A DNA stretch of 64,000 nt from Rathayibacter sp. VKM Ac-2804 (GTDB taxonomy: Bacteria > Actinomycetota > Actinomycetes > Actinomycetales > Microbacteriaceae): NCBI RefSeq assembly GCF_009866655.1, contig NZ_CP047420.1, positions 930,001 to 994,000 on the forward strand, given 5' to 3'. Shown here piece after piece: positions 1 through 64,000 of this stretch (its first letter is position 1; every line of letters begins with the position of its first letter). The notes under the pieces are model-generated. The model made no database searches. It saw only the letters and a program-made list of their open reading frames with translations, and was not told the origin of the DNA. A program made the translations under genes and the position numbers.

Positions 1-1
1 G

Positions 2-220
2 CTCCGCGCACTCTGGAACGTCGACTTCGACGACTCCGGCGCGATCGGCCGCCGCTACCGCCGCCAGGACGAGATCGGCACGCCCTACTGCGTGACGATC
101 GACTTCGACTCGCTGGAGGACCACGCCGTGACGGTCCGCGACCGCGACACCATGAAGCAGGAGCGCATCCCGCTCGACCAGCTGGAGACGCACCTCTTCA
201 CCGGTCTGCGCGGCGCCTGA
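2..220 (+). CDS. glyS: Glycyl-tRNA synthetase, C-terminal end (partial)
   Basis: The left edge cuts this gene; 72 residues and the stop remain. The piece reads [15 protein letters not shown], then [12 protein letters not shown], then a short tail. This is the end of the anticodon-binding domain of the single-chain class II glycyl-tRNA synthetase, which charges tRNA-Gly in the cytoplasm. In other bacteria this domain carries the same run of [10 protein letters not shown] and a VRxRDT motif near the C-terminus. The catalytic domain lies outside the window. It converges with the leftward GNAT gene, and a perfect 23-bp inverted repeat lies between the two stops. Identification rests on the motif and the domain position. 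Confidence 0.85.
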
Positions 221-227
221 CCCTTCT

Positions 228-288
228 CGCGAGATGCCACTTGTGCACGCTTTCCACGGCGTGTCGCGTGCACAAGTGGCATCTCGCG
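228..288. repeat. Perfect 23-bp inverted repeat between convergent genes
   Basis: Bases 228-250 and 266-288 are exact reverse complements of each other, around a 15-base loop. The arm core is GATGCCACTTGTGCAC. It fills the gap between the stops of glyS (right-going) and the GNAT gene (left-going). It could serve as a bidirectional terminator, but there is no T tract on either side. The length and perfection also fit a dispersed palindromic (REP-like) element. No second copy is seen in this window. Confidence 0.7.
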
Positions 289-295
289 GAGGGGG

Positions 296-868
296 TCAGC
301 GCTCGCGGGCGAGCAGGGCGTAGACGAGGGTCGACGTCCACTCGCCCTTGCAGTACTCGTCGTCGAGGTGGTGCGCCTCGAGGCGCAGGCCGAGCCGCTC
401 GCAGAGGCGGGCGGAGGCGGTGTTGCGGGCGTCCAGCTGCGCGACGATCCGGTGGGCGCCGAGCCGGTCGAACGCCAGATCGAGCAGGGCGCGGGCGGAC
501 TCGGTCGCGAAGCCCTGCCCCTGCGCCTCCGGGTGCAGGACCCAGCCGATCTCGATGCCGGCCTGCTCGACCGACGACGCGATCAGCGTCAGGTCGCCGA
601 CGACCCGGCCGGTGAGCGGCCCGGAGCGCGGCACGATCGCGAGCACGACGACGTCCCCGTCGGCCGCGAGCCGGTCGGAGGGCAGCCGGAGCGCGAGGTG
701 CGCCCGCGACTCCTCCGGAGTCCGCACGGGCCAGCGCAGATAGCGCACCGCCTCTGCATCGCCCTGGTAGCGGGCGTGGTCCTCGGCGTCGTCCGGCGAG
801 AGCGGCCGCAGCAGCAGCCGCTCCGTCTCGATCGGCTCCGCCTCGTAGGGGAGCCGGAGCGGCGTCAC
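296..868 (-). CDS. GNAT-family N-acetyltransferase (RimJ/RimL type)
   Basis: This 190-residue protein has the RimJ/RimL-like opening IETERLLLRPLSPDDAEDH, a central strand GIEIGWVLHPEAQGQGFATE with the acetyl-CoA pyrophosphate-binding Q-G-x-G/A segment, and the C-terminal helix motif NTASARLCERLGL. These define a GNAT acetyltransferase that transfers acetyl from acetyl-CoA to an amine. The substrate (ribosomal protein, antibiotic or small molecule) cannot be told from sequence. The GTG start overlaps the hemA stop by four bases (GTGA), so it is very likely translated from the hemA mRNA. Nothing links acetylation to heme formation; the coupling may only be positional. Confidence 0.8.
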   Translation of the reverse strand: MTPLRLPYEAEPIETERLLLRPLSPDDAEDHARYQGDAEAVRYLRWPVRTPEESRAHLALRLPSDRLAADGDVVVLAIVPRSGPLTGRVVGDLTLIASSVEQAGIEIGWVLHPEAQGQGFATESARALLDLAFDRLGAHRIVAQLDARNTASARLCERLGLRLEAHHLDDEYCKGEWTSTLVYALLARER

Positions 869-2172
869 GCGGAGGCCGCGGACTCGCCGCCGGCCTCGAG
901 CGGGCGGGCCGCGGTGCGCTCGACCGGCACCTCGATGCCGAAGAGCGCCTCGAGGCCGGTGAGGTAGGCCTCCTGCTCGCCGGCGCGGGCGTAGTCGCGC
1001 GCCCGGACGCTCGGGGTGTGCAGCAGCACGCCGGCCAGGTGCCGCAGCGCCTGCTCGGTGCGGCCGTCCTCGTCACCGCGGGAGCGGGCGCGCTCGATCT
1101 CGGCGTCGAGCGCGTCGAAGACGTGGGCGCGGAGGGCGACCACGGCGGGGGTGAGGCTCTTCTCGTCGGCGACGTCCGAGAACTTGCGGACGGCCTTGTC
1201 GACCAGGGCGCGCGCCTGCGTCGACGCGTCGAGCACGTCGAGCGGGGCGTGCAGGCTGATCGTCTCGAGGTCGAGCAGCTCGACGCCGGTCACCGTGGTG
1301 ACGTCGGCGGCGACGTTGCGGGGGAGTCCGAGGTCGATCACCAGCTGGCGCTCGCGGGAGAAGCCGCGCAGGCGCCCCTCCGCGAGGACGGCAGCGTCGA
1401 GGACGGGCTCCTGCGTCGTGGTGCAGGTGATCACGACGTCGGCCGCGACGGCCTCGGTCGCCAGCTCGTCGCCGTCGATCGGCCGCAGTGCGCGGCGGGC
1501 GGCGAAGCCCTCGGCGCGGCCGGAGGGGGAGTGCACGGCGATCTCGAGCACGCCGCGGTCGCGCAGAGCGGCGACGGTCGCGCGGGCGTAGCTGCCGGTC
1601 CCGATCAGCAGCACCCGGGCGGCGCGCCAGTCGGTGATGCGGCTGGAGGCGAGGTCGAGGGCGAGGCGCACGATCGAGCGGCCGGCGCTGCCGAGCCCGG
1701 TGCGGTTCTTGATCCCGCGGGAGGTCTGCGAGGCGCGCTGGAAGAGGCGCTCGAGCTCGGAGGAGGTGGTGCCGAGGCGGCGCGCCTCCTCGAGCGAGCG
1801 GCGGACCTGGCCGGCGATCTCGCCCTCGCCGACGACCACGGACTCGAGCCCGCTGGAGACGGCGAAGAGGTGCTCGGCGACGCGATCGCCCGAGACGACG
1901 GAGACCGAGCTGCGCAGCTCCTCCTGCTCGACGCCGGTCGCGGCGCTCACCGCGGCGGTGGCGGCCTCGACGGTCACGGCCTGCGCGGCGGTCAGCGGCT
2001 CGTCGATGTCGAGGTAGGCCTCGAAGCGGTTGCAGGTCGCGACGACCACGGCGCCCGAGACGAAGTCGATCCCGTCCGAGAGGGCCGACGCGACGGCGGA
2101 GGAGTCGACGGAGAGCTTCTCGAGGAGATCGAAGCTGGCGTTCTTGTGCGACGCCGTCAGACACAGAAGCAC
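865..2172 (-). CDS. hemA: Glutamyl-tRNA reductase
   Basis: This 435-residue cytoplasmic enzyme makes glutamate-1-semialdehyde from Glu-tRNA with NADPH, the first committed step of the C5 heme pathway. The catalytic Cys47 lies in ATCNRFE. The GEGEIAGQVR segment, the NADPH-binding stretch LLIGTGSYARA and the C-terminal dimerisation helices follow in the usual order. The motif VVVATCNRFEAYLD is diagnostic. The GTG start at 2172 is supported by a TAGACT hexamer ending six bases upstream (2184-2179), which predicts a leaderless transcript. It is divergent from hemE and overlaps the following GNAT gene. The downstream pathway partner hemL is at 11.3 kb. Confidence 0.95.
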   Translation of the reverse strand: MLLCLTASHKNASFDLLEKLSVDSSAVASALSDGIDFVSGAVVVATCNRFEAYLDIDEPLTAAQAVTVEAATAAVSAATGVEQEELRSSVSVVSGDRVAEHLFAVSSGLESVVVGEGEIAGQVRRSLEEARRLGTTSSELERLFQRASQTSRGIKNRTGLGSAGRSIVRLALDLASSRITDWRAARVLLIGTGSYARATVAALRDRGVLEIAVHSPSGRAEGFAARRALRPIDGDELATEAVAADVVITCTTTQEPVLDAAVLAEGRLRGFSRERQLVIDLGLPRNVAADVTTVTGVELLDLETISLHAPLDVLDASTQARALVDKAVRKFSDVADEKSLTPAVVALRAHVFDALDAEIERARSRGDEDGRTEQALRHLAGVLLHTPSVRARDYARAGEQEAYLTGLEALFGIEVPVERTAARPLEAGGESAASA

Positions 2173-2268
2173 CAGGGCAGTCTACCCGCGGAGTCCGGGG
2201 GTCGGCCGCGGTCCTGGGGAAGACTGCACGGATGCGCTCGGATCAGCGGGGCCTGGAATAATGCCGCG
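2173..2268. promoter_or_regulatory. Divergent leaderless promoters for hemA and hemE
   Basis: On the minus strand TAGACT (2184-2179) ends six bases before the hemA GTG. On the plus strand AATAAT (2257-2262) ends six bases before the hemE GTG at 2269. Both are -10 elements placed so that the first transcribed base is the start codon. Shine-Dalgarno sequences are absent before both starts. No heme- or iron-responsive operator is evident by eye in the 96 bases. Confidence 0.65.
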
Positions 2269-3402
2269 GTGACCTCCCCCGACACCGGCCTGCTCGATCC
2301 GCTGCACCCGCTCGCCTCCGGGCGCACGGCCGACTCCTCTCTTCTGCGGGCGTACCGCTCCGACCGGCCGGAGTCGACGCCCGTCTGGTTCATGCGCCAG
2401 GCCGGCCGCAGCCTCCCCGAGTACCGGGCGCTGCGCACCGACACCCAGATGCTCGACGCGTGCCTCGACCCGGCCCTCGCGAGCGAGATCACCCTGCAGC
2501 CGATCCGCCGCCACGGCGTGGACGCGGCGATCTTCTTCAGCGACATCGTCATCCCCCTGCGCCTCGCGGGCGTCGCCGTCGACATCGTCCCCGGACGCGG
2601 ACCGGTGCTGGAGAAGGCGGTGCGGACCGCCGCCGACGTCGACGAGCTCGTGGCGCTGGACCCGGCCCTGCTCGACGAGACGCTCGAGCCGATCCGCGAG
2701 GGCGTGCGCCGCACGGTCGAGGGCCTGCAGGGGATCGGCGCGGGCGACACCCCGCTGATCGGCTTCGCGGGCGCCCCCTTCACCCTCGCGGCCTACCTCG
2801 TCGAGGGCGGGCCGTCCAAGGACCACATCCGCGCCCGCACCCTGATGCACGCCGATCCCGAGGCCTGGGCCCGGCTGATGGAGTGGACCGCCGAGGTCAC
2901 CGGCCGCTTCCTCCGCGCGCAGGTGCAGGCCGGCGCGAGCGCCGCGCAGCTCTTCGACTCCTGGGCCGGCGCGCTCTCGCTGGCCGACTACAGCGCGCAC
3001 GTGGCTCCCGCCTCCTCCCGCGCGCTCACCCACGTGCGCGACCTCGCCTACGACCACGGCGAGACCCGGCGGAACGTGCCGATCGTGCACTTCGGCGTCG
3101 GCACCGGCGAGCTGCTCGGCGCGATGCACGGGATCGGCGCGGACGTCGTCGGCGTCGACTACCGCATCCCGCTCGACGAGGCGAACCACCGGCTCGGCGG
3201 CTTCGTGCCGGTGCAGGGCAACGTCGACCCGGCTCTGCTCTCCGCGCCGTGGGAGGTGCTGGCCGCGCACGTCGAGGACGTCCTCCGCCGCGGCACCAGC
3301 GCGCCGGCGCACGTGCTGAACCTCGGCCACGGTGTGCCGCCCGAGACCGACCCCGACGTGCTGACGCGCTTGGTCGCGCACGTGCACGCCTGGCGGCCAT
3401 GA
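2269..3402 (+). CDS. hemE: Uroporphyrinogen III decarboxylase
   Basis: This 377-residue enzyme removes the four acetate carboxyls of uroporphyrinogen III to give coproporphyrinogen III. The N-terminal signature VWFMRQAGRSLPEYR, the GFAGAPFTLAAYLVEGG signature and the C-terminal NLGHGVPPETDPD are all present, and the length is normal. GTG at 2269 was chosen because the reading frame extends far upstream without homology and an AATAAT hexamer ends exactly six bases before it. The last bases overlap the cgoX ATG (ATGA at 3399), so the two are translationally coupled. It opens the rightward heme operon. Confidence 0.95.
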   Translation: MTSPDTGLLDPLHPLASGRTADSSLLRAYRSDRPESTPVWFMRQAGRSLPEYRALRTDTQMLDACLDPALASEITLQPIRRHGVDAAIFFSDIVIPLRLAGVAVDIVPGRGPVLEKAVRTAADVDELVALDPALLDETLEPIREGVRRTVEGLQGIGAGDTPLIGFAGAPFTLAAYLVEGGPSKDHIRARTLMHADPEAWARLMEWTAEVTGRFLRAQVQAGASAAQLFDSWAGALSLADYSAHVAPASSRALTHVRDLAYDHGETRRNVPIVHFGVGTGELLGAMHGIGADVVGVDYRIPLDEANHRLGGFVPVQGNVDPALLSAPWEVLAAHVEDVLRRGTSAPAHVLNLGHGVPPETDPDVLTRLVAHVHAWRP

Positions 3403-4940
3403 CCGAGGAGCGCGGCACCGAGGGGCGCGGCGGCGAGGGGCGCGGCAGCGAGGCCGGCACCGATTACGACGTCGCGGTCGTCGGCGGGGGAGTGGCGGGA
3501 CTCGCCGCCGCCGCCGAGTGCCTCCGGATCGGACTGCGGGTGGTCGTCCTCGAGGCGGGCGACGCGGTCGGCGGCTCGGTCGCTCCGCTCGGGATCGCCG
3601 GGGTCGTCCTCGACGCGGGCGCCGAGAGCTTCGCCACCCGCGGCGGGCACGTCGAGAAGGCGCTCGCCGCGCTCACCCTCGACGGCCGGCCGCTCGCCGA
3701 GTCGATCGTCGAGCCGCGCACCGGCGGCTCCTGGCTGCACCTCGCGGGCGGCCGCTCGGTCCCCTCGCCGCGGGCCGGCGTCCTCGGCATCCCCGGCACC
3801 CCGCTCGCGCCCGACGTCGTCCGCGCGATCGGCCGCCGCGGTGCCGCGCGCGCCTGGCTCGACGCCGTGATGCCGGTGCTGCGGATCGGCCGCGCCCACT
3901 CCCTCGCCGAGCTCGTGCGCACCCGGATGGGGCAGCGGGTCCTCGACGACCTCGTCGCGCCCGTCGTCTCCGGCGTCTACTCCAGCCGCCCCGAGGACAT
4001 CGACGTCGATGCAGCGGCGCCCGGGCTGAACGGGGCGATCACCCGGTCGGGCTCACTGGCCGGCGCGGTCGCCGCCCTGCGCGCGAACCTCCCGGCCGGC
4101 GTGGCCGTCCGCGGGATCGACGGCGGGATGCACCGCCTGGTCGCCGCGCTCGTCGAGCGGATCGACTACCTCTCGGGGGAGATCCGGGTGCGGACCGCCG
4201 TGACCCGGCTCGAGGGCGACGGCGAGCCGTTCCTGCTCACCCTCGGCGACGGTGCCGCGCTGAGCGCCCGAGCCGTCATCGTCTCGACCCCGGAGCGCGA
4301 CGCGCGCGAGCTGCTCGCCGGGATCGTGCCCGCGGTGCGCGAGGAGGCGGCCGAGGTGCTGCACGACTCCGTCGAGCTGGTCACCCTCGTCGTCGACGAC
4401 GCCCGCCTCGACGCGGCGCCCCGCGGCTCCGGCGTGCTCGTCGCCCCGACCGCCCGCGACGTCACGGCGAAGGCGCTCACCCATGCGACCGCGAAGTGGG
4501 CGTGGCTCGCCGCCGGTCTGCCCGCGGGCCGGCACGTCCTCCGCCTCTCCTACGGGCGCCCGGGCGAGCACCCGCCGCTCGAGGGCGCGACCGACGCCGA
4601 GGCGGCCGCGACCGCGCTGCGCGACGCGTCGATCCTGCTGGGGATCGAGCTCGACCCCGCCACCCTCGTCGACTCCGCGCGGGTGCGCTGGGCGAACGTC
4701 CGGCCCGCCGCGGCACTGGGCCGCCGGGCGCACCTGGAGGCGTTCCGCGAGGCGCTCGCCCCGGTCGCGGGCATCGCCGTGACCGGCACCTGGCTCGCGG
4801 GGACGGGTCTGGCCTCTGTGCTCCCGCACGCCGCCGGGACCGCCGCTCTTATCCGGCGCCGACTGGTGCGTCAAGGCGTCGGCATTCCGCGCGAAGAATA
4901 TGACGGCGACGGCTACTCTGGGAGCCAGGCATCCGCGTGA
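3399..4940 (+). CDS. cgoX: Coproporphyrinogen III oxidase (HemY/CgoX-type flavoprotein)
   Basis: This 513-residue FAD protein has the N-terminal dinucleotide-binding motif VAVVGGGVAGLAAAAECLR followed by VLEAGDAVGG. Near the C-terminus is the second FAD contact GIAVTGTWLAGTGLASVLPHA. This is the HemG/HemY family. In actinobacteria these enzymes oxidise coproporphyrinogen III to coproporphyrin III, feeding the coproporphyrin-dependent route; chdC and cpfC nearby support this assignment over protoporphyrinogen oxidase. The first 20 residues are a Gly/Glu/Arg-rich extension ahead of the FAD fold. ATG overlaps the hemE stop by four bases. A non-conserved tail (EEYDGDGYSGSQASA) ends the protein. 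Confidence 0.92.
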   Translation: MTEERGTEGRGGEGRGSEAGTDYDVAVVGGGVAGLAAAAECLRIGLRVVVLEAGDAVGGSVAPLGIAGVVLDAGAESFATRGGHVEKALAALTLDGRPLAESIVEPRTGGSWLHLAGGRSVPSPRAGVLGIPGTPLAPDVVRAIGRRGAARAWLDAVMPVLRIGRAHSLAELVRTRMGQRVLDDLVAPVVSGVYSSRPEDIDVDAAAPGLNGAITRSGSLAGAVAALRANLPAGVAVRGIDGGMHRLVAALVERIDYLSGEIRVRTAVTRLEGDGEPFLLTLGDGAALSARAVIVSTPERDARELLAGIVPAVREEAAEVLHDSVELVTLVVDDARLDAAPRGSGVLVAPTARDVTAKALTHATAKWAWLAAGLPAGRHVLRLSYGRPGEHPPLEGATDAEAAATALRDASILLGIELDPATLVDSARVRWANVRPAAALGRRAHLEAFREALAPVAGIAVTGTWLAGTGLASVLPHAAGTAALIRRRLVRQGVGIPREEYDGDGYSGSQASA

Positions 4941-5016
4941 GTGCGGCGTGCCCCGACACGAGTGGTCATCGACCGCGTGAACGAGCCGCGAGAGCGGCCC
5001 AGGACGAGGAGTAGGC

Positions 5017-5385
5017 GTGAAGGGCAAGATTCTTTTCGTGGCAGGAGCCGCAGCGGGCTACGTGCTGGGAGCGCGTGCAGGCCGCAAGCGGTACGAGCAG
5101 ATCGCCTCGGCGGCGAACAGGTTCTGGCAGACGCAGCCCGTGCAGGACGTCGCGGGTGCCGTGGGCGGAGCGGCGAAGACGCAGCTCAGCACGGTCTCCG
5201 ACAAGGCCTACGAGCTCGTCCGCACCGTCGTGGTGAAGGCCGTCTCCGGCGGCAAGAAGGCGCAGGGCGCCTCGCCCGCCGAGGCGACCGCCGCGGCCCG
5301 CTCGGCCGCGTCGAAGGTCGACGAGGCCGCCGCCGCGGCCGGCTCCGGAGGATCGACCTCGTCGTCCTCCACCAGCAAGGCGTAG
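5017..5385 (+). CDS. YtxH-like membrane-anchored protein
   Basis: This is a 122-residue protein. Residues 3-18 form one hydrophobic, Gly/Ala-rich segment, followed by GARAGRKRYEQI, as in YtxH/DUF-type stress proteins. A short helix-prone region and a Ser/Ala-rich disordered tail complete it. The GTG start at 5017 has an upstream AGGACGAGGAG ribosome site. It is the first of three small genes (with the holin-like and DUF3618 genes) inside the heme operon. Members of this trio are usually membrane-surface proteins of unknown job; a link to envelope stress is known only by family association. No catalytic residues are seen. Confidence 0.65.
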   Translation: MKGKILFVAGAAAGYVLGARAGRKRYEQIASAANRFWQTQPVQDVAGAVGGAAKTQLSTVSDKAYELVRTVVVKAVSGGKKAQGASPAEATAAARSAASKVDEAAAAAGSGGSTSSSSTSKA

Positions 5386-5449
5386 TCCTCATCCCCCCGG
5401 GCCGTCCGTTCGGCCGAGGCCCGGCACGTCCCCCCTGCGAGGAGCCCCC

Positions 5450-5863
5450 GTGGTGAACGAACGCAATCCGAAGAACGCCCGATCGCTGGGCGAGCTGGTC
5501 AGCGACCTCCCCGGTCTCGTGATCGAGCTCGTGAAGGCCGAGATCGCCTCCCTCAAGAACGAGCTGTCCGGCAAGGCGAAGAGCGCCGGCCTGGCGGTCG
5601 CGCTGTTCGCGGTCGCGGCCTTCTTCCTCCTCACCGCGTGGGCGACCCTCGTCACCTTCGCGATCATCGGCATCGCCTCCTGGCTCCCCGCCTGGCTGTC
5701 GGCGCTGATCGTGACCGTGTTCTTCCTGCTGGTGGCGGTCGTGCTGATCCTGGTCGGCGTCAAGTCGATCAAGAAGGCCGTCCCGCCCGTTCCGCAGGAC
5801 TCGATCGAGAGCATCAAGAAGGACGTCCAGGCGTTCAAGGGAGTCGGCAGCTATGACCACTGA
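5450..5863 (+). CDS. Holin-X-like (phage_holin_3_6 / DUF1469) membrane protein
   Basis: This 137-residue protein has an amphipathic N-terminal helix (SLGELVSDLPGLVIELVKAE), then two adjacent long transmembrane helices at about residues 42-72 and 77-101, and a short charged tail. This is the layout of the actinobacterial putative holin-X / DUF1469 family. Despite the name, members are chromosomal housekeeping membrane proteins, not lysis proteins, and there are no phage genes around it. GTG start at 5450 follows GAGGAGCCCC. Its 3' end overlaps the next ATG by 11 bases, so the pair is coupled. Confidence 0.75.
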   Translation: MVNERNPKNARSLGELVSDLPGLVIELVKAEIASLKNELSGKAKSAGLAVALFAVAAFFLLTAWATLVTFAIIGIASWLPAWLSALIVTVFFLLVAVVLILVGVKSIKKAVPPVPQDSIESIKKDVQAFKGVGSYDH

Positions 5864-6155
5864 TCGCGCTGTGTCCAGCACCACGCCCCGCTTCGTCGAC
5901 CCGGCGGAGCTCGAGCCGAGTCAGCTGAAGGCCGACATCGAGCGCGCCCGCACCGAGCTCGCGGCCACGCTCGACGCCATCGAGTACAAGGTGAACGTCC
6001 CGCGCAAGGTGCGGAACGTCCAGCGCACCCTCGAGCGCAAGGTCGCCGTCGTGCGCAAGCACCACCCCGAGGCGCTGATCGCGGGCGCCGCGGGTGCGGC
6101 CGCCGCGGTCGGCCTCGTCGTCTGGGGCATCGTCCGCGCGGTCGTCGAGGACTGA
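5853..6155 (+). CDS. DUF3618 membrane protein
   Basis: This 100-residue protein has the DUF3618 core: LKADIERARTELAATLDAIE, then a basic helix (VPRKVRNVQRTLERKV), then a single C-terminal transmembrane helix of about residues 75-95 rich in Ala/Gly/Val. It starts inside the end of the holin-like gene (ATG at 5853) and ends just before a strong hairpin. The family is found beside YtxH-like and holin-X-like genes in many actinobacteria, and its function is unknown. The heme-operon setting here could mean a membrane scaffold role, but that is inference. Confidence 0.75.
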   Translation: MTTDRAVSSTTPRFVDPAELEPSQLKADIERARTELAATLDAIEYKVNVPRKVRNVQRTLERKVAVVRKHHPEALIAGAAGAAAAVGLVVWGIVRAVVED

Positions 6156-6166
6156 CACTCGGCCGC

Positions 6167-6198
6167 GGGGGCCCGGGTCGCTAGCGCCCCGGGCCCCC
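6167..6198 (+). terminator. GC-rich hairpin after the three membrane genes
   Basis: GGGGGCCCGGG (6167-6177) pairs with CCCGGGCCCCC (6188-6198) around a 10-base loop that itself contains CGCTAGCG. A TTTT run appears 18 bases later (6219-6222). It separates the ytxH-like/holin/DUF3618 genes from chdC, which has its own leaderless promoter just downstream. Confidence 0.65.
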
Positions 6199-6256
6199 GG
6201 GCGCCAGAGTCCCTGCCGCTTTTGTGCATCGGCACGAGCGGAGGGATGATGGATCA

Positions 6257-7033
6257 ATGACCGATCAGACCGCCGAGACGGCGGGTCCCGTTCAGTCCGC
6301 CCCCGACACGAGCGCCGCTCCGGCGCCGCAGCCCCCCGCCGATCAGGATCACTCCGATCAGGCCCTGGGATACACGCTCTGGGCGGTTCTCCGCAGGGAT
6401 CCCTCACGCCCGTTCACCCTCTCCGCCGACGAGGCCGCCCAGGCGGCCGCCGGCTACGAGGACACCGTCGCGCGGCTCGCGGGCGAGGGCGTCACGGTGC
6501 GCGGCACCTACGACGTCTCGGCCCTCCGTGCCGACGCCGACATCATGCTCTGGCTCACCGGAGCCGCGCCCGAGGAGTTGCAGCGCGCCTACCGCGAGCT
6601 GCGCCGCACCGAGCTGCTCTGCGCGCTGCTGCCCACCTGGAACGCGATGGGCGTGCACCGCGACGCCGAGTTCAGCTCGAACCACCTCCCCGCCTACATG
6701 CGGGGCAAGGCGCCGGCCCGCTGGCTGACGGTCTATCCGTTCGTCCGCTCCTACGAGTGGTACATCCTCCCCGAGGAGGAGCGCCGCACCATGCTCGCCC
6801 AGCACGGCCGTCAGGGCTCGCGCTTCCGCTCCGTGCTGACCAACACGGTGGCCTCGTTCTCGCTCGGCGACTACGAGTGGATCCTCGCGCTCGAGGACGA
6901 GGAACTGGTCAACCTGGTCGACCTCATGCGCGACCTGCGAGCCACCGAGGCCCGTCGGCACGTGCGCGAGGAAGTCCCCTTCTACACCGGTCGGCGCATC
7001 GAGGCCGACCAGATCGCCGAGGTCCTCCGATGA
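6257..7033 (+). CDS. chdC: Coproheme decarboxylase
   Basis: This 258-residue chlorite-dismutase-fold enzyme (HemQ/ChdC) converts iron coproporphyrin III to heme b by two oxidative decarboxylations. It contains WLTVYPFVRSYEWYILPEEE, with the tyrosines that take part in decarboxylation, and MLAQHGRQG, in which His183 is the expected proximal heme ligand. A 35-residue Ala/Pro-rich N-terminal tail precedes the fold. ATG at 6257 was chosen over GTG at 6224 because a GATGAT hexamer ends six bases before it. The ATGA overlap with cpfC couples the two terminal enzymes of the pathway. Confidence 0.93.
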   Translation: MTDQTAETAGPVQSAPDTSAAPAPQPPADQDHSDQALGYTLWAVLRRDPSRPFTLSADEAAQAAAGYEDTVARLAGEGVTVRGTYDVSALRADADIMLWLTGAAPEELQRAYRELRRTELLCALLPTWNAMGVHRDAEFSSNHLPAYMRGKAPARWLTVYPFVRSYEWYILPEEERRTMLAQHGRQGSRFRSVLTNTVASFSLGDYEWILALEDEELVNLVDLMRDLRATEARRHVREEVPFYTGRRIEADQIAEVLR

Positions 7034-8289
7034 GCTCCACCGTCCCCGCACCCGAGGCGCGCGACTTCGCCGAGCCGGTTCCCGAGGTCGCCGAGGGCGT
7101 CCTCGTCCGCGGTGCGACACCCGCCGCCGCGTCCGGCCCCGAGCACGTCACCGAGCCGGTCGCCTACGACGCGATCCTGCTCGCCGGCTTCGGCGGCCCC
7201 GAGGGGCAGGACGACGTCATCCCGTTCCTGCGCAACGTCACCCGCGGTCGCGGGATCCCGGAGGAGCGCCTCGAGGAGGTCGCCCACCACTACCGGCACT
7301 TCGGCGGCGTCAGCCCGATCAACGCGCAGAACCGCGCGCTGAAGGCGGCCCTGGAGGCCGAGCTCGCCGACCGCGGCATCGACCTCCCGGTGCTCTGGGG
7401 CAACCGCAACTGGGCGCCGTACATGAGCGAGGCGGTGACGGAGGCGAAGGAGCGCGGCTTCTCGAACCTGATCGCCATCGCGACCAGCGCCTACTCGTCC
7501 TTCTCCTCCTGCCGGCAGTACCGCGAGGACTTCGCGGCCGCGCTCGACGCGACCGGCCTCGAGGGCGAGCTGCGGATCGACAAGGTCCGCCAGTTCTTCG
7601 ACCACCCCGGCTTCGTGATGCCGTTCGTGAAGGCCGTCCACGACGGGCTCGACGAGCTGCGCTCGCGCCTGCCCGGCCTGGACGCCGCCACCGAGGTCGA
7701 GGTGCTCTTCGCGACGCACTCGATCCCCTCCACCGACGCCGCGCGCAGCGGCCCGCACGAGCGGCACGAGGACGGCACCGTCGTCGACGTGCACCACTTC
7801 GGCGACGGCGGCGCCTACGAGGCGCAGCACCTCGCGGTCGCGGAGGTCGTGATGGCGGCCGCCGGCGCGGAGGACGTGCCGTGGCAGCTCGTCTACCAGT
7901 CCCGCTCCGGCCCGCCCACCCAGCCGTGGCTCGAGCCCGACATCAACGACGCGATCGCCGAGCTGCCCGCCAAGGGCCGCAAGGCGCTCGTGATCGTGCC
8001 GCTCGGCTTCGTGTCGGACCACATGGAGGTCATGTGGGACCTCGACAACGAGGCGCTCGAGACCTCCGAGGAGCACGGCCTCGTCGCCGTCCGCGTCGCG
8101 ACGCCGGGCACCGACCCGGTCTACGTCTCCGGTCTCGTCGATCTCGTCCTGGAGCGGGTGAACGGCACGCCGGTCGAGGACCGTCCGTCGATGACGGCGC
8201 TCGGCCCCTGGTACGACGTGTGCCGCCCGGGCTGCTGCGAGAACGTGCGCGCGGGCTTCAAGCCGGCGCTCGCGGGGATCGCACCGTGA
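7030..8289 (+). CDS. cpfC: Coproporphyrin ferrochelatase, [2Fe-2S] type
   Basis: This 419-residue HemH-family enzyme inserts Fe2+ into coproporphyrin III. Recognisable segments are DAILLAGFGGPEG, the GNRNWAPYM motif, the TSAYSSFSSCRQYRED segment, the catalytic-His strand LFATHSIP and the C-terminal VIVPLGFVSDHMEVMWDLD. Cys161 together with Cys398, Cys402 and Cys403 (CRPGCC) match the four-cysteine cluster set of actinobacterial ferrochelatases. The exact C-terminal spacing should be compared with characterised enzymes. An N-terminal extension of about 45 residues is not part of the fold. ATG overlaps the chdC stop. Confidence 0.93.
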   Translation: MSSTVPAPEARDFAEPVPEVAEGVLVRGATPAAASGPEHVTEPVAYDAILLAGFGGPEGQDDVIPFLRNVTRGRGIPEERLEEVAHHYRHFGGVSPINAQNRALKAALEAELADRGIDLPVLWGNRNWAPYMSEAVTEAKERGFSNLIAIATSAYSSFSSCRQYREDFAAALDATGLEGELRIDKVRQFFDHPGFVMPFVKAVHDGLDELRSRLPGLDAATEVEVLFATHSIPSTDAARSGPHERHEDGTVVDVHHFGDGGAYEAQHLAVAEVVMAAAGAEDVPWQLVYQSRSGPPTQPWLEPDINDAIAELPAKGRKALVIVPLGFVSDHMEVMWDLDNEALETSEEHGLVAVRVATPGTDPVYVSGLVDLVLERVNGTPVEDRPSMTALGPWYDVCRPGCCENVRAGFKPALAGIAP

Positions 8290-8305
8290 CGGGAAGCACT
8301 CAGTC

Positions 8306-9307
8306 GTGAGCATCCGCGTCGGCACCCGCGCGAGCGCGCTCGCGGTGGCGCAGACCCGGATGACGGCCGATCGGATGGCGCAGGCCGCCGGGGTGCCGGT
8401 CGAGCTGGTGCGCATCGAGTCCGACGGCGACCGGATGCGCGGCTCGCTCGCGTCTCTCGGCGGCACCGGGGTCTTCGTGAGCGCCCTGCGGGACGCGCTG
8501 CTGGCCGGCCGCTGCGACGCGATCGTGCACTCGTTGAAGGACCTGCCGACGGCGCCGGTCGAGGGCCTCGTCCTCGGCGCGGTGCCCGAGCGCGAGGACC
8601 CGCGCGACGCGCTCTGCGCCCGCGAGGGGGCGACCCTGGCGACCCTGCCCCGCGGAGCGCGGGTCGGCACCGGCTCGCCGCGCCGGAGGGCCGCCCTTCT
8701 GGCCGCGCGCCCGGATCTCGAGATCGTCGACATCCGCGGGAACATCGACACCCGGCTCGGCCGGGTGTCGGCCGGCAGCTCGTCGCCGCTGGACGCGATC
8801 GTGCTCGCGCTCTCGGGCCTGCGGCGCCTGGGCCGGACCGACGCGGTCACCGAGGTGCTGGACTTCGGCGTCTCGCCGCACGCACCCGGTCAGGGTGCGC
8901 TGGCGATCGAGGTGCGCGCGGAGGAGCCGTCGGACGAGCTGCGGGCGGCCCTCGCGGCCGTGGAGCACACGGCCACGCGCGCGGCGATCACCGCCGAGCG
9001 CGCGCTGCTCGCCGTGCTCGAGGCCGGCTGTGCCGCGCCGATCGGCGCGACCGCGGCGGTCGAGGGCGGCAGCGTCGTGGCCCGCGGCGTGGTCTTCGCC
9101 GTCGACGGCTCGGCGTCCCTCTCTCGGGAGGTGGCGGAGCCGATCGATAACGGTTCGGTCGCCGGTGCTCGACACCCGGCGGATCCGCAGTATGGTGGTC
9201 GCGAACTGCCCGTCGTCGAAGCCGCGTTCCGTTGCGGCTCTCTGCTCGCTGACGCGCTTCTCGGTGCGGGTGCCGCCCAACTCGCACCTCTGGGAGCCAC
9301 TTCGTGA
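8306..9307 (+). CDS. hemC: Porphobilinogen deaminase (hydroxymethylbilane synthase)
   Basis: This 333-residue enzyme polymerises four porphobilinogens into hydroxymethylbilane. Motifs: RVGTRASALAVAQT at the N-terminus, HSLKDLPT, RVGTGSPRRRA, DIRGNIDTRL, and EAGCAAPIG, in which Cys242 should carry the dipyrromethane cofactor. GTG start at 8306, 16 bases after the cpfC stop. The last four bases (GTGA) overlap the hemD start. Around residues 275-300 (DNGSVAGARHPADPQYGG) there is a loop insertion in domain 3 compared with what I recall of the family. Confidence 0.93.
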   Translation: MSIRVGTRASALAVAQTRMTADRMAQAAGVPVELVRIESDGDRMRGSLASLGGTGVFVSALRDALLAGRCDAIVHSLKDLPTAPVEGLVLGAVPEREDPRDALCAREGATLATLPRGARVGTGSPRRRAALLAARPDLEIVDIRGNIDTRLGRVSAGSSSPLDAIVLALSGLRRLGRTDAVTEVLDFGVSPHAPGQGALAIEVRAEEPSDELRAALAAVEHTATRAAITAERALLAVLEAGCAAPIGATAAVEGGSVVARGVVFAVDGSASLSREVAEPIDNGSVAGARHPADPQYGGRELPVVEAAFRCGSLLADALLGAGAAQLAPLGATS

Positions 9308-10101
9308 TCGTGCCCGCCGCCTACTCCCAGTGGGAGAAGCCGTTGCAGGGCTGGCGTGTCCTCGTCCCCCGCGGAGGTCCGTGGGGCGACGGCGTCGCCG
9401 GTGCCCTCCGTGCGAAGGGCGCGTCGCCCGTCGTCGCCCCGATGATCAACTTCGCGCCGACCGACGACTTCCCGGCGCTCGAGCAGGCCCTGGCCGATCT
9501 CGAGGCCGGCGCGTTCGACTGGATGACGGTGACGAGCGCGACCACGGTCGATGTGCTCTCCCTCCTGCGCACCACCGTTCCCTCGAGCACCAAGGTCGCC
9601 GCGGTCGGCGAGACCACCGCCGCCGCACTCGTGGCGGCCGGCTACTCCGTGGACCTCGTCCCCTCCGAGGACAACTCGGCGAAGGGCCTGCTCGCCGAGT
9701 GGGAGCAGGCGACCGGCGGGCAGCACCCGCTCCGCGTGCTGACCCTGCGCTCCGAGATCGCGAAGCCGCTGCTCACCGAGGGCCTCAAGCGCATCGGCCA
9801 CGACGTGCGCTCGGTGGTCGCCTACCGCACCGTCGGCGTGCAGGTGGAGGACCGCGTCGTCGCCGACGTCGCGAGCGGCGCCGTCCACGCCATCCTGATC
9901 ACCTCGGGGAGCGTGGCCGAGCAGGTGCAGAAGCAGCTCGGCCCGGTTCCGGAGTCGACGCTCGTCGCCGCCATCGGCCCGCAGACCGCCAAGGACGCCC
10001 GCGCCTTCGGGCTGCGCGTCGACGTCGTCGCCGACGAGCGCTCCGCCTCCTCCCTGATCGAGGCCGTCGCCGGCGTCGCCGCGGAGCGCGCTACCCGCTG
10101 A
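9304..10101 (+). CDS. hemD: Uroporphyrinogen III synthase
   Basis: This 265-residue protein is coupled to hemC by a GTGA overlap. It has the bilobal HemD pattern: WRVLVPRGGPWGDGVAGAL, then FDWMTVTSATTVDVL, KVAAVGETTAAAL, LRSEIAKPLLTEGL and the second-lobe ILITSGSVAEQV and VAAIGPQTAKDA. HemD sequences are poorly conserved overall, but the two 'TSxxxV' segments and 'AIGxxTA' are typical. It cyclises hydroxymethylbilane with inversion of ring D. It ends the chdC-cpfC-hemC-hemD transcript. Confidence 0.92.
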   Translation: MIVPAAYSQWEKPLQGWRVLVPRGGPWGDGVAGALRAKGASPVVAPMINFAPTDDFPALEQALADLEAGAFDWMTVTSATTVDVLSLLRTTVPSSTKVAAVGETTAAALVAAGYSVDLVPSEDNSAKGLLAEWEQATGGQHPLRVLTLRSEIAKPLLTEGLKRIGHDVRSVVAYRTVGVQVEDRVVADVASGAVHAILITSGSVAEQVQKQLGPVPESTLVAAIGPQTAKDARAFGLRVDVVADERSASSLIEAVAGVAAERATR

Positions 10102-10128
10102 CCCGCGCCTGCCGCGCACGACATCAGC

Positions 10129-10173
10129 TGAGACGGGTGGGGCTCCGCTGTCAGGGGAGGGACCCCCGTCTCA
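10129..10173 (+). terminator. Possible terminator after hemD
   Basis: TGAGACGGG (10129-10137) is the exact reverse complement of CCCGTCTCA (10165-10173), with a 27-base GC-rich loop. There is no T tract. It lies in the 189-base gap between hemD and hemB; the rest of that gap shows nothing except the hemB promoter. Confidence 0.35.
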
Positions 10174-10278
10174 ACCCCGAGCGCAGCGCTCCTCGGGGAT
10201 CTGTGGAGAGAAGATCACGAGGCGGTCCTGGGGAGGAGCTGATGTTCCGCGGTCAGGGGGCACTCCGCGAGCCCGGCT

Positions 10279-10290
10279 TAGGCTGGAGGC
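10279..10290 (+). promoter_or_regulatory. Leaderless -10 element of hemB
   Basis: TAGGCT at 10279-10284 ends exactly six bases before the hemB ATG at 10291. The spacer GGAGGC also resembles a Shine-Dalgarno site, but it would hardly be transcribed if initiation is at the A of ATG. The same TAGGCT with the same spacing precedes the MarR gene (29242) and the Lrp gene (37195, minus strand). Confidence 0.65.
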
Positions 10291-11262
10291 ATGACCGCGA
10301 TCCGCCCGCGGCGCCTCCGCACGACACCGGCACTGCGCCGGCTCGTCCAGGAGACGCGCGTCCACCCCGCCCAGCTCGTCCTCCCCCTCTTCGTCGCGGA
10401 GGGGATCACCGAGTCCCGTCCGATCGGCTCGATGCCGGGGGTGTCGCACCACTCGCTGGACAGCGTGCGCCGCGCGGTGACCGAGGCGGCCGAGGCCGGG
10501 CTCGGCGGCGTCATGCTGTTCGGCGTGCCGACCACGCGCGACGCGGTGGGCTCAGGAGCGACCGATCCGGACGGCGTGCTGAACGCGGCCACGCGGGTCG
10601 TCGTCGAGGAGGTCGGCGACGCACTCGTCGTGCAGACCGACCTGTGCCTCGACGAGTTCACCGACCACGGCCACTGCGGCGTGCTCGACGCGCTCGGCCG
10701 GGTCGACAACGACGCGACGCTGCTCCGCTACGAGCAGATGGCGCTCGCGCAGGCCGAGGCCGGCTCGCACCTGCTCGGGCTCTCCGGGATGATGGACGGC
10801 CAGGTCGGCGCGATCCGCGCGGCCCTCGACGGTGCCGGGCACCTCGACACCGCGATCCTCGCCTACTCCGCGAAGTACGCCTCCAGCTTCTACGGCCCCT
10901 TCCGCGAGGCCGTGCAGTCGACGCTCGAGGGCGACCGCCGCACCTACCAGCAGGACCCGGCGAACCGCCGCGAGGGCCTGCGGGAGGCGACCCTCGACCT
11001 CGCCGAGGGCGCGGACGTCGTGATGGTGAAGCCCGCGATGTCCTACCTCGACGTGCTCTCCGACGTCGCCGCGGTCTCGGACGTGCCGGTCTGGGCGTAC
11101 CAGGTGTCCGGCGAGTACGCGATGATCGAGGCCGCCGCCGCGAACGGCTGGATCCACCGCGAGGCGGCGATCGTGGAGTCGGTCACCGGCATCGTCCGCG
11201 CCGGTGCCGACGCCGTGCTCACCTACTGGGCCGTCGAGCTCGCGAACGATCTGCTGAAGTAG
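10291..11262 (+). CDS. hemB: Delta-aminolevulinic acid dehydratase (porphobilinogen synthase)
   Basis: This 323-residue TIM-barrel enzyme condenses two aminolevulinates to porphobilinogen. Lys195 in [13 protein letters not shown] and Lys247 in [11 protein letters not shown] are the Schiff-base lysines. The metal site reads [12 protein letters not shown]: Cys119, Asp121, Cys129, so the middle cysteine of the classical three-Cys zinc site is an aspartate. The start is fixed by the TAGGCT -10 element six bases upstream. It stands alone with its own promoter between hemD and hemL. Confidence 0.95.
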
Positions 11263-11302
11263 GCACATCCTCCGTGAAGGGTCCGCGCCGTATCGTGGTC
11301 GG

Positions 11303-12643
11303 GTGACTCCCACCGCGAACGACACCCTGTACGAGCGTGCCCGGCACGCGATCCCCGGCGGCGTGAACTCGCCGGTCCGGGCCTTCCGCTCGGTCGGCGG
11401 CACCCCGAGGTTCATGGTGTCGGCGACCGGCCCGTACATCACCGACGCCGACGGCCGCGAGTACGTCGACCTCGTCTGCTCCTGGGGTCCGGCCGTGCTC
11501 GGCCACGCGCACCCCGAGGTCGTCGCCGCCGTGCAGGAGGCGGCGGCGCGCGGTCTCTCCTTCGGCGCGTCGACCCCGGCCGAGACCGATCTCGCCGAGC
11601 TGGTGGAGGCGCGGATCACGGCCGGCGGCGTCTCACCGATCGAGAAGCTCCGCCTGGTCTCCACGGGCACCGAGGCGACGATGACCGCGATCCGCCTGGC
11701 CCGCGGGGTCACCGGCCGCGACCTGCTGATCAAGTTCTCCGGCCACTACCACGGCCACTCCGACGGCCTGCTCGCCGACGCGGGCTCCGGTCTCGCGACG
11801 CTCGCGCTGCCCGCCTCGGCCGGCGTCACCGCGGCGACGGCGGCGCAGACGATCGTGCTGCCCTACAACGACCTCGACGCGGTGCGAGCCGTCCTCGCCG
11901 AGCGCGGCTCCGAGATCGCCGCGGTGATCACCGAGGCCGCCGCCGCGAACATGGGCGTCGTGCCGCCTGCGCCCGGCTTCAACGCGGCGCTCGCCGAGCT
12001 CGTGCACGCCAACGGCTCCCTGCTGATCATGGACGAGGTGCTCACCGGCTTCCGCGTCAGCGCCGGCGGCTGGTGGGGGCTCGAGAACGCGGGCGCCGAG
12101 GCGCCCTACGTCGCCGACCTCTACACCTTCGGCAAGGTCATCGGCGGCGGCATGCCCGTGGCGGCGCTCGGCGGCCGCGCGGACGTGATGGACCACCTGG
12201 CCCCGCTCGGGCCCGTCTACCAGGCGGGAACCCTGTCCGGGAATCCGGTCGCCGTGGCCGCGGGCATCCGCACGCTCCAGCTCGCGGACGAGGCCGTCTA
12301 CGCCTCCCTCGACCGCACCGCGCTCACGCTGCAGCGCGAGGTCTCGGCCGCGCTCTCGGCCGAGGGCGTCGTGCACACGGTGCAGAGCGCGGGCAGCCTC
12401 TTCAGCTTCATGTTCACCGACATCGGCGGGCCGGTGCGCGACTACGCCCAGGTCCAGGCGCAGGAGTCGTTCCGCTATCCGGCGTTCTTCCACGCGATGC
12501 TCGACGCGGGCGTCTCGCTGCCGCCGTCGGTGTTCGAGGCGTGGTTCGTCTCGGCCGCCCACGACGACGCGGCGATCGGCCGGATCGTCGACGCGCTGCC
12601 GGCCGCCGCGAAGGCCGCGGCGGCAGCGCGCCCGCAGGAGTAG
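11303..12643 (+). CDS. hemL: Glutamate-1-semialdehyde 2,1-aminomutase
   Basis: This 446-residue PLP enzyme (aminotransferase class III) converts the HemA product to 5-aminolevulinate. It has [17 protein letters not shown], the [15 protein letters not shown] segment, the [11 protein letters not shown] strand and the [10 protein letters not shown] segment with the PLP lysine at Lys278. TATCGT (11291-11296) ends six bases before the GTG start, predicting a leaderless message. It sits 40 bases after hemB and converges with the DHA2 exporter at a 16-base gap. Confidence 0.95.
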
Positions 12644-12659
12644 GCGGTGGCGCCGGGGG

Positions 12660-14138
12660 TCAGCCCCGGCGCGACACCGACTTCGGCAGCACGAAGACGA
12701 GCGCGAAGGCGGCGATCGCCATCAGCGCGCTGACCAGCATCGCCGGGGCCGCGGCGTCGAGGAAGCCCGAGGCGACGGTGTCCGGCCCGGTGATGACCAG
12801 GCCGCCGAAGAGGATGCTGCCGATCGCGGCGATGCCGACGGCCGAGCCGATCCGCTGGATCGCGGAGATGACGCCACTGGCCGCGCCCGCGTCCTGCGGG
12901 TCGACCGTCGAGACGATGAACTGCACGTTCGGCGCGATGAAGAAGCCGTTGCCGATGCCCGCGATGAACAGCGGCGCGAGCAGCTGCCAGTTGGTGATCG
13001 AGTCGGGCGTCGCGGTCAGCAGGACCAGCCAGACCCAGATCAGGCCGACGGCGAGGAGTCCGCTGCCGAGCACGAGGACGTTGCGGCCGAGCTTCGCGGT
13101 GAGGCGATTGCTCTGCGAGGAGCTGACGATGCTGCCGATCGCGAAGGGGATCGAGACGAGGCCCGACTCCAGCGCGGTGTGGCCGAGACCGGACTGCCAG
13201 AGCAGCGAGATGGTGAAGAAGATGCTCGTGAAGGCCGCGAAGTAGACCAGCGCGAGGATCACGCCGCCGGTGAAGGCGGGGTGGCGGAACAGGGTCGGCG
13301 GGACGAGGGGCGCGCGGCCGCGGCGGGTGTACGCCACCTCCCAGGCGCCGAACGCCGCGAGGAGGATCACGCCGCCGGCGATCGAGAGGAAGGTCCAGAG
13401 CGGCCAGCCCTCGTCCTCGCCCTGGATGAGCGGCACGAGCAGGGCGACGAGGCCGCCCGAGACCAGGATCAGGCCGAGCCAGTCGACACCGCCGCTCGGG
13501 GCGCGGTCCGCCGCGCCGAGCTCGCGGCGGGTCGGCAGCAGCATCGCGGCGGCGAGGAGCGTCGCGACGCCGATCGGCAGGTTGACCCAGAAGACCAGGC
13601 GCCAGCCGTTCTCGTCGCCGAAGGCCTGGATGATGAGGCCGCCGATGATCGGGCCGAGCGCCGACGAGACGCCGAGGACGGCGCCCATCACGGCGAACGC
13701 CTTGCCGCGCGCGGGGCCGCGGAAGAGGATCTGGATGTAGGCGTTGACCGCGGGGACGAAGATCCCGCCCGCGAGGCCCTGCACGACGCGGGCGATGACG
13801 AGCTGGACGTCGTCGGCGGCCAGGCCGCAGGCGAAGCTCGCGACGGTGAACAGCGCGACGCCGCTGACGAAGACCCACTTGTGCCCGAAGCGGTCGCCGA
13901 GGCGGCCGGCCGGGATCAGCGCGAGGCCGAAGGCGAGCGCGTAGCCCGAGATGATCCAGGAGAGCGTCGACTCGGAGGCGTCGAGGGTGGTGCGGATCGT
14001 CGGCAGGGCGACGTTGACGATGGTGGTGTCGAGCAGGGCGATGAACATGCCCGCGAGGAGGACCACGAGGGAGCGCCAGGCGCGGCGGTCGGGGGCCGGG
14101 GGAGCGCCGGTCGCGCGGTCGGACGACGTCTCGGTCAT
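12660..14138 (-). CDS. DHA2-family (14-TM) MFS drug exporter
   Basis: This 492-residue integral membrane protein has the DHA2/EmrB-QacA opening: a first helix with MFIALLDTTIVNVALP and the motif GYALAFGLALIPAGRLGDRFG, followed by 14 hydrophobic helices. It should export drugs or metabolites by proton antiport. ATG at 14138 was chosen because the frame upstream is Pro-rich and unlike the family, and GAAAGG lies about 12 bases upstream. No regulator gene is adjacent. It is one of three DHA2 exporters in this window. Confidence 0.85.
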   Translation of the reverse strand: MTETSSDRATGAPPAPDRRAWRSLVVLLAGMFIALLDTTIVNVALPTIRTTLDASESTLSWIISGYALAFGLALIPAGRLGDRFGHKWVFVSGVALFTVASFACGLAADDVQLVIARVVQGLAGGIFVPAVNAYIQILFRGPARGKAFAVMGAVLGVSSALGPIIGGLIIQAFGDENGWRLVFWVNLPIGVATLLAAAMLLPTRRELGAADRAPSGGVDWLGLILVSGGLVALLVPLIQGEDEGWPLWTFLSIAGGVILLAAFGAWEVAYTRRGRAPLVPPTLFRHPAFTGGVILALVYFAAFTSIFFTISLLWQSGLGHTALESGLVSIPFAIGSIVSSSQSNRLTAKLGRNVLVLGSGLLAVGLIWVWLVLLTATPDSITNWQLLAPLFIAGIGNGFFIAPNVQFIVSTVDPQDAGAASGVISAIQRIGSAVGIAAIGSILFGGLVITGPDTVASGFLDAAAPAMLVSALMAIAAFALVFVLPKSVSRRG

Positions 14139-14292
14139 GCGGAGGGGGCCTTTCGAGAGGCGGGAGAAAGGGGGAGGGGGAGCGGGACCACCCATCGGGG
14201 GTACGACCGCATGTGAACTCTCGCAGGAGCACCCGGGTTTCTGCACGTCTCGGCCTGTGGGGGCCTTCAGGGTGCGGGTGCCCGGGGTCTCG

Positions 14293-14670
14293 TCAGCGGC
14301 GGCGGGACTCGGCGGCGCGGGCGCAGGCGATGCAGAGGTCGGCCGTGGGGCGGGCCTCGAGGCGGGCGGCACCGATCGGGAGGCCGCAGTGGGCGCAGTC
14401 GCCGTAGTCGCCGGCGGCGAGGCGCGTGCGGGCGGCGACGAGGTCGCGCTCGGTGCGGGCGAGGGCGTCGCGCACCCCGGCCATCCGCGACCACTCCGCG
14501 GAGAGCGGGGTGCCCTCCGGGTCGTGCTCGTCGTCGGCGGTGCCGTCGGCGCGGTCGAGGAGGAGCTCGCGGAGGGACTCGTCCAGCCGCTCCGCCTCGC
14601 GGCGGGCCTCGGCCTGCCGCGAGGCGAGGAGCGCGTCGAGGAGGCGCCGCTCGTTCGGATCCCTCGTCAT
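14293..14670 (-). CDS. TraR/DksA-type zinc-finger protein
   Basis: This 125-residue cytoplasmic protein has a long acidic coiled-coil-like N-terminal helix pair and a C-terminal four-cysteine finger: Cys92-x2-Cys95 and Cys113-x2-Cys116, in YGDCAHCGLPI and ADLCIACA. This is the DksA/TraR C4 zinc-finger fold. In proteobacteria DksA binds the RNA polymerase secondary channel; the role in actinobacteria is less clear. A CAGCAT hexamer ends six bases before the ATG at 14670. It is divergent from the gene at 14733, also apparently leaderless, so the two may be co-regulated. Confidence 0.8.
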   Translation of the reverse strand: MTRDPNERRLLDALLASRQAEARREAERLDESLRELLLDRADGTADDEHDPEGTPLSAEWSRMAGVRDALARTERDLVAARTRLAAGDYGDCAHCGLPIGAARLEARPTADLCIACARAAESRRR

Positions 14671-14732
14671 CCCTCCATGCTGCCACCGCGACCGCCGGGC
14701 GCCGGGTGCGATGGTCGGGGCAGACTAGGGGC
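14671..14732. promoter_or_regulatory. Back-to-back leaderless promoters (DksA-like gene / 14733 gene)
   Basis: Minus strand CAGCAT (14682-14677) and plus strand CAGACT (14721-14726) each end six bases before a start codon (14670 and 14733). The 38 bases between the two -10 elements must hold both -35 regions, so the promoters overlap and initiation may be mutually exclusive. Confidence 0.5.
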
Positions 14733-15497
14733 ATGCCCGTCGTGACCGTGCTCCCCGACCGCCTCGAACTCCGCCTGACCCGTGCCGAACGGGTGCTCGC
14801 CCTGCACCGCGGCGACGTCGTCGTCGAGCGCGCGAGCATCCGCTCGGCGACCGTCACCGAGGATCCCTGGATCTGGGTGCGCGGGATCCGGGCGCCGGGG
14901 ACCGCGGTGCCGCTGACGATCGCGGCGGGGACGTGGAAGTTCCACGGCGGCAAGGACTTCCTGCTGATCAAGCGCACGGCCGCGGCGGTCGTGATCGACC
15001 TGGTCGGCGAGGAGTACTCGCGCCTGATCGTCAGCACGAAGCACGCGCCCGAGCTGATCGCGGCGCTGCAGCTGGGTACCGCGACGGCGGCGATCCCGGT
15101 GATCGAGACCGACGACCTCGTCGTCGTGCCGGCCGTCGCCGAGCAGGCCGCCGAGCGCCTGGCTGCAGCGCAGGCGGAGGAGGAGGCGCCCACGGTCGTG
15201 GAGCCCGCCGTCGTGGAGCCCGCGGTCGTGGAGCCCGCGGTCGTGGAGCCCGCGGTCGCGGAGCCCGCCGCGAAGGAGCCCCCCGCGAAGAAGCCCGCTG
15301 CGAAGAAGACGCCCGCGAAGAAGCCGGCACCGGCGAAGCCCGCCGAGGGAGCGCCTGTGGACGAGGCGCCCGCCGCTGCGACGCCCGCCCCGAAGAAGCC
15401 CGCCTCGAAGAAGCCCGCCGCCGCGAAGCCGCGCCCCGACTCCTCCGTCGGCCACGCCTCCGCCGAGCCCAGCGGCGCGACCGAGGCCGCCGAGTAG
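14733..15497 (+). CDS. Uncharacterised protein with PH-like N-terminus and Lys/Ala/Pro tail
   Basis: 254 residues. Residues 1-125 form a beta-rich domain (VLPDRLELRLTRAERVLALH, then RGIRAPGTAVPLTIAAG, then GKDFLLIKR) like the bacterial PH-like domains found in actinobacterial membrane-surface proteins. Residues 155-179 are five tandem VVEPA pentads encoded by a 15-bp direct repeat (15195-15269). The rest is a histone-H1-like KKPAAKKTPAKKP tail. No signal peptide or membrane helix is seen. ATG at 14733 was chosen for the CAGACT element six bases upstream. The tail may bind nucleic acid or acidic polymers. The function is unknown. Confidence 0.7.
   Translation: MPVVTVLPDRLELRLTRAERVLALHRGDVVVERASIRSATVTEDPWIWVRGIRAPGTAVPLTIAAGTWKFHGGKDFLLIKRTAAAVVIDLVGEEYSRLIVSTKHAPELIAALQLGTATAAIPVIETDDLVVVPAVAEQAAERLAAAQAEEEAPTVVEPAVVEPAVVEPAVVEPAVAEPAAKEPPAKKPAAKKTPAKKPAPAKPAEGAPVDEAPAAATPAPKKPASKKPAAAKPRPDSSVGHASAEPSGATEAAE
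15195..15269 (+). repeat. Five tandem 15-bp repeats (VVEPA codons)
   Basis: The unit GTCGTGGAGCCCGCC/G is repeated five times head to tail with only third-position or single-codon changes (the last unit is VAEPA). The repeat is in frame with the 14733 gene, so a change in copy number would alter length by pentads without a frameshift. Confidence 0.9.
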
Positions 15498-15502
15498 GAG
15501 CG

Positions 15503-16513
15503 TCAGCTCCGGACGTCGACCAGCGTGCGCCCGTGGGCGCGCCCGGCGAGCAGGTCCGCCCCGGCGTCGATCGCGCCCGCGAGCGGAACCGTCGCGGTCA
15601 GCCCGTCGAGCAGCTCCAGGTCGAGGTCGTGCGCGAGCCGGCGCCAGGCCTCCTCGCGCAGCTTCCGTGGCGCCTCCACCGAGTTGATGCCCGCCAGCGT
15701 CACGCCGCGCAGGATGAACGGCATCACCGTCGCGGGCAGGTCGCCGCCCTGGGCGAGACCGCAGGCGGCGACGGTGCCGCCCCAGCGGGTCTGCGCGAGC
15801 GCGTTGGCGAGGGTGTGCGAGCCGGCCGAGTCGACCGCGCCGGCCCAGCGCTCGGATTGCAGCGGCTTGCCCTTCTCGGACAGCTCGGCCCGGTCGAGGA
15901 CCTCCGTCGCGCCGAGGCGGCGGAGCAGCTCGCCGTGCTCGTCCGCGCGGCCGGTCGCCGCGACGACCTCGTGGCCGAGCTTCGAGAGGACGGCGACGGC
16001 GATCGAGCCCACGCCGCCCGAGGCGCCGGTGACCAGCACCGGTCCGTCGCCGGGGCGGACGCCGTGGCGCTCGAGGGCGAGGACGGCGAGCATCGCGGTG
16101 AAGCCCGCGGTGCCGATCGCGCCGGCCCGGGCGGAGGAGATCGCGCCGGGGATGCGCAGCAGCGAGGCGGAGTCGACCCGCGCCCGCTCGGTGAGTCCGC
16201 CGTCGAAGCGCTCGCCGAGGCCGGCGCCGTTGAGCACCACCCGGTCGCCGGAGTCGAAGCGCTCGGCCGCGGCGCCGTCGGCGTACTCGACGGTGCCGAC
16301 GACGTCGATGCCCGCGATGAGCGGGGTGCGGCGCACCACGCCGGGGCGGCCGGCGAGCGCGAGCGCGTCCTTGTAGTTCACGCTCGAGTACTCGACGGCG
16401 AGGGTCACGTCCCCGTGCGAGCGGTCGGGATCGTCCCGCTCGGTCAGTCGTGCGCGATTCGGGGACTCGGTGTCGGAGGAGGAGTGCTGCTCGACGACGA
16501 CGGCTCGGAACAT
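15503..16513 (-). CDS. AcuI/YhdH-type zinc-independent quinone/acryloyl-CoA oxidoreductase
   Basis: This 336-residue medium-chain dehydrogenase has AVEYSSVNYKDALALAGRPGVV, LIAGIDVVGTV, GLGERFDGGLTERARVD and the NADPH-binding VLVTGASGGVGSIAVAVLSKLGHEV. These match the YhdH/AcuI family, NADPH-dependent acryloyl-CoA reductases or related enoyl reductases. No structural zinc cysteines are present, as expected for the family. TAGCGT ends six bases before the ATG at 16513. It is the last of a leftward group after trhO and the PEP-mutase-like gene, although its own promoter suggests separate expression. Converges with 14733 at a 5-base gap. Confidence 0.85.
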   Translation of the reverse strand: MFRAVVVEQHSSSDTESPNRARLTERDDPDRSHGDVTLAVEYSSVNYKDALALAGRPGVVRRTPLIAGIDVVGTVEYADGAAAERFDSGDRVVLNGAGLGERFDGGLTERARVDSASLLRIPGAISSARAGAIGTAGFTAMLAVLALERHGVRPGDGPVLVTGASGGVGSIAVAVLSKLGHEVVAATGRADEHGELLRRLGATEVLDRAELSEKGKPLQSERWAGAVDSAGSHTLANALAQTRWGGTVAACGLAQGGDLPATVMPFILRGVTLAGINSVEAPRKLREEAWRRLAHDLDLELLDGLTATVPLAGAIDAGADLLAGRAHGRTLVDVRS

Positions 16514-16560
16514 GAGCCCACGCTACGCCCGAGCGCGCGGAACGCGCCCGGGCGGCGGCG

Positions 16561-17334
16561 TCAGTTCAGCGGCCGGGTGCCCTCGGGCAGCGCGCCGCCG
16601 GCGTAGAGGGCGGACGCCGCGTCCTGCAGGGCGGTCAGCGCCACGCGCTGCGTCCACGGTCCGTAGGAGACGCGGGCGAGGCCGAGCTCCTCGAATCCCG
16701 CGGGCGACTGGGAGTCGGGGACGCCGATCACGCTGACCCGCTGGCGGCCGAGGGCCGACACCAGGCCCTCGAGCTCCGCGTCCTGCAGCAGTCCGGGGAC
16801 GAAGAAGCAGGTCGCTCCCGCATCGAGGTAGGCGCGACCGCGCTCGATCGCGTCGGCGAGGACCTCGCCGCGGTCGCGGTCGCCGGCGCGGAGGAAGACG
16901 TCGGTGCGGGCGTTCAGAGCGAAGGGCACGGCCTCCTCCTCGGCTGCGGCGACCGCCTTCTCGACCGAGCGCAGCGCGTCGGCGAGCGGCTTCGCCTGAT
17001 CCTCGAGGTTCGCACCGACGACGCCGATCTCGATCGCGCGGCGGATCGTCTCGCCCGCGTCGCCGTAGCCGGCCTCGAGATCGGCCGAGACGGGGACCTC
17101 GACCGCGGCGACGATCCGCTCGATCATGCTCAGGTGCAGGTCGAGCGGGATCTGCTCGCCGTCCGGGTAGCCGAAGGTCGCCGCGATGGAGTGGCTGGCC
17201 GTCGCGAGCGCCCGCGTCTCGGGGAGGGCGGCGATCGTGGTGGCCGAGACCACGTCCCAGACGTTCACCACGCTCAGCAGCTCGGGGGCGGTGTGGAGGT
17301 CGACGAGGGTGCGTCCGCGCGCTTCGATGCTCAT
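16561..17334 (-). CDS. Isocitrate lyase/PEP mutase superfamily protein
   Basis: This 257-residue TIM-barrel protein has [29 protein letters not shown] (Mg-binding acidic strand), [10 protein letters not shown] and [10 protein letters not shown], the standard order of the PEP mutase/isocitrate lyase-like family. The isocitrate-lyase KKCGH signature is missing, so it is a C-C or P-C bond lyase such as methylisocitrate-lyase-like or oxaloacetate decarboxylase-like; the substrate is not determined. The ATG overlaps the trhO stop (ATGA), and a TACGGT hexamer also ends six bases upstream, so it may be both coupled and independently transcribed. Confidence 0.8.
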
Positions 17335-18245
17335 CCGAGCACCGTAGCCCGCTCCGCGACGTCCCCGCCGTGCGCCGCGCAGGACGCGGTGCCGCAGGCG
17401 TCGCAGACCACGAGCTGCTCCCGGCAGCCGGGATCGGTGCAGTTGCGCATCCGGCTCGTCGGCTCGGCGCAGACGCTGCAGCGGCCGAGCACCTCGGCGT
17501 CGGGGGAGAAGGTCAGCGAGCCGCGCCCGTCGAAGACGTAGAGCGCGCCGCGCCAGAGCCCCGTGTCGCGGCGGGCCTCCTGGTAGCGGACGACACCGCC
17601 GTCGAGCTGGTACACCTCGCCGAAGCCGCGCGCGAGCATCAGGCTCGAGAGCACCTCGCAGCGGATGCCGCCGGTGCAGTAGGTGACGACCGGCCGGCCC
17701 TTGAGGTGGTCGTAGGCGCCGGAGTCGAGCTGCTCGACGAACTCGCGGGTGCTGGCGACCCCGGGCACGATCGCGCCGTCGAAGCGGCCGATCTCGGCCT
17801 CGAAGGCGTTGCGGCCGTCGAAGAAGACCACGTCCTCCCGCTCGGCGACCAGGGCGTCGAGCTCGTCGGGGGCGAGCCGGGTGCCGGTGCCGACGACGCC
17901 CGTCGCGTCCACGCGCAGCTCCTCGGGCGCCCCGAACGACACGATCTCCTCACGCACCTTCACCGACAGCCCGGGGAAGTCGACGCTGCGGCCCTCGTCG
18001 TCGAGGCCCGTGCCGTCGCTCCACTTCACCTCGAGGCCGCGGAAGGCGGAGTGCTCGCGGGTGCGGCGGACCCAGCGCTTGAGCGCGCCCATCTCGCCGC
18101 CGAGGGTGCCGTTGACGCCGTCCTTCGAGAGCAGGACCCGGCCGCGCAGGCCGAGGTGCTCGGCGAGCTCGCGCTGCCAGAGCCGGACGGACTCGGGGTC
18201 GGCGAGCGGCACGAAGCGGTAGAACAGCAGGATCTTCGGCAGCAC
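17331..18245 (-). CDS. trhO: tRNA uridine(34) hydroxylase, rhodanese-domain protein
   Basis: This 304-residue protein has an N-terminal acylphosphatase-like domain ([30 protein letters not shown]) and a rhodanese domain with the active loop CTGGIRCE, catalytic Cys190. A C-terminal Cys-rich region ([25 protein letters not shown]) is typical of this family. It matches the YceA/TrhO enzymes that hydroxylate U34 of tRNA toward 5-hydroxyuridine modifications. The GTG start at 18245 is preceded by TAGGAT ending six bases upstream. The next gene overlaps by four bases. Confidence 0.88.
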
Positions 18246-18317
18246 CGGGTCATCCTACGAGGGCCGGGCCGGGTCGGCCGAAACGCTCCGGCAACGCGGG
18301 TGTGACAGCATCTCCCG

Positions 18318-18929
18318 GTGACCGACGCCCCTCTCCCCGTGCCGCACAGCCGCTTCGAGGACGTCTTCGGACTCGTGACGGGGGCGTTCGTCGTCTCGCT
18401 CGGTCTGTTCCTGCTCCGCGCGAGCGAGGCGGTCACCGGCGGCACCGCGGGGCTGGCGCTGCTGCTGGGCTACGCGGCGCCGATCCCGTTCGGCGTGATC
18501 CTCGTCGTGGTCAACCTGCCGTTCCTGGCGCTCTCGCTCTGGAAGAAGGGCTGGCGCTTCACCCTGCGGACGATGTTCTCGATCGTGCTGGTCTCGCTGC
18601 TGGCGGGCCTGCATCCGCTCGCGTTCGGCACGATCCGGATCGATCCGGTCTACGGCGTGCTCACCGGCGACGTGCTCGCGGGGATCGGCCTGCTGATCCT
18701 CTTCCGGCACGGCTCGAGCCTGGGCGGCTTCAGCATCCTCGCTCTGCTCGCGCAGGAGCGGCTGGGCTGGCGGGCCGGCTACGTGATGATGGCGCTCGAC
18801 GCCTGCGTCGTCGTGGCGGCGCTGCTCGTCGTGCCGCCGCTGAACGTGCTGATCTCGGCGGCCGGCGTCGTGGTGCTCAACCTCGTGCTCGCCTTCAACC
18901 ACCGGCCGGGGCGCTACCTCGGTTCGTGA
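18318..18929 (+). CDS. YitT-family integral membrane protein
   Basis: This 203-residue protein has five or six hydrophobic segments (about residues 14-34, 42-64, 80-100, 110-128, 142-180) and the segments AVTGGTAGLALLLGY and RHGSSLGGFSILALL typical of YitT/DUF161 membrane proteins, which lack a settled biochemical role. GTG at 18318 has a CAGCAT hexamer ending six bases upstream. Its stop is followed at once by a hairpin. Divergent from trhO with 72 bases between. Confidence 0.8.
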   Translation: MTDAPLPVPHSRFEDVFGLVTGAFVVSLGLFLLRASEAVTGGTAGLALLLGYAAPIPFGVILVVVNLPFLALSLWKKGWRFTLRTMFSIVLVSLLAGLHPLAFGTIRIDPVYGVLTGDVLAGIGLLILFRHGSSLGGFSILALLAQERLGWRAGYVMMALDACVVVAALLVVPPLNVLISAAGVVVLNLVLAFNHRPGRYLGS

Positions 18930-18950
18930 GCGGCGCAGCGTGAGCGCCGC
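18930..18950 (+). terminator. Hairpin directly after the YitT stop codon
   Basis: GCGGCGC (18930-18936) pairs with GCGCCGC (18944-18950), loop AGCGTGA. The stem begins on the base after the TGA. No U tract follows. Confidence 0.5.
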
Positions 18951-19026
18951 AAGCCCTCGACCTGCGGCCGCCGCTTCCTAGGCTGGAGGGGAGGCGCGCG
19001 ACTGCCGCGCCCGAACGGAGAACCGG

Positions 19027-19566
19027 ATGTCCGACTGGAACTACGACCCCTACGCCCGCCTCGGCGAGGTGCCGACCTTCACCCTCGAGAGCGACGACAT
19101 CAGAGACGGTGCGGCGCTGGCCCCCCGCCACTACGGCGAGGGCTCGGGCGGCGAGGACGTCTCGCCGCAGCTGCGCTGGTCGGGGGCGCCCGCGGAGACG
19201 AAGAGCTTCGCGGTGACCGTCTTCGACCCCGACGCGCCGACCGGTTCTGGCTTCTGGCACTGGGCGGTGTACAACCTGCCCGCCGACACCACCGAGCTGC
19301 CCACCGGCGCCGGAGCGGCCGGCTTCGAGCTGCTGCCCGCGGGCGCGCAGACCCTGCCGAACGAGATGCGGCTGCGCCAGTTCATCGGAGCGGCGCCGCC
19401 GGACCGCGAGCACCGCTACTTCTTCGTCGTGCACGCGCTCGACGTCGAGGAGCTCGAGCTCGACCCGGAGTCGACGCCGGCGATCCTCGGCTTCAACGTG
19501 CACTTCCACACGCTGGCGCGCGCGGTGCTCGTCGCGACGGCGACGCCGGACGGCGCGAAGGGCTGA
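19027..19566 (+). CDS. YbhB/YbcL-type PEBP (Raf kinase inhibitor-like) protein
   Basis: This 179-residue cytoplasmic protein has the PEBP signatures: [32 protein letters not shown] in the N-terminal half (given here only as family context), the [11 protein letters not shown] strand and the [12 protein letters not shown] strand. The anion-binding pocket Asp-Pro-Asp and the Trp-His pair are present. Function in bacteria is unclear. The ATG at 19027 has GGAGAACCG upstream. A TAGGCT -10 element at about 18979 gives a leader near 40 bases, so this gene, unlike its neighbours, is not leaderless. A palindromic repeat lies downstream. Confidence 0.85.
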
Positions 19567-19574
19567 CGACCGCG

Positions 19575-19632
19575 GGTCTCGAGACGCCGCTGCGCTGATC
19601 GAGTAGCGCGCGGAGCGGGCGTCTCGAGATCC
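19575..19632. repeat. Dispersed palindromic repeat, copy A
   Basis: GGTCTCGAGACGCC at the left and GGCGTCTCGAGATCC at the right form inverted ends around a centre with CTGATCGAGTAGCGCGC. It belongs to the same family as copies at 30294, 37270 and 49703. It lies between the convergent PEBP and pfkA genes, so it may also act as a terminator. Confidence 0.7.
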
Positions 19633-19637
19633 GCGCG

Positions 19638-20666
19638 CTACCCGAAGAGGGTGCGCGCCTCCTCGTAGCGGGAGTCGGGCACCGTCTTCAGGGTGCCGAG
19701 GGCCTCGGCGAAGTCGACGTGGTAGATGTCGGTGCCGCGCAGGGCGACCATGCGGCCCCAGTGCTCGGCGACGACGGAGTCGGCGGCGGCCATGCCGAGG
19801 CGGGTGGCGAGGACGCGGTCGAAGGCGCTGGGCGTGCCGCCGCGCTGGATGTGGCCGAGGGTCGTGGCGCGGGTCTCGATGCCGGTGCGGTCCTCGATCA
19901 TCGGGGCGAGCATCTCGCCGATGCCGCCCAGTCGCGGGCGGCCGAAGGCGTCGAGGCCGCGCTCGGAGTGCGCGTCGTCCATCGAGTCGAGCGAGAAGCC
20001 CTCGGCGACGACGACGAGCGGCGCGCGCCCGCGGTCCTGGGCGCTCTGCACCCACTCCACGATCTGCTCGATCGAGGTCTTCTTCTCGGGGATGAGGATG
20101 ACGTGCGCGCCGGCGGCCATGCCCGAGTGCAGGGCGATCCAGCCGACGTGGCGGCCCATGACCTCGGCGACCATGCAGCGGCCGTGCGAGTCGCCGGTGG
20201 TGCGCAGGCGGTCCATCGCGTCGGTCGCGATGCCGACGGCGGTGTCGAAGCCGAAGGTGTAGTCGGTGGCGCCGAGGTCGTTGTCGATGGTCTTGGGGAC
20301 GCCGACGATCTTGAGGCCCGCGTCGGTGAGGCGCTTCGCCGCGGCCAGGGTGCCCTCGCCGCCGATCGCGATGATCGAGTCGATGCCGTTGCGGTCCATC
20401 ATCTCGGCGATCTTCTCGGGGCCGCCGTTGTCGCCCTCGAAGGGGTTCGTCCGGCTCGTGCCGAGGATCGTGCCGCCCTGCTTGGCGATGCCCTGGATCT
20501 CGGGCCGCCCGAGGGGGAGGAGATCGCCGTCGACCACTCCGCGCCACCCGTTGCGGAAGCCCACGAATTCTTGGTCGTACACCTTGATGCCCTTGTACAC
20601 GGCACCGCGGATGACGGCGTTCAGCCCGGGGCAGTCGCCCCCGGAGGTCAGGATCCCGATCTTCAC
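19638..20666 (-). CDS. pfkA: 6-phosphofructokinase
   Basis: This 342-residue glycolytic enzyme phosphorylates fructose 6-phosphate. Motifs: IGILTSGGDCPGLNAVIRG, IAIGGEGTLAAAKRL, VGVPKTIDNDL with the catalytic Asp, and MGRHVGWIAL. The first discriminator is Gly (GGEGT, ATP-like) and the second is Lys (PKTIDND, pyrophosphate-like). This combination is known in actinobacterial group III enzymes, which use ATP. GTG at 20666 was chosen over upstream ATGs because TACTCT ends six bases before it and the protein then begins as the family does. Confidence 0.92.
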   Translation of the reverse strand: MKIGILTSGGDCPGLNAVIRGAVYKGIKVYDQEFVGFRNGWRGVVDGDLLPLGRPEIQGIAKQGGTILGTSRTNPFEGDNGGPEKIAEMMDRNGIDSIIAIGGEGTLAAAKRLTDAGLKIVGVPKTIDNDLGATDYTFGFDTAVGIATDAMDRLRTTGDSHGRCMVAEVMGRHVGWIALHSGMAAGAHVILIPEKKTSIEQIVEWVQSAQDRGRAPLVVVAEGFSLDSMDDAHSERGLDAFGRPRLGGIGEMLAPMIEDRTGIETRATTLGHIQRGGTPSAFDRVLATRLGMAAADSVVAEHWGRMVALRGTDIYHVDFAEALGTLKTVPDSRYEEARTLFG

Positions 20667-20725
20667 CCGCTCAGAGTAGAGGACGCGGGGGCGGGGTCGG
20701 GTCGCCCGCCCCGGGTGGGAACGAC

Positions 20726-20763
20726 GAAGGGCCCCTCCTCGCCGCCTCGAGGAAGGGCCCTTC
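20726..20763 (-). terminator. Strong hairpin terminator of the ferritin-like gene
   Basis: GAAGGGCCCCTCCTC (20726-20740) and GAGGAAGGGCCCTTC (20749-20763) pair at 14 of 15 positions around an 8-base loop. The hairpin lies 13 bases after the stop of the leftward ferritin-like gene and before the pfkA promoter. Confidence 0.8.
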
Positions 20764-20775
20764 ATCGTCGTGGGG

Positions 20776-21711
20776 TCAGACGCCGCCGTTGGAGGCGGTG
20801 TTCACCACGCCGTTGACGCCGTCGGGGAAGAACCCGCCCTGGACGACCGGGCCGGGGTTCAGGTACACGATGTTGAGGACCTGGCCGGGGCTGCGGCTGA
20901 ACGCGATGCCGTTGGCGTCGGTGGGCTGGATGTTGGCCGCGCCGCCGACCTTGACACCCTGGTCGAGGTCCGTGGGACCGTCGAGGCTGTCGCGCGCGTC
21001 GGAGAGCTTGCCCGCCTGCACGTCGAGACCAGCGCCGTAGATCGCCGAGCGGATGGCACCGGCGTGGTACGCCTCCACCGCGAGGATGCCGGCGGCCGCC
21101 TCCAGGTAGAGCTTCGACTGGATGAGGGGGGCAGCGCCCTTGTAGGCGGTGACTCCGACGTCCTCGAAGACGAAGGCGCCGAGCAGGAAGTTCTGCTCGT
21201 TGAGGAACGGGTCGAACGTGCCGCCCGCGGGGATGAGGCCGGCCGCGGCGGCCGCGGCGTTGAAGCTGGCCTCGAGGTTGATCGAGGGGCGGGCGACGGC
21301 GGCAGCGCCGAGCTGGCCGCGGAGGAACTTGACGTGCGCCTTCTCGTCGTTGGCGACCTCGCGGGCGAAGGACTTCAGCCACGGGGTCTTGAACGGGACG
21401 GCGCGGCCGCCCTTGACGCCACCGAGCTTGCCGGTGCCGCCGGTGTCGCTGCTCGCGAGGCCCGAGCCGGTGACGGCGCGGAGGTAGAACTCGGCCTCGA
21501 GGTACTCGAGGTTGAGCGCGAAGTTGAGGACGGCGGCGTCGCCGGGGCCCTCTGCGGCGACCTCTTCGGCCGAGGCAGCGGGGGCGGAGGCGAGTGCCGC
21601 CGCTCCGATGCCGAGTCCGGCGACGCCGGTGGCCTCGAAGAAGCGGCGACGGTCGAGAGCCGTCTCCGAGCTCCTGACGATCGCGTTGCGGATGAAGGTG
21701 GTGTCGAACAT
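20776..21711 (-). CDS. Tat-exported ferritin-like domain protein
   Basis: 311 residues. The N-terminus has a twin-arginine signal ([10 protein letters not shown], then an Ala/Gly-rich hydrophobic stretch ending [10 protein letters not shown]). The mature part is a ferritin-like four-helix region: [18 protein letters not shown] with Glu pairs, then [21 protein letters not shown] with E-x-x-H, then [15 protein letters not shown]. This is the Ferritin_2 family, related to plant desiccation protein PCC13-62. Metal binding is plausible through the Glu/His residues. ATG at 21711 has GGAGAT six bases upstream, so this message has a leader. Divergent from alkA. Confidence 0.85.
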
Positions 21712-21967
21712 GTGCGCATCTCCAGTGATAGGCGGTTGGCCGGGCGGTCGGAACTGTGCCGCGACAGCGCGAAACTACGCCCGGAATCGGGGCACTGCCT
21801 AGCGGAATCGGGCGATCCAGATTGCGCATGTGTTCTTCCGGGTTGAACCAATCCAGGCGGGGCGCCGCTCCGAACACGTCGTGAATGGCGGTTCTGCGGG
21901 ACACCTGATCAGGGCGTCGTTCCGGGGTGCTTCGGCGAGTGTCGGCACCCGCGATTACCATCGCAGC
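21712..21967. promoter_or_regulatory. 256-base divergent region with a 21-bp-spaced direct repeat
   Basis: CGGAATCGGG occurs at 21782-21791 and again at 21803-21812, 21 bases apart, which is two helical turns on the same face. The right end holds the leaderless alkA -10 element TACCAT (21956-21961). No other repeat or small ORF with convincing codon use is seen. The direct repeats may be a regulator site for the ferritin-like gene. Confidence 0.45.
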
Positions 21968-22906
21968 GTGTCGTCCGCCCTCCCCGCTCCCGTGCCGTTC
22001 CTGGCCACGGTCTATGCGCCGGCCGTGCCGGTGAGCCTCGCGCTCACCCTGCGCACGCTGCTGCGCGGCTCGGGCGACCCCACGATGCTGATCGACGCGA
22101 CCGGCTTCTGGCGCGCCTTCCGCACGCCGCTCGGCCCCGGCACGCTCCATCTGCGCCAGGCGGCCGACGGCGCCGTGCACGCGCGCGCCTGGGGCGAGGG
22201 CGCCGAGTGGCTGATCGATCACGTGCCCGAGCTGCTCGGCCACGGCGACGACTGGAGCGCGCTCGATCTCTCCGCGCACGGTCCGCTGGCCGAGGTGCTG
22301 CGCCGCTCGGCCGGGCTGCGGCTGACCCGGGCCAACCTCGTCTTCGAGATGCTGGCGCCGTCGATCCTGGAGCAGAAGGTCACCAGCACGGAGGCGTGGC
22401 GCGCCTACCGCGCGCTCGTCCGGCTGCACGGCGAGCCGGCTCCGGGGCCGGTGCCGCTGCACGTGGCGCCGTCGGCCGAGCAGTGGCGGCGGGTCCCGTC
22501 CTGGGACTGGCACCGGGCCGGCGTGGACCCGCGGCGCTCGCGCACCGTGCTCACGGCCGCGCTGGTGGCGAAGGGGCTCGAGCGCACGCTGGCCCTCGGT
22601 CGCGGCGGCGAGGTCGTGGCCGCGCGGCTGCAGTCGGTGCCCGGCATCGGGCCGTGGACGGCCTCCGAGGTGATGATGCGCGCCCACGGCGACCCGGACG
22701 CGGTGAGCGTGGGCGACTACCACCTGGCCGCCGCGGTCGGCTTCGCGCTGACGGGGCGCCTCGGCGTCGACGACGACGGCATGCTCGAGCTGCTCGAGCC
22801 GTGGCGCGGGCACCGGCAGCGGATCATCCGCCTGATCGGGACGAGCGGCGCCCGGAAGCCCCGGCACGGTCCGCGGATGACGATCCAGGACCACCGGTAC
22901 CACTGA
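21968..22906 (+). CDS. DNA-3-methyladenine glycosylase II (AlkA/HhH-GPD family)
   Basis: This 312-residue protein removes alkylated bases from DNA. It has ILEQKVTSTEAWRAYRALV, the helix-hairpin-helix LQSVPGIGPWTASEVMMRAH and the catalytic-Asp loop VSVGDYHLAAAVGFAL (Asp250 expected). The order and length are those of actinobacterial AlkA-like glycosylases without an Ada domain. The open frame reaches 21830, but GTG at 21968 was chosen because TACCAT ends six bases before it and upstream residues are not protein-like. No methylation-response regulator is adjacent. Confidence 0.85.
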   Translation: MSSALPAPVPFLATVYAPAVPVSLALTLRTLLRGSGDPTMLIDATGFWRAFRTPLGPGTLHLRQAADGAVHARAWGEGAEWLIDHVPELLGHGDDWSALDLSAHGPLAEVLRRSAGLRLTRANLVFEMLAPSILEQKVTSTEAWRAYRALVRLHGEPAPGPVPLHVAPSAEQWRRVPSWDWHRAGVDPRRSRTVLTAALVAKGLERTLALGRGGEVVAARLQSVPGIGPWTASEVMMRAHGDPDAVSVGDYHLAAAVGFALTGRLGVDDDGMLELLEPWRGHRQRIIRLIGTSGARKPRHGPRMTIQDHRYH

Positions 22907-22934
22907 GCCGCCGCCGGCTCCGAGGAGGCCGGTC

Positions 22935-24587
22935 TCAGGCGCCGAGCGCCTCCAGCACCGCCATCGCCGCGTTGTGGCCGCCGATCCCCGAGACGCCGCC
23001 GCCCCGGCGCGCCCCTGCGCCGCAGAGCAGCACCCGCGGGTGCTCGGTGGCGACGCCCCAGCGCTGGGCCGGGGTGTCCAGCGGCTCGTCGTCCTCCGCG
23101 AACGGCCAGGACAGCGGTCCGTGGAAGATGTGGCCGCCGGGCAGGCCGAGGCTCTCCTCCAGGTCGCGGGTCGTCCGCGTCTCGACGCAGGGCTTCCCGT
23201 CGGCGTCGGCGAGCAGCAGGTCGCGGATCGGCTCCGCGAGCACCGAGTCGATCGAGTCGAGGACCGCTGCCTCGAGCTCCTCGCGCATCGGAGCACCGTC
23301 GCCGGTCAGCAGCCGGTCGGGGGTGTGCAGGGCGAAGACGGTGAGGGTGTGCGCGCCGGTCGCGGCGAGCTCGGGCGAGAGGATCGTCGGGTCGGTCAGC
23401 GAGTGGCAGTAGATCTCGCAGGGGATCGGCGAGGGGAGGCGGCCCTGCTCGGCCGCGCTGCGGGCGTCCTCGAGCTGCCGGTAGCCCTCGTTGACGTGGA
23501 AGGTCCCGCCGAAGGCCGCCTCCGGGGCGACGCTCTCGTCGCGCAGACGCGGCAGGCGGCGCAGCACGAGGTTCACCTTCACCTGGGCGCCCTCGGGGCG
23601 GACGACGGGGCCGCCGCCGCCGAGCAGCCGGTCGAGGACGAACGGGGCGACGTTCGAGAGCACGAACCGCGCCCGCACCCGGCGGCTCCGCGGCCCGCGG
23701 CGGTAGACGACGTCGCCCGCGGGGTCGACGCCCGTCACCTCGGCGCCGGTGAGGATGCGCGCGCCGGCGTTCCGGGCCGCCCGCTCCAGCGCGCCCGAGA
23801 CGCTGCCCATGCCGCCGACCGGGACGTCCCAGTCGCCGGTGCCACCGCCGATCACGTGGTAGAGCAGGCAGCGGTTCTGCGCGAGGTCGGCGTCCGCGGC
23901 CCCGGCGAAGGTCCCGATCAGCGCGTCGGTGAGCAGGACGCCGCGGGCCGCGTCGCCGGCGATGTCCCGCTCGATCACCTCGCCGATCGGGCGCTCGATC
24001 ATCGCCCGCCAGATCGCGTCCTCGCCGACCAGCCGCCGCGCCTCCTCGCGGCGCAGCAGCGGCTGGGTGAGCGTCGGCCAGAGCGCGCGCGCCAGCCGGG
24101 AGGTGTGCCGGGAGAAGTCGGCGAAGGTCTCGGCGTCCTCCGGCGTGCCCATCCGCGCGAAGGACTCGGCGGTCGCCGCGGCGTCGCCGGTGTCGACGAG
24201 CAGCCCGCGCGTCGGATCGCCGGGGTCGGGTGTGTAGGAGGAGTAGCGGCGGCGCACGAGCGGCACGTCGACCCGCAGATCGGCGAGGATCGACGGCGGC
24301 AGCAGGCTGACGAGGTAGGAGTAGCGGCTGAGCCGCGCCTCGACGCCGCGGAACGGGTACTCCGAGACGGTCGCGCCGCCGGCGTGCGCGCCGCGCTCGA
24401 GGACGAGGACGTCGAGCCCGGCCTGCGCGAGGTAGGCCGCGGCGACCAGGCCGTTGTGGCCGGCGCCGACGATCACGACGTCGACCGAGGGATCGACCGC
24501 GGCGGGGGTGTCGGAGCGCAGCGGGCCGGGCGCGGTGCCGCTGCGCTCGGAGACGTCTCGGGGGCGGTGCCTGTCGCGTCGGGCCAT
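22935..24587 (-). CDS. Phytoene-desaturase-like FAD oxidoreductase (PYROXD2 type)
   Basis: This 550-residue protein has an N-terminal FAD-binding motif VDVVIVGAGHNGLVAAAYLA followed by VLERGAHAGGATVSEYPF. It has a central substrate-domain segment DWDVPVGGMGSVSGALERAAR and a C-terminal FAD contact LLCGAGARRGGGVSGIGGHNAA. This is the NAD(P)/FAD 'GAGHNGL' branch related to carotenoid desaturases and mammalian PYROXD2. No other carotenoid genes are nearby, so the substrate is unknown. The minus-strand CAGACT element ends seven bases before the ATG. The first 30 residues are Pro/Arg-rich and outside the fold. Confidence 0.8.
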   Translation of the reverse strand: MARRDRHRPRDVSERSGTAPGPLRSDTPAAVDPSVDVVIVGAGHNGLVAAAYLAQAGLDVLVLERGAHAGGATVSEYPFRGVEARLSRYSYLVSLLPPSILADLRVDVPLVRRRYSSYTPDPGDPTRGLLVDTGDAAATAESFARMGTPEDAETFADFSRHTSRLARALWPTLTQPLLRREEARRLVGEDAIWRAMIERPIGEVIERDIAGDAARGVLLTDALIGTFAGAADADLAQNRCLLYHVIGGGTGDWDVPVGGMGSVSGALERAARNAGARILTGAEVTGVDPAGDVVYRRGPRSRRVRARFVLSNVAPFVLDRLLGGGGPVVRPEGAQVKVNLVLRRLPRLRDESVAPEAAFGGTFHVNEGYRQLEDARSAAEQGRLPSPIPCEIYCHSLTDPTILSPELAATGAHTLTVFALHTPDRLLTGDGAPMREELEAAVLDSIDSVLAEPIRDLLLADADGKPCVETRTTRDLEESLGLPGGHIFHGPLSWPFAEDDEPLDTPAQRWGVATEHPRVLLCGAGARRGGGVSGIGGHNAAMAVLEALGA

Positions 24588-24603
24588 GGTCCCCAGTCTG
24601 GCG

Positions 24604-24921
24604 TCAGCCCTCGTCGCTGCGCAGCGCCTCGGTGACGAACTCGCGCAGGGAGAAGAGGATCTCCTCGCTGGAGCGGCCGCTGGCCTCGACGAGTCGGCCG
24701 GTCAGCCAGGTGAGGCAGATCACCGCCGCGCCCGCGACGTCGGAGGAGGTGGGGACGACGATGCCGTCCTCGTCGAGCACGCCGTGCTCGATCGGGCTCA
24801 GCGCGCGCTCGAGCACGGCGCGGTTGACGGTGCCGGTCGCCTCGCCGTCGTAGGAGGCGGAGCTGTCGATCAGGGCCTGCGCGGCGATCATCGCGGCGCG
24901 GGGGATGGGCAGCGGATCCAT
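24604..24921 (-). CDS. Small uncharacterised protein
   Basis: This 105-residue protein is mostly helical: ALIDSSASYDGEATGTVNRAVLERAL, then DEDGIVVPTSSDVAGAAVICL, then FSLREFVTEALR. I do not recognise the family and see no signal peptide or membrane helix. ATG at 24921 was chosen because GGAGA lies six bases upstream; an internal ATG at 24891 is the alternative. It lies between the FAD oxidoreductase and putA, divergent from putA. Confidence 0.5.
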   Translation of the reverse strand: MDPLPIPRAAMIAAQALIDSSASYDGEATGTVNRAVLERALSPIEHGVLDEDGIVVPTSSDVAGAAVICLTWLTGRLVEASGRSSEEILFSLREFVTEALRSDEG

Positions 24922-25093
24922 CGGGTCTCCGATCGGGAGCGGGACTGTCGGGTGCGCCCCATGGTGCTCCTCCGCCGGGCCCGCGTCCATCGCCCCTTCG
25001 CGGGCGTCGTCCACAGCCGCAGTTCCCTGTCGAGTGTCCACAGACGGGGCGACACGACCCGCCGCCGCGCCGCCTCGGGCATAGCCTCGGGGG
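24922..25093. promoter_or_regulatory. putA upstream region with two DnaA-box-like sites
   Basis: TCGTCCACA (25007-25015) and GTGTCCACA (25034-25042) each match the DnaA box TTGTCCACA at eight of nine positions, same strand, 27 bases apart. A TAGCCT -10 element (25082-25087) ends six bases before the putA ATG. The 172 bases separate putA from the divergent small gene. DnaA binding is only suggested. Confidence 0.35.
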
Positions 25094-28000
25094 ATGGAGA
25101 AGTCGACGTCCTCAGCCGTGCCCGGGAACGACCCGGAGCAGGAGGAGACGAGCGACGCACAGGACGAGACGATCGAGCCGGACGAGAAGATCGACCGCCA
25201 CGCCCTGAGCGACACCGGCCAGTACCAGACGGGCGTGGCGCTCCGGCTGCCCCGGCAGAAGCCCGAGTTCGACACCGAGGCGCCGGTCCTCGCCCGCGTC
25301 GAGGCGCTGGTGCGCCGCTGGCTGGTGCGCAGCCGCGCCTTCCCGGTCGATCCCGCGGCGCAGCGCCTCGCCGGCGTGCTGCAGGACCCGAACGGCCTCG
25401 ACTTCACCGTCGGCTTCGTCGACGGGGTCGCCCGCCCGGAGGACCCGGTCGTCGCGGCCGAGAACCTCGCCGCGCTGACCGCGAAGACGCCGGCGTTCCT
25501 CCCCTCCTACCTGCGTGCGGCGGTCGCGACCGGCGGCGCCGTCGGTCCGGTGCTGCCGTGGATCGTCGTCCCGGCGGCGCGCCAGGTGCTGCGCCGGATG
25601 GTCGGCCACCTCGTCGTCGACGCGTCCGACGCTCGGCTCGGCGCGGCGATCCGCCGGCTGCGCGAGGGCGGCGACCGCCTCAACCTCAACCTGCTCGGCG
25701 AGGCCGTGCTCGGCGAGCGCGAGGCCGACCGGCGCTTGGCGGGCACCCTGCGCCTGCTCGAGCGCCCCGACGTCGACTACGTGAGCATCAAGGTCTCGAG
25801 CATCGCCAGCCAGCTCTCGATGTGGGCGTTCGACGAGGCCGTGGACCGCGTCGTCGAGCGGCTCACCCCGCTCTACCAGCTGGCCGCGGCGAGCCCGGAG
25901 CCGAAGTTCATCAACCTCGACATGGAGGAGTACAGGGACCTCGACCTCACGGTCGCGGTGTTCCGCCGCCTCCTCGAGCAGCCGGGGATGCAGCAGCTCG
26001 AGGCGGGCATCGTCCTGCAGGCGTACCTGCCCGACGCCCTCGGCGTGCTGATGTCGCTGACGGAGTGGGCGACCGAGCGGCGGCGGCTCGGCGGCGCTCC
26101 GATCAAGGTCCGCGTCGTGAAGGGCGCGAACCTCGCGATGGAGCGGGTGGACGCGGCGCTCCACGACTGGCCGCTCGCGACGGTCGGCAGCAAGGCCGAG
26201 GCCGACACCAACTACAAGCGGCTGCTGGACTACGCGCTGCGCCCCGAGCGCGCGGACGCGGTGCGGATCGGCGTGGCCGGCCACAACCTCTTCGACATCG
26301 CCTGGGCGTGGATCACCGCGAACGAGCGCGGCGTCGCCGACGCGGTGGACTTCGAGATGCTGCTCGGCATGGCGACCGGGCAGGCGCGCGCCGTCCGCGA
26401 GGACGTGGGCCGGCTCCTGCTCTACACGCCGGTCGTGCACCCGCACGAGTTCGACGTCGCGATCTCGTACCTGATCCGCCGGCTGGAGGAGAACTCGAGC
26501 CCCGAGAACTTCCTCTCGGCCGTCTTCGAGCTCGAGGACGAGAGCGTGCTCCAGCGCGAGCTCGGCCGGTTCCGCGCGTCGCTCGAGGCGCTCGACGACG
26601 CGGTGCCGACCCCGAACCGCACGCAGGACCGCCTGCGCGAGTGGGCGTCGGGCTCGGGCCTGCGTCTCGTGCGGGAGCACGCCGGCGCGGGCGCCCGGGT
26701 GCAGGACCCGGCCGCCGAGGGCCTCACCGAGGCGGTGCTGGGCCTGCGCCGCGGCTCCGGAGCGACGGCGGCGACGAGCGCGTTCCGCAACGAGCCCGAC
26801 ACCGACCCCGCACTGCCGGGCAACCGCCGCTGGGCGCGGCTGATCACCGACCGCATCGCGCGGTCGACCATCGGCGCCCTCGCGGCCGACCGCGCCCGGA
26901 TCACCGACGCGGCCGAGCTGCAGGAGCTGCTGCGCAGAGTCGCCCTCCGGGCGGAGCGCTGGGGCGAGCGCCTCGGCTACGACCGCGCCGCGATCCTCGA
27001 CCGGGCGGGGCTCGCGCTCGCCGCCAACCGCGACCGGCTGATCGAGGTGATGGCGTCGGAGACCGGCAAGACGGTCGCCGAGGCCGACCCCGAGGTGTCC
27101 GAGGCGATCGACTTCGCCCACTACTACGCCACCCGCGCCCGCGAGCTGGACGCCGTCGGCGGCGCCACCTTCGTGCCCGAGCGCGTCACCGTGGTCGCGC
27201 CGCCGTGGAACTTCCCGGTCGCCATCCCGGCCGGCTCGATCCTCGCGGCGCTCGCCGCGGGGTCGGGAGTCGTCGTCAAGCCGGCACCGCAGGCCCGGCG
27301 CTCGGCGGCGGTGCTCGTCGAGGCGCTCTGGGACGCCGGGATCCCGCAGGACCTCGTCGCGCTCGTCGACCTCGACGAGGAGACGCTCGGCCGCGCCCTG
27401 ATCACCGACCCGCTGGTCGACAGGGTGCTGCTCACCGGCTCCTACGAGACCGCGAAGCTCTTCCGCTCCTGGCGGCCCGACCTGCCGCTGCTCGCCGAGA
27501 CCAGCGGCAAGAACGCGATCGTCGTCACCCCGCACGCGGACTACGACCTCGCCGTCGCCGACATCGTGCGGAGCGCGTTCGGGCACGCCGGGCAGAAGTG
27601 CTCGGCCGCCTCGCTCGTGATCCTCGTCGGCTCGGTCGCCCGCTCGAAGCGGTTCCGCGCGCAGCTGGTCGACGCCGTCACCTCGCTCCGGGTCGGCTGG
27701 CCGAGCGACCCCGCCGCCGCGATGGGCCCGCTGATCGAGAAGCCGACCGGCAAGCTCGCGCACGCGCTGACCACCCTCGGCGCCGGGGAGTCCTGGCTCG
27801 TCGAGCCGAAGAGCCTCGACGACACCGGCCGGCTGTGGTCGCCGGGTGTGCGCGAGGGCGTGACCGAGGACAGCTACGCCCACCTGACCGAGTTCTTCGG
27901 CCCGGTGCTCGGGATCATGCACGCGGCGACCCTCGAGGACGCGATCCGCCTGCAGAACGCCACCGACTACGGGCTCACCGCCGGGCTGCACTCGCTGCAC

Positions 28001-29032
28001 TCGGACGAGCTCGCCCTCTGGCTCGACTCGGTCGAGGCCGGCAACCTCTACGTCAACCGCGGCATCACCGGGGCGATCGTGCGCCGCCAGCCGTTCGGCG
28101 GCTGGAAGCGCTCGTCGGTCGGCGGCGGGGCGAAGGCCGGCGGCCCGAACCACCTGATCGGGCTCGGCTCGTGGAAGCCCTCGCCGGCCCGACCGTCGAC
28201 GACGCTGCACCTGCGCGGGCTGGACGACCGCGCCCGGCAGTTCATCGAGGCCGCGCAGTCCTCGCTGCAGTTCGAGCAGTTCGACCTGCTGCGCCGCTCG
28301 GCGCTCTCGGACCAGCTCGCCTGGGCGACCGAGTTCGGCGTCGTCACCGACATCTCGAAGGTCGGCGTCGAGCGCAACCTGTTCCGCTACCTGCGCGTGC
28401 CGGTCGCCGTGCGGCTCGCCGACGGCGGCGACCTCGGCGAGCTCCTGCGCGTCATCGCCGCGGGGCTGCTCGTGCGGGCGCGGCTCGACGTCTCGACGTC
28501 GATCCCGCTGCCGCCCAAGGTGGCCGGGATGCTCGCCGGAGACGAGCTGCTCGAGATGGCGGGCCTGGCGCCGAAGGTGGTCGTGGAGTCGGATGCGCAG
28601 TGGCTCGCCCGCGCCGCGGCCGGCCGGATCACCGCGTCGCGCATCCGGATCGTCGGCGACATCGTCTCGGACCGGGTGGACGCCTTCGGCGGACCGCAGG
28701 GCGGCACCGCGCCCTCCCTCGGCCCGGACGCCTCGGCCGAGGTGCTGCAGGTCGCCCGCGACTCCACCCGCTCGTTCACCGACGTGGTCAGCGGGATGAC
28801 CCGCGGCAGCACCGGCAAGCCCGTCCCGCTGGTGCGGGCGGACGGCTCGCGGGTGCCGCTCGCGACGGCGCTCGCCGAGGCGCTCGGCGGCTCGCCGGAC
28901 GTGGCGATCTACGCCGACCCCGTCACTCCGGCCGGCCGGGTCGAGCTGCTGCCGTTCCTCCGCGAGCAGTCCATCTCGATCACGAACCACCGCTTCGGCG
29001 CGCCGATCGACCTCTCCGACGACGTGCTGTGA
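25094..29032 (+). CDS. putA: Bifunctional proline dehydrogenase / delta-1-pyrroline-5-carboxylate dehydrogenase
   Basis: This 1312-residue enzyme oxidises proline to glutamate in two steps. Residues about 60-500 are the FAD proline dehydrogenase barrel, with VKGANLAMERVDAALHDWP and the conserved RRLEENSSPENF (RRLEE at 462-466). Residues about 590-1040 are an aldehyde dehydrogenase with VVAPPWNFPVAIPAGS, general-base Glu802 (AETSGKN) and catalytic Cys836 (GQKCSAAS). A further region of about 270 residues follows, as in long PutA proteins. No N-terminal ribbon-helix-helix DNA-binding domain is present, so it should not repress its own gene. The start follows TAGCCT by six bases. Confidence 0.95.
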   Translation: MEKSTSSAVPGNDPEQEETSDAQDETIEPDEKIDRHALSDTGQYQTGVALRLPRQKPEFDTEAPVLARVEALVRRWLVRSRAFPVDPAAQRLAGVLQDPNGLDFTVGFVDGVARPEDPVVAAENLAALTAKTPAFLPSYLRAAVATGGAVGPVLPWIVVPAARQVLRRMVGHLVVDASDARLGAAIRRLREGGDRLNLNLLGEAVLGEREADRRLAGTLRLLERPDVDYVSIKVSSIASQLSMWAFDEAVDRVVERLTPLYQLAAASPEPKFINLDMEEYRDLDLTVAVFRRLLEQPGMQQLEAGIVLQAYLPDALGVLMSLTEWATERRRLGGAPIKVRVVKGANLAMERVDAALHDWPLATVGSKAEADTNYKRLLDYALRPERADAVRIGVAGHNLFDIAWAWITANERGVADAVDFEMLLGMATGQARAVREDVGRLLLYTPVVHPHEFDVAISYLIRRLEENSSPENFLSAVFELEDESVLQRELGRFRASLEALDDAVPTPNRTQDRLREWASGSGLRLVREHAGAGARVQDPAAEGLTEAVLGLRRGSGATAATSAFRNEPDTDPALPGNRRWARLITDRIARSTIGALAADRARITDAAELQELLRRVALRAERWGERLGYDRAAILDRAGLALAANRDRLIEVMASETGKTVAEADPEVSEAIDFAHYYATRARELDAVGGATFVPERVTVVAPPWNFPVAIPAGSILAALAAGSGVVVKPAPQARRSAAVLVEALWDAGIPQDLVALVDLDEETLGRALITDPLVDRVLLTGSYETAKLFRSWRPDLPLLAETSGKNAIVVTPHADYDLAVADIVRSAFGHAGQKCSAASLVILVGSVARSKRFRAQLVDAVTSLRVGWPSDPAAAMGPLIEKPTGKLAHALTTLGAGESWLVEPKSLDDTGRLWSPGVREGVTEDSYAHLTEFFGPVLGIMHAATLEDAIRLQNATDYGLTAGLHSLHSDELALWLDSVEAGNLYVNRGITGAIVRRQPFGGWKRSSVGGGAKAGGPNHLIGLGSWKPSPARPSTTLHLRGLDDRARQFIEAAQSSLQFEQFDLLRRSALSDQLAWATEFGVVTDISKVGVERNLFRYLRVPVAVRLADGGDLGELLRVIAAGLLVRARLDVSTSIPLPPKVAGMLAGDELLEMAGLAPKVVVESDAQWLARAAAGRITASRIRIVGDIVSDRVDAFGGPQGGTAPSLGPDASAEVLQVARDSTRSFTDVVSGMTRGSTGKPVPLVRADGSRVPLATALAEALGGSPDVAIYADPVTPAGRVELLPFLREQSISITNHRFGAPIDLSDDVL

Positions 29033-29209
29033 CGTCTTCCGAGCCGCCCCCTGTGCGGCTCGGCGCGGTCGGCTCGCGGAGTGGGCGCGTTCCGCAGAGC
29101 GGGGTGCGTGCGGCTTCGTCGATTCGCTGGCACGCGAATCCGCGGATCGCCTCGTGAGTGGGCGCCGATTCGGAGGCGGGACGTCGCAAGGTCCTGCTCG
29201 CTTGCTTAC

Positions 29210-29235
29210 TTGTCGCGGCAACAAAGGGCTAGGCT
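29210..29235 (+). promoter_or_regulatory. Pseudo-palindrome and -10 element before the MarR gene
   Basis: TTGTCGCGGCAACAA (29210-29224) matches its own reverse complement at 12 of 15 positions. It lies just upstream of TAGGCT (29230-29235), which ends six bases before the MarR-gene ATG. A regulator bound there would block RNA polymerase, so autoregulation is likely. The rest of the gap after putA (29033-29209) shows nothing clear. Confidence 0.45.
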
Positions 29236-29241
29236 GGGGGG

Positions 29242-29814
29242 ATGGACGCCGGGGGAGTGGAAGCAGCGGGTGCTGACGGCACGCGCTGGCTCACGCAGGA
29301 GCAGCTCTCCGCGTGGCTGCGGTTCGTCGCGGTGGTCGAGCTGCTGCCCGGCGCGCTCGACACGCAGCTGCAGCGCGACGCGGGCCTGACCCACTTCGAG
29401 TACATGACCCTCGCGATGCTCTCCGAGGCGCCCGAGCGCGCGCTGCGGATGACGACGCTGGCCGCCCGCACGAACGCGACCCTCCCGCGGCTCTCGCACG
29501 TCGTCACCCGGCTGGCCGCCCGCGGCTACCTCGAGCGCCGGCCGTGCCCGACCGACGGGCGCGCGACCAACGCCGTCCTCACCGACGCCGGCCTGCAGAA
29601 GATCGTCGACACGGCGCCCGGCCACGTCGCCACGGTGCTCGCCGACGTGATCGACCCGCTCGACGCCGAGCAGATCCCGCAGCTCGCGGACATCATGACG
29701 CGGATGCTGACGCGCCTCGATCCGGAGGGCCGGATGACCGTCGACGCCGTCCGCTCGGCCCTCGGCGATCCCGCCCGGCCCGATCGCGACGACCCCGCCG
29801 ACCGCGACTGCTGA
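29242..29814 (+). CDS. MarR-family transcriptional regulator
   Basis: This 190-residue protein has a winged-helix core: LTHFEYMTLAMLSEAPERALRM, then the recognition helix TLAARTNATLPRLSHVVTRLAARG, then the wing YLERRPCPTDGRATNAVLT. Helices at both ends form the MarR dimer. The start is fixed by a TAGGCT -10 element six bases upstream. The 15-bp pseudo-palindrome before it is the best binding site. It may regulate itself and the DUF1905 gene 40 bases downstream, though that gene has its own -10 element. The ligand is unknown. Confidence 0.85.
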   Translation: MDAGGVEAAGADGTRWLTQEQLSAWLRFVAVVELLPGALDTQLQRDAGLTHFEYMTLAMLSEAPERALRMTTLAARTNATLPRLSHVVTRLAARGYLERRPCPTDGRATNAVLTDAGLQKIVDTAPGHVATVLADVIDPLDAEQIPQLADIMTRMLTRLDPEGRMTVDAVRSALGDPARPDRDDPADRDC

Positions 29815-29854
29815 GCCTCTGGTGGGCGGAACCGCCGCGTGCCATCCTCGACCC

Positions 29855-30286
29855 GTGCGCTACGCGACGACGCTCCTTCAGATCGGGAACAACACCGGCA
29901 TCGAGGTGCCGCCCGAAGTGCTCGACGCCCTCGGCGGCGGCAAGCGGCCGGCGGTGAGCGTCGTCGTCAGCGGCTACGCGTTCCGGGGCACGGTCGGCGC
30001 GATGGGCGGCCGCGCGCTGATCTCCTTCTCGTCCGACAAGCGCGCCGCGACGGGCCTCGCCGGCGGCGACCCGATCGAGGTCGACCTCGAGCTCGACACC
30101 GCCCCGCGCACCGTCGCCGTCCCGGAGGACCTCGCCGCCGCCCTCGACGCGGCCGGGGCCACCGCCGCCTTCGACGCGCTCTCGCCGAGCGCGCGGAAGG
30201 CCCACGTCAGCGCCGTCGAGGGCGCCAAGGCCGCCGAGACGCGCGCCCGCCGCGTCGCCGCGGTGGTGGCGAAGCTCGGCGGCTGA
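29855..30286 (+). CDS. DUF1905/YdeI-type protein
   Basis: This 143-residue cytoplasmic protein begins with a DUF1905 beta-barrel (YATTLLQIGNNTGIEVPPEV, then GGRALISFSSDKR and DPIEVDLELDTAPR) and ends with the YdeI/OmpD-associated helical motif (AFDALSPSARKAHVSAVEGA). The two-domain order is the common one for this family, whose function is unknown. GTG at 29855 was chosen over the upstream ATG at 29822 because CATCCT ends six bases before it and the family starts with this RYATTL strand. Confidence 0.75.
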   Translation: MRYATTLLQIGNNTGIEVPPEVLDALGGGKRPAVSVVVSGYAFRGTVGAMGGRALISFSSDKRAATGLAGGDPIEVDLELDTAPRTVAVPEDLAAALDAAGATAAFDALSPSARKAHVSAVEGAKAAETRARRVAAVVAKLGG

Positions 30287-30293
30287 CACCGGC

Positions 30294-30355
30294 GGATCTC
30301 GATACGCCCGCTGCGCGGGCTCCTCGATCAGCAGGACGGCGGGGCGTATCGAGAC
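30294..30355. repeat. Dispersed palindromic repeat, copy B
   Basis: GGATCTCGATACGCCCG at the left and GGGCGTATCGAGAC at the right form an inverted pair. The inner part is CTGCGCGGGCTCCTCGATCAGCA. It is closely similar to the copies at 49741-49835. Positioned eight bases after the stop of the DUF1905 gene. Confidence 0.75.
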
Positions 30356-30406
30356 TCGCCCCCGGAGTAGTCACAGCGGCTGACGCGCGGCCCGGCGACT
30401 GCTCGA

Positions 30407-30474
30407 TAGGCTGCCGAGCGGTGCGCCACGGGGGAGTGCCGCGGGCGCACGAGCGCCGGAGTCGGGGGACAGAC
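30407..30474 (+). promoter_or_regulatory. Promoter and leader of the MacA-like/MacB-like operon
   Basis: TAGGCT at 30407-30412 would start transcription near 30419, giving a leader of about 55 bases before the ATG at 30475. GGGGGACA upstream of the ATG may act as ribosome site. No -35 match is convincing. Confidence 0.4.
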
Positions 30475-31518
30475 ATGGGTGCGGTTCGACGATGGGTGTT
30501 CCCGATCCTGTGGCTGGTGGTGATCGGCGCGGTCGCGGTCGCGCTGGTGAAGATCGCCTTCTTCCCGGACGGGTCCGCCGAGGCCGATCCGACCGTTCCC
30601 ACGGGTGAGCTGACGGAGCCGACCGTCGTCGTCGGCCGGGGCACCGTCACCAATGACCTCACCCTGCAGGGCACCGTCGCCGCCGACCCGGCCGTGCCCG
30701 TCAAGGCGACCGCCGTCGGCACCGTCGACGACGTGTACATCACCCAGGGCGCCACCGTCGCCTCGGGCGACCTGATCTACGACATCCGCGTCGAGACCGT
30801 GCGCGAGCCGGTCGAGACCACCGGCCCCGACGGCCTCGTCACCGTCACCCAGCCGCCGCCCTCGGTCCGCTTCGAGCGCGTCTACGCCCCGGCGGCCGGC
30901 GTGCTCAGCGCCCTCGGCGTCATCCACGACCAGGCCGTCGCGGTCGGCGAGGTCACCGGCCAGGTCGCCCCGCCGACCTACGCCGTCACCGGCTCGATCG
31001 ACGCCGAGCAGCTGTACCGGATCCAGAACCGGCCGACCGAGGCGCAGATCGCCGTCACCGGCGGCCCGGCCGCCTTCACCTGCACCGGGCTCACCATCAC
31101 CACGCCGCTCGCGGGCGAGGGCGAGACGCCGACGGGCGAGACCGGCGGCACGGGCGCGACCGGCGGCTCCGGCACCAGCTTCCGCTGCCAGGTCCCCGGC
31201 GAGGTGACCGTGTTCCCCGGCCTCGCCGCCACTGTCACCCTCGCGGGCGGCCTCGCCGAGAACGTGCTCGTCGTGCCGACCACGGCGGTCGAGGGCACCG
31301 CCGAGTCGGGCGTCGTCTACCGCCTCGCCGAGGACGGCTCGACCGAGGAGGTCCCCGTGACCCTCGGTCTCACCGACGGCGTCAGCATCGAGGTCACCGG
31401 AGGCGTCGACGAGGGCGCCGAGCTGCTGCAGTTCGTCCCCGGCGCGGCCGCGGGCGAGGGCGAGCAGCTCGAGGGGAACTGCGTGCAGAACGCCGACGGC
31501 TCGGTCTACTGCTCGTGA
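30475..31518 (+). CDS. MacA-like membrane-anchored adaptor of an ABC exporter
   Basis: This 347-residue protein has one N-terminal transmembrane helix (about residues 7-27) and an extracellular part with the barrel-sandwich fold of membrane fusion proteins: LTLQGTVAADPAVPVKA, VYITQGATVASGDLIYDI, FERVYAPAAGVLSALG, and the later beta-barrel LVVPTTAVEGTAESGVVYR. No lipobox. Cysteines at TCTGL and RCQVPGE may form a disulfide around a Gly/Thr-rich loop. It is followed with a GTGA overlap by the ATPase and then by the permease. In Gram-positives such adaptors have no outer-membrane partner. Confidence 0.8.
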   Translation: MGAVRRWVFPILWLVVIGAVAVALVKIAFFPDGSAEADPTVPTGELTEPTVVVGRGTVTNDLTLQGTVAADPAVPVKATAVGTVDDVYITQGATVASGDLIYDIRVETVREPVETTGPDGLVTVTQPPPSVRFERVYAPAAGVLSALGVIHDQAVAVGEVTGQVAPPTYAVTGSIDAEQLYRIQNRPTEAQIAVTGGPAAFTCTGLTITTPLAGEGETPTGETGGTGATGGSGTSFRCQVPGEVTVFPGLAATVTLAGGLAENVLVVPTTAVEGTAESGVVYRLAEDGSTEEVPVTLGLTDGVSIEVTGGVDEGAELLQFVPGAAAGEGEQLEGNCVQNADGSVYCS

Positions 31519-32267
31519 CGGACGGACTCGCGACGGACGGGAAGCGCACGATCCTGCGGCTCGAGGGGATCCGCAAGGTCGTCCCGCTGCCCGACGCGCC
31601 TCCGCTGACCATCCTCGACGGCGTCGATCTCGAGGTCGGCGAGGGCGATCACGTCTCGGTCGTCGGGCGCAGCGGCTCCGGCAAGTCGACGCTCCTCAAC
31701 ATCCTCGGCCTGATCGACGAGCCGACCGAGGGGCGCATGCTGCTCGAGGGGAAGCCGACCGAGACGCTCTCCTCTCGGGCCCGGGCGCGGATCCGCGGCG
31801 GCAGCATCGGCTTCATCTTCCAGCAGTTCAATCTGCTCGAGGGCCGGACGGCCCGCGAGAACGTGATGACGCCGCTGCTCTACGCCACCGGCAGCGAGTT
31901 CTGGCGCCGCGCGGCGCTGGCCGCCGAGATGCTGGAGCGGGTCGGGCTCGGGCACCGGGTCGACTCGATGCCCGGCCGGATGTCCGGCGGCGAGCAGCAG
32001 CGGATCGCGATCGCGCGCGCCCTGGTGCGCCGCCCGCGGCTGATCCTCGCCGACGAGCCGACCGGCGCGCTCGACACCGACACGGGGGAGAGCGTGATGA
32101 GCCTGCTCGACGAGATCGCCCAGGAGTCCGGCTCGGCCCTGGTCACGATCACCCACGACCCGGCCATCGCGGCCAGGGCCGAGCGGCACTACCGGCTCGA
32201 CCACGGCAGGCTCAGCGCCTCGACGTCCGCGACCGCCGCCCCCGCGACGAGCTCGGGGCGGCACTGA
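31515..32267 (+). CDS. MacB/LolD-type ABC transporter ATP-binding protein
   Basis: This 250-residue ATPase has Walker A GRSGSGKST, the Q-loop GFIFQQFNLLEGRTARENV, the signature MSGGEQQRIAIARAL, Walker B LILADEPTGALD and the switch histidine in VTITHDP. The FQQFNLL Q-loop is typical of the MacB/LolD/FtsE group. The GTG start overlaps the adaptor stop by four bases. The stop shares a base with the ATG of the permease (TGATG). It powers the adaptor-permease exporter. Confidence 0.92.
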   Translation: MTDGLATDGKRTILRLEGIRKVVPLPDAPPLTILDGVDLEVGEGDHVSVVGRSGSGKSTLLNILGLIDEPTEGRMLLEGKPTETLSSRARARIRGGSIGFIFQQFNLLEGRTARENVMTPLLYATGSEFWRRAALAAEMLERVGLGHRVDSMPGRMSGGEQQRIAIARALVRRPRLILADEPTGALDTDTGESVMSLLDEIAQESGSALVTITHDPAIAARAERHYRLDHGRLSASTSATAAPATSSGRH

Positions 32268-33499
32268 TGGGCGGCCTCACCGGCGTCGTCGGCGCCATCG
32301 TCGAGGCGTGGACCGAGCTGCGCATCCACCGCGGCCGCGTGCTGCTCTCGCTGATCGGCGTGGCGGTGGCCGTCGCGGCCCTCACCGGCGTCGTCGCCGC
32401 GGGCGGGATCGCGCGCCAGGCGAACATCGAGGTGTCGGAGCGCAGCAGCGGCCGACCCGCCAGCCTCTTCCTCAGCGCGTACACCACCGGGCCCGAGGGC
32501 GTCGTCGACCCCGTCGTGATGCAGGCCGCGTGGGAGAAGGTGCTCGAGCGCTACCGCATCGACTACGCGAGCCGCACGACCTACGGCGGCACCCGCGTGC
32601 AGTTCGCGGACGGCGCCGTCGACGTCGGGATCACCGCCGTCGACCAGCCCTACGCCGAGATGCACCGGGTGGAGCTGGCGAGCGGCACCTGGTTCGCCGA
32701 GGGCGACGAGCGCCGTCTCGCTCCCGCGCTCGTGATCAACGAGGTCTTCTGGGAGCGCCTCGGGCGCCCGGATCTGCGCACCCACCCGACGGCGACGCTC
32801 CTCGGCGGGGAGCACGACACCACTGCCGTCGTGATCGGGGTGACGCCGTCCAACCAGTACGACACGACTCCGAGCGCGATGATGCTCGTCGACGCCTACT
32901 CGGCCGTCGCGCCCGAGGCGGACCCCGCGTTCGGCGGCCCGCAGCTGCCGAACTACGAGATGTGGGTGCCGCTCGAGATCGCGGACCCGCTGATCGAGGC
33001 CGTCAAGCGCGACGTCACGGCGGCGCTCGGCCCGGGCTTCGAGGCCGACGTCTACCGGCAGGACTACCTGAGCTACGACTCCGACCCCTTCGCGGTGCTC
33101 ACCTGGGTGATCGGCGGTGTCGCCGGGCTCGTGCTGGCGCTCGGTGCGCTCGGGCTGCTCAACATCGCGCTCGTCACCGTGCGGCAGCGGATCCGCGAGA
33201 TCGGCATCCGGCGCAGCTTCGGCGCCTCCTCGGGGCGGATCTTCTTCTCGATCATGATGGAGAGCGTCGTGGCGACGGTCGTCGCGGGCGTGGTCGGCGT
33301 GACGATCGCGGTGATCCTGGTGACGAACCCGTGGACCGTCGCCTTCGTCGAGGAGAACGGGATCAGCGACATCCCGCCGTTCCCGGTCGAGGCGGCGCTG
33401 CTCGGGCTCGGCGCGGCGACGCTGGTCGGCGCGCTCGCCGGGCTCGTGCCGGCGATCGTCGCGGTCCGGGTCAAGGTGATCGACGCGATCCGGTACTGA
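32267..33499 (+). CDS. MacB-like ABC transporter permease (FtsX domain)
   Basis: This 410-residue protein has one N-terminal helix (about residues 20-46), a long extracellular MacB_PCD-type domain and three C-terminal helices of the FtsX fold (about residues 278-300, 325-350, 372-395). The segment TVRQRIREIGIRRSFGASSGRIFFSI is the usual cytoplasmic coupling motif of the family (shown as RQRIREIGIRRSFGAS). It should move a peptide, lipid or drug out of the membrane together with the two upstream proteins. The substrate is unknown. Converges with the HAD gene. Confidence 0.88.
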   Translation: MGGLTGVVGAIVEAWTELRIHRGRVLLSLIGVAVAVAALTGVVAAGGIARQANIEVSERSSGRPASLFLSAYTTGPEGVVDPVVMQAAWEKVLERYRIDYASRTTYGGTRVQFADGAVDVGITAVDQPYAEMHRVELASGTWFAEGDERRLAPALVINEVFWERLGRPDLRTHPTATLLGGEHDTTAVVIGVTPSNQYDTTPSAMMLVDAYSAVAPEADPAFGGPQLPNYEMWVPLEIADPLIEAVKRDVTAALGPGFEADVYRQDYLSYDSDPFAVLTWVIGGVAGLVLALGALGLLNIALVTVRQRIREIGIRRSFGASSGRIFFSIMMESVVATVVAGVVGVTIAVILVTNPWTVAFVEENGISDIPPFPVEAALLGLGAATLVGALAGLVPAIVAVRVKVIDAIRY

Positions 33500-33508
33500 G
33501 GGCGCGGC

Positions 33509-34156
33509 TCAGGGCAGAGTCAGCACGAGCTCGTCGCCGTCGACGTCGACGCTCGCGTCGGAGTAGTGCGGGATGCGCGGCAGCCCGCGGGTGGTCTCGG
33601 ACTCGTGCGCTCCGACGACGACGACGCGCATGCCGGCGGCGAGGCCCGCGAGGATCCCGGCCTCCGCGTCCTCGAAGACGACCGCGTCGGCCGGGTCGAC
33701 GCCGAGGAGCCCGGCGGCCGCGAGATAGCCGTCGGGCGCGGGCTTGCCGTGCACGACGTCGTCGGCGGTGACGACGGCAGCGGGGGAGGGGACGCCCGCG
33801 GCGGCGAGGCGACCGGCGGCCAGCGCCGGACTCGCGGAGGTGACCAGCGCCACGCGGTCGCGGGGGATCGCCGCCAGGAAGTCGACGGCGCCCGGGATCT
33901 CGACGGTGCCCTCCGTGTGCTCGAGCTCGTAGGCGTTCAGCTCGCCGACGATCCCCGCCACGTCGCTGCCCGCGGGGGCGAAGCGGCGCACGCTGTCCTC
34001 CGCGCGGACCCCGTGCACGGCGCCGAGGACCAGGCTCGCGTCGAGTCCGAAGCGCTCGGCGAAGGAGCGCCAGATCGTCTCCACCACCGCGGTCGAGTCG
34101 ACGAGGGTGCCGTCCATGTCGAAGAGCAGGGCGCGGGCGCGGAGGGTGTGCGGCAT
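33509..34156 (-). CDS. HAD-family sugar phosphatase
   Basis: This 215-residue protein has motif I LLFDMDGTLVDST (nucleophile Asp13, acid Asp15), motif II LVTSASPALA, motif III VVHGKPAPDGYLAAA and motif IV VVFEDAEAGILAG, a complete subfamily IA HAD phosphatase with a helical cap. It resembles sugar-phosphate phosphatases of the YfbT/YniC group. CAGGAT ends six bases before the ATG at 34156. The longer upstream frame is Ser/Pro-rich and not part of the family. Confidence 0.85.
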   Translation of the reverse strand: MPHTLRARALLFDMDGTLVDSTAVVETIWRSFAERFGLDASLVLGAVHGVRAEDSVRRFAPAGSDVAGIVGELNAYELEHTEGTVEIPGAVDFLAAIPRDRVALVTSASPALAAGRLAAAGVPSPAAVVTADDVVHGKPAPDGYLAAAGLLGVDPADAVVFEDAEAGILAGLAAGMRVVVVGAHESETTRGLPRIPHYSDASVDVDGDELVLTLP

Positions 34157-34304
34157 GCGTCCATCCTGGCGGAGGCCCGTGCACGGCGTCCGCTCAGGCG
34201 GAGGAGAGGTCGCGGCAAGGCCGCGCCCAGGTGCGACCGGGGATCGCGGCGATACGCTCGACTCCGATGGCGGGCAGAGCGCCCGAAGGGGAGCGGAGGA
34301 CGCG

Positions 34305-35330
34305 ATGACGGACGACCAGGCCGGCAACGAGCACGGCGGCGACGACCGGAACGGCGAGCAGGAGCGGGGCACGTCCTCGGGTCCGCGCGCGGGCTGGTAC
34401 CCGGACCCCGCCGGCTCGCCGCGACAGCGCTGGTGGGACGGCCAGGGCTGGACCGACTCGCTGCGCGACGCCCCGCAGAGCGCGGCCCCACAGGCTCCCG
34501 CCGCCCCGACCGCTCCCGCCGCGCAGAGCACCCCGCAGCCTCCCGCGGCGCCGCAGCCGCCGATCGTGCCGCCCGTCTCCGGCCCCGCCTACGGCGAGAC
34601 CTCGAGCGGCCAGGCCACGAGCTACGGCCAGTCCGCGTCCGGGCAGTCCGCTCCCGAGCGCGAGATCCCGCAGCAGCCGCGGTACGGCGAGCAGACGTCG
34701 CAGCAGCCGTACGCTCAGCAGCCCCCGTACAGCGGACAGCCGCAGTACAGCCAGCAGCCGCAGCAGGAGTACAGCCAGCAGTACCCGCAGCAGTACGGCC
34801 AGCAGTACGGCCAGCAGCCCGCCTCCGCCGGCCGCCCCGCGGCGCAGCCGCGCGACCCGAGCATCGTCACCAGCACCCCGTGGATCTGGGTCGTCGTGCT
34901 CCTGCCGCTCCTGTCCGCGCTGTCGATCTTCCTGCTCCCGCCGGACGCGATCGCCGCCTCGGCCGTCTCGTCGACCTACGGTCCGCGCGCCACGATGGGC
35001 ATGTCGACCGCCTACCTCGTCGGCCTCGGCGCCGTGCAGGTCGTCGGCTTCCTGATCTACGCCGCCGAGGTCGTCTTCGCGTTCCTCGACTACCGCCAGC
35101 TGAAGAAGGCCGGCGTGCAGCGCCCGTTCCACTGGGCCTGGGCGTTCCTCGCCGCTCCCTACGTCTACGTGATCGGGCGCAGCGTCGTCGTGAAGCGCGT
35201 GACCGGCGGCGGCCTGCTCCCGCTGTGGATCTTCCTCGGCGTCGTGGCGGTGTCCTTCATCATCGCGATCGGCTGGACCGCCACGCTGTTCTCGGAGATG
35301 ATGCAGACGTTCCCGTCCGCGGGACTCTGA
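34305..35330 (+). CDS. DUF2510 membrane protein with Gln/Tyr/Pro-rich linker
   Basis: 341 residues. The N-terminal DUF2510 motif is AGWYPDPAGSPRQRWWDGQGW. A low-complexity linker follows (about residues 60-185), rich in Gln, Tyr, Pro and Ser, with repeated YGQQ, YSQQ and QQPY. After it are four transmembrane helices (about residues 195-212, 235-258, 275-292, 305-325). DUF2510 is a small domain found at the N-terminus of many actinobacterial membrane proteins, function unknown. ATG at 34305 was chosen for the GGGGAGCGGAGGA ribosome site. Confidence 0.8.
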   Translation: MTDDQAGNEHGGDDRNGEQERGTSSGPRAGWYPDPAGSPRQRWWDGQGWTDSLRDAPQSAAPQAPAAPTAPAAQSTPQPPAAPQPPIVPPVSGPAYGETSSGQATSYGQSASGQSAPEREIPQQPRYGEQTSQQPYAQQPPYSGQPQYSQQPQQEYSQQYPQQYGQQYGQQPASAGRPAAQPRDPSIVTSTPWIWVVVLLPLLSALSIFLLPPDAIAASAVSSTYGPRATMGMSTAYLVGLGAVQVVGFLIYAAEVVFAFLDYRQLKKAGVQRPFHWAWAFLAAPYVYVIGRSVVVKRVTGGGLLPLWIFLGVVAVSFIIAIGWTATLFSEMMQTFPSAGL

Positions 35331-35368
35331 TCCGCCGAGAGCCCCGAGCCGACCGAGGGAGCCCCACT

Positions 35369-36742
35369 GTGATCAACGGCGACGTGTCGTTCTGGTGGGC
35401 CTCCCTCGGTCGTTCCACGCCCCGTCCGGCGCTTCCCGGCCCGCTCGACGTCGACGTCTGCATCGTCGGCGCCGGCTACACCGGGCTGTGGACCGCGTAC
35501 TCGCTCGCGAAGACCGACCCGTCGCTGCGGATCGCGATCCTCGAGCAGCGCTTCGCCGGCTTCGGCGCCTCGGGCCGCAACGGCGGCTGGCTGACGAACG
35601 AGATCACCGGAGGCGTCGCCTCCTACGCCCGGACGCACGGGGCCGAGGCGGTCGACCGCTTCCAGCTCGCGATGAATCAGACGGTCGACGAGGTGATCGC
35701 GGTCGCCGCGGCCGAGGGGATCGACGCGGACATCGTCAAGGGCGGCGAGTTCCAGGTGGCGCGCGGCGAGGCGCAGCGGGCCCGCCTCCTGGCCGCCGCG
35801 GCGGCGGCCCGCGCCCGGGCGCACACCGATGTCGAGCTGCTCGATGCGCGGGAGACCGCGGCCCGGATCGCGGTCGACGGCGCCTCGGCCGGCCTCTGGC
35901 ATCCGCACTGCGCGCGCCTGCACCCGGCCAAGCTCGCCGACGGACTCGCCCGCACGGTCGAGGCGCTCGGCGTGCGGATCTTCGAGGATACCCGGGTCGA
36001 CGAGATCCGGCCCGGTGCGGCCGTCACGGCCCGCGGCGTCGTCCGCGCGCCGATCGTGCTGCGCGCGACCGAGGGCTTCACCGCCGCGCTCGCCGGGCAC
36101 TACCGGGAGTGGCTGCCGATGAACTCGTCGCTGATCGCGACCGAGCGGCTCGCTCCGGAGGTCTGGGACGAGATCGGCTGGGCGGGCCGCGAGACGCTCG
36201 GCGACGCGGCGCACGCCTACATGTACGCGCAGCGCACGGCCGACGACCGGATCGCGATCGGCGGGCGGGGCGTGCCCTACCGCTTCGGCTCCCGGATCGA
36301 CCGCGACGGGGCGACCGATCCGCGGACGGTCGGCCGGCTGCGCGAGATCCTCGAGCGGTTCTTCCCGGTGCTGCGGGGCGTCGGCATCGAGCACGTGTGG
36401 TCCGGCGTGCTCGGCGTCCCGCGCGACTGGCACGCGACCGTCGGACTCGACCGCGCCACCGGCCTCGGCTGGGCGGGCGGCTTCGTCGGCACCGGGGTCA
36501 CGGCGACGAACCTGGCCGGCCGCACCCTCCGCGATCTGGTGTTCGGCGAGAGCACGCCGCTCACCGAGCTGCCGTGGGTCGGCCACCGGGTGCGCCCGTG
36601 GGAGCCGGAGCCGCTGCGCTGGCTCGCGGTCACCTCGCTCTACCGCGCCTACGGCCTGGCCGACGCGGCGGAGGCGCGGGGCCGGGCGACGACGTCACCG
36701 CTCGCGAGCCTCGCCGACGTGGTTGCCGGACGCTCGCACTGA
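35369..36742 (+). CDS. FAD-dependent amine/amino-acid oxidoreductase (DAO family, PuuB-like)
   Basis: This 457-residue flavoenzyme begins with SFWWASLGR, then the FAD motif VDVCIVGAGYTGLWTAYSL and the GASGRNGGW segment seen in gamma-glutamylputrescine oxidases and related DAO enzymes. The C-terminal GWAGGFVGTGVTATNLAGRTL closes the FAD site. It should oxidise an amine or secondary amino acid with O2. GTG at 35369 follows GAGGGAG. The divergent Lrp-family regulator directly downstream (convergent at 36742/36758) hints at amino-acid control. Confidence 0.85.
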   Translation: MINGDVSFWWASLGRSTPRPALPGPLDVDVCIVGAGYTGLWTAYSLAKTDPSLRIAILEQRFAGFGASGRNGGWLTNEITGGVASYARTHGAEAVDRFQLAMNQTVDEVIAVAAAEGIDADIVKGGEFQVARGEAQRARLLAAAAAARARAHTDVELLDARETAARIAVDGASAGLWHPHCARLHPAKLADGLARTVEALGVRIFEDTRVDEIRPGAAVTARGVVRAPIVLRATEGFTAALAGHYREWLPMNSSLIATERLAPEVWDEIGWAGRETLGDAAHAYMYAQRTADDRIAIGGRGVPYRFGSRIDRDGATDPRTVGRLREILERFFPVLRGVGIEHVWSGVLGVPRDWHATVGLDRATGLGWAGGFVGTGVTATNLAGRTLRDLVFGESTPLTELPWVGHRVRPWEPEPLRWLAVTSLYRAYGLADAAEARGRATTSPLASLADVVAGRSH

Positions 36743-36757
36743 GCGGGAGCGATCCCG

Positions 36758-37195
36758 CTACGCCTCGCCGCGCTGGATCAGGCGGGAGAGCACGATCGCG
36801 GAGCGGGTGTGGTCGACGTTCGGCGCGATGCGGACCTTCTCGAGGGCGAGCTCGAGGCTCGGGATGTCGCGCGAGCGGATGTGCACGATGGCGTCGGCCG
36901 AGCCGGTGACCGTGCCGGCGTCGACGACCTCGGGGACGGCCGAGAGAATGCGGCGCAGCTCGTCGGGGGCGACGGTGCCGCGGCAGAACAGCTCGACATA
37001 GGCCTCCGTCGCCATGCCGTCGACCGCCGGGTCGACCTTGATCGTGAAGCCGCGGATGACGCCGTCGGCCACGAGCCGGTCGACGCGGCGCTTCACGGCG
37101 GACGCGGACAGCCCCACGACACCGCCGATGTCGCCGTAGCCCGCGCGGGCGTTCTGGCGCAGCAGATCGAGGATCTTCCGATCGATGTTGTCCAT
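36758..37195 (-). CDS. Lrp/AsnC-family transcriptional regulator
   Basis: This 145-residue protein has an AsnC-type helix-turn-helix (NIDRKILDLLRQNARAGYGD, then GLSASAVKRRVDRLVADG) and a RAM ligand-binding domain (VELFCRGTVAPDELRRIL, GSADAIVHIRSRD). Proteins of this type sense amino acids. TAGGCT on the minus strand (37207-37202) ends six bases before the ATG. It sits tail to tail with the FAD oxidoreductase and could regulate it or a distant target. Confidence 0.88.
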   Translation of the reverse strand: MDNIDRKILDLLRQNARAGYGDIGGVVGLSASAVKRRVDRLVADGVIRGFTIKVDPAVDGMATEAYVELFCRGTVAPDELRRILSAVPEVVDAGTVTGSADAIVHIRSRDIPSLELALEKVRIAPNVDHTRSAIVLSRLIQRGEA

Positions 37196-37269
37196 GCGTC
37201 GAGCCTAGGGGCGGGGTCGGAGCCGGTCGGGCACCCGCGCGATCACGGCGGGTCCGCGCCTGAGGGCGG

Positions 37270-37307
37270 GTGTCTCGAGACGCGCTGCGCGCTACTCGAT
37301 CAGCAGG
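37270..37307. repeat. Dispersed palindromic repeat, copy C (half-unit)
   Basis: GTGTCTCGAGACGCGCTGCG, then CGCTACTCGATCAGCAGG. It matches one half of the composite repeat at 49741-49835 and lacks the mirrored half. Confidence 0.65.
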
Positions 37308-37323
37308 AGGCGCGGGGGAGGGA

Positions 37324-37338
37324 AGGGTAGCCTTGCCT
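37324..37338 (+). promoter_or_regulatory. Iron-box-like sequence before the DedA-like gene
   Basis: AGGGTAGCCTTGCCT agrees at 12 of 15 positions with the core of the DtxR/IdeR iron box (AGGTTAGCCTAACCT). It lies 30 bases before the ATG of the 37368 gene and includes a possible -10, TAGCCT. By-eye match only. Confidence 0.3.
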
Positions 37339-37367
37339 TCTACCGAGCGAGGAGAGGGAGGCGCCGC

Positions 37368-37838
37368 ATGCCCGCCTTCCTGGACGAGCTGGGGTTCGTG
37401 GAGCTGCTCGCGGCGCTGTTCGTGATCGTGCTGCTGCGGGCGCAGGCGACGTACTGGCTCGCGCGGGCGGTCGTCACCGGGGCGGCCTCGCGCCGGTGGG
37501 GGCGGTGGCTGGAGTCGCCGGCTCTGAAGCGCGCGTCGGCACTGCTCGCCCGCTACGGGGCGCCCGCGGTCACCGTGAGCTTCCTCACCGTCGGACTCCA
37601 GACCATGATCAACGCGGCGGCCGGAGCGGCCCGGATGCGGTTCGGCGTCTATCTGCTCGCGATGCTGCCGGGCTGCGCGGCCTGGGCGCTGATCTACGCG
37701 ACCGTCGGCTTCGCCGTGCTCTGGGCGGTGATCGGCGCCGCGGCCGGCTCGCCGCTGGGCGTCGCGGTCCTCGTCGCGCTCGCGGCCGCGGTCGTGATGG
37801 CGGCAGTGCTGCTGCGCCGGCGCGGCATCGCCCGCTGA
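37368..37838 (+). CDS. DedA/VTT-like small membrane protein
   Basis: This 156-residue protein has four or five hydrophobic segments (about residues 8-26, 62-82, 92-116, 122-148) and the arrangement ALLARYGAPAVTVSFLTVGLQ, then GVYLLAMLPGCAAWALIYATVG, which resembles the re-entrant 'G-x-x-P' core of DedA/VTT membrane proteins. It is shorter than DedA proteins (about 200 residues), so the assignment is tentative. GAGGAGAGGGAGG is the ribosome site. An iron-box-like sequence lies upstream. Confidence 0.65.
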   Translation: MPAFLDELGFVELLAALFVIVLLRAQATYWLARAVVTGAASRRWGRWLESPALKRASALLARYGAPAVTVSFLTVGLQTMINAAAGAARMRFGVYLLAMLPGCAAWALIYATVGFAVLWAVIGAAAGSPLGVAVLVALAAAVVMAAVLLRRRGIAR

Positions 37839-37889
37839 CCGCCCCGCGGAGGGATGCGGATCACCACTGGCGGAAACACCTCGCTCGGC

Positions 37890-37976
37890 TATATAGTTGC
37901 ACTCGGTCAATAGTTGACCGCCGTCAACTAGTACCGCCGCATCGCCACCGGTGCCGCATCGTGAACAAGGAGCCGT
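37890..37976 (+). promoter_or_regulatory. Promoter and MarR operator of the exporter-marR operon
   Basis: TATAGT (37892-37897) is a good -10. Directly downstream are GGTCAA-TAG-TTGACC (37905-37919) and TAGTTGAC-CGCC-GTCAACTA (37911-37918 / 37923-37930), two overlapping perfect palindromes that share a TTGAC half-site. A further half-site, TAGTTGC, overlaps the -10. This is a strong candidate for binding by the MarR protein at 39785. AAGGAG (37967-37972) precedes the exporter ATG. Confidence 0.7.
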
Positions 37977-39785
37977 ATGTCCCGCGCAGAGCGCACGCGC
38001 ACTCGAGAAGAGCGCACCACCCCCACCGGCCCCGACGGGGCCATGTCGCACCGCCAGGTGCTCGAATCCCTCAGCGGACTGCTGCTGGGCATGTTCGTCT
38101 CGATCCTCGCGGGCACGGTCGTGTCGACCTCGCTGCCGCTGATCATCTCGGACCTCAAGGGCGACCAGAACGCCTACACCTGGGTCGTCACCGCGACGCT
38201 CCTCGCGACCACCGTCTCCACCCCGCTCTGGGGCAAGTTCGCCGATCTCTTCAACCGCAAGCTGCTCATCCAGCTCGCGCTCGCGCTGTTCGTGATCGGA
38301 TCGGCCGCGGCCGGCTTCTCGCAGGACACGAACATGCTGATCGTGTTCCGCGTCTTCCAGGGCCTCGGGGCCGGCGGCCTCGCGGCGCTGAGCCAGATCA
38401 TCATGGCCGACATCATCAGCCCCCGGGAGCGCGGCAAGTACGCCGGTCTCTTCGGCGGCGTGATGGCGATCGGCACGGTCGGCGGCCCGCTGCTCGGCGG
38501 CGTCGTCACCGACGCGTTCGGCTGGCGCTGGAACTTCTTCATCGCGCTGCCGGTCGCGATCGTCGCGATCATCCTGCTCCAGGTGACGCTGCGCCTCCCC
38601 GCGCACCCCAAGCGCACGGTCAAGATCGACTACCTCGGTGCGGTCCTCATCGCGGGCGGCGTCTCGCTGCTGCTGATCTGGGTCTCGCTGGCCGGCAAGA
38701 ACTTCGACTGGGCCTCCTGGGAGACCGCGGTCATGGTCGGCGGCTCCGTCGTGCTGCTGGTCGCCGCGGTGATCACCGAGCTCACGGTCGCCGAGCCGAT
38801 CATCCCGATGGGGATGTTCAAGAACCGCACCTTCAGCCTCGCCGTCGTGGCGAGCATCTCGGTCGGCGTCTCGATGTTCGGCGTCGCGGTGTTCCTCGCG
38901 CAGTACATGCAGCTCTCGCGCGGCGCCACGCCGACCCAGTCGGGTCTGCTGACGATTCCGATGATGGCGGGCCTGCTGATCGCGTCCACCATCTTCGGCG
39001 GGATCATCTCGCGCACCGGCAAGTGGAAGGCGATCATGGTCTCGGGCGGCGTGCTCGCGGTCGTCGGCACCTTCCTCCTCAGCACCCTGCGCTACGACAC
39101 GAACCTCGTGCTGGTGGGCGTCTTCATGGCGATCCTCGGCGCGGGCCTGGGCATGCTGATGCAGAACCTGGTGCTCGTCGTGCAGAACTCGATCGACATC
39201 AAGAACCTCGGCGTCGCGACCAGCGCGGTCACCTTCTTCCGCAGCCTCGGCGGCACGGTGGGCGTCTCGGTGCTGGGCTCGATGCTCGGCACGGTGATCG
39301 CCGACCACATCAAGACCGGCATCGCCGGACTCGCGCCGGCCGACCAGGCGATCGCCGCCCAGGCGCTCGGCAGCGGCACGATCCCGCAGGTCAACACGCT
39401 CCCGGACGCCGTGCGCGTCGTGGTCGAGAGCGCCTACGGCATCGGCGTCGGCGACGTCTTCCTCTACAGCATCCCGCTCGCGGTCATCACGCTGATCGCG
39501 GTCCTGCTGCTGCCGAACGCGCCGCTGGGCACGATGAACGCCGTGCAGCGCAAGACGGAGCCTTCGGGCGTCGTCGCCGGTGCGGAGGACGCGCTGATCG
39601 CGGCCTCCGACGGCCAGGCCGCCCTGCGCCCGGTGGGTCAGACCACCCGGAGCGACGACGCCGTGCACGCCGAGGACGAGGTGCACGGCCGCCACGCCGC
39701 TCCCGTCGCCCACGCCCGGCACGCCGCGACCACCACCGGCAGCCCCGCCACCACCGGCGCGATCGACGTGGCCGAGCGCCCCTGA
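37977..39785 (+). CDS. DHA2-family MFS multidrug exporter
   Basis: This 602-residue 14-TM transporter has an N-terminal helix with LLLGMFVSILAGTVVSTSLP, WVVTATLLATTVSTPLWGKF (motif A region) and VFQGLGAGGLAALSQ. The C-terminal tail of about 70 residues is His/Ala/Thr-rich (HAEDEVHGRHAAPVAHARHA) and cytoplasmic. ATG at 37977 follows AAGGAG; an inner ATG at 38043 is possible. The stop shares a base with the MarR ATG (TGATG), so pump and regulator are coupled. Confidence 0.9.
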   Translation: MSRAERTRTREERTTPTGPDGAMSHRQVLESLSGLLLGMFVSILAGTVVSTSLPLIISDLKGDQNAYTWVVTATLLATTVSTPLWGKFADLFNRKLLIQLALALFVIGSAAAGFSQDTNMLIVFRVFQGLGAGGLAALSQIIMADIISPRERGKYAGLFGGVMAIGTVGGPLLGGVVTDAFGWRWNFFIALPVAIVAIILLQVTLRLPAHPKRTVKIDYLGAVLIAGGVSLLLIWVSLAGKNFDWASWETAVMVGGSVVLLVAAVITELTVAEPIIPMGMFKNRTFSLAVVASISVGVSMFGVAVFLAQYMQLSRGATPTQSGLLTIPMMAGLLIASTIFGGIISRTGKWKAIMVSGGVLAVVGTFLLSTLRYDTNLVLVGVFMAILGAGLGMLMQNLVLVVQNSIDIKNLGVATSAVTFFRSLGGTVGVSVLGSMLGTVIADHIKTGIAGLAPADQAIAAQALGSGTIPQVNTLPDAVRVVVESAYGIGVGDVFLYSIPLAVITLIAVLLLPNAPLGTMNAVQRKTEPSGVVAGAEDALIAASDGQAALRPVGQTTRSDDAVHAEDEVHGRHAAPVAHARHAATTTGSPATTGAIDVAERP

Positions 39786-40243
39786 TGACCGCCGCACCGG
39801 CCGTCCCGACCCTCGCACCGGCGAGCGCGCTGCTCCAGGTCGAGGAGCAGATCACCGCGCTCGCCGTGCAGGTCCGGACGGCCGTCCGCGACGCGGCGGC
39901 GAGCATCGACCCCGGGCTGCCGCCGTTCGGGCTGCGGCTGCTGCGGATGCTGGAGCGCTGCGGTCCCGTGCACTCCAGCGTCGCGGCCGAGCGCCTCGGC
40001 GTCGACCGCAGCGTGATCAGCCGTCAGATCCGCCAGCTCTGCGCGCTGGAGCTGGTGGAGACCGCCGCCGATCCGGCCGACGGCCGCGCCCGCTTCCTCA
40101 CGCTGACCGCCGTCGGCCGCGAGCGGATGGGCGACCTCGGCGGGCAGCAGCGCCAGCGGATGCAGGAGGCGCTGAGCAGCTGGCCCGAGGCCGACCTGCT
40201 CGCCTTCGCCGGCTACCTCGAGCGGCTCACGACGGCGGGCTGA
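39785..40243 (+). CDS. MarR-family regulator of the adjacent exporter
   Basis: This 152-residue winged-helix protein has LRLLRMLERCGPVHSSVAAERLG, the recognition helix VDRSVISRQIRQLCALELVE and the wing DPADGRARFLTLT. Its position directly behind the exporter, with overlapping start and stop, and the palindromes in the exporter promoter make it the probable local repressor. Its 3' end overlaps the converging TetR gene by 17 bases. Confidence 0.88.
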   Translation: MTAAPAVPTLAPASALLQVEEQITALAVQVRTAVRDAAASIDPGLPPFGLRLLRMLERCGPVHSSVAAERLGVDRSVISRQIRQLCALELVETAADPADGRARFLTLTAVGRERMGDLGGQQRQRMQEALSSWPEADLLAFAGYLERLTTAG

Positions 40244-40838
40244 CGGCCGTCGGCCCGGCGGCGGGCGATCCCACCAGCGTCGCCACGTGCACGACGAAGG
40301 CGCGGCGGCGCTCGCGAGTGCCGTCGCCCCCGCGCTGGGCGAACGGCGTCAGGTGCCAGATCTCGCAGAGCCCGAGCAGGGCGATGAAGAGGTCCTCCGC
40401 CGACCAGCTCGCGTCGACGATCCCCGCCCGCTGCCACTCGAGCACACGCGCCTCCGGCGCGGGGCGGCTGCCGAGCCGCTCGCCCGCCTCCTCCCAGACT
40501 CCGCCGCCCTCGAGCCGCGCCCAGGTGAGCAGGCGGAGGAACTCGGGGCGGTCCCAGACGTGGTCGAACATCCGGCCGGCGAGATCCGGCAGGTCGGCCG
40601 CCTCGGCGAGCAGCGTCGCGTCGAGGGCCTCGAGCGCCCCGACCACGGTCGAGACGAACAGTCCGCGCTTGCCGCCGTAGTAGGCGTAGAGCCGCTCCTT
40701 GTTGAGGCCGGCCGCCGCGGCGACCCGGTCGACGCGGGCGCCGGCGAAGCCGTGCTCGGCGAACTCGGCGGTCGCGGCGCGGAGGATGCGCTCGCGGGCG
40801 GGCATCACCGCATCCGTCTCGAGATCTTCTGCAGCCAC
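40227..40838 (-). CDS. TetR-family regulator
   Basis: This 203-residue protein has a TetR helix-turn-helix: ARERILRAATAEFAEHGFAGARVDRVA (positions about 14-40), then AGLNKERLYAYYGGKRGLF. The C-terminal ligand domain is TetR_C_33-like. GTG at 40838 was chosen for the GAGGAGG ribosome site five bases upstream, with no ATG preferred. Divergent from the second DHA2 exporter, which it most likely represses. Its last 17 bases overlap the end of the MarR gene on the other strand. Confidence 0.88.
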   Translation of the reverse strand: MAAEDLETDAVMPARERILRAATAEFAEHGFAGARVDRVAAAAGLNKERLYAYYGGKRGLFVSTVVGALEALDATLLAEAADLPDLAGRMFDHVWDRPEFLRLLTWARLEGGGVWEEAGERLGSRPAPEARVLEWQRAGIVDASWSAEDLFIALLGLCEIWHLTPFAQRGGDGTRERRRAFVVHVATLVGSPAAGPTAVSPPS

Positions 40839-40859
40839 GCTTACCTCCTCGGCGCTCGA

Positions 40860-40907
40860 ACTGTACACTCGTCGATGCCCAACCAACCAGTTGGGGTGGT
40901 CTAGCCT
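40860..40907. promoter_or_regulatory. TetR operator and divergent promoters
   Basis: CCCAAC (40878-40883) and GTTGGG (40890-40895) are inverted around six bases, inside CCAACCAACCAGTTGGGGTGG. A rightward -10 TAGCCT (40902-40907) and a leftward -10 TACAGT (40865-40860) flank it. A TetR dimer bound here would block both the exporter and its own gene. Confidence 0.6.
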
Positions 40908-40969
40908 CACTGCCGCGGCTCGGATCCGGACCCGCCGGTCCCGCTCCCTCCGCTTCGAAAGGCTCAGCA

Positions 40970-42397
40970 ATGCCCGCGCCCTCCTCCTCCCGCCGCTGGT
41001 GGGTCCTCGTGATCCTCGCGATGACCCAGCTCGTCGTCGTCCTCGACGGCACGATCGTCACCATCGCCCTCCCCGCCGCGCAGGCCGACCTCGGCCTCAC
41101 CGACGTCGAGCGCCAGTGGGTCGTCACCGCCTACGCGCTCGCCTTCGGCGCGCTCCTCCTGCTCGGCGGCCGCATCGCCGACTACACCGGCCGCAAGCGC
41201 ACCTACCTGATCGGCATGGTCGGCTTCGGCGCGGCCTCCGCCTGGGGCGGCGTCGCCTCCTCCGGCACCGAGCTGATCGCCGCCCGCGGTCTGCAGGGCG
41301 CCTTCGCCGCACTGCTCGCCCCCGCCGCCCTCGCGCTGCTCACCGTGTCCTTCCCCGGCGGGCGCGAGCGCAACACGGCCTTCGCCGTCTTCGGCGCGGT
41401 CGCCGGAGCGGGCGCCGCGGTCGGCCTCGTCCTCGGCGGTCTGCTCACCGAGTTCGCCGACTGGCGCTGGTGCCTCCTGGTCAACGTCCCCGTCGTGCTG
41501 GTCGGCGTCGTCGCCGGCGCGCTGCTGGTGACCGAGAGCCGCGCCGAGGGCCGCAACCGCTTCGACATCGCCGGCACGATCACCGTCGCGCTCGGCCTCG
41601 CGAGCCTCGTCTACGGCTTCACGCTCGCCGAGCAGGGCTGGCTCCGCGTCGACACTCTCGGCTTCCTGATCGCCGGCGTCCTGCTGCTCGCGGTCTTCGT
41701 CCGCATCCAGGCGCGCTCCGACCACCCCCTGCTGCCCCTGCGCATCGTCACCGACCGGATCCGCGGCGGCGCGTTCCTGATCCAGGCGATCGTCGGCAGC
41801 GTCATGATCGGCTCGACCCTCTACCTCACGCTGCACCTGCAGCTCGTGCTCGGCCTCGCGCCGCTCGAGGCGGGCCTCGCGAACCTGCCGATGACCGTCA
41901 CGATCATGATCGTCGCGGGCATCGCCACCAAGCTGCTGCCGACCGTCGGCCCGCGCCTGCTGATGATCGTCGGCCCGCTGATCGCGGCCGCCGGCCTGCT
42001 CTCCCTCAGCCGCATCACCGCGGACGGCTCCTACCTCGTGCAGGTGCTGCCCGGCCTGATCCTGCTCGGCGTCGGCATGGCGATGATCTTCGTGCCGGTG
42101 CAGAACGTGGCGCTGACCGGGATCGCCGGCCACGACGCCGGTGCCGCCGGCGCGACCGCCAACGCCGCGATGCAGATCGGCGGCTCGATCGGCCTCTCCG
42201 TCTTCACCACGATCTACGCCGGAGTCGCGGGGGAGCAGTCCTCGCCGGTCGCCTTCGTCGACGGCTACTCCGCAGTGTTCGTCGCGGCGGCCGTCGGGCT
42301 AGTGCTCGCCGCGGTCATCGCGTTCACGATGATCCGGATCAAGAAGGAGCAGTTCCTCGCGCAGGCGCCGCGGGAGGCCGTCGCGCACCTGGGCTGA
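40970..42397 (+). CDS. DHA2-family MFS exporter
   Basis: This 475-residue 14-TM transporter starts WWVLVILAMTQLVVVLDGTIVTIALP, with the DHA2 motif VTAYALAFGALLLLGGRIAD (antiporter motif A region: GGRIADYTGRK) and the motif C-like GAVAGAGAAVGLVLGG. GAAAGG lies upstream of the ATG. It is divergent from the TetR gene with an inverted repeat between, a standard regulator-pump pair. The stop is followed by a nine-C tract. Confidence 0.9.
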   Translation: MPAPSSSRRWWVLVILAMTQLVVVLDGTIVTIALPAAQADLGLTDVERQWVVTAYALAFGALLLLGGRIADYTGRKRTYLIGMVGFGAASAWGGVASSGTELIAARGLQGAFAALLAPAALALLTVSFPGGRERNTAFAVFGAVAGAGAAVGLVLGGLLTEFADWRWCLLVNVPVVLVGVVAGALLVTESRAEGRNRFDIAGTITVALGLASLVYGFTLAEQGWLRVDTLGFLIAGVLLLAVFVRIQARSDHPLLPLRIVTDRIRGGAFLIQAIVGSVMIGSTLYLTLHLQLVLGLAPLEAGLANLPMTVTIMIVAGIATKLLPTVGPRLLMIVGPLIAAAGLLSLSRITADGSYLVQVLPGLILLGVGMAMIFVPVQNVALTGIAGHDAGAAGATANAAMQIGGSIGLSVFTTIYAGVAGEQSSPVAFVDGYSAVFVAAAVGLVLAAVIAFTMIRIKKEQFLAQAPREAVAHLG

Positions 42398-42441
42398 CCC
42401 CCCCCCGGCCGGCCCGCTCGGCTGATTAGGCTGGAGAGGAC

Positions 42442-42933
42442 ATGCGCGCCCTCACCGACCAGCAGATCCGCGACTCCTTCGTGAACGCCTCCCGCAAGGA
42501 GGTCGCGGATCTCTCGCTCCCCGCCGGCTTCGACGACCTCGACTGGGAGTCGTTCGACCATCTCGGCTGGCGCGACAGGAAGATCGGCCGCCGCGCCTAC
42601 GTCGTCGTGCCGCTCGAGGACCGGCTCGTCGGCGTCCTGCTCCGCCAGGCCGACGCGAACCCGCGCTCGCGGGCGCAGTGCTCCTGGTGCCGCGACATCC
42701 GGCTGCCCAACGACGTGGTCTTCTTCGGCGCGAAGAAGGCCGGCCCGGCCGGGCGCGCGGGCGACACCCTCGGCACGCTGGTCTGCGCGGACTTCCAGTG
42801 CTCGGCCAACGTCCGCACCCGGCCCTCGGTCGCCTACGTCGGCTTCGACGTCGAGGCGGCGAAGGCCGAGCGGATCGCGACGCTGCGCGTGAAGACGACC
42901 GGCTTCGTCCGCGAGGTGCTCGGCGAGAGCTGA
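42442..42933 (+). CDS. FBP-type C-terminal treble-clef zinc-finger protein
   Basis: This 163-residue protein has RKIGRRAYVVVPLEDRLVGVLL, then CSWCRDIRLPNDVVFF, and CADFQCSANVR, so four cysteines for one zinc. This matches the FBP_C treble-clef family, related to the EF-G-binding domain of FusB-like proteins. A role in ribosome/EF-G rescue is known for FusB of staphylococci; here it is inference only. TAGGCT lies nine bases before the ATG with AGAGGA between. Confidence 0.78.
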   Translation: MRALTDQQIRDSFVNASRKEVADLSLPAGFDDLDWESFDHLGWRDRKIGRRAYVVVPLEDRLVGVLLRQADANPRSRAQCSWCRDIRLPNDVVFFGAKKAGPAGRAGDTLGTLVCADFQCSANVRTRPSVAYVGFDVEAAKAERIATLRVKTTGFVREVLGES

Positions 42934-42961
42934 GCCGCCCCGCCCTCTCAGTGCCGCCGTC

Positions 42962-43561
42962 TCAGCGCCGCGTCGAGGCGCGGACGTGCATCCGCTCGCC
43001 CTGGCGCCCGAACAGGCTGAGGAACTCGACCTGCTGCTCGTCGGCCCGGCCGAACCAGTGCGGCACCCGGGTGTCGAACTCCGCGGCCTCGCCCGCCGGC
43101 AGGACGATGTCGTGCTCGCCGAGCCGCAGCCGGAGCCGCCCGCTGAGGACGTAGAGCCACTCGAAGCCCTCGTGCGTGCGCTGCTGCTCCGGCGCGGGGA
43201 TCGGTCCGGCGGGGATCGTGGTCTTGAAGGCCTGCAGGGCGCCCGCGTCGCGGCTGAGCGGCTGGATCCGCATCCCGTGCCGGGTGAACGGCCGCCCGTG
43301 CACGCGCGGGTCCTCGGGCGCGGCGCCGACCAGCTCGTCGAGCGGCGTGCCGAGCGCGCGGGCGATCGGGAGCAGCAGCTCGAGCGTCGCGCGCCGGCCG
43401 CCGCTCTCCAGCCGCGAGAGCGTGCTCGCGGAGATGCCGGTCTCGGCGGCGAGCGAGGCGATCGTGCGGTCGCGGCGGAGGCGGAGGCGCCTCAGCCGCG
43501 GTCCGACGGCGGCGACGATCTCGTCGTCGGAAGGAGGGTCGTGCTCGGAGTGCTCGGGCAT
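42962..43561 (-). CDS. XRE-family regulator with cupin domain
   Basis: This 199-residue protein has an N-terminal XRE helix-turn-helix (LRRDRTIASLAAETGISAST, then LSRLESGGRRATLELLLPIARALGTPL as family context) and a C-terminal cupin (EGFEWLYVLSGRLRLRLGEHD, VLPAGEAAEFDTRVPHWFG). Such proteins sense a small metabolite in the cupin. CAGGAT ends six bases before the ATG. It is divergent from a TrxR-like flavoprotein, with a perfect 7-3-7 palindrome halfway between their -10 elements. Related in design to the protein at 56312. Confidence 0.87.
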   Translation of the reverse strand: MPEHSEHDPPSDDEIVAAVGPRLRRLRLRRDRTIASLAAETGISASTLSRLESGGRRATLELLLPIARALGTPLDELVGAAPEDPRVHGRPFTRHGMRIQPLSRDAGALQAFKTTIPAGPIPAPEQQRTHEGFEWLYVLSGRLRLRLGEHDIVLPAGEAAEFDTRVPHWFGRADEQQVEFLSLFGRQGERMHVRASTRR

Positions 43562-43648
43562 GCCCCGATCCTGGCACCCGGGCCGCGCGGTCGTGCCGGA
43601 ACGGCACGGATCCTCGACGGACCGCGGCCGCCATCGGATGCTCGGGAC
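43562..43648. promoter_or_regulatory. XRE operator between two leaderless promoters
   Basis: CGTGCCG (43592-43598), GAA, CGGCACG (43602-43608) is a perfect palindrome. Leftward -10 CAGGAT (43573-43568) and rightward -10 GATGCT (43637-43642) each end six bases before their start codon. The palindrome is likely bound by the XRE-cupin protein. Confidence 0.6.
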
Positions 43649-44584
43649 ATGACCGCTTCAGACCTCCCCGACGTCCTCGTCGCCGGTGCCTCCTTCGCCG
43701 GACTCGCCGCCGCCACCGCCCTCGGCCGCAGCCTCCGCGACGTGCTCGTCGTCGACGGCGGGCCGCCCCGCAACGCGCCCTCGCCCGGCGCCCACAACGT
43801 GCTCACCCGCGACGGCACCGCGCCCGTCGAGCTCGCCCGCCTCGCCCGGATCGAGGCCGAGGGCTACGGCGCACGCGTCGTCCCGGGGCGGATCGTCAGC
43901 GCCTCGGCCGCCGACGGCGGCGTCACGGCCACCCTCGCCGACGGCACCGTGCTGCGCGCCCGCCGCCTGCTTCTCGCCAGCGGCTCCACCGACCGGCTGC
44001 CCGAGATCCCCGGGCTCGCCGAGCGCTGGGGCCGCGACGTGCTGCACTGCCCGTACTGCCACGGCTTCGAGGTGCGCGGGCGCCGGATCGCCGTGCTCGG
44101 CAGCGGCTTCTCGGGCCACCAGGCGCAGATGTTCCGGCAGCTGAGCGACCGGGTGTCGATCCTCACGAACGGCGTCTTCGCGCCGGGAGCGGAGGAGGCC
44201 GAGGGGCTCGCCGCCCGCGGCATCGAGCTGATCGACGGCGCCGTCACCGAGGTCCTCGTCGAGGACGACCGCCTGGTCGGCGTCGTCGTCGACGGCCGCC
44301 GGCTCGAGCTCGACGCGCTGGTCGTCGGCCCGCGCGTCGAGGGCAACCTGCCCGACGGCCTCGGCCTCGAGCTCGTCGACCACCCCTCCGGCGCCGCCCG
44401 GCACCTCACCGTCGACCCGATGGGCCGCACCACCGCGCCGCGGGTGTTCGCCGCCGGCTCGCTCGTCGAGCCGATGTCGCAGGTGATGGCGGCCGCCGCC
44501 GACGGCCTCCGCGTCGCAGCGGCGATCAACTTCGACCTGATCGAGGAGGAGATCGCCTCCGCGGTCGGCGCCACGAGGGGCTGA
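43649..44584 (+). CDS. Thioredoxin-reductase-like FAD/NAD(P) oxidoreductase
   Basis: This 311-residue flavoprotein begins DVLVAGASFAGLAAATALG, followed by VVDGGPPRNAPSPGAHNVLTRDG. It has a redox pair Cys134-Pro-Tyr-Cys137 (HCPYCHGFEVRG) and the FAD contact PRVFAAGSLVEPMSQV. These are the features of the TrxR-like ferredoxin-NADP/gliotoxin-reductase-like group. The CPYC pair differs from CATC of classical TrxB, so the partner may not be thioredoxin. ATG fixed by GATGCT six bases upstream. Divergent from XRE-cupin. Confidence 0.85.
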   Translation: MTASDLPDVLVAGASFAGLAAATALGRSLRDVLVVDGGPPRNAPSPGAHNVLTRDGTAPVELARLARIEAEGYGARVVPGRIVSASAADGGVTATLADGTVLRARRLLLASGSTDRLPEIPGLAERWGRDVLHCPYCHGFEVRGRRIAVLGSGFSGHQAQMFRQLSDRVSILTNGVFAPGAEEAEGLAARGIELIDGAVTEVLVEDDRLVGVVVDGRRLELDALVVGPRVEGNLPDGLGLELVDHPSGAARHLTVDPMGRTTAPRVFAAGSLVEPMSQVMAAAADGLRVAAAINFDLIEEEIASAVGATRG

Positions 44585-44622
44585 CCGGCTCTGGGGGTCG
44601 TCGGCCGGTGAATACTGGACCG

Positions 44623-45849
44623 ATGACCCCGCCGCGCCCCCTCGAGCAGTCCTCCAAGCTCCGCAACGTCCTCTACGAGATCCGCGGCAAGGCGCTCGTG
44701 GAGGCGTCGCGGCTGGAGAGCGAGGGTCACCGCATCCTCAAGCTGAACACCGGCAACCCGGCCGGCTTCGACTTCGAGGCGCCGCACCAGATCGTCCGCG
44801 ACATGATCGCCGCGATGCCCAGCGCGCACGGCTACAGCGACAGCCGGGGCATCCTCTCGGCCCGCCTCGCGGTGACCTACCGCTACGAGGAGGTCCCCGG
44901 CTTCCCACCGGTGGACCCCGAGTGGGTGTTCCTCGGCAACGGGGTGTCCGAGCTGATCACGATGACGCTCCAGGCGCTGCTCGACGACGGCGACGAGGTG
45001 CTGATCCCGGCGCCCGACTACCCGCTCTGGACGGCGATGACGAGTCTCGCCGGCGGCACCGCGGTGCACTACCGCTGCGCGGAGGACGACGGCTGGCAGC
45101 CCGACCTCGAGGACATCCGCTCGAAGGTCACGACGCGCACCAAGGCCATCGTCGTCATCAACCCGAACAACCCCACCGGCGCCGTCTACACCCGCGAGGT
45201 GCTCGAGGGGATCGTGGCGCTCGCCGAGGAGCACTCGCTGCTGCTGCTCGCCGACGAGATCTACGACCGGATCCTCTACGACGACGCCCAGCACATCCCG
45301 CTGGCGTCGCTCGCGCCGGACCAGCTCTGCCTCACCTTCAACGGGCTGTCCAAGACCTACCGCGTCGCCGGCTACCGCTCCGGCTGGCTCGCGATCACCG
45401 GGCCGCGCGAGCACGCGGCGGGGTTCCTCGAGGGGATCACCCTGCTCGCGTCGACCCGGCTCTGCCCGAACGTGCCGGGGCAGTACGCGGTGCAGGCGGC
45501 GCTCTCGGGCGTGCAGTCGATCGAGGCGCTGATCGCGCCGGGCGGGCGGCTGCGGCGCCAGCGCGACGCCGCGTGGAGCGGGCTGCAGGCGATCCCCGGC
45601 GTCTCCTGCGAGCTGCCGAGGGGCGCGCTCTACGCGTTCCCGCGGCTCGACCCCGAGGTGCACGAGATCCGCGACGACGGTCGGCTCGTCTACGACCTGC
45701 TGCTCGCGGAGCACATCCTGCTGGTGCCCGGCACCGGCTTCAACTGGCCGACGCCCGACCATCTGCGGATCGTGACGCTGCCGGAGGAGCGGGTCATCGC
45801 GGAGGCGATCGAGCGGCTGGGGAACTTCCTCTCGTCGTACACGCAGTAG
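44623..45849 (+). CDS. AlaA/AlaT-type pyridoxal-phosphate aminotransferase
   Basis: This 408-residue class I/II aminotransferase has LKLNTGNPAGFDFEAP, GYSDSRGILSAR, VFLGNGVSELI, VINPNNPTGAVY, the DEIYDRILYDD segment and the PLP lysine Lys244 (NGLSKTYRVAGYRSGW). These match alanine-synthesising transaminases, which make alanine from pyruvate and glutamate. AATACT ends six bases before the ATG at 44623. Converges with the response regulator with four bases between. Confidence 0.88.
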   Translation: MTPPRPLEQSSKLRNVLYEIRGKALVEASRLESEGHRILKLNTGNPAGFDFEAPHQIVRDMIAAMPSAHGYSDSRGILSARLAVTYRYEEVPGFPPVDPEWVFLGNGVSELITMTLQALLDDGDEVLIPAPDYPLWTAMTSLAGGTAVHYRCAEDDGWQPDLEDIRSKVTTRTKAIVVINPNNPTGAVYTREVLEGIVALAEEHSLLLLADEIYDRILYDDAQHIPLASLAPDQLCLTFNGLSKTYRVAGYRSGWLAITGPREHAAGFLEGITLLASTRLCPNVPGQYAVQAALSGVQSIEALIAPGGRLRRQRDAAWSGLQAIPGVSCELPRGALYAFPRLDPEVHEIRDDGRLVYDLLLAEHILLVPGTGFNWPTPDHLRIVTLPEERVIAEAIERLGNFLSSYTQ

Positions 45850-45853
45850 CCGC

Positions 45854-46528
45854 TCAGACCCGGCGGTACTCCAGCTCCGGCCGTCCCGGCGAGCCGTAGC
45901 GCGGGGCGCGCTCGGCGACTCCCGAGTCGGCGAGGTGCTCGAGGTAGCGCCGCGCGGTGACCCGCGAGACGTCGAGCCGGGCGGCGAGCTCGCCCGCGGA
46001 GAGGCCGACCGGGCCCAGCAGCGCGGTCACCGCGTCGAGCGTCTCGGCGGAGAGTCCCTTCGCCAGTCCCGGAGCGTTGGAGGTCCGCAGCGCGGCGAAG
46101 GCGCCGTCCACCTCGTGCTGGCTGGCGACGTCGGCCCCGTGCATCCGCTCGCGGTAGGAGCGGTAGCTGGCGAGCTTCGCCGCGAAGACGCTGAAGACGA
46201 ACGGCTTGATCAGGTACTGCACGATCCCGGCGGCGACGCTGGCGCGGACCACGGCCGCGTCGCGCACCGCGGTGATCGCGATCACGTCGACGTCCAGGCC
46301 CGCCGCGCGGACGGCCCGGCAGAGATCGAGCCCGCCCATGTCGGGCAGGTTCATGTCGAGGAGGATCAGCGCGATCGCGGGGTCGGCGCGCAGGGCGCGG
46401 ATCGCCTCCGCTCCGCTGCCGGCCACGGCCGCGACCTCGAAGCCGGCGACGCGCCGCACGTAGTCGGCGTGGGCGCTCGCGGTGAGCGGCTCGTCCTCGA
46501 CGACGAGGACGCGGATCAGCGCGGTCAC
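45854..46528 (-). CDS. CitB/DcuR-type response regulator
   Basis: This 224-residue protein has a receiver domain (VLVVEDEPLTASAHADYV, phosphoacceptor Asp58 in LILLDMNLPDMGG, Lys108 in IKPF) and a C-terminal winged-helix-like DNA-binding region (GLSAGELAARLDVSRVTARR). The order and DNA-binding part match the CitB/DcuR/DpiA family, which respond to C4/C6-carboxylates. GTG start overlaps the kinase stop by four bases. Partner of the kinase at 46525 and probably the regulator of the divergent carrier. Confidence 0.9.
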   Translation of the reverse strand: MTALIRVLVVEDEPLTASAHADYVRRVAGFEVAAVAGSGAEAIRALRADPAIALILLDMNLPDMGGLDLCRAVRAAGLDVDVIAITAVRDAAVVRASVAAGIVQYLIKPFVFSVFAAKLASYRSYRERMHGADVASQHEVDGAFAALRTSNAPGLAKGLSAETLDAVTALLGPVGLSAGELAARLDVSRVTARRYLEHLADSGVAERAPRYGSPGRPELEYRRV

Positions 46529-48144
46529 GACTGCGCCCTCGACGGCGTCCGCAGCGGCAGCTGCACTGTGAACACCGCGCCGACGTGCCGCGACACCTCG
46601 ATGCTCCCGCCGAGCCGCTGCACCACCTGCTGCACCAGCGCGAGGCCGATGCCGCGGCCGAACGCGTCCGACTCCTTCGTCGAGTAGCCGCGGGCGAAGA
46701 CGTCGGCCGCCTCGGCGACGCCGGGTCCGCTGTCGGAGACCTGCAGCACCAGCTCGGCGCCCTCGGCACCGGCGTCCTCGGCGAGGCCGAGGTAGACCTC
46801 GACCCACGGCTCGCGGTCGGCGGTGGAGGAGGCGGCGGCGTCGAGCGCGTTGTCGATCAGGTTGCCGAGCACGGTCACCAGGTCGCCCGGTTCGAAGCCC
46901 TGGGCGCCCGGCTCGAGGTGCGTCTCGAGGTGCAGCTCGACCCCGCGCTCGCGGGCCTGCGCGGCCTTGCCGAGCAGCAGCGCGGCGATCACCGGCTCCT
47001 GCACCGAGCCGAGCACCCGGTCGGCGAGCCGCTGGCTGAGGTTCAGCTCGCCGGCCGCGAAGGCGAGCGCCTCCTCCGCCCGGCCGAGCTCGATCAGCGA
47101 GGCGATGGTGTGCAGCCGGTTGGAGAACTCGTGGGTCTGCGAGCGCAGAGCGTCCGAGAGGGTGCGCATCGACTCCAGCTCGCCCGACACCCGCTGCAGC
47201 TCGGTGCGGTCGCGGAGCGTCGTCACCGTGCCGAGCGGGTGCGCGCCGGGGGAGGCGGCCGGCCGCTCGTTGACCACGAGGATCCGCTCGTGCGCCACGA
47301 CCAGGCGGTCGGCGACCGGCTCGTCGGCCAGCAGCACCGTGCGCAGGGCGTCGGGGAGGTCGAGCTCGTCGACGGGCACCGGGATCGACACGCCCTCGAG
47401 CCCGAGCAGCTGGAGCGCGTGGTCGTTGGCGAGCACCAGCCGCCCGCGGTCGTCGACGAGGAGCAGCCCCTCGCGCACCGAGTGCAGCACCGACTCGTAG
47501 TACGCGAAGACCTGGCTCATCTGCTCCGGACCGCGGCCGCCCGTGACCCGGCGGAGGTAGCGGGCGAGCAGCCAGGAGCCGACGCCGCCGAGCGCCACCG
47601 CGCCGAGCACGCCGCCGGCCACGACCTGCAGGCGGGGGAGGAAGGAGGCGTCCACCCGGCTCACGGTCACGCCGGCCGAGACCAGCGCGACGACGGTGCC
47701 GTCGGCGCTCTCGATCGGCGCGACGGCGCGCACGGAGGGCCCGAGCGTGCCGGTGTAGGTCTCGGTGAAGGTGCGGCCCTCGAGTGCCGGAGCGATGGTG
47801 CCGATGAACGGCAGGCCGATCTGGGCGCGGTCGCGATGGGTGTAGCGGGTGCGGTCGGGGTTCATGATCGTGAGGAAGTCGACGCCGGTGTCGGCCATGA
47901 TCTCCTCCGCGTAGGGCTGGAGCGAGGCCGACGGGTCCGCGCCCTCCGCCGCGTCGAGGACGAACGGGTTGTCGGCGACGGTGCGCGCGACCACCAGGCT
48001 CCGCGCGGCCGCGTCGTCGCCGGCGCGCCCGCGGGCGTCGAAGGCGAGGACCAGCACCGCGATCGCGCCGATCACGAGGATGCAGATCAGCTGGGCGGCG
48101 AACAGCCGGGCGGCGATGCTGCCGCGGGGGCTCGTTCCGGGCAT
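46525..48144 (-). CDS. CitA/DcuS-type sensor histidine kinase
   Basis: 539 residues: a transmembrane helix (16-34), an extracytoplasmic PDC/CACHE sensor with MADTGVDFLTIMNPDRTRYTH (DTGVDFLTIMN), a second helix (about 172-192), a PAS domain (VREGLLLVDDRGRLVLAND), a SpoB-like DHp with phosphoacceptor His338 (QTHEFSNRLHTIASLIELG) and a HATPase domain (VLGNLIDNALDAAA, GRGIGLALVQQVV). The sensor sequence matches citrate/C4-dicarboxylate kinases. ATG at 48144 was chosen for GAGGAGG five bases upstream. Confidence 0.9.
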   Translation of the reverse strand: MPGTSPRGSIAARLFAAQLICILVIGAIAVLVLAFDARGRAGDDAAARSLVVARTVADNPFVLDAAEGADPSASLQPYAEEIMADTGVDFLTIMNPDRTRYTHRDRAQIGLPFIGTIAPALEGRTFTETYTGTLGPSVRAVAPIESADGTVVALVSAGVTVSRVDASFLPRLQVVAGGVLGAVALGGVGSWLLARYLRRVTGGRGPEQMSQVFAYYESVLHSVREGLLLVDDRGRLVLANDHALQLLGLEGVSIPVPVDELDLPDALRTVLLADEPVADRLVVAHERILVVNERPAASPGAHPLGTVTTLRDRTELQRVSGELESMRTLSDALRSQTHEFSNRLHTIASLIELGRAEEALAFAAGELNLSQRLADRVLGSVQEPVIAALLLGKAAQARERGVELHLETHLEPGAQGFEPGDLVTVLGNLIDNALDAAASSTADREPWVEVYLGLAEDAGAEGAELVLQVSDSGPGVAEAADVFARGYSTKESDAFGRGIGLALVQQVVQRLGGSIEVSRHVGAVFTVQLPLRTPSRAQS

Positions 48145-48262
48145 CCGACCTCCTCGTCCGTGCGCGTTCGTGAACAGTATGAACGCAACCTCCGGCGGGC
48201 GGCCTGCGGGGTCGAGCATCGTCGTACCCCCTCCCAGCTCGATGAAGAGACAGGACACGCTC
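48145..48262. promoter_or_regulatory. Sensor kinase/carrier divergent region with inverted repeat
   Basis: GCGTTC (48164-48169) and GAACGC (48181-48186) form an inverted pair with 11 bases between. It overlaps a possible -10 (CAGTAT, 48175-48180) for the carrier. It is the best candidate site for the response regulator at 45854. Confidence 0.4.
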
Positions 48263-49696
48263 ATGGCGAAGACGCCCGGCACCGATCGGCTCGACCCCCC
48301 GGCCACCCCCGCGAAGACCCGCCGGCGGATCGACCGCAACCACTGGCTCTACATCGCCGTGATCATCGCGGTCGTCGCCGGCGTGATCGTCGGCCTGGTC
48401 GCCCCCGCGTTCGCCGCGACGCTCGAGCCCGTGGGCAAGGCGTTCGTCGGACTGATCAAGATGATGATCGCGCCGATCATCTTCTGCACCATCGTGATCG
48501 GCATCGGCTCGATCGCCAAGGCCGCGACCGTCGGCAAGGTCGGCGGCCTCGCCCTCGGCTACTTCATCGTGATGTCGACCTTCGCGCTGGCCATCGGCCT
48601 GGTCGTCGGCAACATCCTGCACCCGGGCGAGGGCCTCGACATCTCGAGCGCCACCTACGACACCAGCGACCTCAAGGCGGAGTCGACCAGCGACTTCATC
48701 CTCGGCATCATCCCGGTCTCGCTGTTCTCCTCCCTCGTGGACGGCAGCATCCTGCAGACGCTCTTCGTCGCCCTCCTGGTCGGCTTCGCGCTGCAGAAGA
48801 TGGGCGCCAAGGGCCAGCCGATCCTCGGCGCGATCAAGCAGCTGCAGGTCCTCGTCTTCCGCATCCTCTCGATGGTGCTCTGGGTCGCCCCGATCGGCGC
48901 GTTCGGCGCGATCGCCGCGGTCGTCGGCAAGACCGGCTGGGGCGCGGTCGTCGCCCTCGCCACCCTCATGATCGGCTTCTACCTCACCTGCGCGATCTTC
49001 GTGGTCGTCATCCTCGGCCTGCTGCTGCGCCTGGTCACCGGCGTCAACATCTTCTCGCTGATGAAGTACCTGGCCCGCGAGTACCTGCTCATCGTCGGCA
49101 CTTCCTCCTCCGAGGCCGCTCTGCCCCGCCTGATCGCCAAGATGGAGCACCTCGGCGTCTCCAAGCCCGTCGTCGGCATCACCGTCCCGACCGGCTACTC
49201 GTTCAACCTCGACGGCACCGCGATCTACCTCACGATGGCGTCGCTCTTCATCGCCTCGGCGACCGGCGCCCCGATGTCGATCCCGGAGCAGATCGGGCTG
49301 CTGCTCTTCATGATGGTCGCCTCCAAGGGCGCCGCGGGCGTCACCGGCGCCGGCCTCGCCACCCTGGCCGGCGGTCTGCAGTCCTTCCGTCCCGACCTGG
49401 TCAACGGCGTCGGCGTCATCGTCGGCATCGACCGCTTCATGTCGGAGGCCCGCGCGGTCACCAACTTCACCGGCAACGCGGTCGCCACTCTGCTCGTCGG
49501 CACCTGGACCAAGCAGATCGACATGGTCCAGGTCCGCGAGGTGCTCGGCGGCCGCGCCCCCTTCGACGAGGCCACGCTCGGCGCGGACGAGCACGAGGCC
49601 CCGGCCTCCGGCACCTCGATCACCGAGGGCATCGCCTCGATCCAGGACTCGGACGAGGCCGAGCGCACCCGCGCCGAGCTGAGCGCGAAGCGCTAG
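48263..49696 (+). CDS. dctA: DctA-type C4-dicarboxylate:cation symporter (DAACS family)
   Basis: This 477-residue membrane carrier has YIAVIIAVVAGVIVGLVAP, FVGLIKMMIAPIIFCTIV, the Ser-rich re-entrant loop VGTSSSEAALPRLI, the PTGYSFNLDGTAIYLTMA motif and the tail FTGNAVATLLVG. These are all the landmarks of DctA/GltP symporters, which take up succinate, fumarate or malate with Na+ or H+. ATG at 48263 is used; ATG at 48242 is the alternative. The divergent CitAB-like system gives the substrate class. Confidence 0.9.
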   Translation: MAKTPGTDRLDPPATPAKTRRRIDRNHWLYIAVIIAVVAGVIVGLVAPAFAATLEPVGKAFVGLIKMMIAPIIFCTIVIGIGSIAKAATVGKVGGLALGYFIVMSTFALAIGLVVGNILHPGEGLDISSATYDTSDLKAESTSDFILGIIPVSLFSSLVDGSILQTLFVALLVGFALQKMGAKGQPILGAIKQLQVLVFRILSMVLWVAPIGAFGAIAAVVGKTGWGAVVALATLMIGFYLTCAIFVVVILGLLLRLVTGVNIFSLMKYLAREYLLIVGTSSSEAALPRLIAKMEHLGVSKPVVGITVPTGYSFNLDGTAIYLTMASLFIASATGAPMSIPEQIGLLLFMMVASKGAAGVTGAGLATLAGGLQSFRPDLVNGVGVIVGIDRFMSEARAVTNFTGNAVATLLVGTWTKQIDMVQVREVLGGRAPFDEATLGADEHEAPASGTSITEGIASIQDSDEAERTRAELSAKR

Positions 49697-49702
49697 GAAG
49701 CG

Positions 49703-49885
49703 CCGCATTCTGGTCGAGCAGCCGCGGAGCGGCCACCTCATGCTGGTCGAGTAGCCCCGGAGGGGCGTATCGAGACCCACCGTCTGCACCACGGTGGATC
49801 TCGATACGCCCGCTTCGCGGGCTACTCGATCAGCAAGAAGGGGGGCCCGCTGTGCGGGCTACTCGATCAGCATGGAGGCGCAGGC
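49703..49885. repeat. Cluster of palindromic repeats, including a 95-bp cruciform
   Basis: At least four units lie here: TGGTCGAGCAGCC (from 49711), TGCTGGTCGAGTAGCCCC (49741), the GGATCTCGATACGCCCG unit (49796-49835), and CCCGCTGTGCGGGCTACTCG (49847-49873). The second and third are mirrored: 49741-49783 and 49791-49835 are near-perfect reverse complements around a 7-base loop (CTGCACC). Each half has a small inner hairpin (GCCCGC-TTCG-GCGGGC type). It fills the gap between dctA and yczE. Confidence 0.85.
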
Positions 49886-49905
49886 CGCGCGATCAGCACG
49901 TGCCG

Positions 49906-50544
49906 TCAGCTGCGGCGGACGCCCAGCAACGGCAGCGTCACCGCGCAGAGGGGGCCGATCAGCAGGGCGAAGGCGAGCGTGCCGAGGCCGACGTCGCCGC
50001 CGAGGGCCCAGCCGATCAGGAGCACGGTGAGCTCGACGCCGCCGCGGGCCGCCCAGATCGGGAGGCCGAAGCGCGCGTGCAGTCCGGTCATCAGCCCGTC
50101 GCGCGGGCCGGCGCCGAGGCGGGCGCCGATGTAGATCCCGCTCGCGACAGCCAGCAGCACCAGGCCGCCGGCGAACAGCAGCGCCTTCCCCCACCACTCG
50201 GCGGGCACGGCGAGCAGCTCGATCCCGACGCCGATCGTGGTGCCGACGACCAGCACGTTCAGCACGGTGCCGAGGCCGGGCCGCTGCCGCAGCGGGATCC
50301 ACAGCAGCAGGACGAGCAGTCCGATCACGTTGGTGAGCAGTCCGATCCCCAGTCCGGTCTGGCGGGCGACGCCGAGGGCGAAGACGGTCCACGGGTCCAC
50401 TCCGATCGACGCGCGGATCATCATCGCGTCGGCGAAGCCGTAGAGCACGAGCCCGACCAGCAGCCGTGGCACCGGACGGATCCGCCACTGGCTCGCCGGG
50501 GGAGCGGGGACGGCGAGGGGCGCGGTGATCGTCATGCCGAGCAT
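49906..50544 (-). CDS. YczE-family integral membrane protein
   Basis: This 212-residue protein has five or six transmembrane helices and the YczE/YyaS features: FADAMMIRASIGVDPWTVFALGVARQTGLGIGLLTNVIG (short form: ASIGVDPWTVFALGVARQTG), GARLGAGPRDGLMTGLH. Genes of this family are commonly divergent from MocR-like regulators, as here, and may carry a vitamin-B6-related or other small compound; that is known association, not proof. ATG at 50544 is used; ATG at 50535 is possible. Confidence 0.85.
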   Translation of the reverse strand: MLGMTITAPLAVPAPPASQWRIRPVPRLLVGLVLYGFADAMMIRASIGVDPWTVFALGVARQTGLGIGLLTNVIGLLVLLLWIPLRQRPGLGTVLNVLVVGTTIGVGIELLAVPAEWWGKALLFAGGLVLLAVASGIYIGARLGAGPRDGLMTGLHARFGLPIWAARGGVELTVLLIGWALGGDVGLGTLAFALLIGPLCAVTLPLLGVRRS

Positions 50545-50597
50545 CCCATCGCAGGAGTGGCCTTCTCCGCGCGGTCCAATCCGGCTATCTTGGACGC
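50545..50597. promoter_or_regulatory. YczE/MocR intergenic operator
   Basis: GTCCAA (50574-50579) and TTGGAC (50590-50595) are inverted with ten bases between. The right arm overlaps the leaderless mocR -10 TATCTT (50586-50591), which ends six bases before the ATG at 50598. This is a likely autoregulation site for the MocR protein. Confidence 0.5.
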
Positions 50598-52034
50598 ATG
50601 GCTGATGTCCACTTCGGCGTTCGCGCCCTGCAGAACCTCCTCGGCGACTGGCGCGAGCAGCGCGGCACCCGGCCCGCGTACCTCGCGCTCGCCGACCGGA
50701 TCCGCCTGCTCAGCATCGACGGCCGCATCCCGACCGACAGCCGTCTGCCCGCCGAGCGCGAGCTGTCGGCGCGGCTCGGCGTCAGCCGCACGACCGTCGC
50801 GGCGGCCTACCGCGAGCTGCGCGAGAGCGGCTACCTGGTCAGCGTCCGCGGCTCCGGCAGCGCGACCCGCCTCCCGGGCGCCGCGGTGCACGCCGTGCCG
50901 ACCCTCGCCCCCGACTTCGTCGACTTCACCAAGGCGGCGCTGCCCGCGGTGCCCGAGCTCGCCGAGGCCTACGCGCGCGCCGCCCGCCTCGCGCCGGAGT
51001 ACTTCGAGGACGGCTCGTACGACACCGTCGGCCTGCCGCTGCTGCGCCGCGCGATCGCCGAGCGCTACACCCGGCGCGGCCTCCGCACGGAGCCCGGCCA
51101 GATCATGGTGACCATCGGCGCCCAGCACGCGATCGCGCTCGTCGCCCGCACCCTGCTCGCCCGCGGCGACCGCGCCCTGATCGAGGCGCCGACCTACCCG
51201 CACGCCTACGAAGCGCTGCGGCTCGCCGGCGCGCGGCTGGTGCCGGTCAACGTCGACGGCGCCGACGGCTGGGACGGCGAGGGCCTGATCGCGGCGATCC
51301 GCGGCACCAGTCCGACGCTCGCCTACCTGATGCCCGACTTCCACAACCCGACCGGCCGGTCGATGGCGGTGGACCTGCGCGAGCGGGCGATCGCCGCCGC
51401 GGCCCGCCAGGGCACGCTGATCATCGCCGACGAGACGACCGCCGAGCTCGACATCGACCGGCGGATGTCGCCGCTGCCGTTCGCCTCGTACGGACCCGAG
51501 GGCACCGTGATCTCGATCGGCTCGGTCGGCAAGACGCTCTGGGGCGGCATCCGGATCGGCTGGATCCGCGCGGAGCGGAGCGTCATCCGGAAGCTGGTCG
51601 CCGCGCGCTCGGCCGGCGACCTCGGCAGCCCGATCGTCGAGCAGCTCCTGGTCGCCGACATGCTCGGCCGGATGGACGGCGTGCTGGAGCTGCGCCGCGA
51701 GCAGCTGCGCGCCGGCCGCGATCACCTCGAGGCGGCGCTCGCCCGCGCGATCCCGGAGTGGAGCGTGCCGCGGGTCTCCGGCGGGCTCTCCACCTGGGTC
51801 GGCCTGGGCCGCCCGGCCAGCTCGCAGCTCGCCCTCGCCGCCCGCACCTCGGGCCTGCTGATCACCGCCGGTCCGCGCTTCGGGATCGACGGCGCCTTCG
51901 AGCGCTTCCTGCGCATCCCGATCGGCTACTCGCCGGAGACCACCGACCGAGCCGTGGAGGCGCTCGCCGTCGCCTGGAGCCAGATCGCGCGCCACCCGGC
52001 GGCCGACACCGGCTACCTCGCCGACGTCGTCTGA
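50598..52034 (+). CDS. MocR-type regulator (GntR DNA-binding + aminotransferase-like domain)
   Basis: This 478-residue protein has a GntR helix-turn-helix (SRLPAERELSARLGVSRTTV, residues about 44-80) joined to a class I aminotransferase-like domain with YLMPDFHNPTGRSMAVD, a Lys312 PLP site (SIGSVGKTLWGGIRIGW) and the DETTAELDID segment. In related systems such MocR proteins (YczR type) regulate a divergent yczE gene. The gene order here matches this. Leaderless start; operator candidate in the 53-base gap. Confidence 0.9.
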   Translation: MADVHFGVRALQNLLGDWREQRGTRPAYLALADRIRLLSIDGRIPTDSRLPAERELSARLGVSRTTVAAAYRELRESGYLVSVRGSGSATRLPGAAVHAVPTLAPDFVDFTKAALPAVPELAEAYARAARLAPEYFEDGSYDTVGLPLLRRAIAERYTRRGLRTEPGQIMVTIGAQHAIALVARTLLARGDRALIEAPTYPHAYEALRLAGARLVPVNVDGADGWDGEGLIAAIRGTSPTLAYLMPDFHNPTGRSMAVDLRERAIAAAARQGTLIIADETTAELDIDRRMSPLPFASYGPEGTVISIGSVGKTLWGGIRIGWIRAERSVIRKLVAARSAGDLGSPIVEQLLVADMLGRMDGVLELRREQLRAGRDHLEAALARAIPEWSVPRVSGGLSTWVGLGRPASSQLALAARTSGLLITAGPRFGIDGAFERFLRIPIGYSPETTDRAVEALAVAWSQIARHPAADTGYLADVV

Positions 52035-52093
52035 TCCTCCAGGTCCTCCCGGAGGGGGACGAATACTCAGCCAGCTGATGGAAGACTCACGGC

Positions 52094-55000
52094 GTGCATC
52101 TCCTCGCGGTCCTCAGCATGAAGAACCGGGCGCTCATCGCGCTCGTCACCGTCGTCATCGCCGTCTTCGGCGGCGTCGCCCTCACCGGGCTGAAGCAGGA
52201 GCTCGCGCCGTCGATCTCCTTCCCGCAGCTGGCGGTGATCTCGAGCTACCCGGGTGCCGCTCCGGAGGTGGTCAACGACGACGTCTCGACGCCGATCGAG
52301 ACCGCGATCCAGGGCGTGCCCGGGCTCGAGGCGACCAGTGCGACGTCGTCGACGAACTCCTCGCTGATCTCGGCCTCCTTCGCCTACGGCACCGACCTGG
52401 CGACCGCCGAGCAGAAGATCCTGCAGGCGATCAACCGGATCGCGAGCACGCTGCCCGACGGCGTCGACCCGCAGGTCGTGACCGGCTCGTTCGACGACCT
52501 GCCGGTGCTCCAGCTGGCCGTCTCGAGCGACGGCGACGCGAAGGCGCTCGCCGACCGGCTGCGCACGAGCGTCATCCCGGACCTGGAGAAGGTGGAGGGC
52601 GTCCGCGAGGTCGCCCTGGTCGGCGAGAGCGCCCAGCGCGTCACGATCACCCCGGACGACGCGGCGCTCGCCGCCGCCGGCCTGTCGACCGCGGACATCC
52701 GCACCGCACTGCAGCAGAACGGAGTGCTCGTCGCCGGCGGCGAGATCACCCAGGACGGCAGCACCTTCTCGGTCCAGTCCGGCGTCAAGCTGGACTCGAC
52801 CGATGCGATCGCGGCGCTGCCGCTGATCCCGTCCGCGAGCGCCGCGGCGCTCGCTCCCACGGCGCCCACCACCGCCCCCACCCTCGGGTCCGTCGCCACC
52901 GTCGCCGTCACCGACGCCCCGATCACCTCGATCTCGCGGGTCAACGGCCAGCCCGCGCTGACCCTCTCCATCACGAAGCTCCCCGCGGCGAACACGGTCG
53001 AGGTCTCGACCGGTGTCACCGCGCTGCTGCCGGACCTCGAGGCGTCGCTCGGCGAGAACGCGACCTTCACCTCGGTCTTCGACCAGGCCCCCTACATCCA
53101 GGACTCGATCGAGTCGCTCGCGCAGGAGGGGGCGCTCGGCCTCGTCTTCGCGGTGCTCGTGATCCTGCTGTTCCTGCTCTCGGTGCGCTCGACGCTCGTC
53201 ACGGCCATCTCGATCCCGACCTCCGTGCTGATCACCTTCATCGGCCTCCAGACCGCGGGCTACACGCTGAACATCCTCACCCTGGGCGCGCTGACCATCG
53301 CGATCGGCCGCGTGGTGGACGACTCCATCGTCGTGATCGAGAACATCAAGCGGCACCTCGACGCGGGGGAGGAGCGCGCGGCGACCATCGCGGTCGCGGT
53401 GCGCGAGGTCGCGGGCGCGATCACCGCGTCCACGATCACCACGGTCGCCGTGTTCCTGCCGATCTCGTTCGTCGGCGGCACGACCGGCGAGCTGTTCCGG
53501 CCGTTCGCGCTGACGGTGTCGATCGCGCTGCTCGCCTCGCTGATCGTCGCGCTGACGATCGTGCCGGTGCTGGCGTACTGGTTCCTCCGGCCCTCGAAGC
53601 GTGCCGGCGTCCGCGAGGCGGCGCAGGCGGCGCTCGCCGAGGAGCGCGGCGCGGCGGGCGAGACGGTCGTGCCGGCTGCCGGAGCCGAGCCCGAGCACGC
53701 CCGCCACAGCGCGCGCGCGACTCCCCGCCGAGCCTCCGGCCTGCAGCGGGTCTACGGCCCCGTGATCGCCTGGACCCTGAAGCACTCCGTCGCGACCGTC
53801 CTGCTCGCGCTGCTGGTGCTCGTGGGCACCGGCGCGCTCTACCCGCTGATGAAGACGAACTTCCTCGGCGCGAGCGGCCAGAACACCTTCACCGTCACCC
53901 AGACCGTGCCCGACGGGCAGAGCCTGGACGCGCAGGACGCGACCGCGCAGCAGGCCAGCACGGCGATCCTCGGGGTCGGCGGAGTCGAGACGGTGCAGCT
54001 CTCGATCGGCTCCGCGAGCGGCGGGCTGCAGAGCGCGTTCGGCGGCGGAGGCGGCGGCACCTCGATCCGCTACTCCGTCACCACCGCCGAGTCGGCCGAC
54101 CAGGAGACCGTGCAGGCCGACGTCCGCACGGCGCTCGGCTCGATCGCCGAGGCGGACGACATCAGTGTCGCCGCGTCGTCGGGCTTCGGCGCCTCCTCGA
54201 ACATCGAGGTCGACCTCTCGACCGCCTCGCAGAGCGACCTGCAGAGCGCGAACGACGCGCTCCTCGAGGCGCTGCGCGGCACCGACGGAATCAGTCAGGC
54301 CGAGAGCAACCTCTCCTCCTCGCTGCCCTACATCGCGGTCCGGGTCGACCGCGCCGCGGCCGCCGACGCCGGGCTGACCGAGGTCGCGGTCGGCACTCTG
54401 GTCAGCCAGGCGCTGCAGCCGACGCAGACCGGCAGCGTCGTGATCGACGACCGCACGCTCTCCGTCTACCTCGCCGACGCGCAGCCGCCGGCCACCCTCG
54501 CCGAGCTGTCCGCGCTCGAGATCCCGACGCGCACCGGAGCGGTCCCGCTCTCCTCGCTCGCGGTCGTCGAGCAGACCGACGGTCCCGCGAGCATCACCAC
54601 CGAGCGCGGGCAGCGCACCGCCACGATCACGGTGACGCCGGAGGGCGACGACCTCGCCTCGGCGAACGTCGCGGTGCAGAGCGCGATCGACGACACGGAG
54701 TTGCCGGCCGGCGTCTCCGCGGCGCTCGGCGGCGTCACGGCCGACCAGAGCGACGCGTTCTCGCAGCTCGGGATCGCGCTGCTGGTGGCGATCCTGATCG
54801 TCTACGTCGTGATGGTCGCGACGTTCCGCTCGCTCCTGCAGCCGCTGCTGCTGCTGGTGTCGGTGCCGTTCGCGGCGACCGGCGCGATCCTGCTGCAGGT
54901 GCTCACCGGGGTGCCGCTGGGTGTGCCCTCGCTGATCGGCGTGCTGATGCTGATCGGCATCGTGGTCACCAACGCGATCGTGCTGATCGACCTGGTGAAC

Positions 55001-55291
55001 CAGTACCGCGAGCGGGGGATGCCCGTGCGCGAGGCGCTGCTGCACGGCACCGAGCGGCGGCTCCGGCCGATCCTGATGACGGCGCTCGCGACGATCTTCG
55101 CGCTGCTGCCGATGGCGCTCGGCATCACCGGTCACGGCGGGTTCATCTCGCAGCCGCTCGCGATCGTCGTGATCGGCGGCCTGGTGTCCTCGACGGTGCT
55201 CACGCTGGTCGTGCTGCCGGTCGTCTACAACCTGGTCGAGGGGTATCGTGAGCGGCGGCGTGCCGCCCGCGCCGGAGAGGTGTCGGCATGA
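52094..55291 (+). CDS. RND-superfamily efflux transporter
   Basis: This 1065-residue membrane protein has the AcrB-type layout: an N-terminal helix and SFPQLAVISSYPGAAPEVV, a first extracytoplasmic domain, helices with the proton-relay segment TLGALTIAIGRVVDDSIVVIENIKRHL (GRVVDDSIVVIEN), FVGGTTGELFRPF, then the second half with GVPLGVPSLIGVLMLIGIVV. No adaptor or outer-membrane gene is near, as expected in a Gram-positive; it probably exports a lipid or drug across the membrane. GTG at 52094, preceded by AATACT (52062-52067) and GGAAGA. Its stop overlaps the Dabb gene (ATGA). Confidence 0.88.
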   Translation: MHLLAVLSMKNRALIALVTVVIAVFGGVALTGLKQELAPSISFPQLAVISSYPGAAPEVVNDDVSTPIETAIQGVPGLEATSATSSTNSSLISASFAYGTDLATAEQKILQAINRIASTLPDGVDPQVVTGSFDDLPVLQLAVSSDGDAKALADRLRTSVIPDLEKVEGVREVALVGESAQRVTITPDDAALAAAGLSTADIRTALQQNGVLVAGGEITQDGSTFSVQSGVKLDSTDAIAALPLIPSASAAALAPTAPTTAPTLGSVATVAVTDAPITSISRVNGQPALTLSITKLPAANTVEVSTGVTALLPDLEASLGENATFTSVFDQAPYIQDSIESLAQEGALGLVFAVLVILLFLLSVRSTLVTAISIPTSVLITFIGLQTAGYTLNILTLGALTIAIGRVVDDSIVVIENIKRHLDAGEERAATIAVAVREVAGAITASTITTVAVFLPISFVGGTTGELFRPFALTVSIALLASLIVALTIVPVLAYWFLRPSKRAGVREAAQAALAEERGAAGETVVPAAGAEPEHARHSARATPRRASGLQRVYGPVIAWTLKHSVATVLLALLVLVGTGALYPLMKTNFLGASGQNTFTVTQTVPDGQSLDAQDATAQQASTAILGVGGVETVQLSIGSASGGLQSAFGGGGGGTSIRYSVTTAESADQETVQADVRTALGSIAEADDISVAASSGFGASSNIEVDLSTASQSDLQSANDALLEALRGTDGISQAESNLSSSLPYIAVRVDRAAAADAGLTEVAVGTLVSQALQPTQTGSVVIDDRTLSVYLADAQPPATLAELSALEIPTRTGAVPLSSLAVVEQTDGPASITTERGQRTATITVTPEGDDLASANVAVQSAIDDTELPAGVSAALGGVTADQSDAFSQLGIALLVAILIVYVVMVATFRSLLQPLLLLVSVPFAATGAILLQVLTGVPLGVPSLIGVLMLIGIVVTNAIVLIDLVNQYRERGMPVREALLHGTERRLRPILMTALATIFALLPMALGITGHGGFISQPLAIVVIGGLVSSTVLTLVVLPVVYNLVEGYRERRRAARAGEVSA

Positions 55292-55815
55292 GCGACACAG
55301 CACGCGAGACCACCGGATCCGAGACCGCGACCGCCGCGGAGGTCGCCGCGGCGGCCCCCGAGACGATCGGCTCCCGCTGGCTGAGCGGCCCCGATCGCGC
55401 AGCCCGCGCGATCGCCGAGGTCGGCCCCGAGCGCTTCGTCGCCGCGGACCACCGGCCCGGGATCATTCGACACATCGTGCTGTTCCGCTTCCGCCCGACG
55501 GCGCTCGTCGCCGAGGTGGACGGCGTGATCGCGGCCTTCCTCGCGCTCGGCGACGAGTGCGTCCGCGACGGCCGCCCGTACATCGTCTCGATCGAGAACG
55601 GGCCGCAGCTCAGCACCGAGGGCGCGGGCGAGGGCTTCGACCGCGCGTTCCTGCTGACCTTCGCGTCCGAGGGCGACCTCAACTACTACATCGGCCGCCC
55701 GGCGGTCGACGGGCCCGGCCTGTTCGATCCGGCGCACGACGCCTTCAAGGGCCTCGTCGGCCCGCTGCTCGACACGGCCGGGGTGGTCGCCTTCGATTTC
55801 CGTCCCGAGCCGTAG
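55288..55815 (+). CDS. Dabb-domain (stress-responsive A/B barrel) protein
   Basis: This 175-residue protein begins with a 55-residue Ala/Thr-rich stretch. A Dabb domain follows: IIRHIVLFRFRPTALVAEVDG, then SIENGPQLSTEGAGEGFDRAF (GPQLSTEGAGEGFDRAF), then NYYIGRPAVDGPGLFDPAHD. Dabb domains are small ferredoxin-like dimeric barrels of unclear role. It is coupled to the RND exporter by an ATGA overlap, an unusual pairing. Cytoplasmic. Confidence 0.75.
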   Translation: MSDTARETTGSETATAAEVAAAAPETIGSRWLSGPDRAARAIAEVGPERFVAADHRPGIIRHIVLFRFRPTALVAEVDGVIAAFLALGDECVRDGRPYIVSIENGPQLSTEGAGEGFDRAFLLTFASEGDLNYYIGRPAVDGPGLFDPAHDAFKGLVGPLLDTAGVVAFDFRPEP

Positions 55816-55824
55816 CTCGACCAG

Positions 55825-56298
55825 ATGACGACCCCCGACTTCGTCCTCCGGCTCCGCGAGCAGGTGGGCACCGAGCTGCTCTGGCTCACCGGTGTCACCG
55901 CCGTGATCGTCCGCGAGGACCCGGTCCGCCAGGTCCTCCTGGTCCGCCGCGCCGATACCGGTGCATGGACGGCCGTCACCGGCATCATCGATCCCGGCGA
56001 GACGGTGGCCGGCACCGCGCGGCGCGAGGCGCTGGAGGAGGCGGGCGTCGAGATCGAGGTCGAGCGCGTCGTCTGGCTGCACACCCTGCCGCCGATGGAG
56101 TACCCGAACGGTGACCGCGCGCAGTACCTCGACCACGTGCTGCGGGCGCGCTACGTCTCGGGCGAGGCGCACGTCGCCGACGACGAGTCGAGCGAAGTCG
56201 GCTGGTTCGCCCCCGACGCGCTGCCGCCGATGAGCGCGGAGCACCGCGAGCGCATCAGCCGCGCGCTGTCGGACGAGACGGCCTGCGCCTTCGACTGA
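55825..56298 (+). CDS. Nudix hydrolase
   Basis: This 157-residue protein has a complete Nudix box, GIIDPGETVAGTARREALEEAG, with the Mg-binding Glu pair in REALEEAG. The remaining core is TGVTAVIVREDPVRQVLLVRR, then LDHVLRARYVSGEAHVADDE. It hydrolyses a nucleoside-diphosphate derivative; specificity is not visible. Nine bases after the Dabb stop; ends 14 bases before the converging XRE gene. Confidence 0.88.
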   Translation: MTTPDFVLRLREQVGTELLWLTGVTAVIVREDPVRQVLLVRRADTGAWTAVTGIIDPGETVAGTARREALEEAGVEIEVERVVWLHTLPPMEYPNGDRAQYLDHVLRARYVSGEAHVADDESSEVGWFAPDALPPMSAEHRERISRALSDETACAFD

Positions 56299-56311
56299 CG
56301 AGCGGTGCCGG

Positions 56312-56869
56312 CTAGACGTGCTCCGACACCAGCACCGCGCTCGTCCCCGGCTCGAGGGCGTCGAAGACGTGCGGCTCATCACCCGGGTAGGACAGGCAGT
56401 CGCCGGGTGCGAGCTCGACCGGGTCGTCGGCCGGGCCGGCCAGGGCGCGGCCGGAGGAGAGGATCAGGTGCTCGACGGTGCCGCGAGCGTGCGCGTCCGA
56501 GTTCCGCGCCGCTCCGGGCTCGGCGGTGATGCGGTAGACGTCGCGGCGGGCGCCGGGCGGGCAGGCGCTGAGCAGGGTGGCGGCGTAGTCGGCGGTGGCC
56601 GAGGCGATCCGCGGGCCCTCGCCGGCGCGGATCAGCTGCACGGACCGCCGGGGCGGCTCGACCAGGTGCGAGAACGGCACCCCGAGCGCGCCGCCGAGCG
56701 CCCAGAGCGTCTCGAGACTCGGGTTGCCCTCGCCGGCCTCGAGCTGCGAGAGCGTCGACTTGGCGATCCCGGCGCGGCGGGCGATCTCGGAGATGCTCAG
56801 GCCGAGGCGCCCGCGCTCGCGGCGCAGGGCGGAGGCGACCAGGTCGCGGGGTGAGAGGGCGTCGGTCAT
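56312..56869 (-). CDS. XRE-family regulator with cupin domain (second copy)
   Basis: This 185-residue protein has an HTH (LGLSISEIARRAGIAKSTLS, then QLEAGEGNPSLETLWALGGALG) and a cupin (HARGTVEHLILSSGRALAGP, DCLSYPGDEPHVFDALEPG). It has the same design as the 42962 protein. Its ATG overlaps the stop of the upstream GNAT gene (ATGA), making it the last gene of an esterase-GNAT-XRE operon. No own promoter is evident. Confidence 0.87.
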   Translation of the reverse strand: MTDALSPRDLVASALRRERGRLGLSISEIARRAGIAKSTLSQLEAGEGNPSLETLWALGGALGVPFSHLVEPPRRSVQLIRAGEGPRIASATADYAATLLSACPPGARRDVYRITAEPGAARNSDAHARGTVEHLILSSGRALAGPADDPVELAPGDCLSYPGDEPHVFDALEPGTSAVLVSEHV

Positions 56870-57273
56870 CGCACCGAGCGCGCGAAGCAGACGCCCGAGT
56901 CGTCGCCCACGTGCGCGCCGAAGCCGTCGATCTCGGTGAAGCCGAGCGAGCGGGCGGCGGCGAGGGCCGCCTCCGCCTGGACCGGCACGCGGAAGCGGAG
57001 CGTGCGGATGCGCTGCACGCTCGCGTAGGAGAGCGCCGCGGCGACGAGCCGGCGGGCGACCCCGCTCCGCCGCGACTCCGGCGCGACCTCGAGCGCGAGC
57101 AGCTCGGCGAAGTCGTCGGGTCCGGGGGTCAGCGCCAGCACGCCGATCGGCTGCTGCGTCGCGCCGTCGCGGGCGACGAGCAGCCGGGCGTGCGGCGGAA
57201 GGTCGGTGGCGAGCAGCGGGACGAGCGCCGCCGTCGCGGGCCGCTCGAGCCGGACGACGACCCCGGTGCTCAC
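56866..57273 (-). CDS. GNAT-family N-acetyltransferase
   Basis: This 135-residue protein has LLALEVAPESRRSGVARRLVAAALSYA, the GNAT acetyl-CoA motif A with the R-R-x-G-V-A loop, and a C-terminal FRVPVQAEAALAAARSLGFTE. Substrate unknown. GTG at 57273 overlaps the esterase stop (GTGA), and its own stop overlaps the XRE start. It is the middle gene of three. Confidence 0.78.
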   Translation of the reverse strand: MSTGVVVRLERPATAALVPLLATDLPPHARLLVARDGATQQPIGVLALTPGPDDFAELLALEVAPESRRSGVARRLVAAALSYASVQRIRTLRFRVPVQAEAALAAARSLGFTEIDGFGAHVGDDSGVCFARSVR

Positions 57274-58271
57274 GACGCGGGCGCCGCCGCCGGCTCGGCG
57301 GGCTCGAGCGAGAGGGTCTGCACGTCCGGAGTGGCGAGCTGCGCGTGCAGGAACTCGACGACGGTGCGGCGGAGCGAGTCGTCGAGCATCGCGATCGAGT
57401 GCCGGGTGCCGGGCACGACGACGAAGTCGACGCTCGCGCCCGCCGCGTCGAGCGCCTCGGCGAAGTCCTGCGACTGGCTCAGCGCGACGCGCTCGCCGGC
57501 CGAGTGGGCGATGAGGAAGGGCGGCTCGGAGCCGTCGACGTGCGCGATCGGGGACGCCTCGCCGGCGACGGCGCAGTCGTCGAGGTCGGCGCAGTCCAGG
57601 TATCCGCGGACCGCGGCGCCGACGCCGACGATCGGGTCGTCGTCGGCGAGGCCCGCTGCGGTGAGATCCGCGGGGCCGCTGAGGTCGACGACCGCGGCGA
57701 GGCGCGAGGTGCCGGTGCCGTCGGCGGTCAGCGCGTCGTCCGTGCCGAGCATCGAGACGAGGTTGCCGCCGGCTGAGCCGCCGAACGCGGCGACGCGGGA
57801 CGGATCGATGCCGAAGCGCGCGGTCTGCGCCGGCGCGAGGATCCAGTCGAGCGCGGCCGAGACGTCCTGGATCTGCGCGGGGAAGACGTCTGCCGGGGCG
57901 AGGCGGTAGTTCACCGAGACGGCGACGAAGCCCTCGGAGGCGAGCCATTGGCAGAGCGGGCGCCAGTTGGGGTCGGCCTTGTCGCCGCGGGTCCAGCTGC
58001 CGCCGTGCACGACGAGCACCGCGGGGAGGGCGGCTCCGCTGGCCGCGTCGACCGGTGAGCAGACGTCGAGCGCCTGGCCGGTCGCCTCGTCGTAGACGAG
58101 TCCGGCGGTGACGGGGACGTCGTCGTAGGCGGTGACGGCGGCGACGCCGGCCGCCTGGGCGATCGGCTGCGAGACCGGGGCGCTCGAGCAGCCGGCGAGG
58201 CCTCCCGCGAGCAGTGCCAGGGTCGCCGCGACGAGGGCGATCGATCGCGTGGGTCGGGTGGGCTCGCGCAT
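57270..58271 (-). CDS. Alpha/beta-hydrolase lipoprotein (esterase/BD-FAE type)
   Basis: 333 residues. The N-terminus is a lipoprotein signal, hydrophobic core then LAGGLAGCSS, with Cys28 as the lipidated residue. The mature part has the oxyanion motif VVHGGSW, VAVSVNYRLAP, the nucleophile elbow FGGSAGGN (Ser166) and His291 (PGTRHSIAM). This is a secreted, membrane-anchored esterase of the HSL/BD-FAE type. ATG at 58271 was chosen because TATGCT lies just upstream (58287-58282) and would sit inside the gene if the 58286 ATG were used. Confidence 0.85.
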   Translation of the reverse strand: MREPTRPTRSIALVAATLALLAGGLAGCSSAPVSQPIAQAAGVAAVTAYDDVPVTAGLVYDEATGQALDVCSPVDAASGAALPAVLVVHGGSWTRGDKADPNWRPLCQWLASEGFVAVSVNYRLAPADVFPAQIQDVSAALDWILAPAQTARFGIDPSRVAAFGGSAGGNLVSMLGTDDALTADGTGTSRLAAVVDLSGPADLTAAGLADDDPIVGVGAAVRGYLDCADLDDCAVAGEASPIAHVDGSEPPFLIAHSAGERVALSQSQDFAEALDAAGASVDFVVVPGTRHSIAMLDDSLRRTVVEFLHAQLATPDVQTLSLEPAEPAAAPAS

Positions 58272-58324
58272 GGGTGAGGCGAGCATAAGGGAGAAGACGC
58301 CGCCCGCCTAGAGCGACCCCGCGA

Positions 58325-59311
58325 TCAGGGGGTGGACAGCGGGACCGGAGGCCGGCCGTCGCTCTCCTGCCGCTCCTCCGCCACCGCGCCGGGCGCCTCC
58401 GCCTGCAGCCGCACGAGCACCACTCCGGCCAGGATGAGCGCCCCGCCGCCGAACTGGATCGGCGCCGGCAGCTCGCCGAGCAGGGCCCAGGCGGCGACGA
58501 TCGAGAACAGCACCTCGGTCAGCCCGACGAAGGACGCGATGCGGGTGCCGAGCCGCGAGCCGCCCTCGATCCCGAGCAGATAGGCGAGCACCGTGGACAT
58601 GCCGAGGATGACCGCCGCGGGCAGGAACCACGGCACGTCGTTCCCGACGAAGACGACGTCGCCGAAGGTCGCCCGCAGCGGGACGAGCCCGGTGACGCCG
58701 AGGACGAGCAGGAGCCCGGCGCCGACCGTCATCGCTCCGGCGGTGAGCGCGATCGGCGGCAGCTCCGGGTCGATCCGGCCGGCGATCACGTAGTAGACGC
58801 AGAGGCCGAGCGAGGCGGTCAGCGCCCAGGCGACGCCGACCAGCTCCGGAGTGGACTCGCCCGAGAGGTCGAGCACGAGCACGAGACCGGCCAGCGCCAG
58901 CGCAGAGCCGGCGAGGGTGAAGCGACCGGGGTGGCGGCGGGTGCGCGCCCAGGCGAAGAGGACGAGGAACACGGGTGCGAGGTACTCGATCAGGAGCGCG
59001 ACGCCGACCGACATGTGCTCGATCGCACTGTAGAAGCAGAGCTGCGCGGCGATCACGGCGAAGACCCCGTAGAGGCCGACCGTGCCGAGGTTGCGGCGCA
59101 GCACGTGCCAGCGGCCGCGCAGCGACAGCACGGCCGGGATCGCGAGGATCAGCGCCGCGCCGCCGGCCCGCCAGAGCACGGCCGCCGAAGGGCTCCAGCC
59201 CGCCTCGAGCAGCGGCTTGACGAAGGGCCCGCCCAGGCCGAACGCAGCGGCAGCGGCGAGGGCCAGGAGCAGGCCGGAGCCGAGCTGCCGCGGTGGCGCA
59301 GTGGGAGTCAC
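58325..59311 (-). CDS. EamA/DMT-family transporter
   Basis: This 328-residue protein has ten transmembrane helices in two EamA repeats (GLLLALAAAAAFGLGGPFVKPL and the second half from about residue 160). LYGVFAVIAAQLCFYSAIEHM and YLAPVFLVLFAW mark the repeat ends. It is a drug/metabolite exporter of the RhtA type. GTG at 59311 has AAAGAGG upstream. Divergent from a CGNR regulator, with repeats between. Confidence 0.85.
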   Translation of the reverse strand: MTPTAPPRQLGSGLLLALAAAAAFGLGGPFVKPLLEAGWSPSAAVLWRAGGAALILAIPAVLSLRGRWHVLRRNLGTVGLYGVFAVIAAQLCFYSAIEHMSVGVALLIEYLAPVFLVLFAWARTRRHPGRFTLAGSALALAGLVLVLDLSGESTPELVGVAWALTASLGLCVYYVIAGRIDPELPPIALTAGAMTVGAGLLLVLGVTGLVPLRATFGDVVFVGNDVPWFLPAAVILGMSTVLAYLLGIEGGSRLGTRIASFVGLTEVLFSIVAAWALLGELPAPIQFGGGALILAGVVLVRLQAEAPGAVAEERQESDGRPPVPLSTP

Positions 59312-59380
59312 GTCAGCCTCTTTCAGGAGTCAAAGTCGTTATGCTCGTGACAGTACTGATCGAACGTGTCAGGAGTCAAC
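59312..59380. promoter_or_regulatory. EamA/CGNR divergent region with 11-bp direct repeat
   Basis: TCAGGAGTCAA occurs at 59323-59333 and 59369-59379. The right copy provides a minus-strand -35 (TTGACT) 18 bases from a -10 (TACTGT, 59355-59350) for the EamA gene, and also the AGGAG ribosome site of the CGNR gene. The repeat is the candidate site for the CGNR protein. Confidence 0.5.
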
Positions 59381-59938
59381 ATGGTCTTCGCTTATGACGT
59401 GGAAGCGGCCCTCACCTCGACGGCGGTGCTCGTCAACACCCTCCCCGAGCTGTCGCAGTCCGGCGAGGACGAGATGGCGTCCGTCGAGCAGCTCGACGAG
59501 TTCCTGCTCGAGAACCGCTACACCGGCAGCCGCGAGCACAGCACCGCTGAGCTGGAGGCGGTCCGGGCCGTGCGCGCCCCGCTCCGCTCGCTCTGGCGCA
59601 GCCGCGCGGAGGAGGACCTGGTCGCCGTCGTCAACGGCATGCTCGAGGACGGCCGCGCCCTGCCGCAGCTGGTGCGTCACGGCATCTTCGGCTGGCACCT
59701 GCACGCGACCCGCGACGAGAGCCCGCTCGCGACCCGCATCGTGGTGGAGGCGGCGATGGCCTTCGTCGACGTCATCCGCGGCGACGAGCGCGACCGCATC
59801 CGGATCTGCGCGGCGGACGACTGCGAGGCGGTGCTCGTCGACTTCTCGCGCAACCGCTCGAAGCGCTACTGCGACACCGGCAACTGCGGCAACCGAGCGA
59901 ACGTCGCGGCGTACCGGGCGCGGCGCGCGTCGAGCTGA
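59381..59938 (+). CDS. CGNR zinc-finger (ABATE-domain) transcriptional regulator
   Basis: This 185-residue protein has an N-terminal ABATE-like domain (ALTSTAVLVNTLPEL) and a C-terminal CGNR finger: CAADDCEAVLVDFSRNRSKR, then YCDTGNCGNRANVAAYR. Such proteins are thought to be DNA-binding regulators. ATG at 59381 was chosen for AGGAG five bases upstream over the GTG at 59366. It is divergent from the EamA gene. Confidence 0.87.
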   Translation: MVFAYDVEAALTSTAVLVNTLPELSQSGEDEMASVEQLDEFLLENRYTGSREHSTAELEAVRAVRAPLRSLWRSRAEEDLVAVVNGMLEDGRALPQLVRHGIFGWHLHATRDESPLATRIVVEAAMAFVDVIRGDERDRIRICAADDCEAVLVDFSRNRSKRYCDTGNCGNRANVAAYRARRASS

Positions 59939-59993
59939 CGCGGCACTCGCGCCGGCGCACTCGAGCGCGCGCACTCTAGCCAGCGCCCGGGCT

Positions 59994-60237
59994 CGCGTGT
60001 AAACTCTCGTGGTCGGCTCTTGACTCCGTGCGTCGCCGCGCGGATGGGTTTGTCAGTCAAGCGGGCCGGATCTCCGACAGTCGTCGCGAGATGAATCACA
60101 TGTGTGAATCGGCCCCGGTCAGCGTCTCAGAGCAGCGACTCACCCGGGTTCCCGCAGCGCCCTGTCCGTTCGCACCCCACGAGGGTGATCGATCGGCGTG
60201 TGCCTGCTCGCGCAAGACCTGAACCCAGGAAGCAGCC
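59994..60237 (+). promoter_or_regulatory. Long leader of the DEAD-box helicase gene, with two small upstream ORFs
   Basis: TAAACT at 60000-60005 would begin transcription near 60012, giving a leader of about 226 bases. It holds ORF a (60044-60094, ATG-GGT-TTG-TCA, 16 codons) whose stop overlaps the start of ORF b (60091-60222, 43 codons, ATGA). ORF b encodes four cysteines and ends 15 bases before the helicase ATG. AGGAAG is the ribosome site. Codon third positions in ORF b are about 70 % G/C, lower than in genes here, so coding is not proven. Confidence 0.45.
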
Positions 60238-62310
60238 ATGCCCAAGAACAAGAAGCCCGCCGGCGGACGCCCCGCCAAGAACTTCGAGCCGAACCGCTTC
60301 GGCGCCTCGAGCGGCAAGTCCCAGCTCGGCGGACGCGCGCGGTTCGCCGCGCCCAAGTCCGGCTCGCGCAGCGAGGGCCACCGCGGCTACCGCCCCGTCG
60401 ACGAGAACGCGCCCAAGAAGGCGCGCTGGAACGCCGAGGAGCGCGCCGCCAAGCTGACGGAGCGGGGAGAGTCCCGCAGCAGCGACCGCGGTGCAGACCG
60501 CCCGGCCCGCTCCTACGACCGGACCGACCGCCCCGCGCGCAGCTTCGATCGCGACGCGCGTCCCGCGCGCTCGAACGACCGCGACGACCGTCCCGCCCGC
60601 TCGTACGACCGCGGCACCGACCGCCCGGCGCGCAGCTTCGACCGCGACGCACGCCCGGCCCGTTCCTACGACCGGTCCGACCGTCCGGCCCGTCCGAACG
60701 ACCGCGACGACCGTCCGGCCCGTTCCTACGACCGCAGCGACCGTCCCGCGCGCAGCTTCGACCGCACGGATCGCCCGGCGCGCTCCTTCGACCGCACCGA
60801 TCGCCCCGCCCGCTCCTCCGATCGCGACGACCGCCCGGCCCGCTCGTACGACCGTGACGCCCGTCCGGCCCGCACGAACGACCGCGACGCCCGTCCCGCG
60901 CGCAGCTTCGACCGCACCGATCGCCCCGCCCGCTCCTCCGACCGCACCGAGCGCCCGGCGCGCGGCTTCGACCGCGGGACCGAGCGCCCCGCCCGCGGCG
61001 GCTACGACCGCGCCGACCGCGGCCCGCGCCGCGACTCCGGCTCGGACTTCTACCCCAAGCGCGACGGCCGCGCCTCGCACCAGGCCGACGACGTCGTGCT
61101 CGAGCGCCTCGAGGCGACCGCCACGCTCGCCGTCGACGTCGAGGGCGTCAGCTTCGGCGACCTCGGTCTCGGCGCGAACATCGTCCGCCAGCTGACCCAG
61201 ATGGGCGCGGCCTCGCCGTTCCCGATCCAGGCGGCGACGATCCCCGAGGTCCTCGCCGGCAAGGACGTCCTCGGCCGCGGCAAGACGGGCTCGGGCAAGA
61301 CGATCGCGTTCGGCGCCCCCGTCGTCGAGCGCCTGATGGAGAACGACGGAGCGAAGGGCCGCAAGCCCGGCCGTGCGCCGCGCGCCCTCATCCTCGCGCC
61401 GACCCGCGAGCTGGCGATGCAGATCGACCGCACCATCCAGCCGATCGCACGCTCCGTCGGCCTGTTCACCGCGACGATCTTCGGCGGCGTGCCGCAGTAC
61501 AAGCAGGTCGGCGCCCTGCAGCGCGGCGTGGACATCATCATCGCCACCCCGGGCCGCCTCGAGGACCTGATCGAGCAGGGTCGCCTCGACCTCTCGACCA
61601 TCACCGTGACCGTCCTCGACGAGGCCGACCACATGTGCGACCTCGGCTTCCTCGAGCCGGTGCAGCGGATCCTCCGCCAGACCAAGCGCGGCGGCCAGCG
61701 CCTGCTCTTCTCGGCCACCCTCGACAAGGGCGTCGCGACGCTCGTCGACGAGTTCCTCGTCGAGCCGAGCGTGCACGAGGTCGCAGGCGAGGACCAGGCG
61801 TCCTCGAGCATCGACCACCGCGTCCTCCTGATCGAGCACCGCGACAAGGGCGCGATCATCGAGGAGCTCGCGGCGCGCGCCGGCAAGACGCTGATCTTCG
61901 CCCGCACCCGCGCGTTCGCCGAGCAGCTCGCCGAGCAGCTCGAGCACGCCGACATCCCGGCGACCAGCCTGCACGGCGACCTCAACCAGTCGCGCCGCAC
62001 CCGCAACCTCGCGCTGCTGACCAGCGGCCGGGTCGACGTCCTCGTCGCGACCGACGTCGCCGCGCGCGGCATCCACGTCGACGACATCGACCTGGTCATC
62101 CAGGCCGACGCCCCCGACGAGTACAAGACCTACCTGCACCGCTCCGGCCGCACCGGCCGCGCGGGCAAGAAGGGCACGGTCGTCACGCTGATCACGCGCA
62201 ACCGCCGCCACCGCATGGAGGAGCTGCTCGAGCGCGCCGAGATCCGCGCCGACATGATCCAGGCCTACCCGGGCGACCGGGTGCTGGCGGAGATCAGCGC
62301 CGGCGAGTAG
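60238..62310 (+). CDS. DEAD-box RNA helicase with N-terminal RPAR repeats
   Basis: 690 residues. Residues 1-85 are basic. About residues 87-262 contain 17 copies of a decapeptide like DDRPARSYDR. Residues about 290-660 are the helicase core: Walker A GKTGSGKT (Lys354), DEAD (461-464), SATLDKG, and the RSGRTGRAGKKG motif VI. It unwinds RNA in ribosome assembly or mRNA decay. DEAD-box proteins usually carry such basic tails at the C-terminus; here it is N-terminal and the C-terminus is short. ATG is the first start after AGGAAG. It ends at a strong terminator. Confidence 0.92.
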   Translation: MPKNKKPAGGRPAKNFEPNRFGASSGKSQLGGRARFAAPKSGSRSEGHRGYRPVDENAPKKARWNAEERAAKLTERGESRSSDRGADRPARSYDRTDRPARSFDRDARPARSNDRDDRPARSYDRGTDRPARSFDRDARPARSYDRSDRPARPNDRDDRPARSYDRSDRPARSFDRTDRPARSFDRTDRPARSSDRDDRPARSYDRDARPARTNDRDARPARSFDRTDRPARSSDRTERPARGFDRGTERPARGGYDRADRGPRRDSGSDFYPKRDGRASHQADDVVLERLEATATLAVDVEGVSFGDLGLGANIVRQLTQMGAASPFPIQAATIPEVLAGKDVLGRGKTGSGKTIAFGAPVVERLMENDGAKGRKPGRAPRALILAPTRELAMQIDRTIQPIARSVGLFTATIFGGVPQYKQVGALQRGVDIIIATPGRLEDLIEQGRLDLSTITVTVLDEADHMCDLGFLEPVQRILRQTKRGGQRLLFSATLDKGVATLVDEFLVEPSVHEVAGEDQASSSIDHRVLLIEHRDKGAIIEELAARAGKTLIFARTRAFAEQLAEQLEHADIPATSLHGDLNQSRRTRNLALLTSGRVDVLVATDVAARGIHVDDIDLVIQADAPDEYKTYLHRSGRTGRAGKKGTVVTLITRNRRHRMEELLERAEIRADMIQAYPGDRVLAEISAGE
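60499..61011 (+). repeat. Arg-rich decapeptide repeat array (17 copies) in the helicase gene
   Basis: Seventeen copies of [DTS][DA]RPAR[SPT][YFNS]DR are encoded mostly as 30-bp units, with the third base and a few codons changed. Two units have an extra Gly-Thr. The composition is about one third arginine plus Asp, with Tyr/Phe alternating, as in phase-separating tails. Confidence 0.9.
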
Positions 62311-62332
62311 CGCGTCTGCGCGCGAGCGCAGC

Positions 62333-62380
62333 AACGCCGAAGGGCGGACACCCGGTGGGTGCCCGCCCTTCGGCGTTTCG
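62333..62380 (+). terminator. Rho-independent terminator of the helicase gene
   Basis: The arms 62333-62353 and 62357-62377 (AACGCCGAAGGGCGG core) pair at 20 of 21 positions around a 3-base loop and are followed by TTT. The leftward fasciclin gene ends at 62394 on the other side, so it may serve both. Confidence 0.9.
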
Positions 62381-62393
62381 TGGTGCTTGCTGC

Positions 62394-63071
62394 TTACGCA
62401 GCGGGCATGAGGACCGTGTCGATGAGGTACACGGTCGCGTTGGCGGTCTGGACGCCGCCGCAGATGACCGACGCGTCGTTCACCTTGATGTCGTCGCCGG
62501 AGCCGGTGACGGTGACGTCGGTGCCCTGGACGGTGGTGTGGGTGCCGTCGATGTCGTCAGGGGCGATCTGGCCGGGGACGACGTGGTAGGTCAGGACCGA
62601 CGAGAGCGTCGCAGCGCCCTCGGGGGTGGCCAGCGTGGCGAGCGTCGCGGCGTCGAGCTTGGCGAACGCGTCGTCGACGGGGGCGAAGACGGTGAACTCG
62701 CTGCCGTTCAGCGTGTCGACGAGGTTGACGTCGGGGTTGAGCTGACCGGAGACCGCAGCGGTCAGGGTCTTGAGCAGCGGGTTGTTCGACGCGGCGGTGG
62801 CCACCGGGTCGAGGGCCATTCCGCCGACCGAGCCGGCGCCGTCCGGGACCTGCTCGGCGTACGCGGCGCAGCCGGAGCCGACGAGGTTGGCGGCCGGGTC
62901 CATGGTCGCCATGGGGGTGGCGGACTCGGTCATCATCGGGGTCGACATCTCGGACGCGGTGTCGCTGGCGGCGTCGGTGGTGCCGGCGCCGGACGAGCAG
63001 GCGGTGAGGCCGAGGGCGGCGGTGCCGAGCAGGGCGAACGCGGCGAGAGTGGTGCGCTTGGTGGATCGCAT
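62394..63071 (-). CDS. Fasciclin-domain lipoprotein (MPT70/MPT83-like)
   Basis: 225 residues. The signal ends ALGLTACSS, with lipid Cys25. After a Met/Thr-rich linker ([16 protein letters not shown]) comes the fasciclin fold: [46 protein letters not shown] and the final [13 protein letters not shown]. Such proteins are surface adhesion/stress proteins in mycobacteria. ATG at 63071 was chosen for AAGGAG eight bases upstream. Two cysteines in the mature part (SGCAAY, VICGG) may pair. Confidence 0.88.
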
Positions 63072-63290
63072 GGGGATGCTCCTTCGTGATACGGCCCCCA
63101 CGGGATGCGGAGGACCTGGCTGTGTGTGGACCGTTTCGCGGCCGTTGAAGAGTCTTCGGAGCCCTCCCCGAGGGGGTTTGGAATCGATCGGAGCAATCGG
63201 GTCACGGGTTCATAACGGCGGAGGCAGGGCGATTACCCTGGATGTCGGTCCGCGCGCGCTGCGCGGCACGAGAGACCAGGAGTCGAGCGG

Positions 63291-63908
63291 ATGCAGACGC
63301 GAGGGGCACGGACATCGCGCGGCGTCGTCGCCGCCGTCGCCGCGACCGCGACCGCCGCCGCCTCGCACACCCTCGCCGGTGCCGAGGCCCCCGCCCCGGC
63401 GATCCTCGCGCTCGCCACCGCCTTCGCGGCCGTCGTCTGCGTCCTCCTGGCCGGCCGCACGCTCTCGCTCGCGCGCCTCGCGGTGGCCGTGCTGCTCAGC
63501 CAGCTGGCGTACCACTCCCTCTTCCTGGTGACTGGCGGCGGTGGCGACGTCAGCGTCGCCGGCACGACTGCGGGCGGCCACTTCCACGGCGGCGGCACGG
63601 TCGAGCTGATCGCGGGGACGTCGGGTCACGCCGCGCACACCCCCCTGATGCTCCTCTCCCACCTGATCGCCGCCGTCGTCACGGTCGCGGCCCTCCGCCA
63701 CGGTGAGCGCGTCTTCTGGACCCTCGGCACCGCCGTGCTGCGCGTCGTCGTGCGCCTGGTCGCGCGGGCGTCCGCTCTGCTGGAGCCGCTCGGCGCCTCG
63801 GTGGCCGTCCTCGGCTCCGTGGAGCCGAGCGCCCCCCGAGCCCTCGACGCGGTCCTGCGGGTCCTGCGGCACCGCGGCCCGCCCGCGCGCGCCCTGCCCA
63901 CCGTCTGA
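63291..63908 (+). CDS. Uncharacterised membrane protein with His-rich loop
   Basis: This 205-residue protein has four or five hydrophobic segments (about residues 12-30, 36-56, 60-78, 118-140) with a loop of about residues 82-115 rich in Gly and His (GGHFHGGG, GHAAH). The C-terminal 65 residues are basic and amphipathic. I do not recognise the family. The His-rich loop could bind a metal; that is inference. AGGAG lies eight bases before the ATG. The last 92 bases of the window show no further gene. Confidence 0.65.
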   Translation: MQTRGARTSRGVVAAVAATATAAASHTLAGAEAPAPAILALATAFAAVVCVLLAGRTLSLARLAVAVLLSQLAYHSLFLVTGGGGDVSVAGTTAGGHFHGGGTVELIAGTSGHAAHTPLMLLSHLIAAVVTVAALRHGERVFWTLGTAVLRVVVRLVARASALLEPLGASVAVLGSVEPSAPRALDAVLRVLRHRGPPARALPTV

Positions 63909-64000
63909 CGTCCTCCCGCCCGCTCGCCCGTTCGGCACGCGGAGGCCTCGGCCGGTGAGCCCGCGCGCACCGCGATCCCGCGCTGCGCCCTCACCCTTCT

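Follow-up and report, generated by a model that had tools for sequence, protein, structure and literature searches.

Many genes of Rathayibacter sp. VKM Ac-2804 carry a hexamer of the form NANNNT that ends six bases before the start codon (N6; other distances are named likewise). We consider it very probable that the 22 genes for which a sequence-only reading had listed this arrangement are leaderless, their -10 element placing the RNA start on the start codon. In the proposed mechanism the -10 of the housekeeping sigma factor would end six bases ahead of the start codon, or less often seven or eight, RNA polymerase would begin on the A or G of ATG or GTG, and the ribosome would start directly at the 5' end, with no Shine-Dalgarno (SD) site. 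The -10 would be either TANNNT alone or VANNNT (V = not T), in which TGN often, and a -35 TTG in a few cases, would replace the missing T(-12). The RNA start, the identity of the sigma factor and translation of the leaderless message are all deduced from sequence, and it is in this form that the earlier proposal, transcription beginning at the start codon itself, is supported.

Sequences and gene calls

The window is the whole stretch of DNA analysed, 64,000 nt of contig NZ_CP047420.1 (930,001-994,000) with 61 called genes; no Rfam family was found in it at the gathering threshold. The genome sample comprises the window and three 400 kb pieces of this genome (1.26 Mb, 1120 genes). Starts were called by an order-4 coding model, trained on ORFs picked by third-position GC, which is blind to upstream sequence and therefore independent of the promoter motif. 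Three-genome tests add two genomes from two other genera, and the comparison set holds 60 genomes, the own genome and 59 relatives.

Position of the hexamer

NANNNT ends exactly six bases before ATG or GTG, on the correct strand, at all 22 listed positions, and the hexamer counts given with them are right (TAGGCT 3, CAGGAT 2, CAGCAT 2). The independent coding calls agree with 21 of these starts, the exception being putA. Among all called starts in the window the hexamer stands at N6 in 23 of 61; each of the other distances from N0 to N24 has 0-2 such starts (binomial P about 2e-25 when the control rate is given a floor of one in 61). These 23 are 21 of the listed starts plus 5038 and 52094, two GTG sites absent from the earlier list.

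In the genome sample, 176 of the 1120 genes have NANNNT at N6, against a mean of 18.6 at N13-N24, and TANNNT occurs at N5, N6, N7, N8 and N9 in 1, 94, 33, 16 and 6 genes, respectively. The peak over other spacings that had been predicted for the genome was also found, TANNNT-Nx-ATG giving 21 sites at N5, 289 at N6 and 181 at N7. The NANNNT pattern is loose, its raw genome counts have a strong period-3 background, and this background swells the genome counts at N7 (of 78 N7 sites in 1.26 Mb, 19 fall downstream within the same ORF), all of which would suit an origin in chance, reading-frame periodicity or biased choice of starts by the earlier reader. Against such an origin, which has hardly any probability, stand the N6 counts at coding-statistics starts, 23/61 and 176/1120 where controls give about 0.7 and 18.6, and the reversed pattern, which yields 63 sites in the whole genome versus 289. 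The excess at independent starts refutes it for the whole set, weak single hexamers excepted; single genes cannot be proven leaderless by the set statistic.

The earlier description of the spacing as strict and constant holds as a preference for N6 and fails as a rule, since N7 and N8 are real. Likewise, a share of one third of the genes is true of the window, where the density is 23/61 against 153/1059 genes outside it (1-15 NANNNT-N6 genes per 64 kb in 18 other windows), and falls in the genome sample to about 14% at N6 and 17% at N6-N8 after background subtraction.

At N6, AA...T, CA...T, GA...T and TA...T occur 10, 38, 34 and 94 times, against 2.0, 7.1, 8.2 and 1.3 at control distances, while T[CGT]...T jointly reaches 15 (control 16.7) and TA...[ACG] 10 (control 5.9). 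A(-11) and T(-7) are thus the positions that matter, as in the -10 of the housekeeping sigma factor (sigma-A). TT...T alone occurs 6 times against 1.6, so that A(-11) may not be absolute.

A sigma-A promoter lying very near the gene, with RNA starting a few bases upstream to give a leader of 1-5 bases, is an improbable alternative. The N7 and N8 sites (33 and 16 of 1120) could give leaders of one or two bases, and 80 mRNAs with leaders of 1-10 bases are described in C. glutamicum (PMC3890552). The main peak is nevertheless at N6 with almost nothing at N5, a near-absence which the leaderless reading predicts, since with a -10 any closer the RNA would begin beyond the first base of the start codon. 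At N7 and N8 a pyrimidine before the start codon is also commoner (88/111 starts, versus 124/201 at N6; P 0.0015, three genomes), and would shift initiation onto the start codon's own purine.

Shine-Dalgarno content and gene context

SD 4-mers precede 5 of the 94 TANNNT-N6 genes and 401 of the 889 genes lacking both NANNNT-N6 and TANNNT-N7-N9, a low rate that is due in part to the fixed T and A bases (own upstream control, 10%). Among VANNNT-N6 genes, 29/82 have an SD-like 4-mer at -17..-4, in part since AGGA can arise within the hexamer itself; this overlap means that some members, e.g. the gene at 34156, could be led genes. It also gives some footing to the view that the motif is no promoter and is instead an SD-like ribosome-binding element at a favoured distance, CAGGAT and GAGGAT including AGGA at a plausible one. 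That view is very unlikely. The commonest form, TANNNT, has little SD complementarity, and SD sequences are rare before its genes. Among the 50 genes in which AGGA starts at -11, 18 have T as the following base, against at most 4 at each of eight other registers (8-61 genes each), so the T(-7) after AGGA is position-locked. VANNNT starts without an SD-like 4-mer still peak at N6 (56, versus 8-22 at N13-N24). On the SD-poor TANNNT genes and the locked T(-7) the ribosome-binding reading was rejected for the set.

A leaderless -10 is the only reading tested that fits the N6 peak, the near-absence at N5, the lack of SD sequences in the TANNNT-N6 class, the A(-11)/T(-7) pattern, the conservation at hemE and the pyrimidine preference at N7/N8 together. 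NANNNT-N6 genes are more often divergently oriented (51% vs 30%) and more often follow a gap of at least 30 bases (88% vs 68%). A special spacing of divergent leaderless pairs was considered and rejected: both genes are leaderless in 22 of 187 pairs, where 17.4 are expected, at distances of 19-489.

Two classes of -10 element

The single NANNNT motif first described stands for A(-11) and T(-7); as one class it does not, as it mixes TANNNT with a VANNNT form that often bears TGN. TGN is found at 3/94, 1/47 and 0/60 TANNNT-N6 starts in the three genomes (total 4/201), where TG at five other offsets counts 3-11, and at 27/82, 20/56 and 19/42 VANNNT-N6 starts (total 66/180); chance would account for about 17 of the 82 VANNNT-N6 starts. 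With VANNNT-N6, TG is strongest in register in all three genomes, and the genome with 56 such starts also has TG at offset 3 in 8 of them. TGN is thus at background level with T(-12) and enriched only without it, and the same holds in the two other genera. In 12 of the 60 genomes, TGN in register was not above out-of-register TGN with VANNNT.

The classical extended -10 TGNTANNNT, TGN plus T(-12), does not describe the TANNNT-N6 starts of the three genomes. VANNNT-N6 starts often have TG at -15/-14 together with A(-11) and T(-7), and do without T(-12), as in the TGNNANNNT architecture. Over the 60 genomes, TANNNT counts give 565 TG in register and 1113 one base further. Active avoidance of TGN beside TANNNT was rejected as an explanation, the neighbouring register being already high in intergenic DNA of the own genome (58; in register 44, next two registers 34 each). 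Gene-based scans being at background level, we state that TGN beside TANNNT lacks enrichment and do not claim avoidance.

A -35 TTG at spacers of 16-19 occurs at 14/114 VANNNT starts without TGN, with a peak at 17 (three genomes), and is not above background at TANNNT (4/201) or TGN-VANNNT starts (2/66) of the same genomes, a contrast of 14/114 versus 6/267 (P 1.7e-4). The hint arose in the own genome, where the 55 VANNNT starts without TGN have TTG four times at spacer 17 and twice at 18; the two added genomes alone give 8/59 versus 3/146. The -35 TTG is likely a third route besides T(-12) and TGN. With no -35 above background in the TANNNT and TGN-VANNNT classes, promoter identity there rests on the -10.

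It is possible, at a little under even chances, that T(-12), TGN or (less often) a -35 TTG are either/or additions to A(-11) and T(-7) that mark leaderless starts in GC-rich actinobacteria of this order. Tentatively, and with about the same confidence, each code would be added only where the others are missing, giving just enough promoter information and no more. Complementation between -15 and -10 elements was reportedly studied by Djordjevic in 2011. On the either/or reading, the code that a gene uses may decide how far it relies on RbpA, CarD or similar helper factors. The split between TANNNT and VANNNT with TGN or -35 offers a testable point on how little promoter information a GC-rich genome keeps.

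Sites in the window

Each hexamer below ends at N6 of the start given. In the TANNNT class, hemA (glutamyl-tRNA reductase) has the putative -10 TAGACT (2179..2184, minus strand; GTG 2172), hemB has TAGGCT (10279..10284, plus; ATG 10291) and hemL TATCGT (11291..11296, plus; GTG 11303). On the minus strand follow an acrylyl-CoA reductase family gene (TAGCGT, 16520..16525; ATG 16513), a PEP mutase family gene whose -10 lies within the end of the upstream ORF (TACGGT, 17341..17346; ATG 17334), a TrhO/rhodanese gene (TAGGAT, 18252..18257; GTG 18245), pfkA (TACTCT, 20673..20678; GTG 20666) and an Lrp/AsnC regulator (TAGGCT, 37202..37207; ATG 37195). On the plus strand are a 312 aa product with no Pfam hit (TACCAT, 21956..21961; GTG 21968), putA (TAGCCT, 25082..25087; ATG 25094), a MarR regulator (TAGGCT, 29230..29235; ATG 29242) and a gene with GntR and aminotransferase domains (TATCTT, 50586..50591; ATG 50598).

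The TGN-VANNNT class includes hemE (TGG and AATAAT, 2254..2262, plus; GTG 2269), a DksA/TraR zinc-finger protein (TGG and CAGCAT, 14677..14685, minus; ATG 14670), a YitT family gene (TGA and CAGCAT, 18303..18311, plus; GTG 18318), a YdeI/OmdA, DUF1905 gene (TGC and CATCCT, 29840..29848, plus; GTG 29855), an HTH-cupin regulator whose element is also SD-like (TGC and CAGGAT, 43568..43576, minus; ATG 43561) and an AcrB-type RND transporter (TGG and AAGACT, 52079..52087, plus; GTG 52094). VANNNT without TGN precedes a 115 aa product with no Pfam hit (AAGATT, a weak case, 5026..5031, plus; GTG 5038), chdC/hemQ (GATGAT, 6245..6250, plus; ATG 6257), a 254 aa product with no NCBIfam or Pfam hit (CAGACT, 14721..14726, plus; ATG 14733), a HAD hydrolase whose CAGGAT is ambiguous for its SD-like AGGA (34163..34168, minus; ATG 34156) and a pyridine nucleotide-disulphide oxidoreductase (GATGCT, 43637..43642, plus; ATG 43649). 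A class I/II aminotransferase has VANNNT with TG one base off register (AATACT, 44611..44616, plus; ATG 44623). The genes at 14670 and 14733 are divergent, with 62 bases separating their starts.

Start annotation and relatives

The 1.26 Mb sample contains 144 TANNNT-N6-RTG sites. Called starts account for 94 of them; another 20 precede a called start in frame by 9-396 bases, 2 follow one in its own frame, and 28 open other ORFs (5-283 codons) that lie outside called genes. No site falls elsewhere within a called gene. The suggestion that the signal can fix start sites is borne out: as only 2 of the 144 fall in a called gene past its start, it could correct start annotation. For putA, the coding model by itself placed the start at GTG 25118, which is 24 bases past ATG 25094. 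The signal could also expose short leaderless ORFs, e.g. leader peptides; in the window no small leaderless TANNNT-N6 ORF was found, all 12 RTG sites being called starts or putA 25094.

NANNNT stands at N6-N8 ahead of an in-frame start close to the expected one in 79 of the 80 named hemE loci, and seven control distance triples give 8-27 of 80; N6 and N7 are used about equally by the orthologues, and the core is identical in three other Rathayibacter loci. TANNNT is commoner at N6 than at N5 in 55 of 60 genomes, an excess not seen in the other 5, and commoner at N6 than at N7 in 52 of 60. This provides a plain and strong sequence criterion for locating gene starts, in this genome as in many relatives.

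Comparison with known systems

The literature on actinobacteria already describes leaderless genes, the two spacings and the two -10 motifs, and Rathayibacter is a new example. Among open-licence PMC papers we found none on leaderless genes in Rathayibacter and, for Microbacteriaceae and leaderless, none on gene starts by title.

Zheng et al. (2011) described TA-led genes, with TAnnnT about 10 bp upstream of the start, as around 20% of genes in 86 of 89 actinobacterial genomes (PMC3160421). The Rathayibacter genes resemble them in the 94/1120 TANNNT-N6 starts against a control of 1.3, in the 17% share of NANNNT at N6-N8 and in the lack of an SD sequence that defines the TA-led class (5/94 vs 401/889). 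Beyond what is available of that study, the register and the N5 cliff are resolved base by base in Rathayibacter, and the VANNNT/TGN class is split off.

In M. tuberculosis, TANNNT lies at -12 (architecture B3) and -13 (C1) with RTG at +1 (PMC3898074, PMC4227772), leaderless promoters have no conserved -35 according to Cortes et al. (2013; PMC3898074), and the JAPL re-analysis gives TGNNANNNT its own architecture (E) and reports a pyrimidine at -1 when the spacing is longer (PMC4227772). All four traits (two TANNNT spacings, missing -35, TGNNANNNT, -1 pyrimidine) have Rathayibacter counterparts, that of the missing -35 in the TANNNT and TGN-VANNNT classes, the M. tuberculosis starts coming from mapped 5' ends and those of Rathayibacter from sequence only. 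Differences are that TGN is present in 7% of TANNNT promoters in Cortes et al. (PMC3898074) and in 3/94, 1/47 and 0/60 here, and that a weak -35 is seen in TANNNT class B1 by JAPL (PMC4227772) and here in VANNNT without TGN.

The M. smegmatis -10 is ANNNT/VANNNT, with T(-12) in 63% of ANNNT promoters (PMC6448022); T(-12) is likewise partial here (94/176 NANNNT-N6, higher after background). The link from VANNNT to an upstream TGN, made here, is not drawn in the available text of that paper. In the E. coli extended -10 TGNTANNNT, the upstream element and the -10 show complementarity (PMC4227772). As in extended -10 promoters, a weak -10 in Rathayibacter is made up for by an element further upstream (TGN, -35); unlike in the E. 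coli TGNTANNNT, TGN is here enriched only without T(-12).

Spacing of the hexamer at gene starts

A sequence-only reading had named 22 genes of the window (GC content 73.5%; single-contig genome of 4.09 Mb) in which a hexamer NANNNT ends six bases before the start codon (N6, where Nx denotes x intervening bases). The observation is correct: all 22 carry the hexamer six bases 5' of an ATG or GTG. The NANNNT pattern is permissive and reading-frame periodicity swamps the raw counts, so gene starts were set blind to upstream sequence. A phase-specific coding model of order 4, trained on ORFs selected for a high GC content at third positions, yielded 61 genes for the window and 1059 for three 400 kb samples from elsewhere in this genome (total 1120). 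At 176 of these starts NANNNT stands at N6; across N13–N24 the mean is 18.6. TANNNT was found at N5, N6, N7, N8 and N9 in 1, 94, 33, 16 and 6 cases, respectively, and at each of the other distances from N0 to N24 in 0–4. Within the window, NANNNT-N6 precedes 23/61 called starts, any other distance at most 2, compared with 153/1059 at N6 outside (P 1.4e-5, the comparison being chosen after the fact); this is the highest N6 density seen, the corresponding count being 1–15 genes in 18 other 64 kb stretches of the sampled genome.

The N6 peak over other spacings, on which the reading had staked its claim, is also found genome-wide, with TANNNT-Nx-ATG counts of 21 (N5), 289 (N6) and 181 (N7) and 63 for the reversed N6 pattern; the N7 count is inflated, since 19/78 N7 sites (1.26 Mb) fall downstream within the same ORF. 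Across 60 genomes (this one and 59 relatives), N6 exceeds N5 in 55, N7 in 52, and three times N5 in 44. At 79/80 named hemE loci, NANNNT lies at N6–N8 relative to an in-frame start close to the expected position; seven control distance triples match 8–27 of the 80. The closest named relatives of hemE are those of Rathayibacter sp. Leaf185 (93% identity), then R. iranicus and R. tanaceti (88%), followed by other Microbacteriaceae. A TGG-AATAAT-GCCGCG-GTG core is identical at three Rathayibacter hemE loci, and the sequence farther upstream differs. Because hemE orthologues split between N6 (39 loci) and N7 (42; some loci counted twice), the spacing is a preference and no constant. Thus, of the strict spacing originally described, the favouring of N6 stands but its constancy does not, minor N7 and N8 registers being present; similarly, the NANNNT pattern holds, but several -10 codes sit under it.

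Sequence evidence for probable leaderless transcription

The distance profile is one-sided: N5 is almost empty, counts are highest at N6, and a tail extends over N7–N9. A -10 element placing the first transcribed base on the start codon would produce this edge, since with five intervening bases or fewer transcription would start inside the codon. Promoters that merely lie near genes are inadequate as an explanation, since proximity would produce no such edge. The decisive bases are A(-11) and T(-7), numbered for N6, the same two bases that are flipped out by sigma once the -10 element has melted. Hexamers of the form AA, CA, GA and TA...T number 10, 38, 34 and 94 at N6, against 2.0, 7.1, 8.2 and 1.3 at control distances. 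The corresponding values are 6, 3 and 6 against 10.8, 4.3 and 1.6 for TC, TG and TT...T, with a small excess for TT...T, and 1, 4 and 5 against 1.1, 3.0 and 1.8 for TA...A, C and G. With the two amendments on registers and -10 codes, the leaderless interpretation is very probably right in kind.

Shine-Dalgarno 4-mers precede 5/94 TANNNT-N6 genes versus 401/889 genes with neither NANNNT-N6 nor TANNNT-N7–N9 (10% and 15%, respectively, in control stretches farther upstream). Reading the hexamer as a Shine-Dalgarno sequence therefore fails for TANNNT, and also for VANNNT (V, not T) taken as a set: where AGGA starts at -11, T follows in 18/50, against at most 4 at each of eight other registers, and the N6 peak persists in VANNNT starts without SD-like 4-mers. 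Individual genes are ambiguous between the two assignments, for example the HAD hydrolase gene at 34156 (CAGGAT, without TGN, the extended -10).

The base preceding the start is a pyrimidine in 88/111 N7/N8 cases and in 124/201 at N6 (three genomes, P 0.0015). Very short leaders of 1–5 bases seem improbable overall, though less so for this N7/N8 minority. In the genome sample (1.26 Mb), TANNNT-N6 spacers prefer G at -5 (70%) and at -2 (71%; other genes 28%), the -2 preference falling to 51% at N7 and vanishing at N8 (12%).

Complementary promoter elements

TGN immediately 5' of the hexamer accompanies 3/94 TANNNT-N6 and 27/82 VANNNT-N6 starts in the genome sample, while TG at seven other offsets occurs in 2–4 each of the 82; chance alone would account for about 17 of these 82. 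TGN-VANNNT occurs 27 times at N6 and 0–2 times at every other distance. In the window, TGN is found in 0/11 called TANNNT-N6 and 6/12 VANNNT-N6 starts, and at the hemE matches in 0/10 T-type and 41/69 V-type hexamers. The difference was replicated with new gene calls on 800 kb each from G044 (a genome of the same order, other family) and G018 (same family, other genus), where TGN at N6 and N7 accompanies TANNNT in 1/69 and 0/84, and VANNNT in 27/72 and 23/64, respectively; in G044, TG at offset 3 of VANNNT is also somewhat raised (8/56). Pooled over the three genomes, the N6 values are 4/201 and 66/180. TGNVANNNT-N6-ATG outnumbers the out-of-register TGNNVANNNT-N6-ATG in 48/60 genomes (71 versus 20 in this one), although the pooled ratio is only 1.14 in 22 other-genus family members, several of which are AT-richer and noisy. 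A -35 TTG at a spacing of 16–19 occurs in 14/114 VANNNT starts without TGN (peak 17), compared with 4/201 TANNNT and 2/66 TGN-VANNNT starts (three genomes). These data fit a threshold model requiring A(-11), T(-7) and one further element, i.e., T(-12), TGN or a -35. A helper element was sought in VANNNT-N6 starts without TGN, and for most none was identified.

Genes and short ORFs with the signal

Genes with the signal have ordinary functions, among them five in heme synthesis (hemA, hemE, hemQ/chdC, hemB, hemL), pfkA, putA, TrhO and regulators of the MarR, Lrp, GntR and HTH-cupin types. For putA, the signal points to ATG 25094 as the probable start, where the coding model had picked GTG 25118. 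Divergent orientation is commoner among NANNNT-N6 genes (51% vs 30%), and so is an upstream gap of at least 30 bases (88% vs 68%). Four divergent window pairs, hemA/hemE (2172/2269), 14670/14733, 18245/18318 and 43561/43649, carry the signal on both sides, with only 62–96 bases separating the starts; an excess of such pairs in the genome sample is not clear (22 vs 17.4 expected among 187).

Elsewhere in this genome (G000), two short, putatively leaderless ORFs headed by TANNNT-N6-RTG (ATG or GTG) encode similar leucine-run peptides, VRIGLLLLSRRDEI at G000:C1:1841070 (L041:1070), 187 bases before the leuA start, and MLFGRLLLLRRDETSI at G000:C1:1766416 (L037:6416), 143 bases before the called leuC start. 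In both, CGCGACGAG within the ORF is able to pair with CTCGTCGCG directly after it, and an Rfam search at the two ORFs gave no match. At G000:C1:1788751 (L038:8751), TACGGT-N6-ATG opens a six-codon leaderless ORF (MSRQQR) whose stop overlaps the start (ATGA) of a gene for a 462-aa protein; the arrangement suggests an upstream ORF with translational coupling to that gene.

Comparison with known systems

The leucine-run ORFs resemble the LEU element known upstream of leuA (PMC1262725); the copy before leuC is not mentioned in the accessible part of that description. A limited literature search, a weak negative, found no publication on leaderless genes in Rathayibacter, and no statement that promoters with T(-12) carry TGN at background level was found in the accessible parts of the actinobacterial papers cited here. 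As far as those parts show, the main elements already have counterparts in print. Besides the study of TA-led genes by Zheng et al. (2011, PMC3160421), leaderless mRNAs were mapped in M. tuberculosis, where a conserved -35 was not found (Cortes et al. 2013, PMC3898074), and make up 33% in C. glutamicum (PMC3890552). In M. smegmatis the element is ANNNT, with T(-12) in 63% (PMC6448022). The JAPL study describes leaderless architectures at -12 and -13 plus a TGNNANNNT architecture, with a -1 pyrimidine accompanying longer spacings (PMC4227772), and gene-start tools already take leaderless genes into account (PMC9581028). The probable leaderless starts described here are a clean further case of a phenomenon known in actinobacteria, and their main value lies in start annotation and in the way T(-12), TGN and -35 complement one another.
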